Source: Aphrocallistes beatrix (lineage: Eukaryota; Porifera; Hexactinellida; Sceptrulophora; Aphrocallistidae). Taken from it: 64,000 bases of DNA. The notes beneath the pieces are model-generated. The model searched no databases and was not told where the DNA came from. It saw only the letters and a list, made by a program, of their open reading frames with translations. This document shows, one piece after another, positions 1-64,000 of the stretch. The stretch is from the NCBI GenBank assembly GCA_963281255.1, contig OY725488.1:11009524-11073523 (forward strand), given 5' to 3'. Numbering within the stretch: position 1 is the stretch's first letter; every line of letters begins with the position of its first letter. The translations under genes were made by a program, and so were the position numbers.

Positions 1-1090
1 AATAATTTTGTTTTTATGACATACATATGTAGACTGTGGTGGTTTGATTGCACAAGGAGTAATTATAAATTTTCCTGTTTTATGAATCAGTGATCTAACC
101 ATTTGATATGTTGAAAGTCCTGAAGTTGCATCATATTACTCCTAGATATCAATGAAAATAATATGTAATTACATCGACCATATTTTAAATTTTCTCCTGA
201 AAAGGAATAGTCAAAAGTTGTAACTTATTACCATAATATATGTCCCTGTACCAAAGTGCTTTGTAACCCGATGATTAATAGCTACCACTGCTTAGTAATG
301 TTATATAATATATTTATAAAAATGTGATTTATGTATATATATTTTTGTTATAATGCATTTCTTTAATAGTAAACATTAAATGCATGCAATGTTGTATTTC
401 TTACACATACGTAATACAACATATTCTCAATATCCATTTGATATAATTTTCCTTCATAAAGAAGACCAATGTATTTATATCATAGGTGTACAGAAGTGAC
501 TAAATGACGATTACATTGATAAAGATGACAATTTTAAGGTCGCATTTGTATGTTGACGGATTAGTTAGTTAAGTTCTGATTAACAGTTGCTTCTATACTC
601 CTTAAGATGGATTAATGAGCTTTCACCCAAAAATTACTTAAATTATTGCATTATTAATTAAGGAAATCTGGATTATGATCCTAAATCAATCACATCCTCT
701 TTAAACAAATTGCACTTAAATGACCACTAAAAATCGCTAACTTTGTTGCAAACATAACCTACTCCACAATTACATGATGACTAATCTAATTTTGACAAGG
801 TAGATATGATACTTTGACATCAAACTTATATATGCTGGTACTACATTCCCAAGCTCTATGCTGCGTGTTTAATGATTTAAGGCAGCTCATTTATTAGTTC
901 AATCATTTCAACCGCATTCCTAGTTCAAAATCCGCAAGTTACTGTGAAGCCTTATATATAGTAGGATATGTAACCATAATATTCTGATATTTCAAATTTA
1001 TCATCGTTAAATCTTCATTGAATTGTGTCATTTAACTTTTCGAAACAAATTCATTAATCAGAACGATTTTTTCGATCATTTATTACAGAA

Positions 1091-1117
1091 CAGGTTTGGA
1101 TTAGCGAGGGTGTACTG
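1091..1117. repeat. Solo right end of a pogo-like MITE
   Basis: The stretch ending GCGAGGGTGTACTG followed by TA closely matches the right terminus of the complete MITE at 19433-19902, which ends TCGAGGGTCTACTG then TA. No left end was found nearby, so this looks like a degenerate solo terminus. Confidence 0.45.
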
Positions 1118-1497
1118 TACCAGTATTGTAGGAGGTACTACGCTACTTGACTACGTGGATCCATGCTTAAGCTAGTAAATATGTCTAGAACAATTCAGTA
1201 AGTAGATAGTTAATCAATTTTAATAACATTTTCCTACGACTACATTCGTGTTGGTTCATAAACATCAAACAAAATATTACTTCAGCCATAATCTAACTTT
1301 CTCCAAATAAAGGAATAGTCAATGAAAGTTGCAACTTGTTATCATAATCTATGTTCTAGTATCAGAGTGCTTCTTATTCTAAAGATAATAGCTACCACAG
1401 ACTGTTTAGTAACGTTTTGTAATATAATAATTCGCGGTGAAGTGATTCATAAGAATTTTGTAATGATTAGACAAACTACCAATATGCTATGTTTCCT

Positions 1498-1512
1498 AGA
1501 AGTATATAAGCT
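1498..1512 (+). promoter_or_regulatory. TATA-like box of A gene 1
   Basis: AGTATATAAGC lies about 65-75 nt before the ATG and follows GTTTCCTAGAA, a string also found before the A genes of units 2 (about 12507) and 3 (about 21699), where GAAAGTATAA occupies the same place. Position and conservation suggest a core promoter; no transcript evidence is available. Confidence 0.4.
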
Positions 1513-1573
1513 AGCATGAATCACTTTCCAACAGATACATATTAATCTACCAAAGCAAGTGACCATTTTCGAA

Positions 1574-2701
1574 ATGATTTTCAGTAACAACTTCCATATC
1601 AAATTTGATCAAGATGTAACTTACTTCTACGTGACATATCTATGCCTATTCACTGGATTATCAGTGTTATGGGATGTCTACTTCATAAAGAGGATGCTGT
1701 ACTTCATTAGATTATATCGTGAGTCAATCGAAAAAGCTAAAACTGACATACTCGGTAACTCCTCAGAGCTAGCAGTCCATTATAAGGTTGAGATAGTCAA
1801 ATACGCGTTTCTGCTAACGATTAATATCATTGAGGTGAGTGCAATGGTGATGTTTGGGTTAGGCAACTCTTTAGCACGACGAAATAACAGCATAACAAAC
1901 AATTGCATCGGTAAAGAGAATTATAACAAAGAAATTGATCTCATTGGAAATCCAGTTAGATTTTTATTTTTGTCTTTTGCTAAAATCGGGTTATTATTCT
2001 CACTCTCAGTTGTTATCTGCCTCATGAAGTATCTGGATGTTACATACCACAACATCAATGGTAAACCGTTTCGATTCATCAAATCTTTTCTTCTGATTTT
2101 ATCTTTGATTTGCTTAGCTCTAATCGTAACTGGATCTGTCCCGCAATTGTTCATTTTGCATGAGTTCTTTGAACCTATAGTAGAATTTGTATATTTCTGT
2201 TTGTGGATTCGACAAACTCGAACCTTCTATAGAACATTGAAGTGGAGGTCGGTAGAGTTTCAGGTTAGAGGTAGAAGCATTCAGATGGTCAGGAGATCAA
2301 TTAAAGGCTACCGTCAGTTCGCATTCATTATGAGTTTAATGGGAATTGGGTTTGTGTGCATAATTTTGGCTGTGTTTTTAGAAACATATTTTTTCTTGTT
2401 TGTCACTGTGATTCACTACGGTCCTTGTCTATTCCATCGTCTTTACAATACTCCCTTATATCAACCAATATTTAACACACAACTTCAACTGGATGCTCTA
2501 TACACCTCTAATGCTGTGAGTTCAATCATTGCAACAACTTTAGGTATAATCGCGTGTTTTTCAATAGGATTACAGTACTCTTTGGTTACAGCCGTATTTT
2601 TTGGAGAGAAGCTATTGAGGAGAATGAATTACCGTTTTGGAAGAGTGCGTACAAGGTTCACTCCTAATCTTACCAACCCACTTCTCATTAATTCCCATTA
2701 A
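1574..2701 (+). CDS. Seven-TM family protein, subfamily A, copy 1 (intact)
   Basis: Single-exon ORF of 375 residues from the ATG at 1574; the frame is open back to a GTG at 1559 but the conserved ATG is preferred. Hydrophobic segments lie at about residues 18-38, 73-97, 130-153, 170-196, 198-213, 249-282 and 316-344. Basic residues cluster after TM1, after TM5 and in the tail, and the loop 98-129 has an NNS sequon and Cys111, so N-out/C-in is predicted. Family blocks are present: GSVPQ (187-191), TFYRTLKWRS (217-226), GPCLF (283-287) and RTRFTP (359-364). It points towards gene B (4193, minus strand). This is the only undamaged A copy in the window. Function unknown; a receptor-like role is inferred from topology and array structure only. 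Confidence 0.85.
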   Translation: MIFSNNFHIKFDQDVTYFYVTYLCLFTGLSVLWDVYFIKRMLYFIRLYRESIEKAKTDILGNSSELAVHYKVEIVKYAFLLTINIIEVSAMVMFGLGNSLARRNNSITNNCIGKENYNKEIDLIGNPVRFLFLSFAKIGLLFSLSVVICLMKYLDVTYHNINGKPFRFIKSFLLILSLICLALIVTGSVPQLFILHEFFEPIVEFVYFCLWIRQTRTFYRTLKWRSVEFQVRGRSIQMVRRSIKGYRQFAFIMSLMGIGFVCIILAVFLETYFFLFVTVIHYGPCLFHRLYNTPLYQPIFNTQLQLDALYTSNAVSSIIATTLGIIACFSIGLQYSLVTAVFFGEKLLRRMNYRFGRVRTRFTPNLTNPLLINSH

Positions 2702-4192
2702 AATTATGTAATTTTCCTTCTATTTCTTTATTCTTTTAATGTATTTTCATTTGAAAGTTTCATTAAAATAATATCAAGATGTCAGTTACTTTGCATTTAG
2801 GGCCATTCTAAACAGAGTTTCATCCAAATGTATCCAGCATGCCTACATGTCTATAAATTTAAATCAATACAGAACGGAAATTAACCTAAACTTATATTAA
2901 TCTTCTAGTAGTATTAAATGCATAGGATCATATAAGCTAGTCGTATAAAAGTGATCAGAGGGATGTTTTAGAGTTAAATCTTATAAAATGTTCGATGTTC
3001 GAAACTATGATTCAGAGTTATTAGAATATCATATTTTCATATATTGAGATTAGACTTGAAATTACCTCTGAAAAATGTATGTTTAAAAACAGTTTACAAA
3101 CGCACTCTATTAACTAAAGTTATTTTCGGATATTATGCATGCAACATACATAGAAATACGTAATGTGGATAAGCACAATGGCTTGTACTGGACTTTGTAT
3201 TGCAATGTAACATGATTTAAACTTTTTATTTTAGAAAACAAACCCATTTCACGCACTTGAACTGCGCGGGAGGCAAACAGTTTGTGTTGTATAGATTCAT
3301 GCCAACTTGAGCCATGATAAAAGCTGGACGCAGTGTTAAATTTTGCGGGATATGGCGGGACGCAATAAAAAAGTATTGTTCATAGAATCATAAAAAAGCA
3401 GGGTATATTAGAAATTTTCATTTAAAAGCGGGACACTTGTGAAAATTAGCTCAATAGAGTGAAAAGAGCGGGACGTCCCGACAAAACGTGGCAGTTAGCT
3501 GTTTGCGTAAGAGTGGAGGATTGAAATATTGTATGTACCTTGTATTAAATATCTTCACTGAACAATGGATACATAGGAACCTAGACGAGTCCTCTGATAT
3601 TATGAACTTATTTAAGAATTTGTTATTTGCACTATATTTGAGATTTATAACTTCTCGACAAATTCTCACAAATCTAAGCATCGGACATACTAGTGTGTTT
3701 CTTTTGTCGACATCAACAATGATCATGTGTTGAAAAGAAAGGGTTTAAATTTCTTTTTGATATATACATTCTGAGAAGTTAGAATCCTTCAAGTCAAAGC
3801 ATTATCTAGGAGTGCGAGACACTTCCTTAAGAGCATTTATTTCAGCCTAGTCGTATTTAGGAACGCAACATCCTTGAATATTCCCAATACTATAAAGTTA
3901 TTCAGCGGCATAGCCACATCGGAGCATATCCGCACATGCCTAGTGACTTCTTTTGCTGCCCTTGTAGACATAATCGGTTGACTTTGTCAACAAAATTAAT
4001 TTTATATCACTTTTAAATTGATCAGAGTCCTTTTTCACATTATTTAAATAAATTGAAAGTTTCTTCATTAATTTAATTGTTGCAAATGTGTATACATGAA
4101 CAGTGTCCATTAGGCTAAGATAAAATTAATTCACACAAACTTTACATGCATCATTGTATAGTCACAACTTTATCTCTTCTAAGCATTGAGTT
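2702..4192. other. Spacer between convergent A and B genes, unit 1
   Basis: No gene is supported. The stretch around 3150-3290 matches 14090-14215 and 23340-23480, downstream of the other A genes, so it is part of the duplicated cassette. The GC-rich string ACTGCGCGGGAGGCAAAC is shared in part. ORFs on both strands around 3450-3730 overlap each other and look non-coding. The interspersed repeat at 3340-3500 is listed separately. Confidence 0.5.
3340..3500 (-). repeat. Interspersed repeat with GGGACGTCCC palindrome, copy 1
   Basis: It contains repeated GCGGGAC strings and GCGGGACGTCCCG at about 3469. The reverse complement resembles 39245-39360 and 53505-53605, which carry GGGACGTCCCGC (or a close variant) and several GTCCCGC motifs about 40 nt apart. 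No terminal inverted repeat or target duplication was found, so the class is unknown. Confidence 0.45.
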
Positions 4193-5356
4193 TCAATCTG
4201 TTCCATTAGAAAGCAGAGACTCATGAAGGGGAGGCGTAAACCTGGTACGTGATTTGTAGAACCGAGACCTCAATTTCATCCAAAGGATTTTTCCGAAAAT
4301 AAAGACACTTGCCAATATGTATTCCACAGTAATCAATGCTGATCCTGTAAATACGAAGAATGTTACGAAATATGAAAATACTTCATTCGTAAGGTTTAGA
4401 GCATCAATCTGCTTCTGCGTGTTCAAAAGAGGCTCGAAGTAGGTGGTTCTATATAAATAGTTGAACAGGCAAGGACCATTGTAAATTGCTACTGTGACTA
4501 AGAAAAAGTATTGGGTTATCATTTCAGCGATGAAAAAGCAAGCGTAGACAATACTCATACAACTTGAGATGATCGCAAACTGATGGAAACTGATAACAGA
4601 CCTTCTGACAATCGTTTCGCTCCTACCTCTCACTCTATACTCTATGCTCCTCCATCTCAGACATTTGTAGAATGTCCGATTACATCTTAACCAGATGATG
4701 AAGTAGATAGACACTATAATTGGTTCAACTAACTTATCAAATATCATTAGTTGAGGAACTGAGCCAGATATTGCGTGGAAAATACTGATTAGCGATGTTA
4801 TTATGAGGAAACGTTTAATCCATTTGAAAGGGTCAATATCGATTTCATGATATGCAATTTGTAGATACTTCACAAGGCAGATTCCGAATGCAAAAGAGAA
4901 TATTAAGCCAACTTGTGATATCGAAATTAGAACAGGAAATATAGGATTCGCCAAAGATAGTTTTAAATCTAGCGTTTGAAGACTAAACTCATGACTGCAG
5001 TCAGTAATTGAACTGTTTGAAGGATAGCTATTGTTGGAAAGTGAATTCGGCAAAGCTACAATCCCAGCTCCCAGTGCGTATATTATGATTGTAGCAAACT
5101 CTGCGGCATTAATTAGAAGTAAGAAAATATTCGTTATCATATCCACTTTGTGAATACGAGCTGTTTCTTGGATATTTCCGAATGAATCATTCCTTATATT
5201 CTTCAAGCAATCTCGAAACATCCTGAAATGATAATTAATTTGTTTGATGAAGTATGTATTCCAGATTATGGAGAGCAATCCTACAATCAATATGACAGAA
5301 AACAATCCAATTATTTGAGAATATTTGATGTAATACAGCACGTTATTATTGACCAT
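4193..5356 (-). CDS. Seven-TM family protein, subfamily B, copy 1 (only intact B)
   Basis: Single-exon ORF of 387 residues, beginning MVNNNVLYYIK and ending SLLSNGTD. It aligns with subfamily C without gaps through the RTRFTP block at residues 370-375. Hydrophobic segments lie at about 15-36, 72-98, 139-162, 180-205, 208-223, 261-292 and 327-355. The loop after TM2 has sequons NNS (108-110) and NSS (114-116) and Cys120. GSVPQ (198-202), TFYKCLRWRS (228-237) and GPCLF (294-298) are present. It is convergent with A and runs in the same direction as C, about 690 bp upstream of it on the plus map. All other B copies in the window are truncated or decayed. Biochemical role unknown. Confidence 0.85.
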   Translation of the reverse strand: MVNNNVLYYIKYSQIIGLFSVILIVGLLSIIWNTYFIKQINYHFRMFRDCLKNIRNDSFGNIQETARIHKVDMITNIFLLLINAAEFATIIIYALGAGIVALPNSLSNNSYPSNSSITDCSHEFSLQTLDLKLSLANPIFPVLISISQVGLIFSFAFGICLVKYLQIAYHEIDIDPFKWIKRFLIITSLISIFHAISGSVPQLMIFDKLVEPIIVSIYFIIWLRCNRTFYKCLRWRSIEYRVRGRSETIVRRSVISFHQFAIISSCMSIVYACFFIAEMITQYFFLVTVAIYNGPCLFNYLYRTTYFEPLLNTQKQIDALNLTNEVFSYFVTFFVFTGSALITVEYILASVFIFGKILWMKLRSRFYKSRTRFTPPLHESLLSNGTD

Positions 5357-6046
5357 ATTGAGTTAAAGAAACAAATTGGAATAAATGATTTAATCTACTA
5401 ACATAGTCTAATGCATTTATAGATCTACACAAGCTAATCACATGGGTAATTTAACCCTTTCTATTGTGACATAATGTACATGTGTAACGTATATTTTATA
5501 AAGAGATTAAATCATCTCCAATGTAGTGTGGCATGATACGCTTACCATCAATGAATTTTCCCTTCTACTAATATTTTATCAAAGATGAAGATTATTTGTA
5601 CACTAGTGGTGAGTAAGTGTTTTTTGCAAACCATTGTACTTTTTAAAAGATATGATATTATGATACACTTACAAAGCATTAGTTTATTCTGAGTACAGAG
5701 TGTAACACAATACTTTGGTTAACAGATTGTATAGATATCTGTTTGTAAGCAAAGTATTTAATTATTAATGCAGCTTGTGCAAGGAGTACTTTTACGGGAT
5801 AGACGGCGTGCTAGGCCCGTATGTATTTATGAATGTACCTGTTCGTTTTATTAACTAATAAAGAGATTAAACACCAATATTAATCAAGGAGAATGCAAAT
5901 AGATATAAAATATACAACGATATGAATAATATCTACAAAGTTGCAACAGCTATATAGGATCATCTGGATCATACTTTTGGTAGGTATACACAAAACATGC
6001 TAGCAATTAAGTGTAGAGTGAACATCTAATGCACTCAAGTATGATT
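5357..6046. other. B-C spacer, unit 1
   Basis: No gene seen. It is homologous to 14560-15250, 25500-27056 (with insertions), 29720-30448 and 49212-49870, so it is the standard B-to-C spacer of the array. The string GACGGCGTGC at about 5801 recurs in every copy of the spacer and is a useful marker for aligning units; its meaning is unknown. Confidence 0.6.
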
Positions 6047-7240
6047 CTAAAAATGATATCTTCGCACTTTTTCCCCGCCTATTAATCCTGTTTGGAGACC
6101 AGTTGAACTAAGCCTAGGTGTGAACCTAGTACGGATTTTACAGAAACGAGTTTTCAGTTTCTTCCAAAGGATCCTTCCGAAATATACGAAAGTTGCCAAT
6201 GTATATTCCAAACATAACAGCACAGAAGCTGTCAATACTAGGAATGTTGTGATGTAGGAGAGAATCTTATTGGTCAGTTCCAAGGCATCAATCTGTTTCT
6301 GCGTAGTTAGAAGAGGCTTGTAGAATGCAGTTCCATATAAATAATTGAATAGACAAGGACCATCGTAAATAACTGTTGCGATTAGGAAAAAGTATTGAGT
6401 GATCAATTCAGAGAGAGCAAAACAGGAAGCGATGATGAACATACAACTCATAATGATCATGAACTGTCGGTAGCTAATAACTGAGTTTTTCACAGTCCTG
6501 TTGCTATAACCTCTGACTTTGAATTCTATACTTCGCCATCGCAGTGTTTTGTAGAATGTTATGTTGTTCTTTATCCAAATATAGAGATAGACAAATAAAA
6601 TTATCGGTCCGACAAACTTCTCAATGAACATCAACTGAGGAACAGACCCAGTTATTGTAATAATAATTCCCACAAAAATAGTCATTATGAGGAATCGTTT
6701 GATGAATTTAAAAGGATCGATATTCATCTCATGGTATACAATGTGAAGGTACTTTACAAGACAAATCCCAGATGCAATGGATAATATGAGGCATACATGT
6801 GCAATTGTTACTAAAATGGAAAACAGAGGATTTGCGAGTGCCAATTTCAAATCAATCGTTTGGAGGTGGAGTTCATTACTACAGTTATGAAGTGTATTAT
6901 TTTGTAGGAAAGTGTTGCTTGAATGGGAATGGTTCATGATTACAGGGAATCCTCCCAGCGCATATATTACAACTGCTGCAAACTCTGTTACGTTAATTAT
7001 CAGCAGGAATACTTTTGTAACAATCTCTATCTTGTAGTTGCGTGTTTCTTCAGGGAAATTTCTGATCGGATTTGTTCTAGCCTTTTTCAGACAATTTCGA
7101 TATACTTTAACCAGATAGACTAGTCTCTTATTGAAGAATACATTCCAGATAGAGGAAAGTATGACAGCAAGCACTATGCATGGATATAATGATATCATTT
7201 GGAGAGTTTTGATGAAATATAACATGTTGTGATTTGCCAT
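6047..7240 (-). CDS. Seven-TM family protein, subfamily C, copy C1 (intact)
   Basis: Single-exon ORF of 397 residues, used here as the C reference. Predicted TMs: 15-36, 72-94, 139-162, 180-205, 208-224, 261-292 and 327-355. ICL1 (37-71), ICL3 (225-260) and the C-tail (356-397) are strongly basic. ECL1 (95-138) has sequons NHS (103), NNT (114) and NCS (119), and Cys120. The last outer loop has GPC with Cys296, a possible disulfide partner of Cys120 (inference). No cleavable signal peptide is seen. Conserved blocks: CLVKYL (160-165), GSVPQ (198-202), TFYKTLRWRSIEF (228-240) and RTRFTP (370-375). The ATG is fixed by the MANHN start shared by almost all copies and by the TATA-like box 35-46 nt upstream. 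Likely a plasma-membrane receptor or channel-like protein; ligand unknown. Confidence 0.87.
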   Translation of the reverse strand: MANHNMLYFIKTLQMISLYPCIVLAVILSSIWNVFFNKRLVYLVKVYRNCLKKARTNPIRNFPEETRNYKIEIVTKVFLLIINVTEFAAVVIYALGGFPVIMNHSHSSNTFLQNNTLHNCSNELHLQTIDLKLALANPLFSILVTIAHVCLILSIASGICLVKYLHIVYHEMNIDPFKFIKRFLIMTIFVGIIITITGSVPQLMFIEKFVGPIILFVYLYIWIKNNITFYKTLRWRSIEFKVRGYSNRTVKNSVISYRQFMIIMSCMFIIASCFALSELITQYFFLIATVIYDGPCLFNYLYGTAFYKPLLTTQKQIDALELTNKILSYITTFLVLTASVLLCLEYTLATFVYFGRILWKKLKTRFCKIRTRFTPRLSSTGLQTGLIGGEKVRRYHF

Positions 7241-7274
7241 TTTAAATGTTTGTTTGACTTTAGATGTTAGAATA

Positions 7275-7286
7275 CATTTATATATC
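7275..7286 (-). promoter_or_regulatory. TATA-like box of C1
   Basis: On the coding strand this reads GATATATAAATG, 35-46 nt before the ATG. A TATA-like box sits at the same distance before the other C genes (16474, 28276, 31677, 38193, 46591, 52446, 55034 and 58829), commonly reading GATATATAAATATAATC. If it works as a TATA box, the 5' UTR would be only about 5-20 nt. Confidence 0.5.
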
Positions 7287-7439
7287 TTCAGACGTGAACT
7301 TGTGATAGGTAACCCATCTCATGCTTATACATATATGTTTATAAATTTATCTCTGTGATTAATTATGCATAAATCAGTGTTGTAATATCTTTTTAAATTG
7401 GAGACATATTTTTTCTAAATTTCAACGCTATACTAGAAA

Positions 7440-7520
7440 TGAGACTTATTGAAAATGATTGAGCATAATTAGTTCTCCTCTGATAAACTTTATAATCATA
7501 ACAGTTATTGAGCAATAGCT
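7440..7520 (-). promoter_or_regulatory. Conserved upstream block of C genes
   Basis: On the plus strand this holds CTTATT then AAAATGATTGAGCATAATTAG, followed by a pyrimidine run, GATAAACTT, TAATCATAACAGTTATTGAG and CAATAGCT. Versions lie about 190-270 nt upstream of the ATG in all C copies (for example 16630-16715, 31830-31905, 42000-42075, 52595-52675, 55203-55275 and 59000-59075). It may be a shared regulatory module, or simply be kept by recent duplication. Confidence 0.35.
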
Positions 7521-7584
7521 AGTGAAGATATACACACATAAACAAACATCAATCGAGTTTTAATAGTATATATATATATATATA

Positions 7585-8353
7585 TCCTTACCATTAAAAC
7601 TCGATTAATATATATGTATGTGTTTATATATATCTATATATATATCTGTAACGAATTGATTGAAGAAACTGCCAGGCGTAGAAGGCTGATTTTTGGCATG
7701 TGGCAGTCTTTTGGCTATGGCTCCAGTAAGTTCTGAGCTCAGAGCAAAATATCGACTCATCATGGAATTATGACGTCATTGTCACATTTTTAAAAGTTAA
7801 GCAATACAGTTATTCGAGCATAACTCAGCCATTATAGGAGATAGAAGGCTGAAATTTTAATAGAATCTGTAAACTAACACGCCTCACATATGTTGCAACT
7901 ATCATAAAAAATGATGACTCATCACTTTGTTATGACGTCATCATACTCATCAAAATTTTAAAAATTGACAAATTGGTGATTTTTCGAGTGATATCGATTT
8001 TAAAACTAAGATGGACATATTTGGAGATGATATCTCCCTTATAATTAACCAGTCTCACCTCCAGGCGACCGAAGGGAGCCTCCGGCGGGCACGAAGTGTC
8101 CGCCAGCCGCGCAGTACAAGCAAGCGAAGCGCGCTTGTATATATATATGGCGTCATCATTACGCATCAAAAATTTTTAAATTGGCAAATTTGGTGATTTT
8201 TCGAGTGATTTCGATTATCACAGTAGGACAGACATATTTAGAGATGTTCTCTCCCTTATAATTAACCAATGTGACTCCAGGCGACCGAAGGGAGCCTCCG
8301 GTGGACACAAAGTGTCCGTCAGCCGCGCAGCGCAAGCAAGCGAAGCGCGCTTG
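7585..8353 (+). mobile_element. Helitron-like non-autonomous element, family 1, with duplicated 3' end
   Basis: Begins TCCTTACCATTAAAACTCG after an A and ends in a GC-rich hairpin region (AAGCAAGCGAAGCGCGCTTG) followed by T. A first 3' end occurs at 8137, and about 215 bp carrying a second 3' end follows (8138-8353), so the tail is tandemly repeated. The interior has several TGACGTCA-type strings and matches the complete copy at 20075-20614 in reverse orientation. There are no terminal inverted repeats and no coding capacity. An inverted copy of the 5' end (7548-7568) lies just outside, separated by a TA run. Confidence 0.65.
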
Positions 8354-8405
8354 TTATATATAAGTGATAACTCTAGTATAATGTGGCCTCATACGTATCA
8401 GGTTC

Positions 8406-8527
8406 TAGAGGTCGCAATGGGTCTGAATTCTCGGCCCGAGCCCAGCTTGAGGTCTTTAATCCCAAAGCCCGACCCGACAGCCTGAGGTCCGAGCCCGATA
8501 GGGCTCGGGCAGGGCTTGCGACCTCTA
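8406..8527. mobile_element. hAT-type MITE, 122 bp
   Basis: Perfect 11-bp terminal inverted repeats TAGAGGTCGCA / TGCGACCTCTA, a GC-rich middle, and an exact 8-bp target duplication TCAGGTTC (8398-8405 and 8528-8535). The homologous unoccupied spacer at 32177-32184 carries one TCAGGTTC. An 8-bp duplication and TAG-type ends fit the hAT superfamily. Confidence 0.8.
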
Positions 8528-8535
8528 TCAGGTTC

Positions 8536-9120
8536 CACTACAATTCTTACTAGTATTAATAAAAAATGTTTAGGAGCTACTTTGCACACATACCAAATTT
8601 CCTATTTTTGCTTTTCGAAATCTTCCTTGAGGCGCAAGCATACCCTAAGCTGCTCGAGCAAATTTCACTATAAATATAATATGATGAAAGTAAACAAATA
8701 TTCGAATGTAAAAATCTCTCTCATGTACAGAATCCATAGCCACAGGTATTTCATGCGTCCAGTATTAATAATTAGATTTGAACACTTAATATCCTAAAAA
8801 AGAAGGCACAATGCTCAATGATAAAGCATTTCTGACTACTATAATAGCAAATTCCTGGGAAGGACCTAAATTGAAATGCGGTAGTAGTATCGTCCAACAG
8901 CATATTCCATTATTAAAGCAATCACGTACATCACATGAGAAAGATGCTAGGTCTAAAATTCTTCAACAAAATTGATGAAATTGTATTTTACACTTCATGT
9001 TCTGTATAAACATGATAGTTGCATTAAACAAACTATGGAATGACCAATTCATCAAGAAGATTATGTATTTTTGTCTAATTATACTGAGAACACATTGATG
9101 AAGCTGAAATTAACAAACTT
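8536..9120. other. Spacer opening cassette unit 2
   Basis: About 8560-9060 aligns with 17530-17990 of unit 3 (for example GTTTAGGAGCTAC versus GTTTAGGTGCTAC and later shared strings). Both lie upstream of a D relic. No ORF is shared between the two, so I see no gene. Confidence 0.5.
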
Positions 9121-9677
9121 CATGAACATTCAGAATTAGTATATCTTGGGATTTTTTTCCTTTATATAAATATTGTAAACAAAGATTTACGAATAATTTC
9201 TCATATAGATTCGAAGATATAATATTTGAAATCTACAGCACTAAAAACTCCATGTCACCCGTTGGAAGCTAGTCTCCAGCATGTTTTTCAAAAAATCATC
9301 AAATGGTGAAAAAATATGAATATAAAGGTGTGAAAATATGCACATACTCTTTTTTATTGCCACACACTATAATACATTTCAGATATCAAACATTGGTTGT
9401 TGCTTTGAAGTATTAATAACAATGACGATCTATTGTAGTGTCGTACTTGAACAGTGATTTCTATTGTGATAGTGCGGTCATTTATTTGTATAGAAAAGGT
9501 GTGAAAAATTGTTTTCCATTTTCTTTTGCAGAGGTGTGTAAGTTTTCGCTTAGATCTTAGAACTTAATCATATCATTTGGCACCTACATGCCAATTTTCA
9601 CATCTCTATGATATTCCAATTCTTCAATCAATTGGACAAACAATTAAAACATCCTAGCATTTTAATATATACTAAGA
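9121..9677 (-). mobile_element. Helitron-like element, family 2, truncated at its 3' end
   Basis: The right edge reads ATTTTAATATATACTAAGA then T, which is the reverse complement of the family 5' end. The body matches 35542-36604 in the same orientation, including the AGGTGTGAAAATATGCA region and CAATTCTTCAATCAATT. The GC-rich 3' terminus is missing at the left edge. No ORF. Confidence 0.6.
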
Positions 9678-9789
9678 TTACAAAGCTGAAATATTCAAGT
9701 ATTTACGCCTTTTAAGAACTAATATCACTGAAAGTTGTACCATACTGCTGTAAAGAATCGAAGCAGGGACACCTTGGATTAACATAGAC

Positions 9790-10084
9790 AATTTGAGCAT
9801 TAACTGCACATCTGGGAGTGTGTTCAACATTGATTCAGCTCTAATAGTAGAAAATCCATTCGCTGCAATACTCGAACTTGTTTCATATTATCTGTTATTT
9901 GTATCTCAAAATACCTAGACGTTAAATGCCCCAATCCCAACCGTGAACCGTCTCAGTTTATTAAATACTTTTTCTTTGTCTCATGTTTGATTAGAGTTCT
10001 TCTCATCATAACAGGTTCCATTCTTCAAGTTATCATCTTTCGAAAACTATTTCAACTGATTGCAGTCATTCATTTTTCGAGAGT
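9790..10084 (+). pseudogene. Relic of a fourth subfamily (D), unit 2
   Basis: Reading frames 9790-9909 and 9908-10084 translate to pieces clearly related to the array family. The first has an NCT sequon and a VENPFAAILELVSYY stretch equivalent to the start of TM3 (ANPLFSILVTIA in C). The second has KYLDV, then REPSQFIKYFFF and LLIITGSI, equivalent to KYLDV, KPFRFIKSF and LIVTGSVPQ of A. Stops and frame changes lie between them, and N- and C-terminal parts were not found. This subfamily differs from A, B and C, and its only other clear copy is also dead (18112-18285). Confidence 0.65.
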
Positions 10085-12584
10085 TTATTAGGAGGTTAAC
10101 CGTTGCTATGAATAAACGATTTCTTCTATGATTGTCCATGGATTTTCTAAATGTTCAGGTTTAGAGAATCGATAGGTCAAATATATTGAAAGTCAAAAAC
10201 CAGAAACAGTGTTTGTATAGAGAGTTTTATGGGGTAAGAATGGGTAAAAGGAGGCAAAGGTTTTTCTTGGTAGGCAGTGAAAATCGAGAATCAAGGTCAC
10301 TAATTCTGTAAAAAACGTCTTCATAATTGATATTCTATGACGATGAAGCATCAGATGCCTCTAATTCACCATGGAAATTTTCATAAATCCATTGAATTCA
10401 TTATCAGAAACGAGGCAAAGTTATTGTTTCACCAGATTAAATTAGGGACATTTATTAACAAAATCACCCAAAATTGCACTTTTTTGACAAAACCAAAAAT
10501 AGATCCAAATGTTTCTGAATATGTACTGATCTAAACATTCTGAGTCAATGTTACATATAATTTGAACACTCTAAAAAGATCATTTGATGTGATAATAAGT
10601 TATAACTTGCATTGGCTATATGTAATCTTTTTAGGGGAAACTTAGATTATGTTTGATGTAATATTACTTTGAACAGTTCTTGGAACAATTAAATGTACAG
10701 TTATAGTAGTGTCGGAAAATGTCATCATTTTCATACAAGGTTCAATTGTTTTGTTTCTATTACGTATGAAGACGGTAGTGGTTTGATTACACAATTAGTA
10801 ATTATAAATTTTCCTATTTTATGGATCAATGGTCTAACCGTTTGATATATTGAAAGACAAATTCTGAAATTGTATCATATTACTTCTAGGGAATCAATCA
10901 CAGTCAAAAGTAGATCAGTTAGTCGGCTAGTAATCCATCAATAGAGATAAAATGGATTGAAATAATATGTCATATAAAATATATCATTGATTAATGAGGA
11001 TGAAATATGTGAAAAATATTGCAATACATTCTTTCTTGAATGATATTCGCTGCGTACATCAATGTAGTTATTTACTTATAATATTCATATCATCCATCTG
11101 ATGGACTGTTTCTTATATTATAAAGAAGATCTGTTAATATGTGCCAAATCATAGCCTACTTACTATAATGCCTCGCAGTAGACTGAAAATAGTGGACTAT
11201 TTTCCAGTTGTACAAATACCCATAACCAGTAAACTATAGTACATAAATCAATATTATTTGCCAATATAATCTCCTCTAAGTGGATTCAAGAATTAATACG
11301 AGCAAGCGTCCCTGAGATTATATTCTCCAAAATCGAAGGCGTGAATCCATTCCAGATATTTTTCAGAAGTTAATTTTGGACATCCATTACATAAACTTTA
11401 TATTGGTGATGAAGTGAGCTCAAGAAAATCACAAGATGTATAAGAAAATCACAACAAATACAACTGAATTGTATTTCATTAAAATAGTAAATGAGAACTG
11501 TACTTGTAAATAGTAAATGAGAACTGTAGTTAAATATTCTCAAAAAGGGCGAGTTTAAACACAAGCACTGATGTAAAAGGAATATTTTGATTAATTATAA
11601 AACCGGAAAAAACTTTTGAGACACCCTGCAGTAGCTGATTGAAATGATACGTGATTAGCGGGAATTTAGAACCAAAAATGTATTACTAACATACCAAATA
11701 CTCAATTGTCGCATAACTCTATAGTACGCGAATTTAGAAGTTCAAATTATATTATTGCTTGCACTTAATAGGAAGTAGCATATTCCCTATCAAAGATGAG
11801 AAAAGTTGAAGAGCTAGCTTTCACAGTTTGCAAGATGGCTCAAATTGTCCAAAATGCTCTACTATAGCAGCGCAGGAATCAATATTCCATTGAAAAATTC
11901 TACGAAATAACTAAATATCTAAATTTTTCGAAATACCTAGCATTATTCTTTAGATCTGAAACTCTCTAAACGGAGGAATATTCGAATATTCGTTCGTTTC
12001 GATGAGTAAGAATTAAATTTTATTGACTCAAGTTCTGATTAAAATTCAATACTCAAAAAGAAGAATAATGATTTTGAGTTGATGGCATATTAACAAATTC
12101 GCATATTACTGCATCCTTGGTTATTTTACTGCGAAGAATTATATTTACTAGGCTATGGGCCTATGACCAAATGTATTTCAAAGTAACAGAAATGACAAAC
12201 ACATTTCCGCACCGCGTACGCCACCCCTGCTACTACTACTACTACTACACTTAAATTGATTCATGAATTTCAAACTAAACATTACTTTTGTACATCAACC
12301 ATAATTTAACTCTCTCCTAAAAAGGAATTCTCATTGAAAGTTGTGACTTACTGTCATTATATATGTTCCAGCATCAGGGTTCTTTGTAATTCAATGAGTA
12401 ATTGCTACCACAATGATTGTTTAGTAACGTTATGTAATATAATACGTAATTCGTGGTGAAGTAATTTCAAATAATGCTGTAATGATTAGACTAATAGAAT
12501 AGTATGTTTCCTAGAAAGTATAAGAGTACATATAAATTCACTATTCAACAGAAACATCTACTACAGTAAGTGATCATTTTCGAA
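10085..12584. other. D-to-A spacer, unit 2
   Basis: No gene supported. About 10560-11050 aligns with 19050-19430 plus 19905-19960 of unit 3; unit 3 has a MITE in the middle. The flank at about 12040-12560 aligns with 21060-21770. A CTA trinucleotide run lies at about 12228-12247. The TATA-like GAAAGTATAA at about 12515 precedes the A pseudogene. Confidence 0.5.
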
Positions 12585-13714
12585 ATGATTTCCAGTATTA
12601 ACTTCCAAATCAAACTTGTTCAGGATATAATCTACTCCTACGTGGCTTATATAGGCATATCCATTACGCTATCAGTGTTATGGAATGTCTATTTCGTGAA
12701 GAGGATGCTGTACTTCATTAGATTATATCGTGAGTCAATGGAAGAAGCAAAAACTGACATATTCGGTAACGCTTCTGAACTAGCAGTCCATTATAAGGTT
12801 GAGATAGTCAAATACGCGTTTCTATTGGCGATCAATATCATTGAAGTGAGTGCAGCGGTAATGTATGGATTATTCAGCACTTTACCACTGAGAAATAACA
12901 GTACAAAAAGCAATTGCACCATTGTGGATAGTCATAGCATACAATTAAGTGATTTTATTGGAAATCCAGTCGAATTATTTTTTCTATGTCTTGCTAAAAT
13001 GGGGTTACTATTCTCCCTCGCACTTGTGATCTGTCTCATGAAGTTTCTGGATGTCACATACCATAATATCAATGGTAAACCGTTTCGCTTTATCAATTCT
13101 TTTCTTTTGATCACATTTTTGATTGGAGTAGTCCTAATTCTACCTGGATCTGTCCCTCAATTGTTCATTTACTAAAAGTGTATGAGCCCATAATACAATT
13201 CAGTTATTTCTGTTTGTGGCTGAAACAAGCTCGCACCTTCTATAGAACACTGAAGTGGAGATCTCTAGAGTTTCAGGTTAGAGGGGGAAGTACTCAGATG
13301 GTCAGGAGATCAATCAAAAACTATCGTCAGTTCGCATTCATCATGAGTCTAATGGGAATAGGAATTGTGTGTATACTTTTGACTGTGTTTATTGGCACAT
13401 ATTTTTCCTTGTTTCTCATTGTGGTTCGCTACGGTTCATGTGTATTCCATCATCTCTACAATACTCCTCTCTACCAACCACTTTTCAACACGCAGCTTCA
13501 ACTGGAAGTTCTACGCATTTCTTCTACTGTGATTTCAAGGATTGAGATAACTTTGAGTATAATCGCGTCCATTTTAATAGGATTTCAGTACTTTTTGGTT
13601 TCAATGATATTTTTCGGAGAGAAACTATTGAGGAGAATGAATTATCGTTTTGGAAGAGTGCGTACAAGGTTCACTCCTAATCTTACCAACCCACTTCTCA
13701 TTAATTCCCAATAA
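12585..13714 (+). pseudogene. Seven-TM subfamily A, copy 2, single frameshift
   Basis: Full-length A relative with its start at 12585 and TAA at 13712-13714. The first frame runs through TM4 and GSVPQ and stops at 13173-13175; the second frame resumes with the TM5 region and continues to RTRFTPNLTNPLLINSQ. Comparison with copy 3 (about 22360) shows one base missing near 13167-13172. Apart from this, both halves look like well-conserved coding sequence. Either a young pseudogene, a segregating null allele, or an assembly error. ECL1 keeps NNS and NCT sequons. Confidence 0.8.
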
Positions 13715-14242
13715 TATCCTGTAATTTTTTCTCTGTTTCTCTATATATTTAATGTATTTTCATTTGTAAATTTCATTGAATTAATATCATTGTGCTATCT
13801 TGCTTGCACTTCATATACAATGGAATTCGCTTATTAGCAACTCGAGTTTTGCTCATAAAATAGTTGCTAACATGCGAAGATGCTATTAAGAGAACAGAAT
13901 TAACACAAAATCTTCACCTGGGACCTAAAAATTGGTTGCTAAATACGTATGCGAATTCCAATGTATATATGATATCATATATACAAATTACTTAGGCTTG
14001 AGATTGCTTCTGAAAACTTTATATCTAAAAACGATTTACTATATAAACTAAAGTGCTATCTTTAGTACATTTGCATACACAATTCCATAATGTGGATATC
14101 CGAGATAACTTGTACTATTCTTTATTCCAACATTGCATTGCAGGGTATACTATTTAAACCTTTTATTATAACAAAAGAAAGCTCATTTCGCGCACCTAAC
14201 CTGCGCGGGAAGCAAACACATGTCCGTTTGAGTCGCCTATTA
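13715..14242. other. A-B spacer, unit 2
   Basis: Matches unit 1 at about 3060-3290 in parts. Contains the small MITE at 13818-13963. No gene seen. Confidence 0.5.
13818..13963. mobile_element. MITE with CAATGGAATTCGC-type ends, TA target
   Basis: Left end CAATGGAATTCGCTTATTAG and right end GCGAATTCCAATG form a near-perfect 13-bp inverted repeat, flanked by TA (13816-13817 and 13964-13965). GTTGCTAA motifs recur inside both arms. The equivalent spacer of unit 3 (about 23000) lacks it. TA duplication suggests the Tc1/mariner-pogo group. Confidence 0.6.
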
Positions 14243-14557
14243 CGAAAGTGAATTTGGCATAGCTACCATCCCAGCACCCAGTGTGTATATTAAGATCGTG
14301 GTAACTCTGTGGCATTAATTATAAGTAAGAACATATTTGTTATGATATATTTGTGAATACGTGCTTCTTCTCGGATATTCCCGAATTAATAATTCCTTAC
14401 ATTCTTCAAGCAATCTCGATACATGCTGAAATGATATTTAATTTTTTTAATGAAGTATATATTCCAGATAATGTAAAGTAATCCTAAATCAATATGACAG
14501 AAAAAATCCCATAATTTGAGAATTCTTTGTGTAATATAACACGTTATTATTGATCAT
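14243..14557 (-). pseudogene. Seven-TM subfamily B relic, unit 2 (5' part only)
   Basis: Reverse-strand sequence corresponds to the first roughly 105 codons of B (start equivalent at 14555-14557, through TM1, ICL1, TM2 and the start of ECL1). There are frameshifts; everything from ECL1 onward is missing. It sits where intact B is in unit 1. Confidence 0.7.
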
Positions 14558-15251
14558 ACTGCGTTATGAAAAAATCGGAATAATTGTTTTGATCTAATGC
14601 TATAGTTAAATGTATTCATAGATCTACACAAGATAATTACTTGGGTAATTTAACCCTTTCTCTGCTGACATAACGCACACGTGTAACTTATATACTTTAC
14701 AAAGAGATTAAATCATTTTCAAAGTAATGAGGTAAGATATGTCTACCATCCATGAATTTTCCCTTTGACTAATATTTTATCTGAGACAAATTATTTGTAT
14801 AATAGTGGCGAGTAATTGTTCTCTGCAAACCATTCTACTTTTTATAAGATATTATATAATATATGATATCACTTGCAAACCATTGATTTATTTTGGTTAC
14901 AAAGTATACTTTGTTAACAGAAAGTAGATCTCTGTTGTATTGCATTTTAATTATTAGTGCAGGCCTGTAATGGAGATGCTTTTACACCATTGACGGCGTG
15001 TTACGATATCTACATCCATTTGATTTTATGAATGTACAGGTCTTTTTCTTAACTAATAAAGATATTAAAAATCAAATAAAATCAAGAGGACTTCTTGCAG
15101 ATAGATGATATACAACGATATGAATAACAATGAAGAAATTTTAAAAGTTATATAGGATAATCTGTTCTTATACTTTTGGTAGAAATACACAAAACATGCA
15201 AGCAATTAAAGGTAAGGAGAACATTTAATGCACTTAATTATTATCCTAAAT
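14558..15251. other. B-C spacer, unit 2
   Basis: Same spacer type as 5357-6046, with the GACGGCGTG marker at about 14991. No gene. Confidence 0.55.
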
Positions 15252-16439
15252 CTAAAATCTTCCAACCTCTCCATTGTCGATCAATCTTGTTTGGAGACCA
15301 GTTGAACTAAGCCTTGGTGTGAACCTAGTACGGATTTTGCAGAAACGAGTTTTCAGTTTCTTCCAAAGGATCCTCCCGAAATACACAAGAGTTGCTAATG
15401 TATATTCCACACCTAGCAAAACAGAAGTTGTCAGTATTAGGAATGTTGTAATATAGGATAGAATCTTATTGGTCAGTTCCAAGGCGTCAATCTGTTTCTG
15501 CGTAGTTAGAAGAGGCTCGTAGAATGCAGTTCCATATAAATAATTGAATAGACAAGGTCCATCGTAAATAACTGTTGCGATTATGAAAAAGTATTGAGTG
15601 ATCAATTCAGAGAGTATTAAACATGCAGCAACGATGGACATACAACTCATAATGATCATGAACTGTCGGTAGCTAATAACTGAGCTCTTTACGATATTGT
15701 CGTCGTAACCCCTGACTTTGAATTCTATGCTTCTCCATCGCAGTGTTTTGTAGAATGTTATGTTGTTCTTTACCCAAATAAAGAAATAATTAAATAGAAT
15801 TATCGGTTCGACAAACTTCTCAATGAACATTAACTGAGGAACAGACCCAGTTATGGCAAGTAAAATTCCTATCAATAATGTCACTATGAGGAAACGTTTG
15901 ATGAATTTAAAAGGATCGATATTCATCTCATGGTATACAATGTGAAGGTACTTCACAAGACAAATTCCAGATGCAATGGAGAATATGAGGCATACTTGTG
16001 CAATTGTCACTAAAATGGAAAACAGAGGATTTGCGAGTGCCAATTTCAGATCAATCGTTTGGAGGTGAAGCATACTATTGCATTTATGAAGTGTGTTATT
16101 TTGTAGGAAAGTTTTGCTTGAATATGAATGGTTCATGACTACAGGGAATCCTCCCAGCGCATATGTTACAACTGCTGCAAACTCTGTTATGTTAATTATC
16201 AGCAGAAATATCTTTGTAAAAATCTCTATCTTGTAGTTGCGTGCTTCTTCAGTGAATTCTCTGATCGGATCTGTTTTAGCTTTTTTAAGACAATTTCTAT
16301 ACATTTTAATTAAATAGACTAGTCTCTTAATGAAGAATACATTCCAGATAGAGGGAAGTATGATAACAAGCACAACGCATGGGTAGAATGATACCATTTG
16401 GAGAGCTTTGATGAAATATAACAAGTTATGATTTGCCAT
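15252..16439 (-). CDS. Seven-TM family protein, subfamily C, copy C2 (intact)
   Basis: Single-exon ORF of 395 residues, collinear with C1. TM1-TM7, GSVPQ, GPCLF and RTRFTP are all present. Differences: the ECL1 sequon next to the conserved Cys is lost (HKCNS instead of HNCSN), and the inner loop reads GYDDNIVKSS instead of the usual GCSNRIVKNS. That variant is otherwise found only in C11, about 42 kb away, and extends to silent sites (see findings). The tail ends LIDNGEVGRF, two residues shorter than C1. A TATA-like CATTTATATATC (plus strand) is at 16474-16485. Confidence 0.87.
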   Translation of the reverse strand: MANHNLLYFIKALQMVSFYPCVVLVIILPSIWNVFFIKRLVYLIKMYRNCLKKAKTDPIREFTEEARNYKIEIFTKIFLLIINITEFAAVVTYALGGFPVVMNHSYSSKTFLQNNTLHKCNSMLHLQTIDLKLALANPLFSILVTIAQVCLIFSIASGICLVKYLHIVYHEMNIDPFKFIKRFLIVTLLIGILLAITGSVPQLMFIEKFVEPIILFNYFFIWVKNNITFYKTLRWRSIEFKVRGYDDNIVKSSVISYRQFMIIMSCMSIVAACLILSELITQYFFIIATVIYDGPCLFNYLYGTAFYEPLLTTQKQIDALELTNKILSYITTFLILTTSVLLGVEYTLATLVYFGRILWKKLKTRFCKIRTRFTPRLSSTGLQTRLIDNGEVGRF

Positions 16440-16473
16440 TTAAAATGTTTATTTGAGTTTAGATGTTGGATTA

Positions 16474-16485
16474 CATTTATATATC
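16474..16485 (-). promoter_or_regulatory. TATA-like box of C2
   Basis: Same motif and spacing as before C1: coding strand GATATATAAATG, 35-46 nt before the ATG. Confidence 0.45.
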
Positions 16486-16754
16486 TTCAGATGTTGTGAT
16501 AGGTACCCATCTTATGATTGTACATACGTAACTATAAATTTATCTTTGTAATTAATTATGCATAAATCAGTTGTTCTTTGTAATATCTTATTGAATAAAA
16601 AAATATTTGTTTCTGAATTACAACGCTACACAAATGAGACTTATTCAAAATGATGAAGCATAATTAGCTCCACCCTCTGATAAACTTAATTAATCATAAC
16701 AATTATTGAGCAATAGCTAGTGAAGACATTATATACAAGTGACTACTCTAGTAT

Positions 16755-16920
16755 AATGTGACCTTTTGGTTATCGCACCACTTAACTCTGACCACAGGCA
16801 GAAACTTTGACTCATCGTGGAATTATGACGCCATTGGACCTTTTTATAATTTTAAATTTTTCATTTTCGAATATAACTCAGACATTTTAGGTGATAGAGA
16901 GGAAATTAGACACAGGAATC
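16755..16920 (+). mobile_element. Internal fragment of Helitron-like family 1
   Basis: Matches the interior of the 7585-8353 element: a TTTTGG-TATGGC-like start, GACTCATC-TGGAATTATGACG, and ATAACTCAGCCATTATAGG-like strings, with diverged bases. Both termini are missing. Confidence 0.5.
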
Positions 16921-16981
16921 AATTAAACAAAACCACCTTCATCAACACCTTTAGCAGAAAAACTCCTCCTCTTGTTTGCAG

Positions 16982-17131
16982 TATTGTCAATACATAGTAA
17001 CCGCCGCTTTATCAATCTTCATAATATTGCTTGTTGCTCTTTTCTCATTTACGCTATGCATCCTATCACAGATCCTGGCGATGCTTATGATAACCATCAT
17101 CATATGGAAGCATCGAGTCGGGCTAGGATGA
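16982..17131 (+). other. Possible orphan exon encoding a hydrophobic segment
   Basis: A pyrimidine-rich stretch ending TTGTTTGCAG at 16981 resembles a 3' splice site. Directly after it, 49 codons are open to TGA at 17129-17131 and encode a long hydrophobic segment (around LSIFIILLVALFSF) followed by WKHRVGLG. A second frame (ending at 17205) is also open, so the coding call is uncertain. I see no convincing similarity to the array proteins. Possibly a fragment of a gene carried in with the adjoining transposon fragment. Confidence 0.2.
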
Positions 17132-17205
17132 GAGACAGAGTACCTAAACTGTCTCTCCTGAATCCTAAAGTTGAGGAAAATAGATTTTCTGCTTTACTAT
17201 CCTAA

Positions 17206-18111
17206 GTAGTTTGCTGTTTTGATTACACATTATATATGTACAGGAGTTACCTGTATTTTATGCTAGCACATATGTGTTCTGTGCCAAGTAAGGATTCCTA
17301 TTTGCACAACAAGTTGAAATTATTCATTAGAAATATCCTACTTAACGTAGCGTCAAGCAGGAATTAGATTTTGAATGTTCTTATTTGCAATTTATTGGGA
17401 GTTTCTAGGAATATTAGCGTAGCATCAAAGTTGAAATAGGGTTTGTTTTTTTGGGCTTTGTATTGTCAAGTTCGAGTCGGGTTCTGAAAAGTTCTGCTAT
17501 TTATAACTAAATATGAATGAATTTCACATAAAAAAACGTTTAGGTGCTACTTTACACACATACAAAATTTCCAATTTTTGTTTTTCGATATCTTCATTGC
17601 GGAGCAAGCATACTCTAAACTGCTGGAGCAAAATTTACTATGAATATAATAAGATGCAAGTAAATTAAAATTCGAATTTAAAAATTTATCTCATATGCTG
17701 AACCCATAGACACAGGTATTTAATGCGTCTAGTATTAATAATTAGATTTGGAAATATCCTAGAAGAGAAGGGACAATGCTCAATCATAAAGCATTTCTAA
17801 TTACTATGATATTAAATTCCAAGAAAGGATATAGATTAAAATGTAGTGTATCAACATATTCCATTATTAAAGCAGTCACATACATACTGTGTATCACATA
17901 AGAAATATGCTAGGTCTAAAACTCGCAAAATTGATGAAATTGTATTTTATACTTTTTTGTTCTGCATATGCGTGATAGTTGCATTAAAAATGACCTGGGG
18001 TCCTTCTATTTATATCTTGAACCCCACATTTCTATGGCTTACCGCGCAAAATGACTTGAAATGAATTAGCAAAATTCATAATTCATTGAAGGGATATCAT
18101 AGTATTAATTA
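17206..18111. other. Spacer opening cassette unit 3
   Basis: From about 17530 it aligns with 8560-9060 of unit 2. The string GTGCCAAGTAAGGATTCCTA at about 17282 recurs near 62551. A short ORF at 17846-18064 has no counterpart in unit 2 and is not called. Confidence 0.45.
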
Positions 18112-18285
18112 AATGCTACAATCCGAAACGTGAACCGTCTCAGTTCATTAAGTACTTTCACTTTGTCTCTTGTTTGATTGGATTTCTTCTCATCGTAGCA
18201 GGTTCCATTCCTCAATTCATTATCTTTCAAAAACTATTTTAGCCTATTACACAGCTTGTCTATTTCCTAATAGAGGTCAATTATT
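18112..18285 (+). pseudogene. Subfamily D relic, unit 3
   Basis: One frame translates to REPSQFIKYFHF, LLIVAGSIPQFIIFQKLF, then a TAG, then PITQLVYF. These are the equivalents of the TM3-TM4 loop, TM4, the GSVPQ block and TM5 of the A/B/C proteins. It aligns with the D relic at 9908-10084 but carries different lesions. Upstream TM3 sequence was not recognised here. Confidence 0.6.
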
Positions 18286-19432
18286 CTGTCTCTTCTTATA
18301 TATCAAATAGTCGCTACAGAGATATGTTGGAGAAGACTGTACAAGTCGTTAAGAAATTAGTGCCTTCTTAATACTCCCTCTAAGATCTATTGTTAAATTG
18401 ATGCTAAACTCCTAATAATATTTCTAATATTTCTGCACATTAATTGGGTGCATTTTTAATGCGAAACGCCATAATTCGGATTATTTTGTCCAAGATGTGT
18501 GTTGGAAGATCTCACTAACTGAAATTAGCCATTTTCGGGGGTTTATGAAAAGGTTTCCCGTAGCTATGAATAAATGATTTCTTCTATGATTGTCCATGGA
18601 TTTTCTAAATGTTCAGATTTGGAGAATTGATAAGTCAAATATCTTAATCAAAAGTTGCGAATGCGTTCCTTTTGAGGTATTCATGGGTTCTTTGAGGCGA
18701 AGGTGCCGTTGCGCTCTATTCTATAAAAGTAAAACAGACATGTTTCGAAATAGTTTTGACCTAGATTGAGAAACCCTACATACAGGCCGATGCAATGTTG
18801 ATATTATTTTATTTTCGGGAATCTTTTCTATAGTATATGTTCTAAATAGAGTACCTCCATGACTAGCAGACTTACATAATACTTAAAGGATTTACATCTC
18901 AATATTTATGGAGGGCATCAATTTCTTAACACCAATATTAAGATCATAAAATATGTCGAATTATGATATTACATAGCATTACTAAACTACAAGTATATTG
19001 TGGTAGCTATTGATCATTGGATTAAAGAACTCTGATACTAGAACATAGATGATGTGACAATAAGTTAAAACTTTCATTGGCTATACGTATTCATTTTGGG
19101 GAAAATTAGATCTGTTTATGTAATATTACTTTGAACAGTTCTTGGAACAATTAAATGTACAGTTATAGTAGTGTTGAAAAACTTCATCATTTTTAAACAA
19201 GGTTCAATTGTTTGGTTTCTATTACGTATGAAGACGGTAGTAGTTTGATTACACATTTAAATGTAGTAATTATAAATTTTCCTATTTTATGGATCAATGG
19301 TCTAACCGTTTGATATGTTGAAAGACAAATTCTGAAATTGTAGCATATTACTTCTAGGAAATCAATTACAATCAAAAGTAAATCAGTTTGTCGGTTAGTA
19401 ATCCATCAATAGAGATAAAATGAATCGAAATA
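18286..19432. other. D-to-A spacer, unit 3, left part
   Basis: About 18535-18650 aligns with 10080-10190 (shared CTATGATTGTCCATGGATTT) and 19050-19430 aligns with 10560-10965. No gene seen. Confidence 0.5.
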
Positions 19433-19902
19433 CAGTACACCCTCGGTTATCCGAACACCTCCGTTTGTTAGCTCAAAGATTGGTGTTCGGATAAGTGAAA
19501 TCGTTCGGATAAGCGAAATACGTATTTTACGCTCTTAAATGCACATGTACCAACTTATATGTTATTAAAGAACGTATTATGATTTGAATACTACTTACAC
19601 GTATGTATAGCCAAACAAATTGACAATGCTACGCACAATTTTGGAACATACATTTTTAAGGAATTGATTTATTAAACATTATTTCAGTTATCCGAACACA
19701 TATTTCAGTTATCCGAACACATTATTTCAGTTATCCGAACACGTTATTTCAGTTATCCGAACACATTGTTTCAGTTATCCGGACACATTATTTTCACAAA
19801 TTCGATTGAAAAGTATTTGATAAAATGAGTGGTACTCGAACACACTGTTCGGATAATCGAGGTGTCGGATAATCGAGGTTCGGATAATCGAGGGTCTACT
19901 GT
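19433..19902. mobile_element. pogo/Tigger-like MITE, 470 bp, with proven TA target duplication
   Basis: Left end CAGTACACCCTCGGTTATCC and right end GGATAATCGAGGGTCTACTG are inverted repeats, flanked by TA (19431-19432 and 19903-19904). The unoccupied site exists in unit 2 at about 10964-10974: ATTGAAATAATATG there, against ATCGAAATA...TAATATG here. An internal array of about five 24-bp copies of TTTCAGTTATCCGAACACAT lies at 19680-19790. No transposase ORF. Confidence 0.82.
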
Positions 19903-20074
19903 AATATGTCATATAAAATATATCATTAATGAGAGTGAAAATATGTGAAGAATATTGCAATAAATTATTTTTTAAATGGCATTAGTGCGTACATCATTGC
20001 ATTAATTACTTATAATATCAAAAATTCAATACTTAAAGAGAAGAATTGGCATAATTATTTGTCCATTATCGTAA

Positions 20075-20614
20075 CAAGCGCGCATCGTTTGCTTGCACTG
20101 CGCGGCTGGCGGACACTTTGTGTCCGCCGGAGGCTCCCTTCGGTCGCCTGGGGTCACATTGGTTAATTATAAGGGAGATAGCATCTCTAAATATATCTGT
20201 CCTACTATTATAATCGATAAAACTCGAAAAATCACAAAATTTGACAATCTTGACAATCCAAATTTTTAATGTGTAATGATGACGTCATAACAAAGTGATG
20301 AGTCATCATTTTTTGATGATAGTTGTATCATATGTGAGACGTGTTAGTATACAGATTTTATTAAAATTTCAGCCTTTTATCTCCTATAATGGCTGAGTTA
20401 TGCTCGAATAACTGTATTGCTTAACTTTTAAAAATGTGACAATGACGTCATAATTCCATGATGAGTAGACATTTTGCTCTGAGCTCAGAACTTGGTGGAG
20501 CCATTGCCAAAAGACTCCGACTTGCCAAAAATCAGCTTTCTTCAATCAATTCGTTACAGATATATATATACACAATCAAACAAACAAACATTAATCAAGT
20601 TTTAATAGTAAGGA
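20075..20614 (-). mobile_element. Helitron-like element, family 1, full-length (540 bp)
   Basis: Reverse-oriented: left edge A then CAAGCGCGCATCG (complement of the 3' hairpin end), right edge TTTTAATAGTAAGGA then T (complement of the 5' TCCTTACTATTAAAA end). The body matches 7585-8137 throughout, including the CGGAGGCTCCCTTCGGTCGC segment. No terminal inverted repeat, no target duplication, no ORF of its own. Confidence 0.65.
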
Positions 20615-21783
20615 TACTTGTAAAACTAACACATCATGTGATGTTCCTGTCAATAGTATAACGATTGCAATTTGGATACCCCCCCTAATCACTCTAATCA
20701 CTTTTATAGAAAAATAAAAATATCGTTCATTAAAAATGCAGTAAATGAATATTCGTTTCTAATCGAATATCCGTTCATAAATGAATATTCTTTCGGTCAT
20801 TTCGAACAAATATTCGAATATTCAGTATATTGTTTCAGCCTTACTATTCTCGGTTTTAAACAAAAATCATACATTAAATAACATTTAGAAGTAGGCTTAA
20901 AACAGCTTGGAAATCAACAAAATCGTATCAAAAATTATCTGTTGCGCAATGATATGATAACTAATCAAAATGTTAACAATAGATATAAATACTTTAATGC
21001 TATGTCTATATGTGCTGGTAATATATTCTTAAGGTCTAATATACATAGTTAATGATTTCAACTTGATCGTGTATTAATTAAATAATGCATTCGGCTATTA
21101 CTGCATCCTTGGTAATTTTACTTTGAGGTATTGTGTACGCTATGGGCGTATGGCCAAATTTATTCCAAAGTGACAGAAATGACAAACACATTGATAAAGA
21201 TGCGCTATTTTAATGTATCATTTATATGCTATATGAATTAGTTAGTGCCTTTAATATCGTATCAAGTGGTAATATGGTACAAATCAATCCACTAACTAAT
21301 TCAGAATCGACGAAAGTACATAATATATATCGCGTATTCTTTAAGTATATTCTCTAACATAGGGGTTACACAAAATGAGGTGCGGCAGAACAGAATCTCT
21401 CTCAAAAATGATACGGTTATTGCCGTACCAGCCGCATCTGCTGCTACACTTTCATTCATTTATTAAAGTTTCAAACTAAACATTACTCAACTATAATCTA
21501 ACTTTCTCCTAAAAAGGAATTCTCAATTATATTTGTGACTTACTATTATTATCAAAGTTCCAGTCTCAGAGTTCTTTGTAATCCAATGTTCAATTGCTAC
21601 CGCACGATTGTTTAGTAACGCTATGTAATACAATACGTAATTCGTGGTGAAGTGATGAAAACGAATGCTGTAATGATTAGACTTAACAGTATAGTATGTT
21701 TCCTAGAAAGTATAAAAATGTGTATAAATTCACTATCCAAAAGACGTATAATAAATCTACTAGAGTAAGTGATCATTCTCGAA
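20615..21783. other. Spacer upstream of A copy 3
   Basis: 20700-20860 is rich in ATTCGAATAT-type palindromes, without a supported gene. From about 21060 to 21770 it aligns with 12070-12570 of unit 2. A TATA-like GAAAGTATAAAAA lies at about 21707. Confidence 0.45.
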
Positions 21784-22911
21784 ATGATTTCCAGTATTAA
21801 CTTCCAAATTAAACTTGATCACGATGTAAGCTACGCCTACGTGGGTTACATATGCATATGCGTTGCGTTATCAGTGTTATGGGATGTCTACTTCGTGAAG
21901 AGGATACTGTACTTCATTAGATTATATCGTGAGACAATAGAAGAAGCTAAAACTGACATACTCGGTAACTCTTCAGAGCTAGCAGTCCATTATAAGATTG
22001 AGATAGTCAAATACGCGTTTCTGTTAGCGATCAATATCACTGAATTAAGTGCAGCGGTGTTGTATGGATTATTCAGCTCTTTGCCACTAAGGAATAACAG
22101 TACAAAAAACAATTGCACCATTGGAGATTATAACATAGAATTCATTGATCTTATTGGAAATCCAATCAAATTATTCTTCTCATGTCTTGCTAAAATGGGG
22201 TTACTATTCTCCCTCGCACTTGTGATCTGCCTGATGAAGTTTCTGGATGTCACATATCATAACATCAATGGAAAACGGCTTCGGTTTATTAAATCTTTTC
22301 TTTTGATCACATCTTTGATTGGAGTGGTTTTAATTCTATTAGGATCTGTCCCGCAATTTTCTATTGTACAAAAATTGTATGAACCCATAATAGAATTTAT
22401 TTATTTCTGTTTGTGGCTTAAACAAACTCACATCTTCTATAGAACATTGAAGTGGAGAACTCTAGAGTTTCAGGTTAGAGGGGGAAGTACTCAGATGTTC
22501 AGGAGATCAATTAAAAGCTACCGTCAGTTTGCATTCATCATGAGTTTAATGGGAATAGGGATTGTGTGTATAATTTTGACTGTGTTTATTGACGCATATT
22601 TTTTCTTGTTTCTCACTGCTGTTCGCTATGGTCCATGTCTATTCCATCATCTCTACAATACTCCTTTCTACCAACCACTTTTCAACACACCGCTTCAACT
22701 GGAAGTTCTACGCACCTCTAATACTGTGATTTCAAGGATTGAGATAACTTTGAGTATAATCGCGTCCATTTTAATAGGATTTTAGTACTTTTTGGTTTCA
22801 ATGATATTTTTCGGAGAGAAACTATTGAGGAGAATGAATTATCGTTTTGGAAGAGTGCGTACAAGGTTCACTCCTAATCTTACCAACCCACTCCTCATTA
22901 ATTCCCAATAA
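21784..22911 (+). pseudogene. Seven-TM subfamily A, copy 3, single nonsense codon
   Basis: ATG at 21784; the frame is open to TAG at 22783-22785, in the middle of TM7. The same frame then continues undamaged to the normal end, TAA at 22909-22911, with EKLLRRMN and RTRFTPNLTNPLL. In A copy 2 the same codon is CAG (GGATTTCAGTAC against GGATTTTAGTAC here), so a single C-to-T change truncates the protein at residue 333, removing half of TM7 and the basic tail. Otherwise it is a well-preserved A protein. Young pseudogene, null allele or natural readthrough cannot be told apart here. Confidence 0.82.
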
Positions 22912-23779
22912 CATCCTGTAATTTTTTCTATTTCTTTATATATTTAATGTATTCTCATTTGGAGTGCCAATGAAATGATTCCTTTGTGCTATCTAGCTTG
23001 CATTTCATATACAAGTAGCATCAAGTAGCAAATGTTGATATTTATTAACTTGGGAGTTAGTAATTAAGCTGAGGCTATCAATTATGAGTAATTAGAATGT
23101 GTAGTTTACGAATTTGAAATAAAAAATAGAGTATTCCTTACAGTTTTATAACATAATCCTTTATGAATAGACTCACTTTAATACTATTTGTATGGCAGTT
23201 TCTGTGCTGGTCGAATACTCTTGTCTGGGGACTGTATATATACTATGTGATATCATATTTTGAAATTACCTAAGCTTGAAATGGTTTAGATTTCTAGAAA
23301 CGGTTTGCTATATAAACTCAAGTGCTATCTTTATGATATTAAGCATACACAATTCAATAATGCGGATATCCGCAATGACTTGTACTATTCTTTTTTCAAC
23401 TTTATATTGTAATGTAACATCTACTATTTAAACCTTTTATCATAACAAATGGAAGCTCCTTTTGCACACTTAAGCTTCGCAGGAAGCAAAAACGTCCGTA
23501 TTGGTTGCCTACAGGCTCCTGGAGGAATTATATAATGTTTAGGCGCCTAGATTCTTATAGTTTCATTGAAAAATAGATTGAGCAATGAATTGATCTAGAT
23601 TCTAGACAATTCCATTTTAATATTATGGATTTCATCAATTTAATTGAAAGTGCTTTTATGTAAGTTAGTATAAATATGTGTGCATGAACAGTGCCAATTA
23701 GGCAAAGATTAAATTAATTCATACAAAGTTTACATGCGTCACTGTATAAACTTTTTTCTCTTTTCGAATATTTTCAATC
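22912..23779. other. A-B spacer, unit 3
   Basis: Carries the Tc1-like element fragment at 23012-23234. About 23245-23480 aligns with 3060-3290 and 13985-14215. No gene seen. Confidence 0.5.
23012..23234. mobile_element. Truncated Tc1/mariner-like element
   Basis: Matches about the right-hand 230 bp of the complete element at 43325-43790 and ends GTCTGGGGACTG followed by TA. Its left half is absent. Confidence 0.65.
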
Positions 23780-24750
23780 TGTTTCATTAGAAAGCAGAGA
23801 CTGATGAAGGATAGGCGTAAACCTAGCACATGATCTGTAGAACCGAGACTTCATTTTCATCCAAAGGATTTCTAAAATAAAATAAAGAACTTGCCAATAT
23901 GTATTCTATATTTATCAATGCAGATCCTGTAAATACTAAGAACGTTACGAAATATGAAAAGACTTCATTCGTGAGGTTTTAGAGCATTAATCTGCTTCTG
24001 CGTGTTGAGAAGAGGCTTGAAGTAGGTGGTTCCATATAAATACTTGAATAGACAAGAACCATTGTAACTGCCTGCTGCGATTATGAAAAAGTATTGTGCT
24101 AGCATTTCAGCAATGAAAAAGCGAGCGTAGATGATATTCATATAACTTGAGATGATTACAAAAAGATAACAGACCTTCTGACAATCCTTTTGCTCCTACC
24201 ACTGATTCTATACTCTATACTCCTCCATTTCAGACATTTGTAGAATGTCCGATTGCATCTTAACCAGATGATGAAGTATACAGACACTATAATTGGTTCA
24301 ACTAGCTTATCAAAGATCATCAGTTGAGGAACTGAGCCAGATATTGCGTGGAAAATGCTGATTAGCGATGTTATTATGAGGAAACGTTTGATCCAGTTAG
24401 TAATTGAACCATTTGAAAGATAGTCATTGTTCGAAAGTGAATTTGGCATAGCTACCATCCCAGAACCCAGTCCGTATATTAAGATTGTGTCTGTGGCATT
24501 AATTATAAGTAAGAAAATATTCGTTATGATATATTTGTGAATACGTGCTGCTTCTTGTGGATATTTCCGAATTAATCATCCCTTACATTCTTCAAGTAAC
24601 CTCGATATATCCTGACATGATAATTAATTTTTCGATGAAGTATGTATTCCAGATGACAGACAATAATACTACAATCAATATGACAGAAAATAATATTTGC
24701 ATTTGAGAATATTTGATGCACATGCAATGTAATACGTTTTTATTAATCAT
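23780..24750 (-). pseudogene. Seven-TM subfamily B pseudogene, unit 3
   Basis: Recognisable over nearly the whole B gene (start equivalent 24748-24750, tail equivalent near 23790). Within the longest open piece (24156-24458), ECL1 (NGSITN) is joined directly to WIKRFLIITSL of TM4, so TM3 and its flanks, about 180 bp in the intact gene, are deleted. Several further frameshifts lie upstream and downstream. Part of the coding sequence (GSVPQ, TFYKCLKWRSIEY) is still very close to the intact B. Confidence 0.78.
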
Positions 24751-24885
24751 ATTGAGTTAATGAAGAAATTCGGGGTTATTGATGTTAATGCAATATTGAA
24801 ATTTAATTGTGTAAAGAAATAATGAAAAGATAATTTAAATGCATAAATAAATGATAATTGGAGTAAGTAACAAGTTTGTGAGATA

Positions 24886-25359
24886 TTAGTTAAGATAAAT
24901 CTGAAACCTGTTTTCTATTGTGGCACGACATGTTGGGCAGGGCAATTCTTGTTGCTCCAAAATCTCATTACATGGTCCACAACAATTTGCGTGCCTACAA
25001 GGCAGAAAAATCCAAGTATTTGTTCTTATTTGTAGACAGACTACGCATGCATTATTTGTGTGTGAAATGTCAGTATCGTTGTTCAATTCCCCAACGTCAG
25101 AAACGTCAGAGAGAGAAACATCAGAAACGTCTGTGAGTATATTCTCAGGTTCGTTAGTGAAATTTTCCAAAGAGTTAGCAATACTTTGAACAAATTGTAG
25201 GGGAGTGTAAATTCCTGAGATAAGCTTTTCTTTGCATAATGCACGGCGTTTTTCATTTAACACATCTTTCTTTTTCCTTGATCTTGTGAGTTCTATACCG
25301 TGGTGAAATCTTGCAAATTCATTGTCAGTATCAATTATTACTTCATTTAGTATAATCAT
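24886..25359 (-). CDS. Small protein with C-terminal IAP-type RING finger
   Basis: 157 residues from the ATG at 25357-25359 (the frame is open a little further upstream, to a TTG). The last about 54 residues form a C3HC4 RING: Cys105 and Cys108, Cys121, His123, Cys127 and Cys130, Cys141 and Cys144, with the spacing seen in IAP-family RINGs. RINGs of this type bind E2 enzymes and act in ubiquitin transfer (family knowledge). The N-terminal half has a basic stretch (SRKKKD) and a Ser/Asp repeat (SDVSLSDVSDV), with no BIR domain. It lies in sequence absent from the other units, next to a B pseudogene. Could be a transposon cargo gene, a fragment of a larger gene, or a real small gene. Confidence 0.5.
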   Translation of the reverse strand: MIILNEVIIDTDNEFARFHHGIELTRSRKKKDVLNEKRRALCKEKLISGIYTPLQFVQSIANSLENFTNEPENILTDVSDVSLSDVSDVGELNNDTDISHTNNACVVCLQIRTNTWIFLPCRHANCCGPCNEILEQQELPCPTCRATIENRFQIYLN

Positions 25360-25360
25360 G

Positions 25361-25480
25361 AAATGCCTACATAGCAAAAATAGAGTCGAACTAATGCCTA
25401 CATAGCAAATATGGAGCCGAACTAATGCCTACTTCTAAGATTCGAACTAATGACTACAAGCTGAGTCGAACTAATGCATG
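25361..25480. repeat. Imperfect 25-31 bp tandem repeats upstream of the RING ORF
   Basis: Four units built on GCCTAC...GAGTCGAACTAAT occur in a row at about 25363, 25394, 25425 and 25450, with variation in the middle. They lie on the promoter side of the RING ORF and are not seen elsewhere in the window. Confidence 0.55.
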
Positions 25481-25499
25481 CGCCTCATTCATAGATCTA

Positions 25500-26178
25500 C
25501 ACAAGCTTGGATATTTGACCTTTTGTATGTTGAAATAATGTACACGTGTAACATATATACTTTATAAGGAAATTGAATCATTTTCAAAGCAATGTGGTAA
25601 TATATACCATAGCCTACTATAATAAGGCCTCAGAGTAACTTGCGAATTTGGGACTAGGGATGCAGTAGAAGATGGTTGGACTAATACATGAGCTGCCTTA
25701 AATCATTAACAAAGCACAATAGAGCATAGGAATGTATTACCAGCATATATAAATATGGTGTCAAAGTACCCATATCCGTTGTTAAAATTTAGATTAGTCA
25801 CCATATGGTTGCGCAATAGGGTATATTTGTGACCAATTTGGTGATTTTCAGAGTCAGCTTAATGAACAAATTGGAATAAATGATTTGTTCTAATGCCACA
25901 GTTTAATGTATTCATAGATCTACAAAGCTAATTATACTTGGGTAATTTGACCCTTTCTCTGCTCATATGATGTACACGTGTAAGATCTGTACTTTATAAA
26001 GAGATAATCTTCAATGTAGTGTAGTATGATATAATCACAATCAATGAATTTTCCCTCCCAATAATAATTTATCAAAGACGAGGACTATTTGTACACTAGT
26101 GGTGAGTAATTGTTTTGTTCAAAATGCTTTTACAGCATAGACGGCGTGCAACACCCATATGCATTTATGTATGCACAT
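25500..26178. other. B-C spacer, unit 3, left part
   Basis: 25605-25855 is an interspersed segment matching 725-946 in inverted orientation. From 25880 the normal B-C spacer resumes, with the GACGGCGTGCAACACCCATA marker at about 26138. No gene. Confidence 0.5.
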
Positions 26179-26855
26179 TAGGGTGCTCCAAAAATTCCAA
26201 AGTTTGAATCTTATAATGCACACTCTTCAAATGGTTTACCTTGATCACCAAGTATTCACCTTAAAATTTTCATGCAATTTGGAGATGGTCTAGTGGTTGC
26301 GCAAGGTAGCCTCCCCCTCGTGCTAATTTATAATGAGATATGTCCGGGTTGAGGCCAGAAGTTGTAAAAAGCCTACTTCTGACATTTGAATATATTAGTA
26401 GCTTGATTTTTGTGATATTTGAGGGTGGTTTTATATCAGCTAATAATACATTTTAATAACCTAAAATCTACCGGTTCCGAGATATTGGTGAAAACAGTTG
26501 GGATCAGCATTCATACTCGAAATTATTAATGGTCCCAGCTGTTTTCACCAATATCTCGGAACCGGTAGATTTTAGGTTATTAAAATGTATTATTAGCTGA
26601 TATAAAACCACCCTCAAATATTACAAAAATCAAGCTACTAGTTTATTAAAATTTCAGAAGTACGCTTTTTACAACTTCTGGCCTCAACCCAGACATATCC
26701 CATTATAAATTAGCACGAGGGGGAGGCTACCTTGCGCGACCACTAAACCATCTCCAAATTGCAAGATTTTATGATGAACACTTGGTGATCAAGGTAAACT
26801 ATTTGAAGAGTGTGCATCATAAGATTGAAACTTTGGAATTTCTTGGAGCACCCTA
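26179..26855. mobile_element. Foldback hAT-like element, 677 bp, long inverted arms, 8-bp TSD
   Basis: Ends TAGGGTGCTCC / GGAGCACCCTA and exact 8-bp direct repeat ATGCACAT at 26171-26178 and 26856-26863. The two arms (26179 to about 26507 and about 26536 to 26855) are near-perfect inverted repeats of roughly 320-330 bp around a loop of under 30 bp. The homologous unoccupied spacer is at about 45163-45178, where ATGCACAT occurs once before GGGTATCTTCTT. TSD length and TAGGG ends point to hAT. No transposase ORF. Confidence 0.85.
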
Positions 26856-27056
26856 ATGCACATGGTTATCTTCTTAGCTAATAATGGGATTAAACATCAA
26901 TATTAATCAAGAAGACTACATGCAGATAGATAATATAAAACTATTGGAATAACAATTAGGAAATCTAAGCAGTTATAGAATCATCTGGCTCAGACATTTG
27001 GTATTTTGCATAGAACAATTTGAGTGTAAATAAGGTTATTACACACATGTTTGATC

Positions 27057-28242
27057 CTAAAAATAATATCTTCCAACCTCTTCTTTTCTTATCAATCCTG
27101 TTTGGAGACCAGTTGAACTAAGCCTTGGTGTGAACCTAGTACGGATTTTGCAGAAACGAGTTTTCAGTTTCTTCCAGAGGATCCTTCCGAAATATACGAA
27201 AGTTGCCAATATATATTCCACACCTAGCAACACAGAAGCTGTCAATACTAGGAATGTTGTGATGTAGGAGAGAATCTTATTGGTTAGTTCCAAGGCATCA
27301 ATCTGTTTCTGCGTAGTTAGAAGAGGCTTGTTCCATATAAATAATTGAATAGACAAGGACCATCGTAAATGACTGTTGCGATTATGAAGAAGTATTGAGT
27401 GATCAACTCAGAGAGAGCATTAAACATGCAGCAACGATGGACACACAACTCATAATGATCATGAACTGTCGGTAGCTAATAACTGAGTTTTTCACAATCC
27501 TGTTGCTACAACCTCTGACTTTGAATTCTATACTTCTCCATCGCAGCGTTTTGTAGAAAGTCATGTTGTTCTCTACCCAAATAATGAAGTAGATAAATAG
27601 AATTATCGATCCGATAAACTTCTTAATGAACACCAATTGCGGAACAGACCCAGTTATTATAAGAAAAGTTCCCATCAATGATGTTACTATGAGGAATCGT
27701 TTGATGAATTTAAAAGGATCAATATTCATCTCATGGTATATAATGTGAAGGTATTTCACAAGACAAATCCCAGATGCAAGGGAGAATATGAAGCATACTT
27801 GTGCAATTGTCACTAAAATGGAAAACAGAGGATCAGCGAGTACCAATTTCAGATCAATCGTTTGGAGGTGATGTTCACTACTACAGTTATCAAGTGTATT
27901 ATTTTGTTGCAAAGCTTTGCTCGAATATGAATGGTTCATGACTACAGGAAATCCTCCCAGCGCACATAGTACAACTGCTGCAAACTCCGTTACGTTAATG
28001 ATCAGCAGAAATATTTTTGTAACAATCTCTATCTTGTATTTGCGTGCTTCTTCAGCGAAATTTCTGATCGGATCTGTTTTAGCTTTTTTCAGACAATTTC
28101 GATACATTTTAACTAAATAGACTAGTCTCTTAATGAAGAATACATTCCAGATGGAAGGAAGTATGACAGCAAGCACTATGCATGGATAGAGCGATATCAT
28201 TTGGAGAGTTTTGATGAAATATAATATGTTATGATTTGCCAT
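27057..28242 (-). pseudogene. Seven-TM subfamily C, copy C3, two small indels
   Basis: Start intact (MANHN, 28240-28242) and the normal tail present. Lesion 1: an extra AG in an AG run at about 27410-27417 shifts frame in TM6 (after AACLMLS). Lesion 2: a 10-nt deletion at about 27330, where other copies have AGAATGCAGT, in the outer loop after GPCLF. The 5' part (279 codons) and 3' part (27057-27356) remain well conserved, so the damage is recent. ECL1 is unusual in having KALQQNN and EHHLQ. Confidence 0.85.
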
Positions 28243-29371
28243 TCTAAATGGTTGATTGATTCTGTTGTTGGATTGTATTTATATATATATATTCAAGTAC
28301 CATGTGATTGGTACTCATCCCATCTATGATACGTATAAATGTATATTTGTAATTATTAAGTCAGCTATAATGTCTAACGCTCAGTGAATTTCAATTTTTT
28401 CTGATTTTCAATGTTACCACCTGAAGCTTATTCAAAATGATGAAATATAATTAGTTTCACCTTACTTGAATGAAATATGATTAGTTTCACCTTACTTGAA
28501 TGAAATATAATTAGTTTCACCTTACTTGAATGAAATATAATTAGTTTCACCTTACTTGAATGAAATATAATTAGTTTCACCTTACTCAAATTTTGTAATC
28601 ATAACAGTTATTGAGCATTAGCTACTAGTATATGTCCCAAATGAATTGCATACCACCTATCTCACTTATCTCATTCCATTATCAAGTTTCATATATCTCT
28701 CATTACTAATAAGTGTAAATAGTTTTAGTTAATCATTTGATTTTATGGAAGTATATGTTTTATTTCCCTATTAAAGCTTACTGCTAGATTGAAAATAATT
28801 GCCATCAGATTGTGTTAAATTACGAGTACTAAACTAATTAAATAGAGAAGTATTAAACAAGTAGCTTTAGTGTAGGAATTATATACAAGTGACCACTCTA
28901 GTATAATGTTTCCGTTATTTGTACATATCAGGTCCGACTTACAGTATTAATGAAAACTTAATTAATGTATATATACAGTAGATATTGGATATAGTGACAG
29001 TGCCAGGAACAGGGAATCTAGGGTAAAATTATCACTATATCAACTATATCACTATATGACCTGTAGATTATTGTACAGATCCGTTTAAATATTTTAAAAC
29101 CTGTATATTTGATTGCTTTTGAAATCTTGCAGTAATTTTGAAATAATTTAAAGAACATATGTATGTGTTATTTAAAAATAAAGTACTAAGGTGTTTCACG
29201 TTACAGTAATTAGTGGACTTCTTACTTCAATTGATTTTGTCCGGGGGACCAAATTTAGCTGGGGAGGACCAGTTTAGACAGCCAAAATTGAGCTCCCCGG
29301 AGCAATTTTGACCTGACGTCCCCAGGGCCAGAATTCCACAGAAAATGGCTCCCTGGACCAATTTTCCAGTG
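28243..29371. other. Promoter region of C3 and standard post-C spacer
   Basis: TATA-like run at 28276-28290. The 30-bp repeat array at 28436-28590 is listed separately. From about 28640 to 29220 it is the spacer shared with 31910-32510, 42070-43320 and 46870-47240, including ATATACAAGTGACCACTCTA at about 28881 and a partly palindromic ATATAGTGA / TCACTATAT region. A GGACCA/TGGTCC-type low-complexity segment occupies 29236-29370. Confidence 0.55.
28436..28590. repeat. 30-bp tandem repeat, about five copies, in the C3 upstream region
   Basis: Unit AATGAAATATAATTAGTTTC plus ACCTTACTTG, repeated with very few changes. The same unit occurs about twice upstream of C7 (46775-46825) and once upstream of most other C genes, inside the conserved upstream block. 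Confidence 0.8.
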
Positions 29372-29716
29372 ACAGAACCATTTGAAAGATAGTTATTGTT
29401 CGAAAGTGAATTTGGCATAGCTACCATCCCAGATCCCAGTCCGTATATTAAGATTGTGGTAAACTCTGCGGCATTAATTATAAGTAAGAAAATATTCGTT
29501 ATGATATATTTGTGAATACGAGCTGCTTCTTGAATATTCCCAAATCGATCAATCATTGTATTCTTCAAGCAATCTCGATACATCCTGAAATGATAATTAA
29601 TCTTTTGATGAAGTATGTATTCCAGATGATGGACACTAATCCTACAATCAATATGCCAGAAAAAATCCTATCATTTGAGAATATTTGATGTAATACAACA
29701 CGTTATAATTGATCAT
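29372..29716 (-). pseudogene. Seven-TM subfamily B relic (5' part), next to C4
   Basis: Codons 1 to about 115 of B with frameshifts (start equivalent 29714-29716). MYRDCLKNT, TNIFLLIINAAEF and MPNSLSNN are recognisable. It is cut in ECL1 at the same point as the relics at 44318 and 48863, and adjoins the same GGACCA-type repeat, so the three derive from one truncated ancestor. Confidence 0.75.
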
Positions 29717-30448
29717 ACTGAATTAATGAAAAAATCGGAATAATTGATTTGATCTAATGCCATAGTTTAATGTTTCAATAGATCTCACAAGCTAATCACT
29801 TGGATAATTTGAGCCTTTCTCCGCTGATATAATATAGTACACGTGTAACATACTCTAAAAAGATTGAATCATTTTCAATGTAATGTGGTATGTACCTTAT
29901 AAAGGGATTAAATCATTTTCAATGTACGTAGGGTGGCATGATACGCTCACCATCCATGAACTTTCCCTTCTACTAATATTTTATCAAAGACGAAGATTAT
30001 TTGTGCATTAGTGGTGAGTAATTGTTTTTTGCAAACCATTGTACTTTTTTAAGGATATGATATAATACTTGCAAAGCATTGGTTTATTCTGAGTACAGAG
30101 TGTAGACACAATACTTTGGTTAACAGATTGTGTAGATCTCTGCTTGTAAGTAATGCGTTTAATTATTAGTGCAGCTTCTGTAAGGTGACACTTTTACGGA
30201 AATAGACGGCGTGCAAGGTCATTATGTATTGATATATGTGCCTGTTTATTTTCTTATCTAATGAAGGGATTAAGCACCAATATTAATCAAGAAGACTACA
30301 AACAAATAGATAATATACAACGATATGTTAATATTTACAAAGTTTCAATAGTTATATAGGATCATCTGGCTCATACCTTTGGTCGGTACAAACAAAACAT
30401 GCAGGTAATTAAGTGTAAAGTGTACATTTATTGTACTTAAGTATGATC
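29717..30448. other. B-C spacer before C4
   Basis: Standard spacer with the GACGGCGTGCAAGG marker at about 30204. No gene. Confidence 0.5.
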
Positions 30449-31642
30449 CTAAAAATAATACCTTTGCACCTCTTCCTTGCCTATTAATCTTGTTTGGAGA
30501 CCAGTTGATCTAAACCTTGGTGTGAACCTAGTACGGATTTTACAGAAACGAGTTTTCAGTTTATTCCAAAGGATCCATCCGAAATATACGAAAGTTGCCA
30601 ATGTATATTCCACACCTAGCAACACTGAAGCTGTCAATACTAGGAATGTTGTGATATAGGATAGAATTTTATTGGTCAATTCCAAGGCATCAATCTGTTT
30701 CTGCGTAGTTAGAAGAGGCTTGTAGAATTCAGTTCCATATAAATAATTGAATAGACAAGGTCCATCGTAAATGACTGTTGCGATTATGAAGAAGTATTGA
30801 GTGATCAACTCAGAGAGAGCAAAACAGGCAATGATGATGAATGTACAACTCATAATGATCATGAACTGTTGGTAGTTAATAACTGAGTTTTTCACAATCC
30901 TGCTGCTACAACCCCTGACTATGAATTCTATACTCCTCCATCGCAGTGTTTTGTAGAATGTTATGTTGTTCTTTACCGAAATATAGAAATAGACAAATAG
31001 AATTATTGGTACGATAAACTTCTCAATGAACATCAACTGAGGAACAGACCCAGTTATTGTAATGAAAATTCCCATCAATAATGTCACTATGAGGAATCGT
31101 TTGATGAATTTAAAAGGATCGATGTTCATCTCATGGTATACAATGTGAAGGTATTTCACAAGACAAATCCCAGATGCAAGGGAGAATATGAGGCATGCTT
31201 GTGCAATTGCCATTAAAATAGAAAACAGAGGATCTGCGAGTGCTAATTTCAGATCAATCGTTTGGAGGTGAAGTTCATTACTGCAGTTATGAAGTGTATT
31301 ATTTTGTAGGAAAGTGTTGCTTGAATAGGAATGGTTCATGATTACAGGGAATCCTCCCAGCGCATATATTACAACTGCTGTAAACTCTGTTACGTTAATC
31401 ATCAGCAGAAATATCTTTGTAACAATCTCTATTTTGTAGTTGCGTGCTTCTTCAGCGAAATTTCTGATCGGATTTGTTCTAGCTTTTTTTAGACAATTTC
31501 GATACATCTTAAACAGATAAACTAGTCTCTTAATGAAGAATACATTCCAGATAGAAGAAAGTATGACAGCAAGCACTATGCATGGATAGAGCGATATCAT
31601 TTGGAGAGTTTTGATGAAATATAATAAATCATGTTTTGCCAT
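30449..31642 (-). CDS. Seven-TM family protein, subfamily C, copy C4 (intact)
   Basis: Single-exon, 397 residues, full set of family blocks, three ECL1 sequons and the conserved Cys. Distinctive residues: start MAKHDLL, inner loop EFIVRG (Ile where others have Lys), GCSSRIV, and YFGWILWNKLK at the TM7 exit. The NYQQF and TFIIIACFALSEL segment is shared with C6. The TATA-like box is at 31677-31690 and the conserved upstream block at 31830-31905. Confidence 0.87.
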   Translation of the reverse strand: MAKHDLLYFIKTLQMISLYPCIVLAVILSSIWNVFFIKRLVYLFKMYRNCLKKARTNPIRNFAEEARNYKIEIVTKIFLLMINVTEFTAVVIYALGGFPVIMNHSYSSNTFLQNNTLHNCSNELHLQTIDLKLALADPLFSILMAIAQACLIFSLASGICLVKYLHIVYHEMNIDPFKFIKRFLIVTLLMGIFITITGSVPQLMFIEKFIVPIILFVYFYISVKNNITFYKTLRWRSIEFIVRGCSSRIVKNSVINYQQFMIIMSCTFIIIACFALSELITQYFFIIATVIYDGPCLFNYLYGTEFYKPLLTTQKQIDALELTNKILSYITTFLVLTASVLLGVEYTLATFVYFGWILWNKLKTRFCKIRTRFTPRFRSTGLQTRLIGKEEVQRYYF

Positions 31643-32686
31643 TCTAAATGTTTGATTGATTCTGAGTTGGTGGATTATATTTATATATATATTCAGAAAG
31701 TACCATGTGATTGGTACTCATCCCATCCTTGATGCCTATAAATGTATCTTTATAATTTTATTTAAGTCATTTATAATCTATAATGCTCAATGATTTTCAA
31801 TTTTTCTGACTTTCAATGTTACCACCTGAGGCTTATTCAAAATGATGAAGCATAATTAGCTCCACCTTCTGATAAACTTCGTAATCATAATAGTTATTGA
31901 GCAATAGCTATATGTCCCAAATGAATTGAATATCTCTTATCTCACTTATCTCATTTCATTATCAGGTATCATATATCCCTCAGTACTAATATTTGATTTT
32001 ATAGAGGTGCATGCTTTATTTCCCTAATACGAGTAGCATACTGCTACTAGATTGAAAATAATTACCAGATTGTGTTAAATTATCAAACTAATTAATTAAA
32101 GAAGTTTTAACAAGTAGCTTTAGTGCAAGCATTATATACAAGTGACCACTCTAGTATAATGTTTCCGTTATATGTACGTATCAGGTTCGACAACAATCCT
32201 TCCAGTATTAATGAAAACTCAATTAATGTATAATAAGGTAGATATTGGATATAGTGATAGTGCCGGGAACAGGGAATATTGGGTAGAATTATCACTATAT
32301 CCACTATATCACTATATGATCTGTAGATTATTGTGCATATCCGTTCGAAAATTTAAAACCTGTATATTTGATTGCTTTTGAAATCTTGTTGTAATTTTGA
32401 AATAATTGAAAAAGCATATGTATGTGTTATTTCGAAATAAAGTACTAAAGTGCGCCGTTAGGTCACAAGAATTAGTGAACTTCTGACTTCAATGAATTCA
32501 TACTTAAAGCATATATTATTAACATCACCAAGAGATTTCTGCAAATAGATTGAAGTCATTCTAATTGCAAGTATTAACAATTACATAGAATTAATGGATA
32601 ATGATGTAAGTATATATAGATTATCTTAGTAGCGATTTAGAATAGTAAATCATTTCTAGCCACAATCGAGTATTTTCAAACGAAAG
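31643..32686. other. C4 promoter and post-C spacer
   Basis: TATA-like ATATTTATATATAT at 31677-31690. The stretch 31910-32510 aligns with the other post-C spacers, and ATATAGTGATAG / ATCACTATATCC near 32239-32310 can pair. Overlapping short ORFs on both strands are not supported as genes. Confidence 0.5.
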
Positions 32687-32815
32687 TTGTATCATGGATT
32701 GGAACAGTTCTATTGCTAGTTGCTAACCTATCTGTGGGTTTACCATACCTATTCGCCAGCATTGGATTTTTCGGCGCTAAACTCTGGAAAAGTTAGAAAT
32801 ATGTTAGAATTTCCG
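32687..32815 (+). pseudogene. Plus-strand relic of a seven-TM C-terminus (TM7)
   Basis: One frame reads VVSWIG, TVLLLVANLSVGLPYLF, ASIGFFGAKLWKS, then a stop. This parallels TM7 and its exit in A (LVTAVFFGEKLLRR) and C (LATFVYFGRILWKK). It is on the plus strand like A and D and sits in a C-rich part of the array, so it probably marks a lost A or D gene. Confidence 0.5.
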
Positions 32816-32999
32816 TAAAGTTCGTAAAGTAAAGTTTATAGATTTATATACCCCCAGGATCCATGCTAATATGTTCTCAAGGGGTTCACAATCTGGGTGA
32901 GGTGCTAAACCTACTGACAGTTGCTGACTGAGGTGTATGCAGCATGTGTGTATGTACTAAGTATATGATAGCATGTTTACAGAGAAAAACTCGGCTATC

Positions 33000-33208
33000 A
33001 GTAGGCAAGAAAGATAGCACCTAACTTTACCTTTAGCGAGATGACATCCTTAGTGCTTTCAGCTCACCAAGGTTCTGCGAGAGTGTAGGCTCAGATTACA
33101 TTACCGAAGCAATGTAATTGAAAGCAAAATGCGAGGGCGAGGTTAGAACCCATGACCTAAGTCTTGGTGTTCAAACGCCCTAACCACTGCACCACCCAAG
33201 CAGATAAG
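33000..33208 (-). mobile_element. tRNA-derived SINE
   Basis: On the minus strand, near 33196-33177, GGTGGTGCAGTGGTTAGG resembles a pol III A box. About 35 nt later TGGGTTCTAACC (near 33150-33138) resembles a B box. Unrelated tail sequence follows, with a TTACATTGC/GTAATGTAA pairing segment. No flanking duplication was found, so the 3' end is approximate; the repeat may extend to about 32830. Confidence 0.6.
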
Positions 33209-34148
33209 GCTTTTAGAATAGTAGTATTCGTATTTACTTGTTTGTTTGCTTGTTTTGCTTGGTGTTAATAATCAAATGCTCTAATTCTGTTTTTATGCTT
33301 TATCATCCGGGAAGTATCTGAATAATAATAATACTTGTACTTCATTAGTAAGGTATGTAAATGTTAATAGTAAACTTGTTTCAGCTACAAAAAAGATCTT
33401 CAGTGGAGATACAGGCGGGCAGTATCTCAATTGCTATATTTCACATGAATTTGATTTAGATTTTACTACAGAATAAGTGTACGTTTTGATGGATTTTGCA
33501 CTTTTGTGATGAATGTACTCTCTGCTTGCTGAGTAAACAAGCACGCTATAATAAATTACTAATTCTCAACGCAAGCTACTGGTGACTTCGCTTATTAACC
33601 GATGAAATTTAGAATTAGCTCCTATATATTGGAATCATTCCGTCCCTGGAAACCTGTCCCAATTAACCAGTTGTCCTGTTTAAGTGGTGTTCCATTAAAA
33701 CAGAGTTGACTATTTAGTGTATGATTGAGCTTGATTCTGATAGTACATAATCCCATAATGTAATATCAACTGACAAAATGGTAATAATTGACTTACTAAA
33801 GAGTTGTATTATACGTATTACATTATTAAGTATGATGTAAAACATATTGATAGAACCATAGAGTACAAAGTATACATACTACTTCAAATTTATTAGTTAC
33901 AGAATATCAAACAAGCGAATTCCTCAATCTATCCTGAATGAATCCTTCTTATTTAATTATGTATAGTGTTGACATATGCTCTTAAAGTCAAGAGATGCAT
34001 AATTAAGTCTTAATCTCAGTGTTTTATTAGATCATGATTGCATAATAACAAACTATCTAAATATATTTTGAGTAATCCCACCGATATTCATGATCCGAAA
34101 GAACTCTGATGCAATGCCCATTATATGAATCTAACTGATAGAAGGATT
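33209..34148. other. Spacer without supported genes
   Basis: A segment at 33635-33715 resembles diverged CTTAATCGGGAC-type MITE sequence (TGTCCCAATTAACCAG and TTTAAGTGG). Nothing else recognised. Confidence 0.4.
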
Positions 34149-34197
34149 ATATCATCTGGAGAGCTTTGATGACATACAACATGTTATGATTTGCCAT
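34149..34197 (-). pseudogene. Solo 5' end of a C gene with its promoter
   Basis: The reverse strand encodes only the first about 16 codons of a C gene (start equivalent 34195-34197). The normal C promoter follows upstream: a TATA-like run at about 34230-34248 and the conserved upstream block at about 34384-34460. The rest of the gene is missing, so this is a deletion remnant. Confidence 0.75.
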
Positions 34198-35087
34198 TCT
34201 AAATGGTTAATTGATTCTGTTGGTGGATTGTATTTATATATATATATATTCAAGTACCATGTGATTGGTGCACATCCCATCGTTGATACATATAAATGTA
34301 TCTTTGTAATTATTCTTAATTCAGCTATAATGTCTAATGCTCAATGAATTTCGATTTTTTCTGACTTTCAATGTTACCACCTGAGTCTTATTTAAAATGA
34401 TGAAGTATAATTAGTTCCACCTTCTGATAAACTTTGTAATCATAACAGTTATTGAGCAATAGCTATATGTCCAAAATGAATTGCATATCCCTTATCTCAC
34501 TTATCTCATTCCATTATCAGGTTTCATATATCCCTCAGTACTAAAAAGTGTAAATAGCTTTAGTCAACCATTTGATTTTTAGAATTAATGAATAATGATG
34601 TAAGCATATATATATATATTTATCTTAGAAGAGATTTAGAATAGTAAATCATTTCTAGCAACAATTGATAATTTTCAAACGGATTTCAAAATTTTATGGA
34701 TTATATAAATAAACTTTAATTATAATTCTGAAACTCTATTATGTCAATAGATTGAGTAATCGTGTTTATTAGTATTATCAACATACTAAAACTTAAAATA
34801 GTCCGTATATTCACTACTACGATGTAGATTTTTTGTCCTAGAAGATAGTATTTATATTGTTCTTTAGCTCGCTTTAATTAGATTTTGTACTTGTAGCATC
34901 ACTCAGCTTAATAACAAATTCCATGGAAACTTGGTCCCCAGACCAAGATTCTACGGAAAAATGGTCCCTTCGACCAATTTTCTATTACATTTTAAAGAGA
35001 TCATCTCCAATGTAGTGTGGTGTGATATGATCACAATCCATGAATTTTCCCTCCCACTAATAATTTATCAAAGACGAGGATTCTTTG
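34198..35087. other. C promoter remnant and spacer
   Basis: 34200-34580 is the C-type upstream region. 34590-34740 matches the common ATTTAGAATAGTAAATCATT spacer. 34920-34990 has GGTCCC/GGACCA-type repeats, then B-C spacer sequence follows with no B relic. No gene. Confidence 0.5.
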
Positions 35088-35480
35088 CAGGGATTTACTT
35101 GCTACTTACTACCTTTTAATTTTTTTTTGGGAAAATAAAAGGTAGTAAGTAAATATTCTGGATGGCGAGCAAAAAAAAGGAGCAATTAAATCTCCCGGAC
35201 GCCTTGATGAACTGGACATGGTTAAATTAAGAATCTTCTGATTGCTGAAATGCTCAAATATTTCTGTAAATCGCTCGATGCACACTCGTTTCGTTCTTAT
35301 ACTGCACAATCAATAATTTCTTCTCCTCACGCCAACTAAATGCCGGTCAAAAAATATGTAGTAAGTAAAGAAAAGTAGTGAGTGAGTAAACAAAATCTAA
35401 AATGGGGAAAAAATAAAGTAGCAGTAAACAGTGGGCAAAAAAATCCGTACAACTTTTTTTTGCCAGTTCTGGAATCCCTG
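35088..35480. mobile_element. hAT-like non-autonomous element, 393 bp
   Basis: Ends CAGGGATT / AATCCCTG. It is inserted in B-C spacer sequence that is continuous in other units (for example about 26060-26120: AAAGACGAGGACTATTTGTAC). A perfect 16-bp hairpin, TACTTACTACCTTTTA and its complement, lies at about 35101-35150. The flanking 8-mers ATTCTTTG and ATTTATTT are only partly alike, so the duplication is weak. Confidence 0.5.
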
Positions 35481-35541
35481 ATTTATTTGTATACAAGTGA
35501 TGAGTAATTGTTTTGCGTAAACCATTGTACTTTTAATAAGA

Positions 35542-36604
35542 CAAGCACGCTTCGCTTGCTTGCGCTGCGCGGCTTGCGGACACTGCGTGTCCGCAGAGTC
35601 ACCCTGCGGGTGCCTGAAGTTACTCAATCTAACATATTTTGGGAATTCTTTTCCATTATATAAATATTGTAAACAAAGGTCAACGAAAAATTTCTCATAT
35701 GGATCCGAAAATATGATATTCGAAATCTACACCCCAAAAAAAACCAAATCAACCGTTGGAAGCAAGTTTCTAGCATATTTTTGAGATTTGTTTACTTTAT
35801 ATATCTATTGTAAACAAAAGTAAACAAATTGATCATCAAATTTACTCGAAAATATGATATTCGAAATCTACACCCCTAAAAAACCCATGTCAACCGTTGA
35901 AAGCAAGTTTCTAGCATATTTTTGAGATTTGTTTACTTTATGTATCTATTGTAAACAAAAGTAAACAAATTGATCATCAAATTTACTCGAAAATATGATA
36001 TTCGAAATCTACACCCCTGAAAACCCCATATCAACCGTTGAAAGCAAGTTTCTAGCATATTTTTGAGATTTGTTTACTTTATGTATCTATTGTAAACAAA
36101 AGTAAACAAATAATTCATCATATCGATCTGAAAATATGATATTCGAAATCTACACCCCTAAAAACCCCATGTCAACCGTTGGAAGCTAGTCTCTAGCATT
36201 ATTTTCAAAATTCATCAAATGGTGTGAAAATATGTCTATAAAGGTGTGAAAATATGCAGATAATCTTTTTTATTGCCAGATACTATAATACATTTAAGAT
36301 ATCAAACATAAGTTGTGGCTTTGAAATATTAATAACAATGACGATCTATTGTAGAGTCGTACAATGATTTCTATTATGATAGTGTAGTCATTTATTTTGT
36401 ATAGAAAAGGTGTGAAAATTTGTTTTCCATTTTTTTTGCAGAGGTGTGAAAATTTCGATTAGCTTTTCGAACTTAATCCTAGATTTATCATTTGCCACCT
36501 ACATGCCAATTTTCGTATTTCTACGACTTGCCAATTCTTCAATCAATTCGGACAAACAAACAAACAAACAAAAAAAAAAAATCCTGGAGTTTTAATATAT
36601 ATGA
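35542..36604 (-). mobile_element. Helitron-like element, family 2, full-length (1063 bp)
   Basis: Reverse-oriented. Flanking A (35541) and T (36605) match an uninterrupted ATAAGATATGATT in homologous spacers (about 44977 and 50906), so the insertion is exactly between A and T without duplication. Left edge CAAGCACGCTTCGCTTGC is the complement of a GC-rich 3' terminal palindrome; right edge GGAGTTTTAATATATATGA is the complement of the 5' end TCATATATATTAAAACTCC. It contains a 141-bp tandem array. No ORF for a Rep/helicase. Confidence 0.75.
35690..36200. repeat. 141-bp tandem repeat inside the Helitron-like element
   Basis: ATATGATATTCGAAATCTAC recurs at 35711, 35852, 35993 and 36134, exactly 141 bp apart, with AAACAAAAGTAAACAAAT and AGCAAGTTTCTAGCAT also repeated. 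The last unit diverges at its right side. Other family copies have one unit only. Confidence 0.85.
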
Positions 36605-36980
36605 TATGATTAATATCACTTGAAAATTGAGCATTTATATTTTGAGTGTAGACACAATAGTTTGGTAACAGAGTGTATTTCTCTGTTTAACATAATGCTT
36701 TTAATTATTAATGGAGATTCTGTGTGGAAATGCTTTCACGACATAGACGGCGTGCAACACCCATATGTATTTATGTATTCACATAGTCATTTTCTTAACT
36801 AATAATGGGATTAAACATCAATATTAATTAATATATAAGATAATATACAGCTATATGAATAACAATTAAAAAATTACAGCAGTTATAGAATCATTTGGAT
36901 CAGACCTTTGGAAATTTACACAAAACAAATTGAGAATAAAATAAGCTGATTACCACAAGTATGATCCTAAAATAATATCT
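36605..36980. other. Spacer downstream of C5
   Basis: Normal B-C spacer with the GACGGCGTGCAACACCCATA marker at about 36747, matching 50900-51215 downstream of C9. No gene. Confidence 0.5.
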
Positions 36981-38159
36981 TCAAACCTCTTCCTTGCTTA
37001 TCAACACAGCATGGAGTCCAGTTGATCTAAGCCTTGGTGTGAACCTAGTACGGATTTTGCAGAAACGAGTTTTCAGTTTCTTCCAAAGGATCCTTCCGAA
37101 ATATACGAAAGTTGCCACTGTATATTCCAAACCTAACAACACAGAAGCTGTCAATACTAGCAATGTTGTGATGTAGGAGAGAATCTTATTGGTCAATTCC
37201 AAGGCATCAATCTGTTTCTGCGTAGTTAGAAGAGGCTTGTAGAATGCAGTTCCATATAAATAATTGAATAGACAAGGACCATCGTAAATAACTGTTGCGA
37301 TTATGAAAAAGTATTGAGCGATCAACTCAGAGAGAACAATACAGGCAATGACAATGAATATACAACTCATAATGATCATGAACTGTCGGTAGTTAATAAT
37401 TGAGTTTTTCACAATTCTGTTGCTACAACCTCTGACTTTGAATTCTATACTTCTCCATCGCAGTGTTTTGTAGAATGTTATGTTGTTCTTTACCGAAATA
37501 TAGAAATAGACAAATAGGATTATCGGTTCAACCAACTTCTCAATGAACATCAACTGAGGAACAGACCCAGTAATTATAAGGAAGGTTCCCATCAATAATG
37601 TCACTATAAGGAATCGTTTGATGAATTTAAAAGGATCGATGTTCATCTCATGGTATTCAATGTGAAGATACCTCACAAGACAAATCCCAGATGCAAGGGA
37701 GAATATGAGACATACTTGTGCAATCGTCACTAAAATGGAAAACAGAGGATCAGCAAGTGCCAACTTTAGATAAATCGTTTGGAGGTGTAGTTCACTACTG
37801 CAGTTATGAAGTGTATTATTTTGTAGGAATGTGTTGCTTGAATAGGAATGGTTCATGATTACAGGGAATCCTCCCACCGCATGTATTACAATTGCTGCAG
37901 ACTCTATTACGTTAATTATCAGCAGAAATATTTTAGAAACAATCTCTATTTTGTAGTTACGTGCTTCTTCAGTGAATTCTCTGCTCGGACCTGTTTTAGC
38001 TTTTTTGATACAATTTCGATACATTTTAACTAAATAAACTATTCTCTTAATGAAGAATACATTCCAGATAGAGGGAAGTATGATGGCAAACACTATGAAT
38101 GGGTAGAGCGATATCATTTGGAGAGCTTTGATGAAATATAACATGTTATGATTTGCCAT
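36981..38159 (-). CDS. Seven-TM family protein, subfamily C, copy C5 (intact, shortened tail)
   Basis: Single-exon ORF of 392 residues with all TM segments and family blocks. A G-to-T change turns the codon after KEEV into TGA, so it lacks the last five residues (for example RRYYF) of other copies; RTRFTP is retained, so function may be unaffected. Distinctive: FIVFAIILPS in TM1, VIESAAIVIHAVGG in TM2, and LQTIYLKL before TM3. Its surroundings and those of C9 (51219) are the closest pair in the window. TATA-like box at 38193-38205. Confidence 0.86.
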   Translation of the reverse strand: MANHNMLYFIKALQMISLYPFIVFAIILPSIWNVFFIKRIVYLVKMYRNCIKKAKTGPSREFTEEARNYKIEIVSKIFLLIINVIESAAIVIHAVGGFPVIMNHSYSSNTFLQNNTLHNCSSELHLQTIYLKLALADPLFSILVTIAQVCLIFSLASGICLVRYLHIEYHEMNIDPFKFIKRFLIVTLLMGTFLIITGSVPQLMFIEKLVEPIILFVYFYISVKNNITFYKTLRWRSIEFKVRGCSNRIVKNSIINYRQFMIIMSCIFIVIACIVLSELIAQYFFIIATVIYDGPCLFNYLYGTAFYKPLLTTQKQIDALELTNKILSYITTLLVLTASVLLGLEYTVATFVYFGRILWKKLKTRFCKIRTRFTPRLRSTGLHAVLISKEEV

Positions 38160-38192
38160 TTTAAATGCTTGATTGATTCTAAACGGTAGATT

Positions 38193-38205
38193 ATATTTAT
38201 ATATC
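38193..38205 (-). promoter_or_regulatory. TATA-like box of C5
   Basis: Coding-strand GATATATAAATATAATC, 34-46 nt upstream of the ATG, identical to that of C9 at 52446-52458. Confidence 0.45.
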
Positions 38206-39038
38206 TTCAGATGGTATCTCGTGATAGGTATTAATTACATGTTTGATACGTGCAACTTTGTTTTTGCAATTGTTCTTAAGCTAGCTCTAGTGCATAAAGC
38301 TTGTTAATTTAAAAATTTTTTCCCTATTTCAACGTCCCTACGTGAGACTTATTCAGATGGTGCAGAATAATTGATCCCATTCTTTGATAAACTTTATTAT
38401 TGTGCAATAGTCATTGGTAATGTCTCAAATTAATACGCCTATAAGTTATCCTCATAACTTATCCTCTATATCATGCTCTTACGTATTTAGATATCTTCTA
38501 TCTCTCAGTACTAATGTAAATCTGAGTTTTCATTAGCAAACCTAGGATTAAACTCTCCAAGGGTATTTCGATATAGTATAATTCCTTAAACAATCACGTA
38601 TTATCTAAAAGTGTAGTATATATACCTGAAGGGAAATTTCCAAGCTTTGAAAGTTACTCTACTATGATTAAATTTATATTTGACTTTTAATGAAGATTTC
38701 AATCCGATGACTCTATTTAATATATAAAATTACCATCCAATTCCACAAAGTGCACTACGATCACCACTATGTAGTATAATGGATTAGATATAAATAGCAA
38801 ACAGCGTCATTTGGTATATTATACAACTTTCAACCTTGTGAGTCACTAATTGAGTTGAATTCTTCTGAATTAATTAATTGCTACTTGTCGAATTCAGATT
38901 TTAATTCAGATACAAGTACAATAGAGTATCTCGTACAGTTTAAAAAATTTGTCATCACGAATAGGCACATTTCAGTACTAGTAATTGAACAGAAAATGAA
39001 AATCTTTTGAAATAATTATGTCCCGGAAGAGTATACAG

Positions 39039-39130
39039 TCAGAGAGTCGCTTATTATAAACATATATGAGACAAAGTGATTATGTTCATAACAAAAGAAC
39101 TTCACATTATACAAACTTTCCCAATTCTTC
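39039..39130. mobile_element. Diverged CAGTCAGGGTCGC-family MITE fragment
   Basis: Begins TACAGTCAGAGAGTCGCTTA, continues with GTTCATAACAAAAGAACTTC and a CATTATACAAAC string. It resembles the complete element at 40148-40317. The same insertion is present at about 53290-53380 in the duplicated block. Confidence 0.4.
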
Positions 39131-39244
39131 CAGTGTGAATCAGTTTTAGTGTTATCCATATTAGGCGGAAAACGAAGATTACTTGTACAATAGTAGTGAG
39201 TAATTGCTTTTCGCAAATCATCATACTTTATGCGATATGATATC

Positions 39245-39360
39245 ATACTTGCCAACTATCTCGTTTTTGGGTGGGACGTCCCGCTTTTTCGGACAAATTT
39301 TGGAACTAATGTCCCGCGAAAATTTCCAAGAAGTAGAATTGTCCCGCTTTTCAGTATATA
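39245..39360 (+). repeat. Interspersed repeat with GGGACGTCCC palindrome, copy 2
   Basis: TACTTGCCAACT, then GGGACGTCCCGC, ATGTCCCGCG and TTGTCCCGC at about 40-nt spacing. The twin copy is at 53505-53605; an inverted relative is at 3340-3500. Confidence 0.5.
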
Positions 39361-39375
39361 AGATGAATATAATAT

Positions 39376-39725
39376 TGAACCTGTGTATAGCGGTCACCTT
39401 CTCAACGCGGCCAGCGGCCACCCGTTTGTAGTCCCTTCTGACCAAAAAAACTGTGTATAACGGCCACTACCTGTCTATAACGCCACCACTGTCTATAATG
39501 GCCATCAACTTTTCACCTTTTTATGTGTTTATTACAGGACCTGTAACGAACGATAAACAAGTTAATGTAATTACTTCGAGTAATGGATTTCTAGAAACTT
39601 GATATTTATTGCACTACGTTGATACCTTTTGAGGATCAAGATAATCACCTGTATACAACGGTCACCTGTGATAACGGCCAATTTTGTCCAGTCCCTTGGG
39701 TGGCCGTTATGTACAGGTTCCACTG
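39376..39725. mobile_element. pogo/Tigger-like MITE (GGCCGTTATGTACAGG ends)
   Basis: Right end GGCCGTTATGTACAGGTTCC then ACTG and TA. The left end GAACCTGTGTATAGCGGTC is its diverged inverted repeat. Many TATAACGGCCAC-type submotifs lie inside both arms. It is absent from the otherwise homologous 53600-53640 region. No transposase ORF. Confidence 0.6.
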
Positions 39726-39964
39726 TAGTAAGTTCATGTGTTGGATTTCAACAAGTTTTCATATTCATCTAAATTCTTTCTATTGGAATTTGCATCTGAA
39801 TATGGTCCCGACGTTTGGAATAAGTCAAAATCATGCACAGTTTTGGTTTGATCGATTGAAAACAATAAAAACACTTTTGGGATGCATTTGTATTCGTTGA
39901 TAGCATATCCTGATATAGTTAAGAGAATACTCCGACAGGATTATTCTCTTAGCTATATTAAATA

Positions 39965-40363
39965 CAATCGCGCTTCGTTTGACTTTTAATAACCTTTAAA
40001 ATGTGACAGTGACGTTATAATTCCATGATGAGTCGACGTATTCGTCTGAGGTCGGAACTTAGTGGAACCATAACCAAAAGACTCCCACATGCCAAAAATT
40101 AGCTTTCTGCTCCTGGCATTTTCTTCAATCAATTCGCTACAGATATACAGTCAGGGTCGCTTATTGTGAATCACCAGGGAACGAGATAATCTGTTCATAA
40201 TAGAGATACTTCATATTAAGCGAACTTGATTCAATACAAATCCTATCTAAAAAATGAAATTGGGGCCAAGAGGTTAGTTCATAATAAACGAATGTTCATA
40301 TTAAGCGACGCTGACTGCATATATACGTATATACACATATTAATCGAGTTTTAATTGTAAGGA
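39965..40363 (-). mobile_element. Helitron-like family 1 copy, internally deleted, with a nested MITE
   Basis: Left edge A then CAATCGCGCTTCGTTTG (3' end). Right edge GAGTTTTAATTGTAAGGA then T (5' end). The body matches 20370-20600 (TGACGTTATAATTCCATGATG-like and CTTCAATCAATTCG). A different MITE interrupts it at 40148-40317. Confidence 0.6.
40148..40317. mobile_element. CAGTCAGGGTCGCTTATT-family MITE, 170 bp, nested
   Basis: Left end CAGTCAGGGTCGCTTATTG and right end TTAAGCGACGCTGACTG are inverted repeats. TA precedes it; CA follows, probably a mutated TA. It lies within the Helitron-like copy, between CTACAGATA and TATATACGTATA, so it is the younger insertion. Confidence 0.65.
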
Positions 40364-40620
40364 TGTTATTGCATAGAAAATGAAAACGAACATAATATAC
40401 ACTAGGGAGTTCGACTGTTTCCTACTTACGAAATCCAGAAAGAAGATCTGCAAAACTGATATTCATATTATTATAAATGAATACAAATACATCCAAATCT
40501 ATCTAATATTGGTGTTTTCAATCAAAATTCAAAAGCAGTTATTATTAGACTCAAACCTTAGTAACATACAAACATGCAAACAATTAAGTGTAAATGGACA
40601 TATTTCACACAAGTATGATG

Positions 40621-41814
40621 CTAAAAATAATATCTTCGCACCTCTTCCCTGCCTATTAATCCTTCTTGGAGACCAGTTGATCTAAGCCTTGGTGTGAACC
40701 TAGTACGGACTTTACAGAAACGAGTTTTCAGTTTCTTCCAAAGGATCCTCCCGAAATATACGAAAGTTGCCACTGCATATTCCAAACTTAACAACACAGA
40801 AGCTGTCAATACTAAGAATGTTGTGATGTAGGATAGAATCTTATTGGTTAGTTCCAAGGCATCAATCTGTTTCTGCTTAGTTAGGAGAGGCTTGTAGAAT
40901 GCAGTTCCATATAAATAATTGAATAGACAAGGTCCATCGTAAATGACTGTTGCGATCATGAAGAAGTATTGAGTGATCAACTCAGAGAGAGCAAAACAGG
41001 CAGTGATGATGAATGTACAACTCATAATGATCATGAACTGTTGGTAGTTAATAACTGAGTTTTTCACAATCCTCATGCTACAACCCCTGACTTTGAATTC
41101 TATACTTCACCATCGAAGTGTTTTGTAGAATGTTATGTTGTTCTTTACCGAAATATAGAAATAGACAAATAGGATTATCGGTTCAACCAACTTCTCAATG
41201 AACATCAACTGAGGAACAGACCCAGTTATTATAAGGAAAATTCCCATCAATAATGTCACTATAAGGAATCGTTTGATGAATTGAAAGGAATCGATGTTCA
41301 TCTCATGGTATTCAATGTGAAGATACTTCACAAGACAAATCCCAGATTCAATGGAGAATATGAGACATACTTGTGCAATTGTCACTAAAATGGAAAACAG
41401 AGGATCAGCGAGTGCCAATTTCAGATCAATCGTTTGGAGGTGAAGTTCATTACTGCAGTTATGAAGTGTATCATTTTGTAGGAAAGTGTTGCTTGAATAG
41501 GAATGATTCATGATTACAGAGAATCCTCCCAGCGCATATATTACCACTGTTCCAAATTCAGTCACGTTAATTATCAGCAGAAATATCTTTGTAACAATCT
41601 CTATCTTGTAGTTGCGTGCTTCTTCAGTGAAATTTCTGATCGGATTTGTTCTAGCTTTTTTCAGACAATTTCGATACATTTTAACTAAATAGACTAGTCT
41701 CTTAATGAAGAATACATTCCAGATTGAGGGAAGTATGGCAGCAAACACTATGCATGGATAGAATGATATCATTTGAAGAGCTTTGATGATATACAACATG
41801 TTATGATTTGCCAT
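40621..41814 (-). pseudogene. Seven-TM subfamily C, copy C6, single nonsense codon
   Basis: Full-length 397-codon frame with normal start (MANHN) and tail (REEVRRYYF). One in-frame TGA at 41107-41109 replaces Arg236 of the conserved TLRWRS block (AGA in other copies). No frameshift: the frame is the same before and after. The stop falls after TM5, so a truncated product would lack ICL3, TM6 and TM7. ECL1 has an NDT sequon in place of NNT. It is best read as a very young pseudogene; polymorphism or sequence error is possible. Confidence 0.83.
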
Positions 41815-42288
41815 TCTAAATGGTTGATTGATTTTGTTGTTGGATTGTATTTACATATATATATATTCAAGTACCTTGTGATTGGTACTCATCCAATCGT
41901 TGATTCGTATAAATGTATATTTGGAATTATTCTTAAGTCAGCTATAATGTATAACGCTCAGTGAATTTCAATTTTTTCTGACTTTCAATGTTACCACCAG
42001 AGGCTTATTCAAAATGATGAAATATAATTCGTTTCAACTTACTCAAATTTTGTAATCATAACAGTTATTGAGCAATACTATATGTCCAAATGAATTGCCT
42101 ATCCCATATCTCACTTATCTCATTCCATTATCAGGTTTCATATATCTCTCAGTACTAATAAGTGTAAATAGTTTTAGTCAATCATTTGATTTTATAGAAG
42201 TATATGTTTTGTTTCCCTAATAGAGCTTACTGCTAGATTGAAAATAATTGCCATCAGATTGTGTTAAATTACTAAACCAATTAAATAA
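41815..42288. other. C6 promoter and post-C spacer, left part
   Basis: TATA-like TTACATATATATATATTC at about 41850 and the conserved upstream block near 42000-42075. It aligns with 28243-28810, and the same spacer resumes at 42909. Confidence 0.5.
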
Positions 42289-42908
42289 TCTTATATATTA
42301 AAACTCTAGGATTTGTTTTGTATTTGTTTGTTTGTTTGTCCGAATTGATTGAAGAATTGGCAAGTCGTAGAAGTACGAAAATTGGCATGTAGGTGTAAAA
42401 TGATGAATCTAGGATTAAATTCGAAAATCTAAGCGAAATTTTCGCACCTCTGCACAAAAAATGGACAGCAAATTTTCACACCTTTTCTATGCAAAATAAA
42501 TGATTACACTATCACAATAGAAACCATTGTACGACACTACAATAGATCGTCATTGTTATTAACATTTCAATGACACAACTTATGTTTGTTATCTTAAATG
42601 TATTATAGTGTATGTCCATAAAAAAAGATTATCTGCATTGTTCACACCTTAAATAAATATTTTTACACCATTTGATGAATTTTGAAAATAATGCTAGAGA
42701 CTAGCTTCCAACGGGTGACATGGGGATTTTAGGGGTGTAGATTTCGAATAATATACTTTCGGATCCATATGAGAATTTTTTCGTTGACCTTTGTTTAAAA
42801 TATTTATATAGAGGAAATCCCAAAATATGTTAGATTGAGTAACTCCACGCACCCACAGGGTGACTCTGCATGACAAGCCGCGCAGCGCAAGCAAGCGAAG
42901 CGTGCTTG
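42289..42908 (+). mobile_element. Helitron-like element, family 2, full-length (620 bp)
   Basis: Starts TCTTATATATTAAAACTC after an A, ends AAGCAAGCGAAGCGTGCTTG before a T. The flanks ACCAATTAAATAA and TGAAGTATTAAACAAG are continuous in the spacer at about 28833-28862, so the site is known. It contains a TTTG microsatellite after the 5' end and the ACCCGTTGGAAGCTAG-type interior (read here on the opposite strand). The short ORF inside is not supported as coding. Confidence 0.72.
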
Positions 42909-43324
42909 TGAAGTATTAAACAAGTAGCTGTAGTGTAGGCATTATATATGTACAAGTGACCACTCTAGTATAATGTTTCCGTTATTTGTACATATCAGGT
43001 TCGACTTACAGTATTAATGAAAACTTAATTAATGCAGTATATATACAGTAGTTTGGATATAGTGATAGTGCCAGGAACAAGGAATCTAGGGTAAAATTAT
43101 CACTATATCAACTGCTAGTATTTCACTATATGACCTGTAGATTATTGTACAGATCCGTTTGAATATTTTAAGACCTGTATTTGATTGCTTTTGAAATCTT
43201 GCAGTAATTTTGAAATAATTAAAAGAGCATATTCATGTGTTATTTAGAAACAAAGTACTAAGGTGTGTCATGTTACAATAATTAGTGGACTTCTTACTTC
43301 AATGGATCCATACTAAAACATATA
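42909..43324. other. Post-C spacer, right part
   Basis: Aligns with 28850-29235. Contains the ATAGTGATAG / ATCACTATA pairing segment. No gene. Confidence 0.5.
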
Positions 43325-43790
43325 CACTACCCGAACAAAAGTATTCGACCACCACGAAAACTTCCATACAAATAGTATTAAATTAGATCTATTAAAAAAG
43401 TAATATGTCCTTAAACACTCTATTTTTAGTTCAAATTCGTAATCTACACATTCTAATTACTCATAATTGAGAGTTTCAACTCAATTACTTATTCTTATGT
43501 AGAAAATTATCAACATATGCCACTTTGTGTCACTAAACGCCATCATATATAATGGCTGTGACTTGGGACAAGTAGCATCAAGTATCAAATGTTAATATTT
43601 ATTAACTTGGGAGTTAGTAATTAAGCTGAGGCTAACAATTATGAATAATTAGAATGTGTAGTTTACGAATTGAAATAAAAAATCGAGTATTCCATACAGT
43701 TTGAGTACATATTCCTTTATGAATAGACCCACTTTAATACTATTTGTATGGCAGTTTCTGTGGTGGTCGAATACTTTTGTCCGGGTACTG
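43325..43790. mobile_element. Tc1/mariner-like non-autonomous element with long inverted arms, 466 bp
   Basis: Left end CACTACCCGAACAAAAGTAT and right end ATACTTTTGTCCGGGTACTG form inverted repeats that extend with mismatches for more than 150 bp (shared TTCGACCACCACGAAAACTT and TACACATTCTAATTA segments). TA flanks at 43323-43324 and 43791-43792. The unoccupied spacer is at about 32518-32533 (AAGCATATATTATTAACATC). A half copy lies at 23012-23234. No intact transposase ORF. Confidence 0.75.
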
Positions 43791-44317
43791 TATTAACATC
43801 ACCAAGAGATTTCTGCAAATAGATAAGTCGCTCTAATTGCAAGCAATAATATGTGCATAATATTAGTAGAATCTATAAAAGGCTGAACATACTTCTTTGC
43901 TTACGTACAAATATGAACAATTTCATAGAATTAATGGATAATGATTTAAGTATATATAGATTAATCCCTGTAGATATTTAGAATAGTAAATCATTTCTAG
44001 CAGCAATCGAATATTTTCAAACGAAAGTTAAAATTTTATTTATTATACAATTAAACTTTAATTATAATTCTGAAACTCTATTATATCAATAGATTGAGTA
44101 ATCGTGTTCATTAATATTATCAACATACTAAAACTTAAAATAGTCCATATAATCACTACTACGATGTAGATTTTTGTATCCTAGAAAATAGTATTTACAT
44201 TGTTCCTTTGCTCGCTTTAATTAGATTTTGTACTTTCTTCTTACTCACCTTAGTAACAAATTTCATGGAAACTTGCTCCACAGACCAGAATTCGACGGAA
44301 AAATGGCCCCTTGGACC
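43791..44317. other. Spacer before B relic
   Basis: 43930-44230 matches 34590-34890. 44265-44330 holds GGTCC/GGACC-type repeats as at 34930 and 48810. No gene. Confidence 0.45.
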
Positions 44318-44696
44318 AATCCAGTGACAGACAATTCGAAAGATAGTTATTGTTCAAAAGTGAATTTGGCATAGCTACCATCCCAGTTCCCAGTTCGTAT
44401 ATTAAGATTGTGTTAAACTCTGTGGCATTAATTATAAGTAAGAAAGATTCGTTATGATGTATTTGTGAATACGAGCTGCTTCTTGAATATTCCCAAATCG
44501 ATCATTCCTTCATTTCTTACATTCTTCAAGCAATCTCGATACATCCTGAAATGATAATCATCTTTTTTGATGAAGTATGTAGTCCAGATGATGGACACTA
44601 ATCCTACAATCAATATGACAGAAAAAAATCATATCATTTGAGAATGCTTGATGTGATACGTTGTATAATACGTTATTATTGATCATATTGAGTTAA
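44318..44696 (-). pseudogene. Seven-TM subfamily B relic (5' part), next to C7
   Basis: Codons 1 to about 115 of B with frameshifts and a small insertion near the start equivalent (44694-44696). Same ECL1 breakpoint (CAGTGACAGA) as the relics at 29372 and 48863. Confidence 0.7.
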
Positions 44697-45363
44697 TGAA
44701 ACAAATCGAAATAAATGATTTGATCTAATGCCATAGTTTAATGTATTCATAGATCTACACAAGCTAATTATACTTGGAAATTTAACCCTTTCTCTGCTCA
44801 TATGATGTACACGTGTAAGATCTGTACTTTATAAAGAGATCATCTTCAATGTAGTGTGGTATGATATGCTTACTATCCATGAATTTTCCTTCCCACTAAT
44901 ATGTTATCAAAGTCGAAGATGATTCGTACACGAGTGGTGAGTAATTGTTTTTTTTGCAAATCATTATACTTTTTATAAGATATGATTGATATCACTTGTA
45001 AACCATATTTTATTTTGAGTACAGAGTACAGACACAATACTTTGGTAATAAAGTGTGGATCTCTTTTTCCACTTAACGCTTTTTGACTATTAATGCAGCT
45101 TCTATGAGAAAATGCTTTTACAGCATAGGCGGCGTGCAACACCCATATGTAGTATTTATGTATGCACATGGGTATCTTCTTAACTAATAATGGGATTAAA
45201 CACCAATATTAATAAAGAAGACTACATGCAGATAGATATTATAAAACTATATGAATAACAATTAGGAAATTTAAGCAGTTATAGAATCATCTGGCTCAGA
45301 CCTTTGGTATTTTGCATAAAATAATTTGAGTGTAAAATAAGTTTATTACACACAAGTTTGATC
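44697..45363. other. B-C spacer before C7, with empty hAT site
   Basis: Standard spacer. ATGTATGCACATGGGTATC at about 45160 is the unoccupied counterpart of the foldback insertion at 26179. The GGCGGCGTGCAACACCCATA marker is at about 45128. The ORF on the minus strand here has no relatives in the other spacers. Confidence 0.5.
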
Positions 45364-46557
45364 CTAAAAATAATATTTTCCAACCTCTTCTTTTCTTATC
45401 AATCCTGTTTGGAGACCAGTTGATCTAAGCTTTGGTGTGAACCTAGTACGGATTTTGCAGAAACGAGTTTTCAGTTTCTTCCAGAGGATCCTTCCGAAAT
45501 ATACGAAGGTTGCCACTGTATATTCCACACCTAGCAACACAGAAGCTGTCAATACTAGGAATGTTGCGCTGTAGGAGAGAATCTTATTGGTCAATTCCAA
45601 GGCATCAATCTGTTTCTGAGTAGTTAGAAGAGGATTGTAGAATTCAGTTCCATATAAATAATTGAATAGACAAGGTCCATCGTAAATAACTGTTGCGATT
45701 ATGAAAAAGTATTGAGTGATCAACTCAGAGAGCATTAAACATGCAGCAACGATGGACACACAACTCATAATGATCATGAACTGTCGGTAGCTAATAACTG
45801 AGTTTTTCACAATCCTGTTGTTACAACCCCTAACTTTGAATTCTATACTTCTCCATCGCAGTGTTTTGTAGAATGTTATGTTGTTCTTTACCCAAATAAA
45901 GAAGTAGATAAATAGAATTATTGGTCCGATAAACTTCTCAATGAACATCAACTGAGGAACAGACCCAGTTATTGTAATGAAAATTCCCATCAATAATGTC
46001 ACTATGAGGAATCGTTTGATGAATTTAAAAGGATCGATGTTCATCTCATGGTATACAATGTGAAGGTATTTCACAAGACAAATCCCAGATGCAATGGAGA
46101 ATATGAGGCATACTTGTGCAATTGCCATTAAAATGGAAAACAGAGGATCTGCGAGCACCAATTTCAGTTCAATCGTTTGGAGGTGAAGTTCACTAATACA
46201 GTTATGAAATGTATTATTTTGTAGGAAAGTGTTGCTTGAATAGGAATGATTCATGACTACAGGGAATCCTCCCACCGCATATATAACAACTGCTGCAAAC
46301 TCTGTTATGTTAATTATCAGCAGAAATATCTTTGTAAAAATCTCTATCTTGTAGTTGCGTGCTTCTTCAGCGAAATTTCTGATCGGATTCGTTCCTGCTT
46401 TTTTCAGACAATTTCGATACATTTTTACTAAATGGACTAGTCTCTTAATGAAGAATACATTCCAGATTGAGGGAAGTATGACAGCAAACACTATGCATGG
46501 ATAGAGTGATATCATCTGGAGAGCTTTGATGAAGTATAATATGTTGTGATTTGCCAT
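45364..46557 (-). CDS. Seven-TM family protein, subfamily C, copy C7 (intact)
   Basis: Single-exon, 397 residues, all family blocks. The sequon at the conserved ECL1 Cys is lost (HNCIS instead of HNCSN). TM6 carries CVSIVAACLMLSEL as in C3 and the C8 fragment, and the tail reads TPKLRSTGLQ as in C11, so it is mosaic relative to its neighbours. ICL1 has VHLVKMYRNC and KKAGTNP. TATA-like TATTTATATATAC at 46591-46603; two 30-bp repeat units lie in the upstream block. Confidence 0.87.
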   Translation of the reverse strand: MANHNILYFIKALQMISLYPCIVFAVILPSIWNVFFIKRLVHLVKMYRNCLKKAGTNPIRNFAEEARNYKIEIFTKIFLLIINITEFAAVVIYAVGGFPVVMNHSYSSNTFLQNNTFHNCISELHLQTIELKLVLADPLFSILMAIAQVCLIFSIASGICLVKYLHIVYHEMNIDPFKFIKRFLIVTLLMGIFITITGSVPQLMFIEKFIGPIILFIYFFIWVKNNITFYKTLRWRSIEFKVRGCNNRIVKNSVISYRQFMIIMSCVSIVAACLMLSELITQYFFIIATVIYDGPCLFNYLYGTEFYNPLLTTQKQIDALELTNKILSYSATFLVLTASVLLGVEYTVATFVYFGRILWKKLKTRFCKIRTRFTPKLRSTGLQTGLIRKEEVGKYYF

Positions 46558-47244
46558 TCTAAATGGTTGATTGATTCTGTTGTTGGATTGTATTTATATA
46601 TACTTAGTATATTCAGAAAGTGCAATGTGATTGGTACGCATCCCATCGTTGATATGTATAAATGTATCTTTGTAATTTTTCTTAAGTCAGCTTTAATGTA
46701 TAATGCTCAATGAATTTCATTTTTTTCTGACTTTCAATGTTACCACCTGAGGCTTATTCAGAATGATGAAGTATAATTAGTTTCACTTTACTTGAATGAA
46801 ATATAATTAGTTTCACCTTACTCAAATTTTGTAATCATAACAGTTATTGAGCAATAGCTATATGTCCCAAATGAATTGCCTATCTCCTATCTCGCTTATC
46901 TCATTTCATTATCAGGTTTCATATATCTCTCAGTACTAATAAGTGTAATAGTTTTAGTCAATCATTCGATTTTATAGCGGTATATGTTTTATTTTTGTTT
47001 TATTGATAGTGCGGGAACAAGGAATCTAGGGTAAAATTATCACTATATGATCTGTAGATTATTGTGCAGATCCGTTTAAATATTTTAAAACCTGTATATT
47101 TGATAACTTTTGAAATCTTGTAGTAATTTTGAAATACTTAAAAGAGTATATATATGTGTTATTTCGAAATAAGGTACTAAAGTGTGTTAGGTTACAAGAA
47201 TTAGTGGACTTCTGACTTCAATGAATTCATACTTAAAGCATATA
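46558..47244. other. C7 promoter and post-C spacer
   Basis: Aligns with 28243-28740 and with 29010-29235. An internal part of the usual spacer is missing around 47000. No gene. Confidence 0.5.
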
Positions 47245-47360
47245 CAGTCGAATCCGCTTAATAGGGCCACATCAGTCAGAGGACACTTTGCCCCGATTAA
47301 GCGGAGGACCCTATTAACCGAAAGTATTTTGTATTGGCTTCTATGTGCGAGAGCTATTCA
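47245..47360. mobile_element. MITE end, CAGTCGAATCCGCTTAATAG type
   Basis: TA then CAGTCGAATCCGCTTAATAG, with CCGATTAAGCGGAGGACCC shortly after, typical of pogo-like termini. The element interrupts spacer that continues as ATTATTAACATC at 32518. Its right end was not identified, so the true extent is unknown; GATTAAATACG and CCTCTATAAGTGGGG further right may belong to it. Confidence 0.45.
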
Positions 47361-48862
47361 GGTCCTGCCAAAAGTGGCCCGATTAAATACGTTCTTCATA
47401 AATGAAGAACCTCTATATCTGAGGTAAATTTGGGCCATCTTTATTCGTTTCTATACATATGAACCTGAACCTCTATAAGTGGGGAAGTGGAAAACGGGGG
47501 AGTTAAAATCAAAAAATAAATTAGTTCTATCATACATCTCTTAATATGGCAATTTTTATAGCAAAATAAGCAGTCACATACCTTGTTGTCTGACTGTCTA
47601 GTAGCTTGAATACATATCTCATAAATTTATGTGTGTATCCTTCGGGAGTGTCAATGGAAGAATATTATTTTCTGACCAATATTATACCATCTATTTTGAT
47701 CACATCCCCAGTACCTATGTATATACGTCCATATTAAATTTAATTGTTCGATAATAAAGCACATTAACAATATATTTCAGGAACATTCAATACCTTTATA
47801 TTACCCTTGTCTTGACTGCAATATTGTATATTTCCCTACGTTCGGCTTTACAAGAGATACGTATATTGAATATTTTCAGATCATCTTTCGGCATTTCTTC
47901 GAGAAAATTTGAGGCTTCTTGAACTGTATACGTGAGATAGCGAATACAATAGGGGTCTGGATATTTTATTTATGAATATACTAGGTTATAACGTTAATAA
48001 TGTTAAAACTGTGCTGTGTGAGTGTATTTTAAACATTCAATGGTATTTTTGAAAGTTGGGAACTCATAAGCCTACATAGGTCTATTTACACTTAAAGTGA
48101 TGGTCTTGGGAAGTCTCAAAAAATTACATATCTTAACTTATCACCTCCAGGAAATTAGGCATCTATACTCGTCCCGTCCGTGAACTACTATTTTCAGAGA
48201 AAATTGGTCCCTGAAACCATTTATTTCAGGAAATATGGGTTCAGAAGACCTGTTTTTCTCACTAACCTTTCCAAGCCTGGTACCTAACCTCCGAGGACTA
48301 CAAACGAGCAAATCGTTAATTGGCACCTTATCGTCTTTCTACGAGTGGTTTTATAAAATAATTTGAAGAGACTTGGCTGGTAATGCAGTTTTCACCCATT
48401 TTGTGAAATGAACACACACTGTCCTAGATCTAATAACAATCTAGAGAGATGGCATAATAAATTGAAAAGAATAGCTCGAAAAGAGCAGTAAATATCTACG
48501 AAATTGTAGAAATATATTGAAACAAGAGCAACATATAGCCTTACTTGTAATTGGTAACTGATGCTACGCTTCAGATGAAGGCAAAAAAGATATCCAAATT
48601 CATAAACTTAAAGATTACTTTGATACATTTAATCTTCCTACTGAGTATACTTGTATAAACGGAACTTCAAAGTGATAAATATCGGCACCTATTATTCTTA
48701 TTAGCATTGAGTATTAACTAAAAGTAATCATAAATGATTTCACCTGAAACTTGTTCAATAGCAAAATGAACTGTCCACGGGGACTTTGTATCACTCAGCT
48801 TAGGAACAAATTCCACGGAAAAATGGTCCCCTGAACCAATTCTTTCGTGGACCAATTTTCCA
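47361..48862. other. Stretch unique to this unit
   Basis: No counterpart recognised in the other units up to about 48790, where GGTCC-type repeats lead into a B relic. Short ORFs exist but show no domain, repeat partner or convincing coding character. I see nothing I can name. Confidence 0.4.
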
Positions 48863-49210
48863 GTGACAGACCATTCGAAAGATAGTTATTGTTCGAAAGT
48901 GAATTTGGCATAGCTACCATCCCAGATCCCAGTCGGTATATTAAGATTGTGGTAAACTCTGTAGCATTAATTATAAGTAAGAAAATATTCGTTATGATAT
49001 ATTTGTGAATACAGTTTCTTGAATATTCCCAAATCAATCATTACTTGCATTCTTCAAGCAATCTCGATACATCCTGAAATGATAAATTTTTTTTTATTAA
49101 GTATATGTATTCCAGATGATGGACAGTAATCCTACAATCAATATAACAGAAAACAATCTTATCATTTGAGAATATTTAATGTACTAATATAACACGTTAT
49201 TATTGATCAT
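48863..49210 (-). pseudogene. Seven-TM subfamily B relic (5' part), before C8
   Basis: Codons 1 to about 115 of B with frameshifts (start equivalent 49208-49210); TNIFLLIINATEF, MVAMPNSLSNN readable. Same breakpoint and flanking repeat as the relics at 29372 and 44318. Confidence 0.72.
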
Positions 49211-49879
49211 ACTGAGTTAATGAAAAAAATCGGAATAATTTATTTGATCTATAGCATAGTTTAATGTTTCTATAGATCTATACAAGCTAATCACTTGGGT
49301 AAATTGAGCCTTTCTCCGCTGATATAATGTACACGTGTAACATATGCATTTTCAATGTATTGTGGTATGATACGCTCACCATCAATGAATTTTCCTTTCT
49401 ACTAATATTTTATCAAAGACAAAGATTATTTGTACAATAGTGGTGAGTAATTGTTTTTGCAAACCATTGTACAATTCAAAAGATATGATATAATGCCACT
49501 TGAAAAGCATCGATTTATTCTGAGTACGGAGTGTAGACACAATACTTTGGTTAACAGATTGTATAGATCTCTGCTTGTAAGCAAAGTATTTAATTATCAG
49601 TGCAGCTTGTGTAAAGAGGTACTTTTACGGAATAGACGGCGTGCTAGATCCGTATGTACTTATGTATGCACGTGTTCATTTTCTTATTTAATGAATAGAT
49701 CAAACACCAATATTAATCAAGAATACTGTAAACAGATAGATAATACACAACGATATGAATAATATTTACAAAATTTCAACAGTTATATAGGATCATCCTG
49801 CTGGTTCATACTTTTGGTAGGTATACACAAAACCTTCGGGTAATTAAGTTTAAATGAACATGTTTCACTTAAGATGATT
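49211..49879. other. B-C spacer before C8
   Basis: Standard spacer, closest to 5357-6046 and 29720-30448, with the GACGGCGTGCTAG marker at about 49636. A plus-strand ORF here (49451-49762) lies wholly in spacer sequence and is not called. Confidence 0.45.
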
Positions 49880-50311
49880 CTAAAAAATATATCTTCAAAC
49901 CTCTTCCTTGCATATCAATCCTTCTTGGAGACCAGTTGATCTAAGCCTAGGTGTGAATCTAGTACGGATTTTACAGAAACGAGTTTTCAGTTTTATCCAA
50001 AGGATCCTTCAGAAATATATGAAAGTTGCCAATGTAGATTCTACACCTAGCAACACAGAAGCTAACAGTACTAGGAATGTTGTAATGTAGGAGAGAATTT
50101 CACTGGTGAGTTCCAAAACGTCAATCTGTTTCTGCGTAGTTAGAAGAGGCTCGTAGGATGCAGTTCCATATAAATAATTGAATAGACAAGGACCATCGTA
50201 AATAACTGTTGCGATTATGAAAAAGTATTGAGTGATCAACTCAGAGAGCATTAAACATGCAGCAACGATGGACACACAACTCATAATGATCATGAACTGT
50301 CGGTAGTAATT
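49880..50311 (-). pseudogene. Seven-TM subfamily C, copy C8, 3' fragment
   Basis: Only the portion from the YRQF motif before TM6 to the tail remains. At 50311 it joins post-C spacer sequence (TAATTTTGAAATAATT), so the 5' two thirds and the promoter are deleted. A TGA at 50009-50011 replaces the Gly codon of YFGRILW at the TM7 exit. TM6, GPCLFNYLY and TM7 are still close to C7. Confidence 0.8.
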
Positions 50312-51218
50312 TTGAAATAATTCAAAGTGCATATGCATATGCATATGTTGTATTTTCAGTGTTTTTAAACGAAATTTAAAATTTTATTTATCATATAAAT
50401 AAACTTTAATTATAATTCTGAAACTGTATTATATCAATAGATTGGGTAATCGTGTTTATTAGTACTATCAACATACTAAAACTTCCGTATATTCACTACT
50501 ACGATGTATGTTTTTGTATCCTAGTTTTTTGATGAAGTACATATTCCAGATGATGGACACTAATCATGCAATCAATATGACAGAAAAAATATAACACGTT
50601 ATTATTGATCATACTGAGCTAATGAAACAAATCGGAATATTTGATTTGATCTAATGCCATAATGCCACAAGCTATTATACAAGCTACTATGCTCTAATGC
50701 CACAAGCTAATTATACTTGGGTAATTTAACCCTTTCTCTGCTCATATGATGTACACGTGTAAGATCTGTACTATATAAAGGGATCATCTTCAATGTAGTG
50801 TGGTATGATATGATCACAATCCATGAATGTTCCCTCCCACTAATAGTTTATCAAAGACGAAGAATATTTGTACACTAGTGGTGAGTAATTGTCTTGTGCA
50901 AAGCAAAGATATGATTAATATCACTTGAAAATTGAGCATTTTATTTTGAGTACGGAGTGTAGACTGCAGATTCTGTGAGGAAATGCTTTTACAGCATAGA
51001 CGGCGTGCAACGTCCGTATGCATTTATATATTCACATGATCATTTTCTTAACTAATAATGGGATTAAACATCAGTATTAATTAACATATAAGATAATACA
51101 CAACTATATGAATAACAAGTAAGAAATTACAGCAGTTATAGAATCATTTAGCTCAGGCCTTTCGTAATTTACACACTATAATTTCAGTTGAAATATCCTG
51201 ATTACCACAAGTATGATC
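50312..51218. other. Rearranged spacer between C8 and C9
   Basis: 50312-50520 is post-C spacer material, followed by a short B relic (50526-50612), then the B-C spacer from about 50690 with the GACGGCGTGCAACGT marker at about 50999. CATATG repeats (GCATATGCATATGCATATG) lie at about 50331. No gene. Confidence 0.45.
50526..50612 (-). pseudogene. Very short B relic (5' end)
   Basis: Only the start region and TM1 of B are recognisable (start equivalent 50610-50612, GATGAAGTACATATTCCAG near the other edge), with internal deletions. Confidence 0.5.
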
Positions 51219-52412
51219 CTAAAAATAATATCTTTTCAACTCTTCTCTGCTTAATAATCTTTCTTGGAGATCAGTTGAACTAAGCCTAGGTGTGAACCTA
51301 GTTCGGACTTTACAGAAACGAGTTTTCAGTTTCTTCCAAAGGAGCCTTCCGAAATATACAAAAGTTGCTAATGTATATTCCAAACCTAGCAACACAGAAG
51401 CTGTCAATAATAAGAATGTTGCGACGTAGGAGAGAATCTTATTGGTCAGTTCCAAGGCATCTATCTGCTTCTGCGTAGTTAGAAGAGGTTTGTAGAATGC
51501 AGTTCCATATAAATAATTGAATAGACAAGGACCATCGTAAATAACTGTTGCGATTATGAAAAAGTATTGAGTGATCAGCTCAGAGAGTATAATACATGCT
51601 GCGATGATGAACATACAACTCATAATAATCATGAATTGTTGGTAGTTAATAACTGAGTTTTTCACAATCCTGGTGCTACAACCCCTAACTTTGAATTCTA
51701 TACTTCTCCATCGCAGTGTTTTGTAGAATGTTATGTTGTTCTTTACCCAAATGAAGAGATAGATAAATAGGATTATCGGTTCAACCAACTTCTCAATGAA
51801 CATCAATTGAGGAACAGACCCAGTTATTATAAGGAAAATTCCTATCAATAATGTCACTATGAGGAAACGTTTGATGAATTTAAAAGGATCGATATTTATC
51901 TCATGGTATTCAATGTGAAGGTACTTTGCAAGACAAATCGCAGATGCAATGGAGAATATGAGACATACTTGTGCAATTGTCACTAAAATGGAAAACAGAG
52001 GATCAGCAAGCGCCAATTTTAGATCAGTTGTTTGGAGGTGAAGCTCATTGCTGCAGTTATGAAATGTATTATTTTGTAGGAAAGGTTTGTTCGAATAGGA
52101 ATGGTTCATGATTACAGGGAATCCTCCCAGCGCATATATTACAACTGCTGCAGACTCTGTTACGTTAATTATCAGCAGAAATATCTTTGTAAAAATCTCT
52201 ATCTTGTAGTTGCGTGCTTCTTCCCTAACATTTCTGATCGGATCAGCTTTAGCATACTTTATACAATTTCGATACATTTTAACTAAATAGACTAGTCTCT
52301 TAATGAAGAATACATTCCAGATAGAGGGAAGTATGATGGCAAACACTATGTATGGGTAGAATGATATCATTTGGAGAGCTTTGATGAAATATAATATGTT
52401 ATGATTTGCCAT
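51219..52412 (-). CDS. Seven-TM family protein, subfamily C, copy C9 (intact)
   Basis: Single-exon, 397 residues from the MANHN start at 52410-52412. The frame is open 27 codons further upstream to an ATG at 52493, but that extension runs through the TATA-like box (52446-52458) and is not conserved, so the inner start is chosen. Distinctive: NCIKYAKADP in ICL1, NHSYSNKPF and LQTTDLKL in ECL1, CLAKYL instead of CLVKYL. The three ECL1 sequons and Cys are present. Its flanks match those of C5. Confidence 0.87.
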   Translation of the reverse strand: MANHNILYFIKALQMISFYPYIVFAIILPSIWNVFFIKRLVYLVKMYRNCIKYAKADPIRNVREEARNYKIEIFTKIFLLIINVTESAAVVIYALGGFPVIMNHSYSNKPFLQNNTFHNCSNELHLQTTDLKLALADPLFSILVTIAQVCLIFSIASAICLAKYLHIEYHEINIDPFKFIKRFLIVTLLIGIFLIITGSVPQLMFIEKLVEPIILFIYLFIWVKNNITFYKTLRWRSIEFKVRGCSTRIVKNSVINYQQFMIIMSCMFIIAACIILSELITQYFFIIATVIYDGPCLFNYLYGTAFYKPLLTTQKQIDALELTNKILSYVATFLLLTASVLLGLEYTLATFVYFGRLLWKKLKTRFCKVRTRFTPRLSSTDLQERLLSREELKRYYF

Positions 52413-52445
52413 TTTAAATGCTTGATTGATTCTAAACGGTAGATT

Positions 52446-52458
52446 ATATTTATATATC
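52446..52458 (-). promoter_or_regulatory. TATA-like box of C9
   Basis: Coding-strand GATATATAAATATAATC, 34-46 nt before the ATG. Confidence 0.45.
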
Positions 52459-53083
52459 TTCAGATGGTATCTTGTGATAGGTTTTAATCCCATGTTTGAT
52501 ACGTGTAAATTTGTCTTTGTAATTGTTCTTAAATCAGCACTAGTGCATAAAACTTGATAATTATTAAATTTTCCCCGATTTCAACGTTAGCACCTGAGGC
52601 TCATTCAAATGGTGCAGAATAATTACTCCCATTCTCTGATGAACTCTGTAATCGTGACATTATCGTGCAACAGTCATAGGTAGAGTTACAAATGAATATG
52701 CTTACTAGTATAACTTATCCTCTATATCATGCTCTTATGTATTTAGATATCTTCTATCTCTCAGTACTAATGTAAATCTGAGTTTTCATTAGCAAACCTT
52801 GGATTAAACTCTCCAAGAGTATTTCGATATAGCATAATTCCTTAAACAATAACGTATTATCTAAAAGTGTAGTATATATACCTGAAGGGAAATTTCCAAG
52901 CTTTGAGAGTTACTTAGTACTATACTATAATTAAATGTATATTTGACTATTTATGAAGATTTAATCCTATGACTCTATTTAATGTATAAAATTATCATCG
53001 AATTCCACAAGGTGCACCACGATCACCAGTATGCAGTATAATGGTTAAGATTAGATATAAATAGCACACAGTGTCATTTGGTA

Positions 53084-53215
53084 TCCTTACTATTAAACTC
53101 GATTAATGTGTATGTACTTGTAGTATGTGTGTATATATATCATTGGAAATTTCAGTTTTTCGACTCTAACTCAGTAATCTTAGGGGATAAAACTTTTAGA
53201 AGTAAGAAAAAAATT
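53084..53215 (+). mobile_element. Helitron-like family 1 fragment with 5' end
   Basis: TCCTTACTATTAAACTCG after an A, then TATGTGTG and a diverged TTTCGACTCTAACTCAGTAAT segment matching the family interior. The 3' end was not found; the right limit is approximate. Absent from the twin block at about 38820. Confidence 0.45.
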
Positions 53216-53504
53216 GCTTAAAAGATAGCCTGCTAGTAATTGAATGGAAAATAACGCTCGATTGAAATAATTATGTCTGGGTAGAGTATACAGTCACAAT
53301 CGCATATTACTTGTCTGAACACAATGAGACCCAGTGATTATGTTCATAACAAAAGAACTTCACTTTATACAAACTTTCCCAATTCTCCCAGTGTGAATTA
53401 GTTTTAGTGATATCCACATTAGGCGGAAAAAATTACTTGTACAATAGTAGTGAGTAATTGTTTTTCGCAAATCATTACAGTTTATGCGATATAATATCAT
53501 ACTT

Positions 53505-53605
53505 GCCAACTGTTCCGTTTTTGGCGGGATGTCCCTCATTTTCGGATATATTCTGAAAATAAGTCCCGCGAAAACTTTTCAAAAAGTAATATTGTCCCGC
53601 TTTTC
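53505..53605 (+). repeat. Interspersed repeat with GGGACGTCCC-like palindrome, copy 3
   Basis: Counterpart of 39245-39360 in the duplicated block: TACTTGCCAACTGTTCCG, GCGGGATGTCCC, AAGTCCCGCG and TTGTCCCGC. Confidence 0.45.
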
Positions 53606-53793
53606 AGTATATAGGATGAATAAAACTAATATTCATAATACTATAAAATGATATAAATCCATCCGCAATCTATCTAATATTGGTGTTTTCAATCAAAATT
53701 CAAAAGCAGTTATTACTATTAGACTCAAACCTAAGTAACATACAAACATGCAAGCAATTAAGTGTAAATGAATATATTTACACAAGTATGATG

Positions 53794-54987
53794 CTAAAAA
53801 TAATATCTCTGCACCTCTTCCCTGCCTATTAATCCTTCTTGGAGACCAATTGATCTAAGCCTTGGTGTGAACCTAGTACGGACTTTACAGAAACGAGTTT
53901 TCAGTTTCTTCCAAAGGATTCTTCCGAAATATACGAAAGTTGCCAATATATATTCCACACCTAGCAACACAGAAGCTGTCAATACTAAGAATGTTGAAAT
54001 GTATGATTGAATCTCATTGGTCAGTTCCAAAGCATCAATCTGTTTCTGCGTAGTTAGAAGAGGTTTGTAGAATGCAGTTCCATATAAATAATTGAATAGA
54101 CAAGGACCATCATAAATAACTGTTGCTATTATGAAAAAGTATTGAGTAATCAACTCAGAGAGAGCAAAACAGGCAGCGATGATGAACATACAACTCATAA
54201 TGATCATGAACTGTTGGTAGTTAACAACTGAGTTTTTCACAATCCTGGTGCTACAACCCCTAACTTTGAATTCTATACTTCTCCATCGCAATGTTTTGTA
54301 GAATGTTATGTTGTTCTTTATCCAAATATAGAGATAGACAAATAGAATTATTGGTACGATAAACTTCTCAATGAACATCAATTGAGGAACAGACCCAGTT
54401 ACTGTAATGAAAATTCCCATCAATATAGTAATTATGAGGAATCGTTTGATGAATTTAAAAGGATCGATTATCATCTCATGGTATTCAATGTGAAGATACT
54501 TCACAAGACAAATCCCAGATGCAATGGAGAATATAAGGCATACTTGTGCAATTGTCACTAAAATAGAAAACAGAGGATTTGCGAGTGCCAATTTCGAATC
54601 TATTACTTGTAGATGAAGCTCACTACTGCAGTTATGAAGTGTCTTATTTTGTAGGAAAGTGTTGCTTGAGTAGGAATGATTCATGACTACAGTGAATCCT
54701 CCCAGCGTATATATTACAACTGCTGCAAACTCTGTTACATTAATCATCAGCAGAAATATCTTTGTAACAATCTCTATTTTGTAGTTGCGTGCTTCTTCAG
54801 GGAAATTTCTGATCGGATTTGTTCTAGCTTTTTTAATACAATTTCGATACATTTTAACCAGATAAACAAGTCTCTTAATGAAGAATACATTCCAGATAGA
54901 GGAAAGTATGACAGCAAGCACTATGCATGGGTAGAATGATACCATCTGGAGAGCTTTGATGTAATATAATAAGTTATGATTTGCCAT
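53794..54987 (-). CDS. Seven-TM family protein, subfamily C, copy C10 (intact)
   Basis: Single-exon, 397 residues, all blocks present. ECL1 has NHS, NKT and NCS sequons. LQVIDSKL before TM3 and LTNEIQSYIS before TM7 are shared only with C11, its tandem neighbour. ICL3 GCSTRIVKNS and VNYQQF resemble C9. TATA-like TATATTTATAC at 55034-55044. The unit C10 plus spacer (about 3.8 kb) is repeated as C11. Confidence 0.87.
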   Translation of the reverse strand: MANHNLLYYIKALQMVSFYPCIVLAVILSSIWNVFFIKRLVYLVKMYRNCIKKARTNPIRNFPEEARNYKIEIVTKIFLLMINVTEFAAVVIYTLGGFTVVMNHSYSSNTFLQNKTLHNCSSELHLQVIDSKLALANPLFSILVTIAQVCLIFSIASGICLVKYLHIEYHEMIIDPFKFIKRFLIITILMGIFITVTGSVPQLMFIEKFIVPIILFVYLYIWIKNNITFYKTLRWRSIEFKVRGCSTRIVKNSVVNYQQFMIIMSCMFIIAACFALSELITQYFFIIATVIYDGPCLFNYLYGTAFYKPLLTTQKQIDALELTNEIQSYISTFLVLTASVLLGVEYILATFVYFGRILWKKLKTRFCKVRTRFTPRLRSIGLQEGLIGREEVQRYYF

Positions 54988-55033
54988 TTTAAATGCTGAT
55001 CTCTTCTATTTCTTTTAAATGCTGGATTGTAGT

Positions 55034-55044
55034 ATATTTATACT
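55034..55044 (-). promoter_or_regulatory. TATA-like box of C10
   Basis: Coding-strand GTATAAATATA, 47-57 nt before the ATG. Slightly further than in other C genes because of an extra ATTTCTTTTAAATGC-type duplication after the start. Confidence 0.4.
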
Positions 55045-57591
55045 CTTCAGATGGTAAACATTGTAAAAGGTACTCATCCCATGCTTAATGCACATACGTA
55101 CGTATGAATTTATCTTTTTAATTATGTTTAAGTCACTTCCAATGTATAATGTTTACTAAATTTGAAAGATACCACTTCTAACTTTCAACGCTGCACAGTG
55201 ACCCTTATTCAAAATGATGAAGCATAATTAGTTCCACCTTCTGATAAACTTGTAATCATAAGCAGTTATTGAGCAATAGTTATTTATCCATAATGGATTA
55301 CATATCTCTTATCTCACTTATCTCATTCCATCATCAAGTATCATATAGCTCTTCGTACTAATACGTGTAAAATAGTATTTGTTAGCCATATGAATTTATA
55401 CTTGGTTTTATATACCGTATAAGGTAGTACATACTGCTACATTGAAAATGATATCCATTAGATTGTGTCAGAATAACAATTCAATTGGAAAGGTATTAGA
55501 CATGTACTTTAGTGAAGGCCTTATATACAGATGATCGCTCTACACTGTCTCCTCGAGAGCACTGGACACCACAATAATTTGTATTATTATAAATTAAGTC
55601 AACTCCACTTAATCGGGACAACCGCTTAATTTGAAACAGGTCTCCAGGAATGGAATTATTTCGATTCATAGAAACTAGTGCGAATTTCATCGTTAATTGG
55701 AACCTCCGCTTAATCGGGTCAAAATATCTCGGACAAAAAGTGTCCCGATTAAGCAGAGTAACCAGAGCTTTATCTTGACAATAACACATCTTACTTACAG
55801 AAAGTCATATATAAATTTAGCCTATGTACATATCACGCAATAACGAAAAAAGTATTTCATTTTGTAATTTTGAAAAGTTGTAATAATTTTGAAATAATTT
55901 CCGATAAGCATATGTATGTGTCATTTAGAAATAAGATAACAAGACGATGTTAGGCCAGAAGAACTAGTGAACTTCTGACTTCAATGAGTTCATACTTAAA
56001 GCATACATTAACATCACCAAGAGAATTCTTCCTATGGAATGAAGTAATTCTAACCACTAAGTAATGATACAATAGTAATATTAGTAGAGTTTAGAAGAAG
56101 CTGCATATGCATCTTTGCTTACAAATATGAAAAATTACATAAAATGATTGGATATTAATGTATGCAGGTATATATAGATTTGTCTTAGCAGAGAATTAGT
56201 ATAGTTGAAAATCTTGCAACAATCAAGTAATCAAAATTTTTAACAGACATCAGAAGGTATATTTTTCTTATTCTAGATTATCTTATCATTCTGAATTTAA
56301 ATAGTCAATGATAAATTGAGCAATGGTGTTTTTAAATAACATTATTTGTTGATTTGTTAGTTTCATCAACAGTCTACAAGTAATGCTTAAACAATCCATT
56401 GATTCACTATTGCATCTTGAGCTTTTAGATTATTTTTTAGCTCACATTAATTAGATCAATTGCGTGCAACCTGCAACTCGCAGGGCTCTGTGTGCCGACT
56501 GCGAAGCAATGCTAAACCTGCTTTGATGCGACCGTGAGTGCACATTAAACTGGAATTTTGAGCAGATTTAACAACATCCTACGTTTAGATACTCCAAGCT
56601 CTCCTACTTATGTTTTTCAGGGAAAATTCACCAAGTATCTAAAATAGTTTGGGAGAAATAGGTTTTTCATACTAGATAGCTGTCGAAATATTCTCTTAAA
56701 TATATTGAACATATTATTTACGAATACAAATGCATCCCCAAAGTATCTAATTTTGTTGTTTTCAATCAATTAAACCAAAACTGTGCATGTTTTGATTTAT
56801 TCCAAACATCAGAACCATATTCTAATACAAATTCCTAAGGAAACAAATTAGATGAATACGCGAACTTGTTGAAATCCAACACATTAACTAACTATATCAT
56901 TTGGCGCAAAATATAAAGAGTCAAGATAAAATCTATATATTTTCGCCCTGTAAGCCCCGTGAATTAAAAGATCAGAGGTGCCAACTATAGATTTTTCCCC
57001 CGACACCCCACCGAAACTTTGCTTCCTAGCCCTTTGTGAACCATTAAGGCATGTGCCTGAACAACCCGCTGTAGATTAAAATATTGCGTCTGCACTTTGT
57101 ACTCAAAATTAACCAATGATTTGCCAGTGATATCGTATTACATACTTGTACTAGCCTCTGCAAGGAAATATTCGGGATACAAGTTTTATTTATATGGTCC
57201 CGACGTTTAGAATGATTCAAAATCAAGCACAGTTTTGGATTAATTGATTAATAACAACAAAATTAGACTCTTTTGGAATTCATTTGTATTCGTTAGTAAC
57301 ATATTTATTAATTTAAGATAATATTCTGACAAGTATCGCATAGAAAATGAAAAACGAACATAATATACACTATGGAGTCGAACTGTTTCTTAACTTACGA
57401 ATTCCGAGAAAATTTACTATAAAACTGATATTCATATTGCTATAAACGAAAATAATTACATCCACAATCTATCTCTAATTTTGGTGTTTTCAATCAAAAT
57501 TCAAAAGCAGTTATTATTAGACTCAAACCTAAGTAACATAAAACATGCAAGCAATTAAGTGTAAATGAATATATTTCACACAAGTATGATG
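55045..57591. other. Spacer between C10 and C11
   Basis: 55045-55600 aligns with 58840-59390, and 55880-56600 with 60440-61160. It includes the CTTAATCGGGAC MITE (55600-55774), the GC-richer GCGTGCAACCTGCAACTCGC segment at about 56461-56575 (also at 61051-61160), and an inverted pair at 56690-56850 and 57180-57310. No gene supported. Confidence 0.5.
55600..55774. mobile_element. MITE, CTTAATCGGGACA type, in the C10 unit
   Basis: CAACTCCACTTAATCGGGAC on the left and GTCCCGATTAAGCAGAGTAA on the right are inverted repeats; TCCGCTTAATCGGG lies inside. The same insertion is found at 59391-59560 in the C11 unit, so it predates that duplication. Confidence 0.55.
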
Positions 57592-58785
57592 CTAAAAATA
57601 ATATCTTCGCACCTCTTCCCTGCCTATTAATCCTTCTTGGAGACCAGTTGATCTAAGCTTTGGTGTAAACCTAGTACGGACTTTACAGAAACGAGTTTTC
57701 AGTTTCTTCCATAGGATCCTCCCGAAATATATGAAAGTTGCCAATATATATTCTACACCTAACAACACTGAACCAGTCAATATTAAGAATGTTGAGATGT
57801 ATGATTGAATCTCATTGGTCAGTTCCAAGGCATCAATCTGTTTCTGCGTAGTTAGAAGAGGTTTGTAGAATGCAGTTCCATATAAATAATTGAATAGACA
57901 AGGACCATCGTAAATAACTGTTGCGATTATAAAAAAGTATTGAGTAATCAATTCAGAGAGAGCAAAGCAGGCAATGATGATCGATGTACAACTCACAATA
58001 ATCATGAACTGTCGGTAGCTAATAACTGAGCTCTTTACGATATTGTCGTCGTAACCCCTAACTTTGCATTCTATGCTTCTCCATCGCAGTGTTTTGTAGA
58101 ATGTTATGTTATTTTTTACCGAAATATAGAGATAGAAGAGTAGAATTATTGGCTCAACAAACTTTTCAATTAACATCAACTGAGGAACGGACCCAGTTAT
58201 TATAAGAAAAATTCCCATCAATAAAGTCACCGTGAGGAATCGTTTGATGAATTTAAATGGATCGATGTTCATCTCATGGTATTCAATGTGAAGGTACTTT
58301 ACAAGACAAATCCCAGATGCAATGGAGAATATAAGACATACTTGTGCAATTGTCACTAAAATGGAAAACAGAGGATTTGCAAGTGCCAATTTCGAATCTA
58401 TTACTTGTAGATGAAGTTCACTACTGCAGTTATGAAGTGTATCATTTTGTTGGAAGGTGTTGCTTGAATAGGAATGATTCATGACTACAGTGAATCCTCC
58501 CAGCGCATATGTTACAACTGCTGCAAACTCTGTTACGTTAATTATCAGCAGAAATATCTTTGTAACAATCTCTATCTTGTAGTTGCGTGCTTCTTCTAGG
58601 AAATTTCTGATCGGATTTGTTCTAACTTTTTTCTGACAATTTCGATACATTTTAACTAAATAAACTAGTCTCTTAATGAAGAATACATTCCAGATAGAGG
58701 AAAGTATGACAGCAAACACTATGCATGGATAGAATGATATCATCTGGAGAGCTTTGATATAATATAATAAGTTATTATTTGCCAT
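57592..58785 (-). CDS. Seven-TM family protein, subfamily C, copy C11 (intact, last of the array)
   Basis: Single-exon, 397 residues. Start MANNNLL; ECL1 has NHS, NDT and NCS sequons and Cys120. It shares most features with C10, but the ICL3 stretch GYDDNIVKSS matches distant C2, including silent positions. The inner loop reads IECKVRG where others have IEFKVRG. The tail TPKLRSTGLQ is as in C7. TATA-like TATATTTATAC at 58829-58839. No further array gene was found to the right. Confidence 0.87.
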   Translation of the reverse strand: MANNNLLYYIKALQMISFYPCIVFAVILSSIWNVFFIKRLVYLVKMYRNCQKKVRTNPIRNFLEEARNYKIEIVTKIFLLIINVTEFAAVVTYALGGFTVVMNHSYSSNTFQQNDTLHNCSSELHLQVIDSKLALANPLFSILVTIAQVCLIFSIASGICLVKYLHIEYHEMNIDPFKFIKRFLTVTLLMGIFLIITGSVPQLMLIEKFVEPIILLFYLYISVKNNITFYKTLRWRSIECKVRGYDDNIVKSSVISYRQFMIIVSCTSIIIACFALSELITQYFFIIATVIYDGPCLFNYLYGTAFYKPLLTTQKQIDALELTNEIQSYISTFLILTGSVLLGVEYILATFIYFGRILWKKLKTRFCKVRTRFTPKLRSTGLQEGLIGREEVRRYYF

Positions 58786-58828
58786 TTTCGATGCTGATCT
58801 TTTTTATTGATTTTAAATGTTGGATTGT

Positions 58829-58839
58829 ATATTTATACT
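58829..58839 (-). promoter_or_regulatory. TATA-like box of C11
   Basis: Coding-strand GTATAAATATA, about 44-54 nt before the ATG, as in C10. Confidence 0.4.
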
Positions 58840-59390
58840 CAGCAGATGGTTAACATTGTAATAGGGACTCATTCCATGCTTAACGCACATACATAGATAT
58901 AAATTTATATTTTTAATTACATTTAAGTCACTTCCAATGTATAATGTTTACTGAATTTAAAAGATATCACTTCTAACTTTCAACACTACACAGTGAAGCT
59001 TATTCAAAATGATGAACCTTAATTAGTTCCACCTTTTGATAAACTTGTAATCATAAACAATTATTGAGCAATAGCTATTTGTCTATAAGAATTATATATC
59101 TCTTATCTCATTCCATTATCAGGTATTATATACCTCTTCGTACTAATACGAAAGTCTAAAATAGCTTTCGTTAGTCATTTGAATTTATACCTGGTTTTAT
59201 ATACCGTATAAGGTGCACACTGCTACATTGAAAATGATATCCATTAGATTGTGTCAGAATAACAAATAAATTGAAAAGGTATTAAACAAGTAGCTTTAGT
59301 GAAGGCATTATATACAAGTAATCGCTCTACATTGCCTGGTCGAGAGTACTGGGCACCACAATAATTTGCATCATAAATAAAGTCTCCACC

Positions 59391-59560
59391 TAACTCCACC
59401 TAGTCGGAACAACCGCTTAATTTGAAACAAGTCTCCAGAAACGGAATTATTTCCATACATACATATAAGCTAGTGCGAATTTCAATCGTTAATTGCAACC
59501 TCCGCTTAATCGGGACAAAATATAGGGATCAAAAATGTGCCGATTAAGCAGAGTAACCTG
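59391..59560. mobile_element. MITE, CTTAATCGGGACA type, in the C11 unit
   Basis: Ends TAACTCCACCTAGTCGGAAC and GATTAAGCAGAGTAACCTG followed by TA. Same insertion as 55600-55774, more diverged on the left. Confidence 0.5.
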
Positions 59561-61770
59561 TAATGTAAAATTTATTCTATCCACGGAGGATATTTATTAA
59601 ATTACGAGATAAAGTATATCTGATATCAATTCTTCATCTGAAGATTCTAAAAACTCACAATTCGATGTTTTCTATTGAATCATTCTTCCCTGAAGATCCA
59701 CATGTTACCATAATATATAATGATCCTGTGCAGAGACAATACTTTAGGCCAGGCAGTATAGTGTGGCCGATATAGGTATCTTTCTTTACTATAATTATAC
59801 AGGGTATTTCATTGATTCTATCACCAAAATAAATTGGTATTACCCTGAAGTATTAAACTAACCTTCACTTCCTTTTAGAATTTTGTTTAGCACCTAATTT
59901 CACCTGTAAACAGTGAAATGGACGAGTTAGATGACAGAAAAGTTAGATAAAGATGGTAGAATTCTACCAGGGAATTCAATCCTATGTAGGGAGCCAGTGT
60001 GAATAGCGAATCTAAGTCCATTTGACTTTTGGGTTACTGTAAAGACAATGTTCACAAAAACAATCCATAAACCTTGATTGAGAGCTTTTTCTTGACAATA
60101 ACACATCTTACTTATAGAAAAGTCATACATAACTTTAGCTTACGCATAAATCACGCTATAGCGAAAAAACCTATTTCATTTTGAGGACGTATCAAAATGA
60201 ATTAATTCTTAATCCAAATGCTTATTCCATTATTTTTCACAAATGACAGAGGTTAGCCTTTTAAATGTGACTAAAATAATCATATTATTCCAATCACAAG
60301 TGAAGTGAGAGCAATTTAGTTTCGTGCATGATTTATGAAATACCCTGTCGTTGTTTCTATTGTGCGTTTTATTCTTTTTCTGGTCGTTTGATCTGTTTAG
60401 TGTACATGTCTGTTCTCTTTTATGATATGTATTTACAAATTAACTTTGAAATGTTGTAATAATTTTTAAATAATTCTGATAAACATATGTATGTATCATT
60501 TGGAAATAAGATATCAAGACGATGTTAGGCAAGAAGAACTAGTGAACTTCTGACTTCAATGAGTTCATACTTAAAGCATATATTAAACTCACCAAGAGAA
60601 TTCTTCCTATGGAATGAAGTAATTCTAACCACTAAGTAATGATACAATAGTAATATTAGTAGAGTTTAGAAAAAGCTGCATATGCATCTTTGCTTACAAA
60701 TATGAAAAATTACATAAAATGATTGGATATTAATACTAGTATATGCAGATATATATAGATTTGTCTTAGTAGAGAATTCGTATAGTTGAAATTCTTCCAA
60801 CAATCAAGTAATCAAAATTTTTAAACAGACATCAGAAGGTATATTTTTCTTATTCTATATTATCTTATCATTCTGAATTTAAATAGTATATGATAAAATG
60901 AGTAATGGTGTTTTTAAATAACATTATTTGTTGATTTGTTAGTTTCATCAACAGTCTACAAGTAATGCTTAAACAATCCATTGATTCACTATTGCATCTT
61001 GTACTAGTAATAGAGCTTTTATATTATTTTTTAGTTCACATTAATTAGATCAATTGCGTGCAACCTGCAACTCGCAGGGCTCTGTGTGCAGACTGCGAAG
61101 CAATTCTGAAGCCTGCCTTGATGCGACCGTGAGTGCACATTAGACTGGAATTTTGAGCAGAATCTATTACTTAAGTCTATTACTTATCAATTACTTATGG
61201 CAAACAATCGCACAATTCACAAATCTGAATCTTAACTATCCGAATCGAGGCCCATAAACAGATCTGAGAAGGACAATGCGGCCCAAGGTTAAAAGAAGTT
61301 GCACACGCCTGAATTAGATGTTGCACTTGCATATCCTAATACTCTGGCGAATTAACTGAAAATTCCAAACATAGGATATATTATGTAGGTATTGATTCTA
61401 TCAGGCTGAGTTCTAGTACTAGGTAAACGGGGGATTGCATCTTTTAGATAAGGTATTCTAATTTATGAAGCACTATGATAGTCTGAAATGCTGAATAGAG
61501 GATTGGTGAAGACGAGATAATCTTTGTAGATAAAGAATGAGGATACAGTTAAAGGTGATAGGAGCAGGATGGGGGAAGAGGGAATTGGGACGGTAGATGT
61601 TCAGTTCGCTTTGGGTTGCAAATTTTGCTTTCCTGGACGTTCATAAATAATCATCACTTTATATTCCCTCCCTAGACTTTTCGTGTGGTGGGTAGTTAAA
61701 TTCGCTGAAAACATTTATTTGGATGAATCTATGCCACAAGGATTATTTTAAAATCTAGGAAAAATTAATA

Positions 61771-61948
61771 CAGTCGGGGTCGCTTATTATGAGCCCACTT
61801 AATATGAACATTCGCTTATTATGAATTAACTTCCTGGTCTCAATTACTTTTTTAGATAGGATTTATATTGATCAAGTGCGCTTAATATGAAGTATCTCTA
61901 TTATAAACAGATTTTTGGTCCCCTCGTGGCTCACAATAAGCGATCATG
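61771..61948. mobile_element. CAGTCAGGGTCGC-family MITE, second near-complete copy
   Basis: TA then CAGTCGGGGTCGCTTATTAT at the left. At the right, CTCACAATAAGCGATCATGA is a diverged inverted repeat. The interior (TAGATAGGATTTATATTGA, AATATGAAGTATCTCTATTA) matches 40148-40317 in reverse orientation. Confidence 0.55.
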
Positions 61949-62106
61949 AACGAGCGAAGGAACTAATTTTTTGGACATTCAAGCAAAGAAAATTGCTTCC
62001 AGAGAAATGAACGAATGCGCGAGGGAATACACAACTTTGCTTCAGGGATATCATAGACAAAATACGACGTAGATTATGATTTTGACTGAGGCCTTAACAT
62101 ATTTAG

Positions 62107-62415
62107 AAATATATTAAAATAGATAAAGAGAAAATCGCTCAAACTCTAATTCAATTGAACTGCATCGGAAGCGGAATATCTGTCATAATTATATTGATCA
62201 GTCTTAAGATAACTTTCACTAATAAACTCAACAAACTCATCCTTAGTCTCCCCAATACTTACAGTCTTGATGAATTGAAATTTAATGAAGAGGACTTTTG
62301 GGGGTAGGCTTGAGTTATTTTCAGGGTTAACAGCGAATTTGAAGAGAGCTTGGAAACGGATGTGTCAGGAAATAATATCCTAAGTGAAATAGTGAGAAAA
62401 GTGAAGGGTCAGTAG
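62107..62415 (+). other. Possible exon(s) of an unrecognised gene
   Basis: After CCTTAACATATTTAG (branch-like and acceptor-like, ending 62106) a frame is open from 62107 to a TAG at 62305-62307 and contains a hydrophobic stretch (GSGISVIIILISLKITF). A 21-nt segment with two stops, bounded by GT (62304) and AG (62324), follows. The same frame then continues with acidic codons (SEFEESLETDVSG) to a TAG at 62413-62415. A 21-nt intron would be too short for ordinary splicing, so this may equally be a pseudogene or chance. Confidence 0.2.
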
Positions 62416-62743
62416 GAATATGTGAGGTATAAAACCTCAGCATTCAAAGAAAATATTTGGACAACCAAAATTAGATGACAACAGAAGAATTCATAGAGAA
62501 ATTGGACAAAATATTGATTCAATTGACATACACTTGTATGTATCCGGTGCCAAGTAAGAATTCCTACTTACAAAGGCACCGAACCCAGGGGAGGTGGGGG
62601 AGCTTGAGTCCCAACTAAATTCGAAAATGGGCAATAAACGCAGTACAAAATTTAGGACTGATCTCCTTAAGTCCCCAACTTGTCCCTAGATTTCGAAAGT
62701 TCGGTACCCATGGCTGCATGGCACAATAAAGTTTAATGAATTA
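62416..62743. other. Unassigned stretch
   Basis: Contains GTGCCAAGTAAGAATTCC at about 62551 (shared with 17282) and a short G-rich run, GGGGAGGTGGGGGAG. No gene. Confidence 0.4.
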
Positions 62744-63258
62744 CAAGCGCGCTTCGCTTCCTTACGCTGCGCGGCTTAAGGACACAAAGTGTCCGCAGAG
62801 TCGATCCGAAAATATAATGTTCTAGATCTACACTCCTAAAAACCCCATCACCCGTTGGAAGCTAGTCTCTAGCATAATTTTCAAAATTTGCCAAATGGTG
62901 TGTCAAAATATAAAGTTGTGAAAATATATACACCTTTTTTATTGCTATATACTATAATATAATTGAGACATCTATAAAAGTTATTGCTTTGAAGTATTAA
63001 TAACAATGGCAGCTTACAATAGTGTCGTACAATGATTATATTGTTATAGTGAAGCCGTACAGTATTGTATAGAAATGGTGTGAAAAATTGTTTCCCATTT
63101 TTTTGGGGAGGTGTGAAAATTTCGCTTAGATCTTCGAGCTCAATCGTAGATTCATCATTTGACATCTACATGTAAATTTTCGTATCTCTACGACTTGCCA
63201 ATTCTTCAAACAATTCGGAAAAACAAACAAACAAATCCTAGCGTTTTAATATATAAGA
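62744..63258 (-). mobile_element. Helitron-like element, family 2, full-length (515 bp)
   Basis: Reverse-oriented. Left edge A then CAAGCGCGCTTCGCTTCC (3' end), right edge CGTTTTAATATATAAGA then T (5' end). The interior matches 36140-36600 (CCCGTTGGAAGCTAGTCTCT, AGGTGTGAAAATTTCG). It has one copy of the unit that is tandem in the 35542 element. The minus-strand ORF inside is not convincing. Confidence 0.68.
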
Positions 63259-63780
63259 TTTACTTCAATGAATTAGCACTTATGCATACAAGTAGATTCA
63301 CATTATTAGGAGATTTCTACAGATAGAATGACAAATTACTGAATATGCATCTCTGCTTACAAAATATGAACCTATATAGGCTAATTGGATATGGTGTATC
63401 TATATATAGATTTATCCTAGTAGAGATTTTGAATAGTGAAATAGGCATTCTAGTAATTACCAGTTGAGTATTTTTAAATGGTGATCAGAAGGTAATTTTT
63501 TTCTGAAATTATATGATATCGATGCATTAAGTAATGTTTTTAATAACATTGCTGATTTGTTAATCTTATCAACATTCCAAGACTTAAAATTATATGTAGA
63601 TTCACTCCAAGACGCAAAAGTTTGTATTTTGCAATATTTAGTTTTTATATTGTTCTTTATAATTAGATTTTTGCTCGCATATCTGAATATTTTGACGAAT
63701 TATCTGAAAATTCAGAGCACTAGATATATTTTGTATCTATATGTACCGTAGTACTATCAAGCTGGGTACTGTCAGGCTAT
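63259..63780. other. Spacer, common type
   Basis: Resembles 32500-32690, 43800-44100 and 56030-56420 (ATATATAGATTTATCCTAGT, TTGAATAGTGAAAT). No gene. Confidence 0.45.
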
Positions 63781-64000
63781 AATTGGTCGGGAAACTAACT
63801 TTGGTCGCCAAAGTTGACCTAGAGGACTTGTTTTGGTCGCCAAAATTGATCCGGTCAAACCTGGTCCCCTCTAGCTAAATTTGGTTCCTCTGAACCAACT
63901 TCGCCAGCCAAATTTGATCCGGGTAACCAGTTTAGCTGCCAAAATTAGTCCGTTGGACCAGTTTTAGTGACTAATTTGGTCCAAGGGACCATTTTAAGTG
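63780..64000. repeat. GGACCA / TTGGTC minisatellite-like repeat at the window edge
   Basis: Irregular repetition of (T)TTGGTC, GCCAAAATT, GGACCA and their complements, about every 15-25 nt, running off the end of the window. Shorter versions border the B relics at 29236-29370, 34930-34985, 44270-44325 and 48810-48862. Confidence 0.6.

Follow-up and report, generated by a model that had tools for sequence, protein, structure and literature searches.

A large tandem array of intronless genes for predicted seven-helix proteins in a probable glass sponge genome, read as candidate GPCR-like receptors

The window, by which we mean the whole 64,000-nucleotide stretch of DNA that was analysed, lies on a 12.5 Mb contig (C1) of a genome assembled into 28 contigs and 100.5 Mb. 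Using three window proteins as tblastn queries, we obtained 37 matched pieces, which were grouped into 24 loci between positions 1574 and 58785: 10 open frames, 4 nearly whole but broken genes and 10 relics, one of them doubtful. The count is close to that of the initial annotation, which had described a large tandem array of one family with about 23 genes and relics, 10 of them intact. The open genes encode 375-397 aa over the whole protein (n = 10) and fall, with their relatives, into three types, A and B on the minus strand and C on the plus strand. Relative to the gene at 6047, protein identity is 82-87% for the other seven open A genes, 53% for the one intact B gene and 37-41% for type C. 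Among the nearly whole copies, 12585-13711 and 27060-28242 are broken by frame changes, whereas 21784-22908 and 40624-41814 both carry a single in-frame stop. An Rfam search of the window gave no match. The loci are as follows.

1574..2701, plus: C-type gene, open, 375 aa (ORF and tblastn); second AlphaFold2 target
4193..5356, minus: B-type gene, open, 387 aa, the window's one intact B gene (ORF and tblastn)
6047..7240, minus: A-type gene, open, 397 aa (ORF and tblastn); first AlphaFold2 target
9894..10055, plus: C-like relic (tblastn, 46% identity, E 2.5e-8)
12585..13711, plus: C-type gene, nearly whole, frame broken (tblastn)
14305..14487, minus: B-type relic (tblastn)
15252..16439, minus: A-type gene, open, 395 aa (ORF and tblastn)
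18117..18356, plus: C-like relic (tblastn, 31% identity, E 2.7e-7)
21784..22908, plus: C-type gene, full length, one in-frame stop (tblastn)
23777..24750, minus: B-type relic, several frame breaks (tblastn)
27060..28242, minus: A-type gene, nearly whole, frame broken (tblastn)
29365..29716, minus: B-type relic (tblastn)
30449..31642, minus: A-type gene, open, 397 aa (ORF and tblastn)
32680..32823, plus: doubtful relic (tblastn, E 8e-4)
36969..38159, minus: A-type gene, open, 392 aa, ending five residues before its relatives (ORF and tblastn)
40621..41814, minus: A-type gene, full length, one in-frame stop (ORF and tblastn)
44334..44658, minus: B-type relic (tblastn)
45364..46557, minus: A-type gene, open, 397 aa (ORF and tblastn)
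48816..49210, minus: B-type relic (tblastn)
49883..50305, minus: A-type relic, C-terminal third (tblastn)
50513..50612, minus: B-type relic (tblastn)
51219..52412, minus: A-type gene, open, 397 aa, or 424 aa if an upstream ATG is used (ORF and tblastn)
53794..54987, minus: A-type gene, open, 397 aa (ORF and tblastn)
57592..58785, minus: A-type gene, open, 397 aa (ORF and tblastn)

A composite unit of C (plus), B (minus) and A (minus) is seen three times (1574-7240, 12585-16439 and 21784-28242); the rest of the array consists of B-A units or A alone, with A alone in the rightmost copies. The 2.5 kb B-A segment at 5002-7531 is repeated at 14244-16729, 29367-31910 and 44335-46782 and, in shortened form, at 48874-50310, all within 83-85% DNA identity, and the B gene has decayed in every unit except the first. 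The history of the array is one of birth-and-death, as the initial reading had proposed and the relics and broken copies bear out, and it proceeded by segmental duplication. For the eight open A genes, which alone entered this calculation, our own Nei-Gojobori-type script gave a mean dN of 0.080, a mean dS of 0.254 and a mean dN/dS of 0.31 (28 pairs, range 0.26-0.37), and the selection acting on the genes is purifying. By region, dN/dS was lowest in outer loop 3 (0.12) and highest in helix 2 (1.13, where dS is low, 0.080). The array is not a product of chance, since its copies are 60-94% alike in DNA per 300-nt stretch, whole copies reach a tblastn E of 0.0 and dN/dS has the value given above.

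The host was placed by its mitochondrial contig (C28, 17,996 bases), which carries COX1, COX2, cytochrome b and nad5 as well as atp9 (Pfam ATP-synt_C, E 2.6e-12). TGA codons, of which COX1 has 14, stand for Trp. The AGR codons of COX1 number 16 and are without exception AGA, and COX1 scored 505.2 bits with AGR read as Ser, 498.7 as Gly and 496.8 as Arg, a small margin. In glass sponge mitochondria AGR encodes Ser. We took the host to be a glass sponge because of atp9, TGA as Trp, the best score for AGR as Ser and this rule, and on this sequence basis the class is likely Hexactinellida. A placozoan host, to which GC content and genome size had pointed, was rejected on the same mitochondrial features. 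The excerpted account of PMC10695373 has glass sponges using a distinct mitochondrial code, and the mitochondrial genome of Oopsacas is 19 kb with atp9, as in nearly all sponges (PMC4520895). Two glass sponge assemblies reported in PMC10282587 are smaller than the present one, at 80.3 and 61.5 Mb.

The initial annotation had also called for a genome-wide count of the family. With five protein queries, for each of which 104 to 110 places were scored out of 410 to 469 first-look candidates, we located at least 151 further distinct, non-overlapping places outside the window, on 16 contigs, a number that is a floor because even the weakest place in each of the five lists has an E of 5e-69 or less. 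Most lie on C1 (at least 79), C13 (at least 23) and C4 (at least 14), and at least 44 fall within C1:10.86-11.20 Mb around the window, besides the window's own. Two of the places, one on C4 and the other on the 33.7 kb contig C5, have the same sequence across 1,428 bases, which may reflect a duplication in the assembly. The original observation of the array was right, and understated in size.

We examined 125 copies, made up of 115 of the 151 outside places and the 10 open window genes (4 places that were too short and 32 found later were left out), a sample that favours good copies; 109 of them hold a frame of at least 330 aa and 16 do not. All 109 long-frame copies are single-exon over that length. 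The value of the intronless structure, first noted for the array, as a sign of receptors is weakened, since in two related glass sponges single-exon transcripts number 12,409 and 9,872 against 19,578 and 16,340 genes, according to the sections consulted of PMC10282587; being more than half the gene number there, single-exon structure means little here.

The family had appeared to be unnamed, and Pfam, NCBIfam and PDB sequences gave it neither a convincing match nor a significant one to a known family of non-receptor function. In Pfam, three window proteins and 20 aligned members were searched up to E 10 and seven divergent members up to E 1; no member tested reached a family cut-off, and none matched the 7tm_1 profile (PF00001) or a GOLD, kinase, adhesion or immune domain. 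Single members matched DUF3176 (E 0.0039, 17.9 bits against a cut-off of 27), YjcB (E 0.016, 15.9 bits against 27), HXXEE (E 1.7) and DUF2244 (E 0.47), while OST48_MD matched 4 of 20 members (best E 0.02) and SAM_KSR1_N 3 of 20 (E 0.037); all were rejected as weak, because none reached the cut-off where one was shown and none was found in more than 4 of 20 members. NCBIfam gave no match, and PDB sequences gave none by profile and one match at E 1 with a single query. Compared by profile with one 7tm_1 receptor of the same genome (the one found among 6 scored candidates, not a count of such receptors), the family gave a probability of 0.5%. Searches with the family alignment yielded 65 pattern matches in GTDB genomes and 600 in IMG/VR, collections without sponges as such, and 0 were confirmed in either. 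In the indexed portions of the open-licence PMC literature we found no description of this family.

Mean hydropathy over 37 members showed the expected peaks in the segments that we read as seven helices. Averaged over 109 proteins, net charge is +3.1, +2.3, +8.6 and +5.7 in the inner loops and tail and -0.7, -1.2, -0.2 and -0.8 in the outer segments. Of the 37 members, 29 have a sequon at N119, which lies in outer loop 1; those at N83 (24 of 37) and N61 (8 of 37) would be unused, since on the predicted topology they lie inside helix 2 and in inner loop 1. Together, hydropathy, loop charges and sequons predict seven helices with the N-terminus outside and the C-terminus inside, in line with the topology first proposed and, as was also proposed, opposite to that of insect Gr/Or proteins. 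Reading the long helix 6 so as to give eight helices was rejected, as it would put the +5.7 tail outside. The N-terminus is short (W32 is preceded by about 30 residues, counting helix 1), and inner loop 3 (29 residues) and outer loop 2 (7 residues) have the same length in all 109 proteins.

Residues kept in at least 90% of the 109 proteins include, among others, W32, E86, C120, C160, L165, H170, G198-S199, P201-Q202-L203, Y218 and W222 and, further along, L233, W235, R236, E239, R243, F260, G294-P295-C296, Y302, Y346, R365, R372-F373 and P375. C120 (outer loop 1) and C296 (top of helix 6) are both present in 106 of 109 proteins; they lie on the predicted outer side and would form a disulfide. 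The marks of class A receptors as given in the relevant part of PMC12716839 are D in helix 2, E/DRY in helix 3, CWxP in helix 6 and NPxxY in helix 7. CWxP is found in 0 of 109 members, NPxxY in 13 but at position 175 in inner loop 2, and a DRY-like motif in 2, at position 113 in outer loop 1. No D stands at positions 74-88 (helix 2), and the class A disulfide, from the top of helix 3 to outer loop 2, finds no kept Cys in outer loop 2. The remark that DRY and NPxxY hallmarks are missing is supported in 109 members, with none of DRY, CWxP and NPxxY at its right place.

The initial annotation had suggested a structure prediction of the 6047-7240 protein and regarded a fold other than a seven-helix bundle as evidence against its reading. 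Two AlphaFold2 models, of this protein and of the one at 1574..2701, reached modest confidence (pLDDT 58 and 66), and their structural neighbours were GPCRs only among the best 50 rows of each search, with class A, class T (TAS2R) and Frizzled GPCRs tied among the rows listed. No Orco, Or or Gr chain (anchor domain, split helix 7) stood among those best 50 rows. A covariation test of the fold, with about 51 effective sequences, gave no support. The fold is predicted to be a seven-helix bundle, nearest to GPCRs among the solved structures listed.

Sequence variability is unevenly distributed across the predicted membrane. Outer helix halves average 2.04 bits and inner halves 1.41, with the outer half higher in six of seven helices (one-sided p 5.5e-7, treating positions as independent and using our own helix limits). 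The N-terminus (2.89 bits) and outer loop 1 (2.62) are the most variable, and inner loop 3 (1.45) and the tail (1.53) vary little. Three regions run counter to this: helix 4, whose halves show the opposite order; outer loop 3 together with the top of helix 6, which is conserved (1.56); and inner loop 2, which is variable (2.03). On balance, variable outer halves and a constant inner face fit receptors with different ligands and one transducer.

We consider it probable that the array is one cluster of a receptor family that sits at the cell surface, has a GPCR-like fold and has been amplified in a glass sponge, its members differing in ligand but sharing a transducer. This reading is supported by prediction, not proven. 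The varied outer helix halves and the variable, mostly glycosylated (as predicted) outer loop 1 would bind different external cues, and the conserved inner face, comprising inner loop 1, the fixed-length inner loop 3 (L/W/R/E/R) and the RxRFTP tail, would engage a common transducer, most probably heterotrimeric G proteins. G-alpha is encoded in the genome; two matches span nearly the whole domain in one frame, and others are split into pieces. The private pair C120/C296, as a disulfide, may do the job of the class A one. By analogy, the proteins would most likely serve to sense the surrounding water or microbes chemically; the ligands, this sensing role, expression and G-protein coupling are what we infer. 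It is tempting to speculate further that a large chemosensory-type receptor superfamily arose within the nerveless glass sponges, on a GPCR scaffold with no sequence relation to any class so far described. Its disulfide (C120-C296) would be private to it, and LKWRTxEFxVRG together with the RxRFTP tail would serve as a transducer motif in place of DRY/NPxxY. We put this whole picture forward tentatively, as a possibility somewhat short of even.

Among known systems, class A GPCRs, including sponge AqRho-A to E, share the predicted N-out seven-helix bundle. AqRho-A to E are described in PMC4302439, in the part available, as sponge-specific rhodopsin-like clusters of Amphimedon with genes in neighbouring groups of 2 to 8; the present genes are likewise clustered, AqRho being compared by description only. 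Unlike class A receptors, the family has no 7tm_1 match, no helix 2 D and no correctly placed DRY/CWxP/NPxxY, its outer loop 2 is only 7 residues long without a kept Cys, and inner loop 1 and outer loop 1 are long. It differs from TAS2R and Frizzled in having no Pfam sequence match to them, and from Frizzled also in lacking a long N-terminal domain. RSF, Hi-GOLD, GPRch1-3 and GPCR-TKL/K, new GPCR families of choanoflagellates and early animals from a survey that took in the Oopsacas proteome, are by their description in the passages seen of PMC12716839 also GPCR-like and outside the older classes; unlike Hi-GOLD and GPCR-TKL/K, the present members carry no GOLD or kinase domain. Insect Or/Gr and gustatory-receptor-like proteins resemble the family in length, seven helices and large divergent clustered families (PMC9998090, PMC7746228, as excerpted), with the predicted topology of the family opposite to that of insect Or/Gr (7TMIC). 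Membership of class A fails on three tested features and membership of 7TMIC on the predicted N-terminus; neither lowers the claim of a GPCR-like working.

We weighed three other explanations. That the proteins are non-receptor seven-helix membrane proteins (a transporter, scramblase or sorting/assembly factor), duplicated for dosage or by chance, would agree with the lack of a sequence match to any receptor family, the modest model confidence and the strong conservation of outer loop 3; we think it unlikely, as only GPCRs stand among the structural rows listed, and outer-side variation over a constant inner face fits varied ligands better than one substrate. The genes might instead encode receptors of the same fold whose task is to tell self from non-self or to recognise microbes, not to sense dissolved chemicals. 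Copies do turn over and decay, and in the sections consulted of PMC10282587 an A. vastus AIG1-domain cluster is linked to immunity by its authors and glass sponges expand other clustered families, but the small outer domains, the short N-terminus and the absence of any adhesion or immune domain in Pfam speak against such a use, which we regard as decidedly improbable.

Least credible to us, and very improbable, are seven-helix ligand-gated channels working like insect Or/Gr (7TMIC), with a reversed or mis-predicted topology. The proteins recall such channels in their length and their seven helices, in their long inner loops and in the extension of helices 5 and 6 beyond the membrane, and channels of this type do form large clustered families (PMC7746228, in the part available). 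However, an intracellular N-terminus is a 7TMIC criterion in the account excerpted from PMC9998090 and is here predicted outside, and no Or/Orco chain stood among the best 50 structural rows of each search, which does not exclude them.

From sequence and modelling, the proteins look like GPCR-like receptors of a kind that no searched library recognises, known here from one genome. If this reading is true, a neuron-less animal of an early branch carries a receptor repertoire of the size usually linked with smell and taste, built on a receptor scaffold absent from the family libraries searched (Pfam, NCBIfam and PDB sequences). In Oopsacas, eight G-alpha proteins have been described, and the section on them names no receptor besides Frizzled (PMC10280926); their partners are therefore a question that the family could answer. 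The same reading, if true, would also raise the question of whether a GPCR that lacks DRY and NPxxY can function.

Some side observations concern the genome outside the window. On the mitochondrial contig, C28, COX1 gave its top score when AGR was read as serine, and all 16 of its AGR codons are AGA (AGG, 0 of 16). One family member, together with its flanks, is identical across 1,428 bases at C4:4694318-4695445 and C5:5487-6614, on contigs of 6.1 Mb and 33.7 kb, respectively, and is likely to represent an unplaced assembly duplicate. Three family members lie about 70 kb or less from a one-frame G-alpha match (C7:4386825-4387820) within C7:4320263-4387820, a closeness that may be due to chance.

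Within the window, the following features accompany the receptor genes:

24886-25359, minus strand: frame of 157 aa carrying a RING finger at its C-terminal end (E 7.5e-10 for Pfam zf-C3HC4_3)
26176-26858: palindrome, almost perfect, about 683 bases long and 91.6% self-inverted
43322-43793: second, weaker palindrome, 74% self-inverted
9137-9680, 36051-36605, 42286-42834 and 62801-63260: dispersed repeat of about 460-560 bases, four copies, both orientations
55865-56566 and 60441-61161: direct duplication of 0.7 kb, 93% identity

The RING-finger frame is the sole frame of at least 150 aa in the window that does not belong to the receptor family. The core arms of the larger palindrome, which adjoins a frame-broken A-type gene, measure 237 nt each, are 95% alike and are separated by a spacer of 23 nt. 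The four copies of the dispersed repeat share a mutual likeness of 76-89%, and this repeat probably represents a non-coding mobile element. The direct duplication is more recent than the gene copies that surround it.
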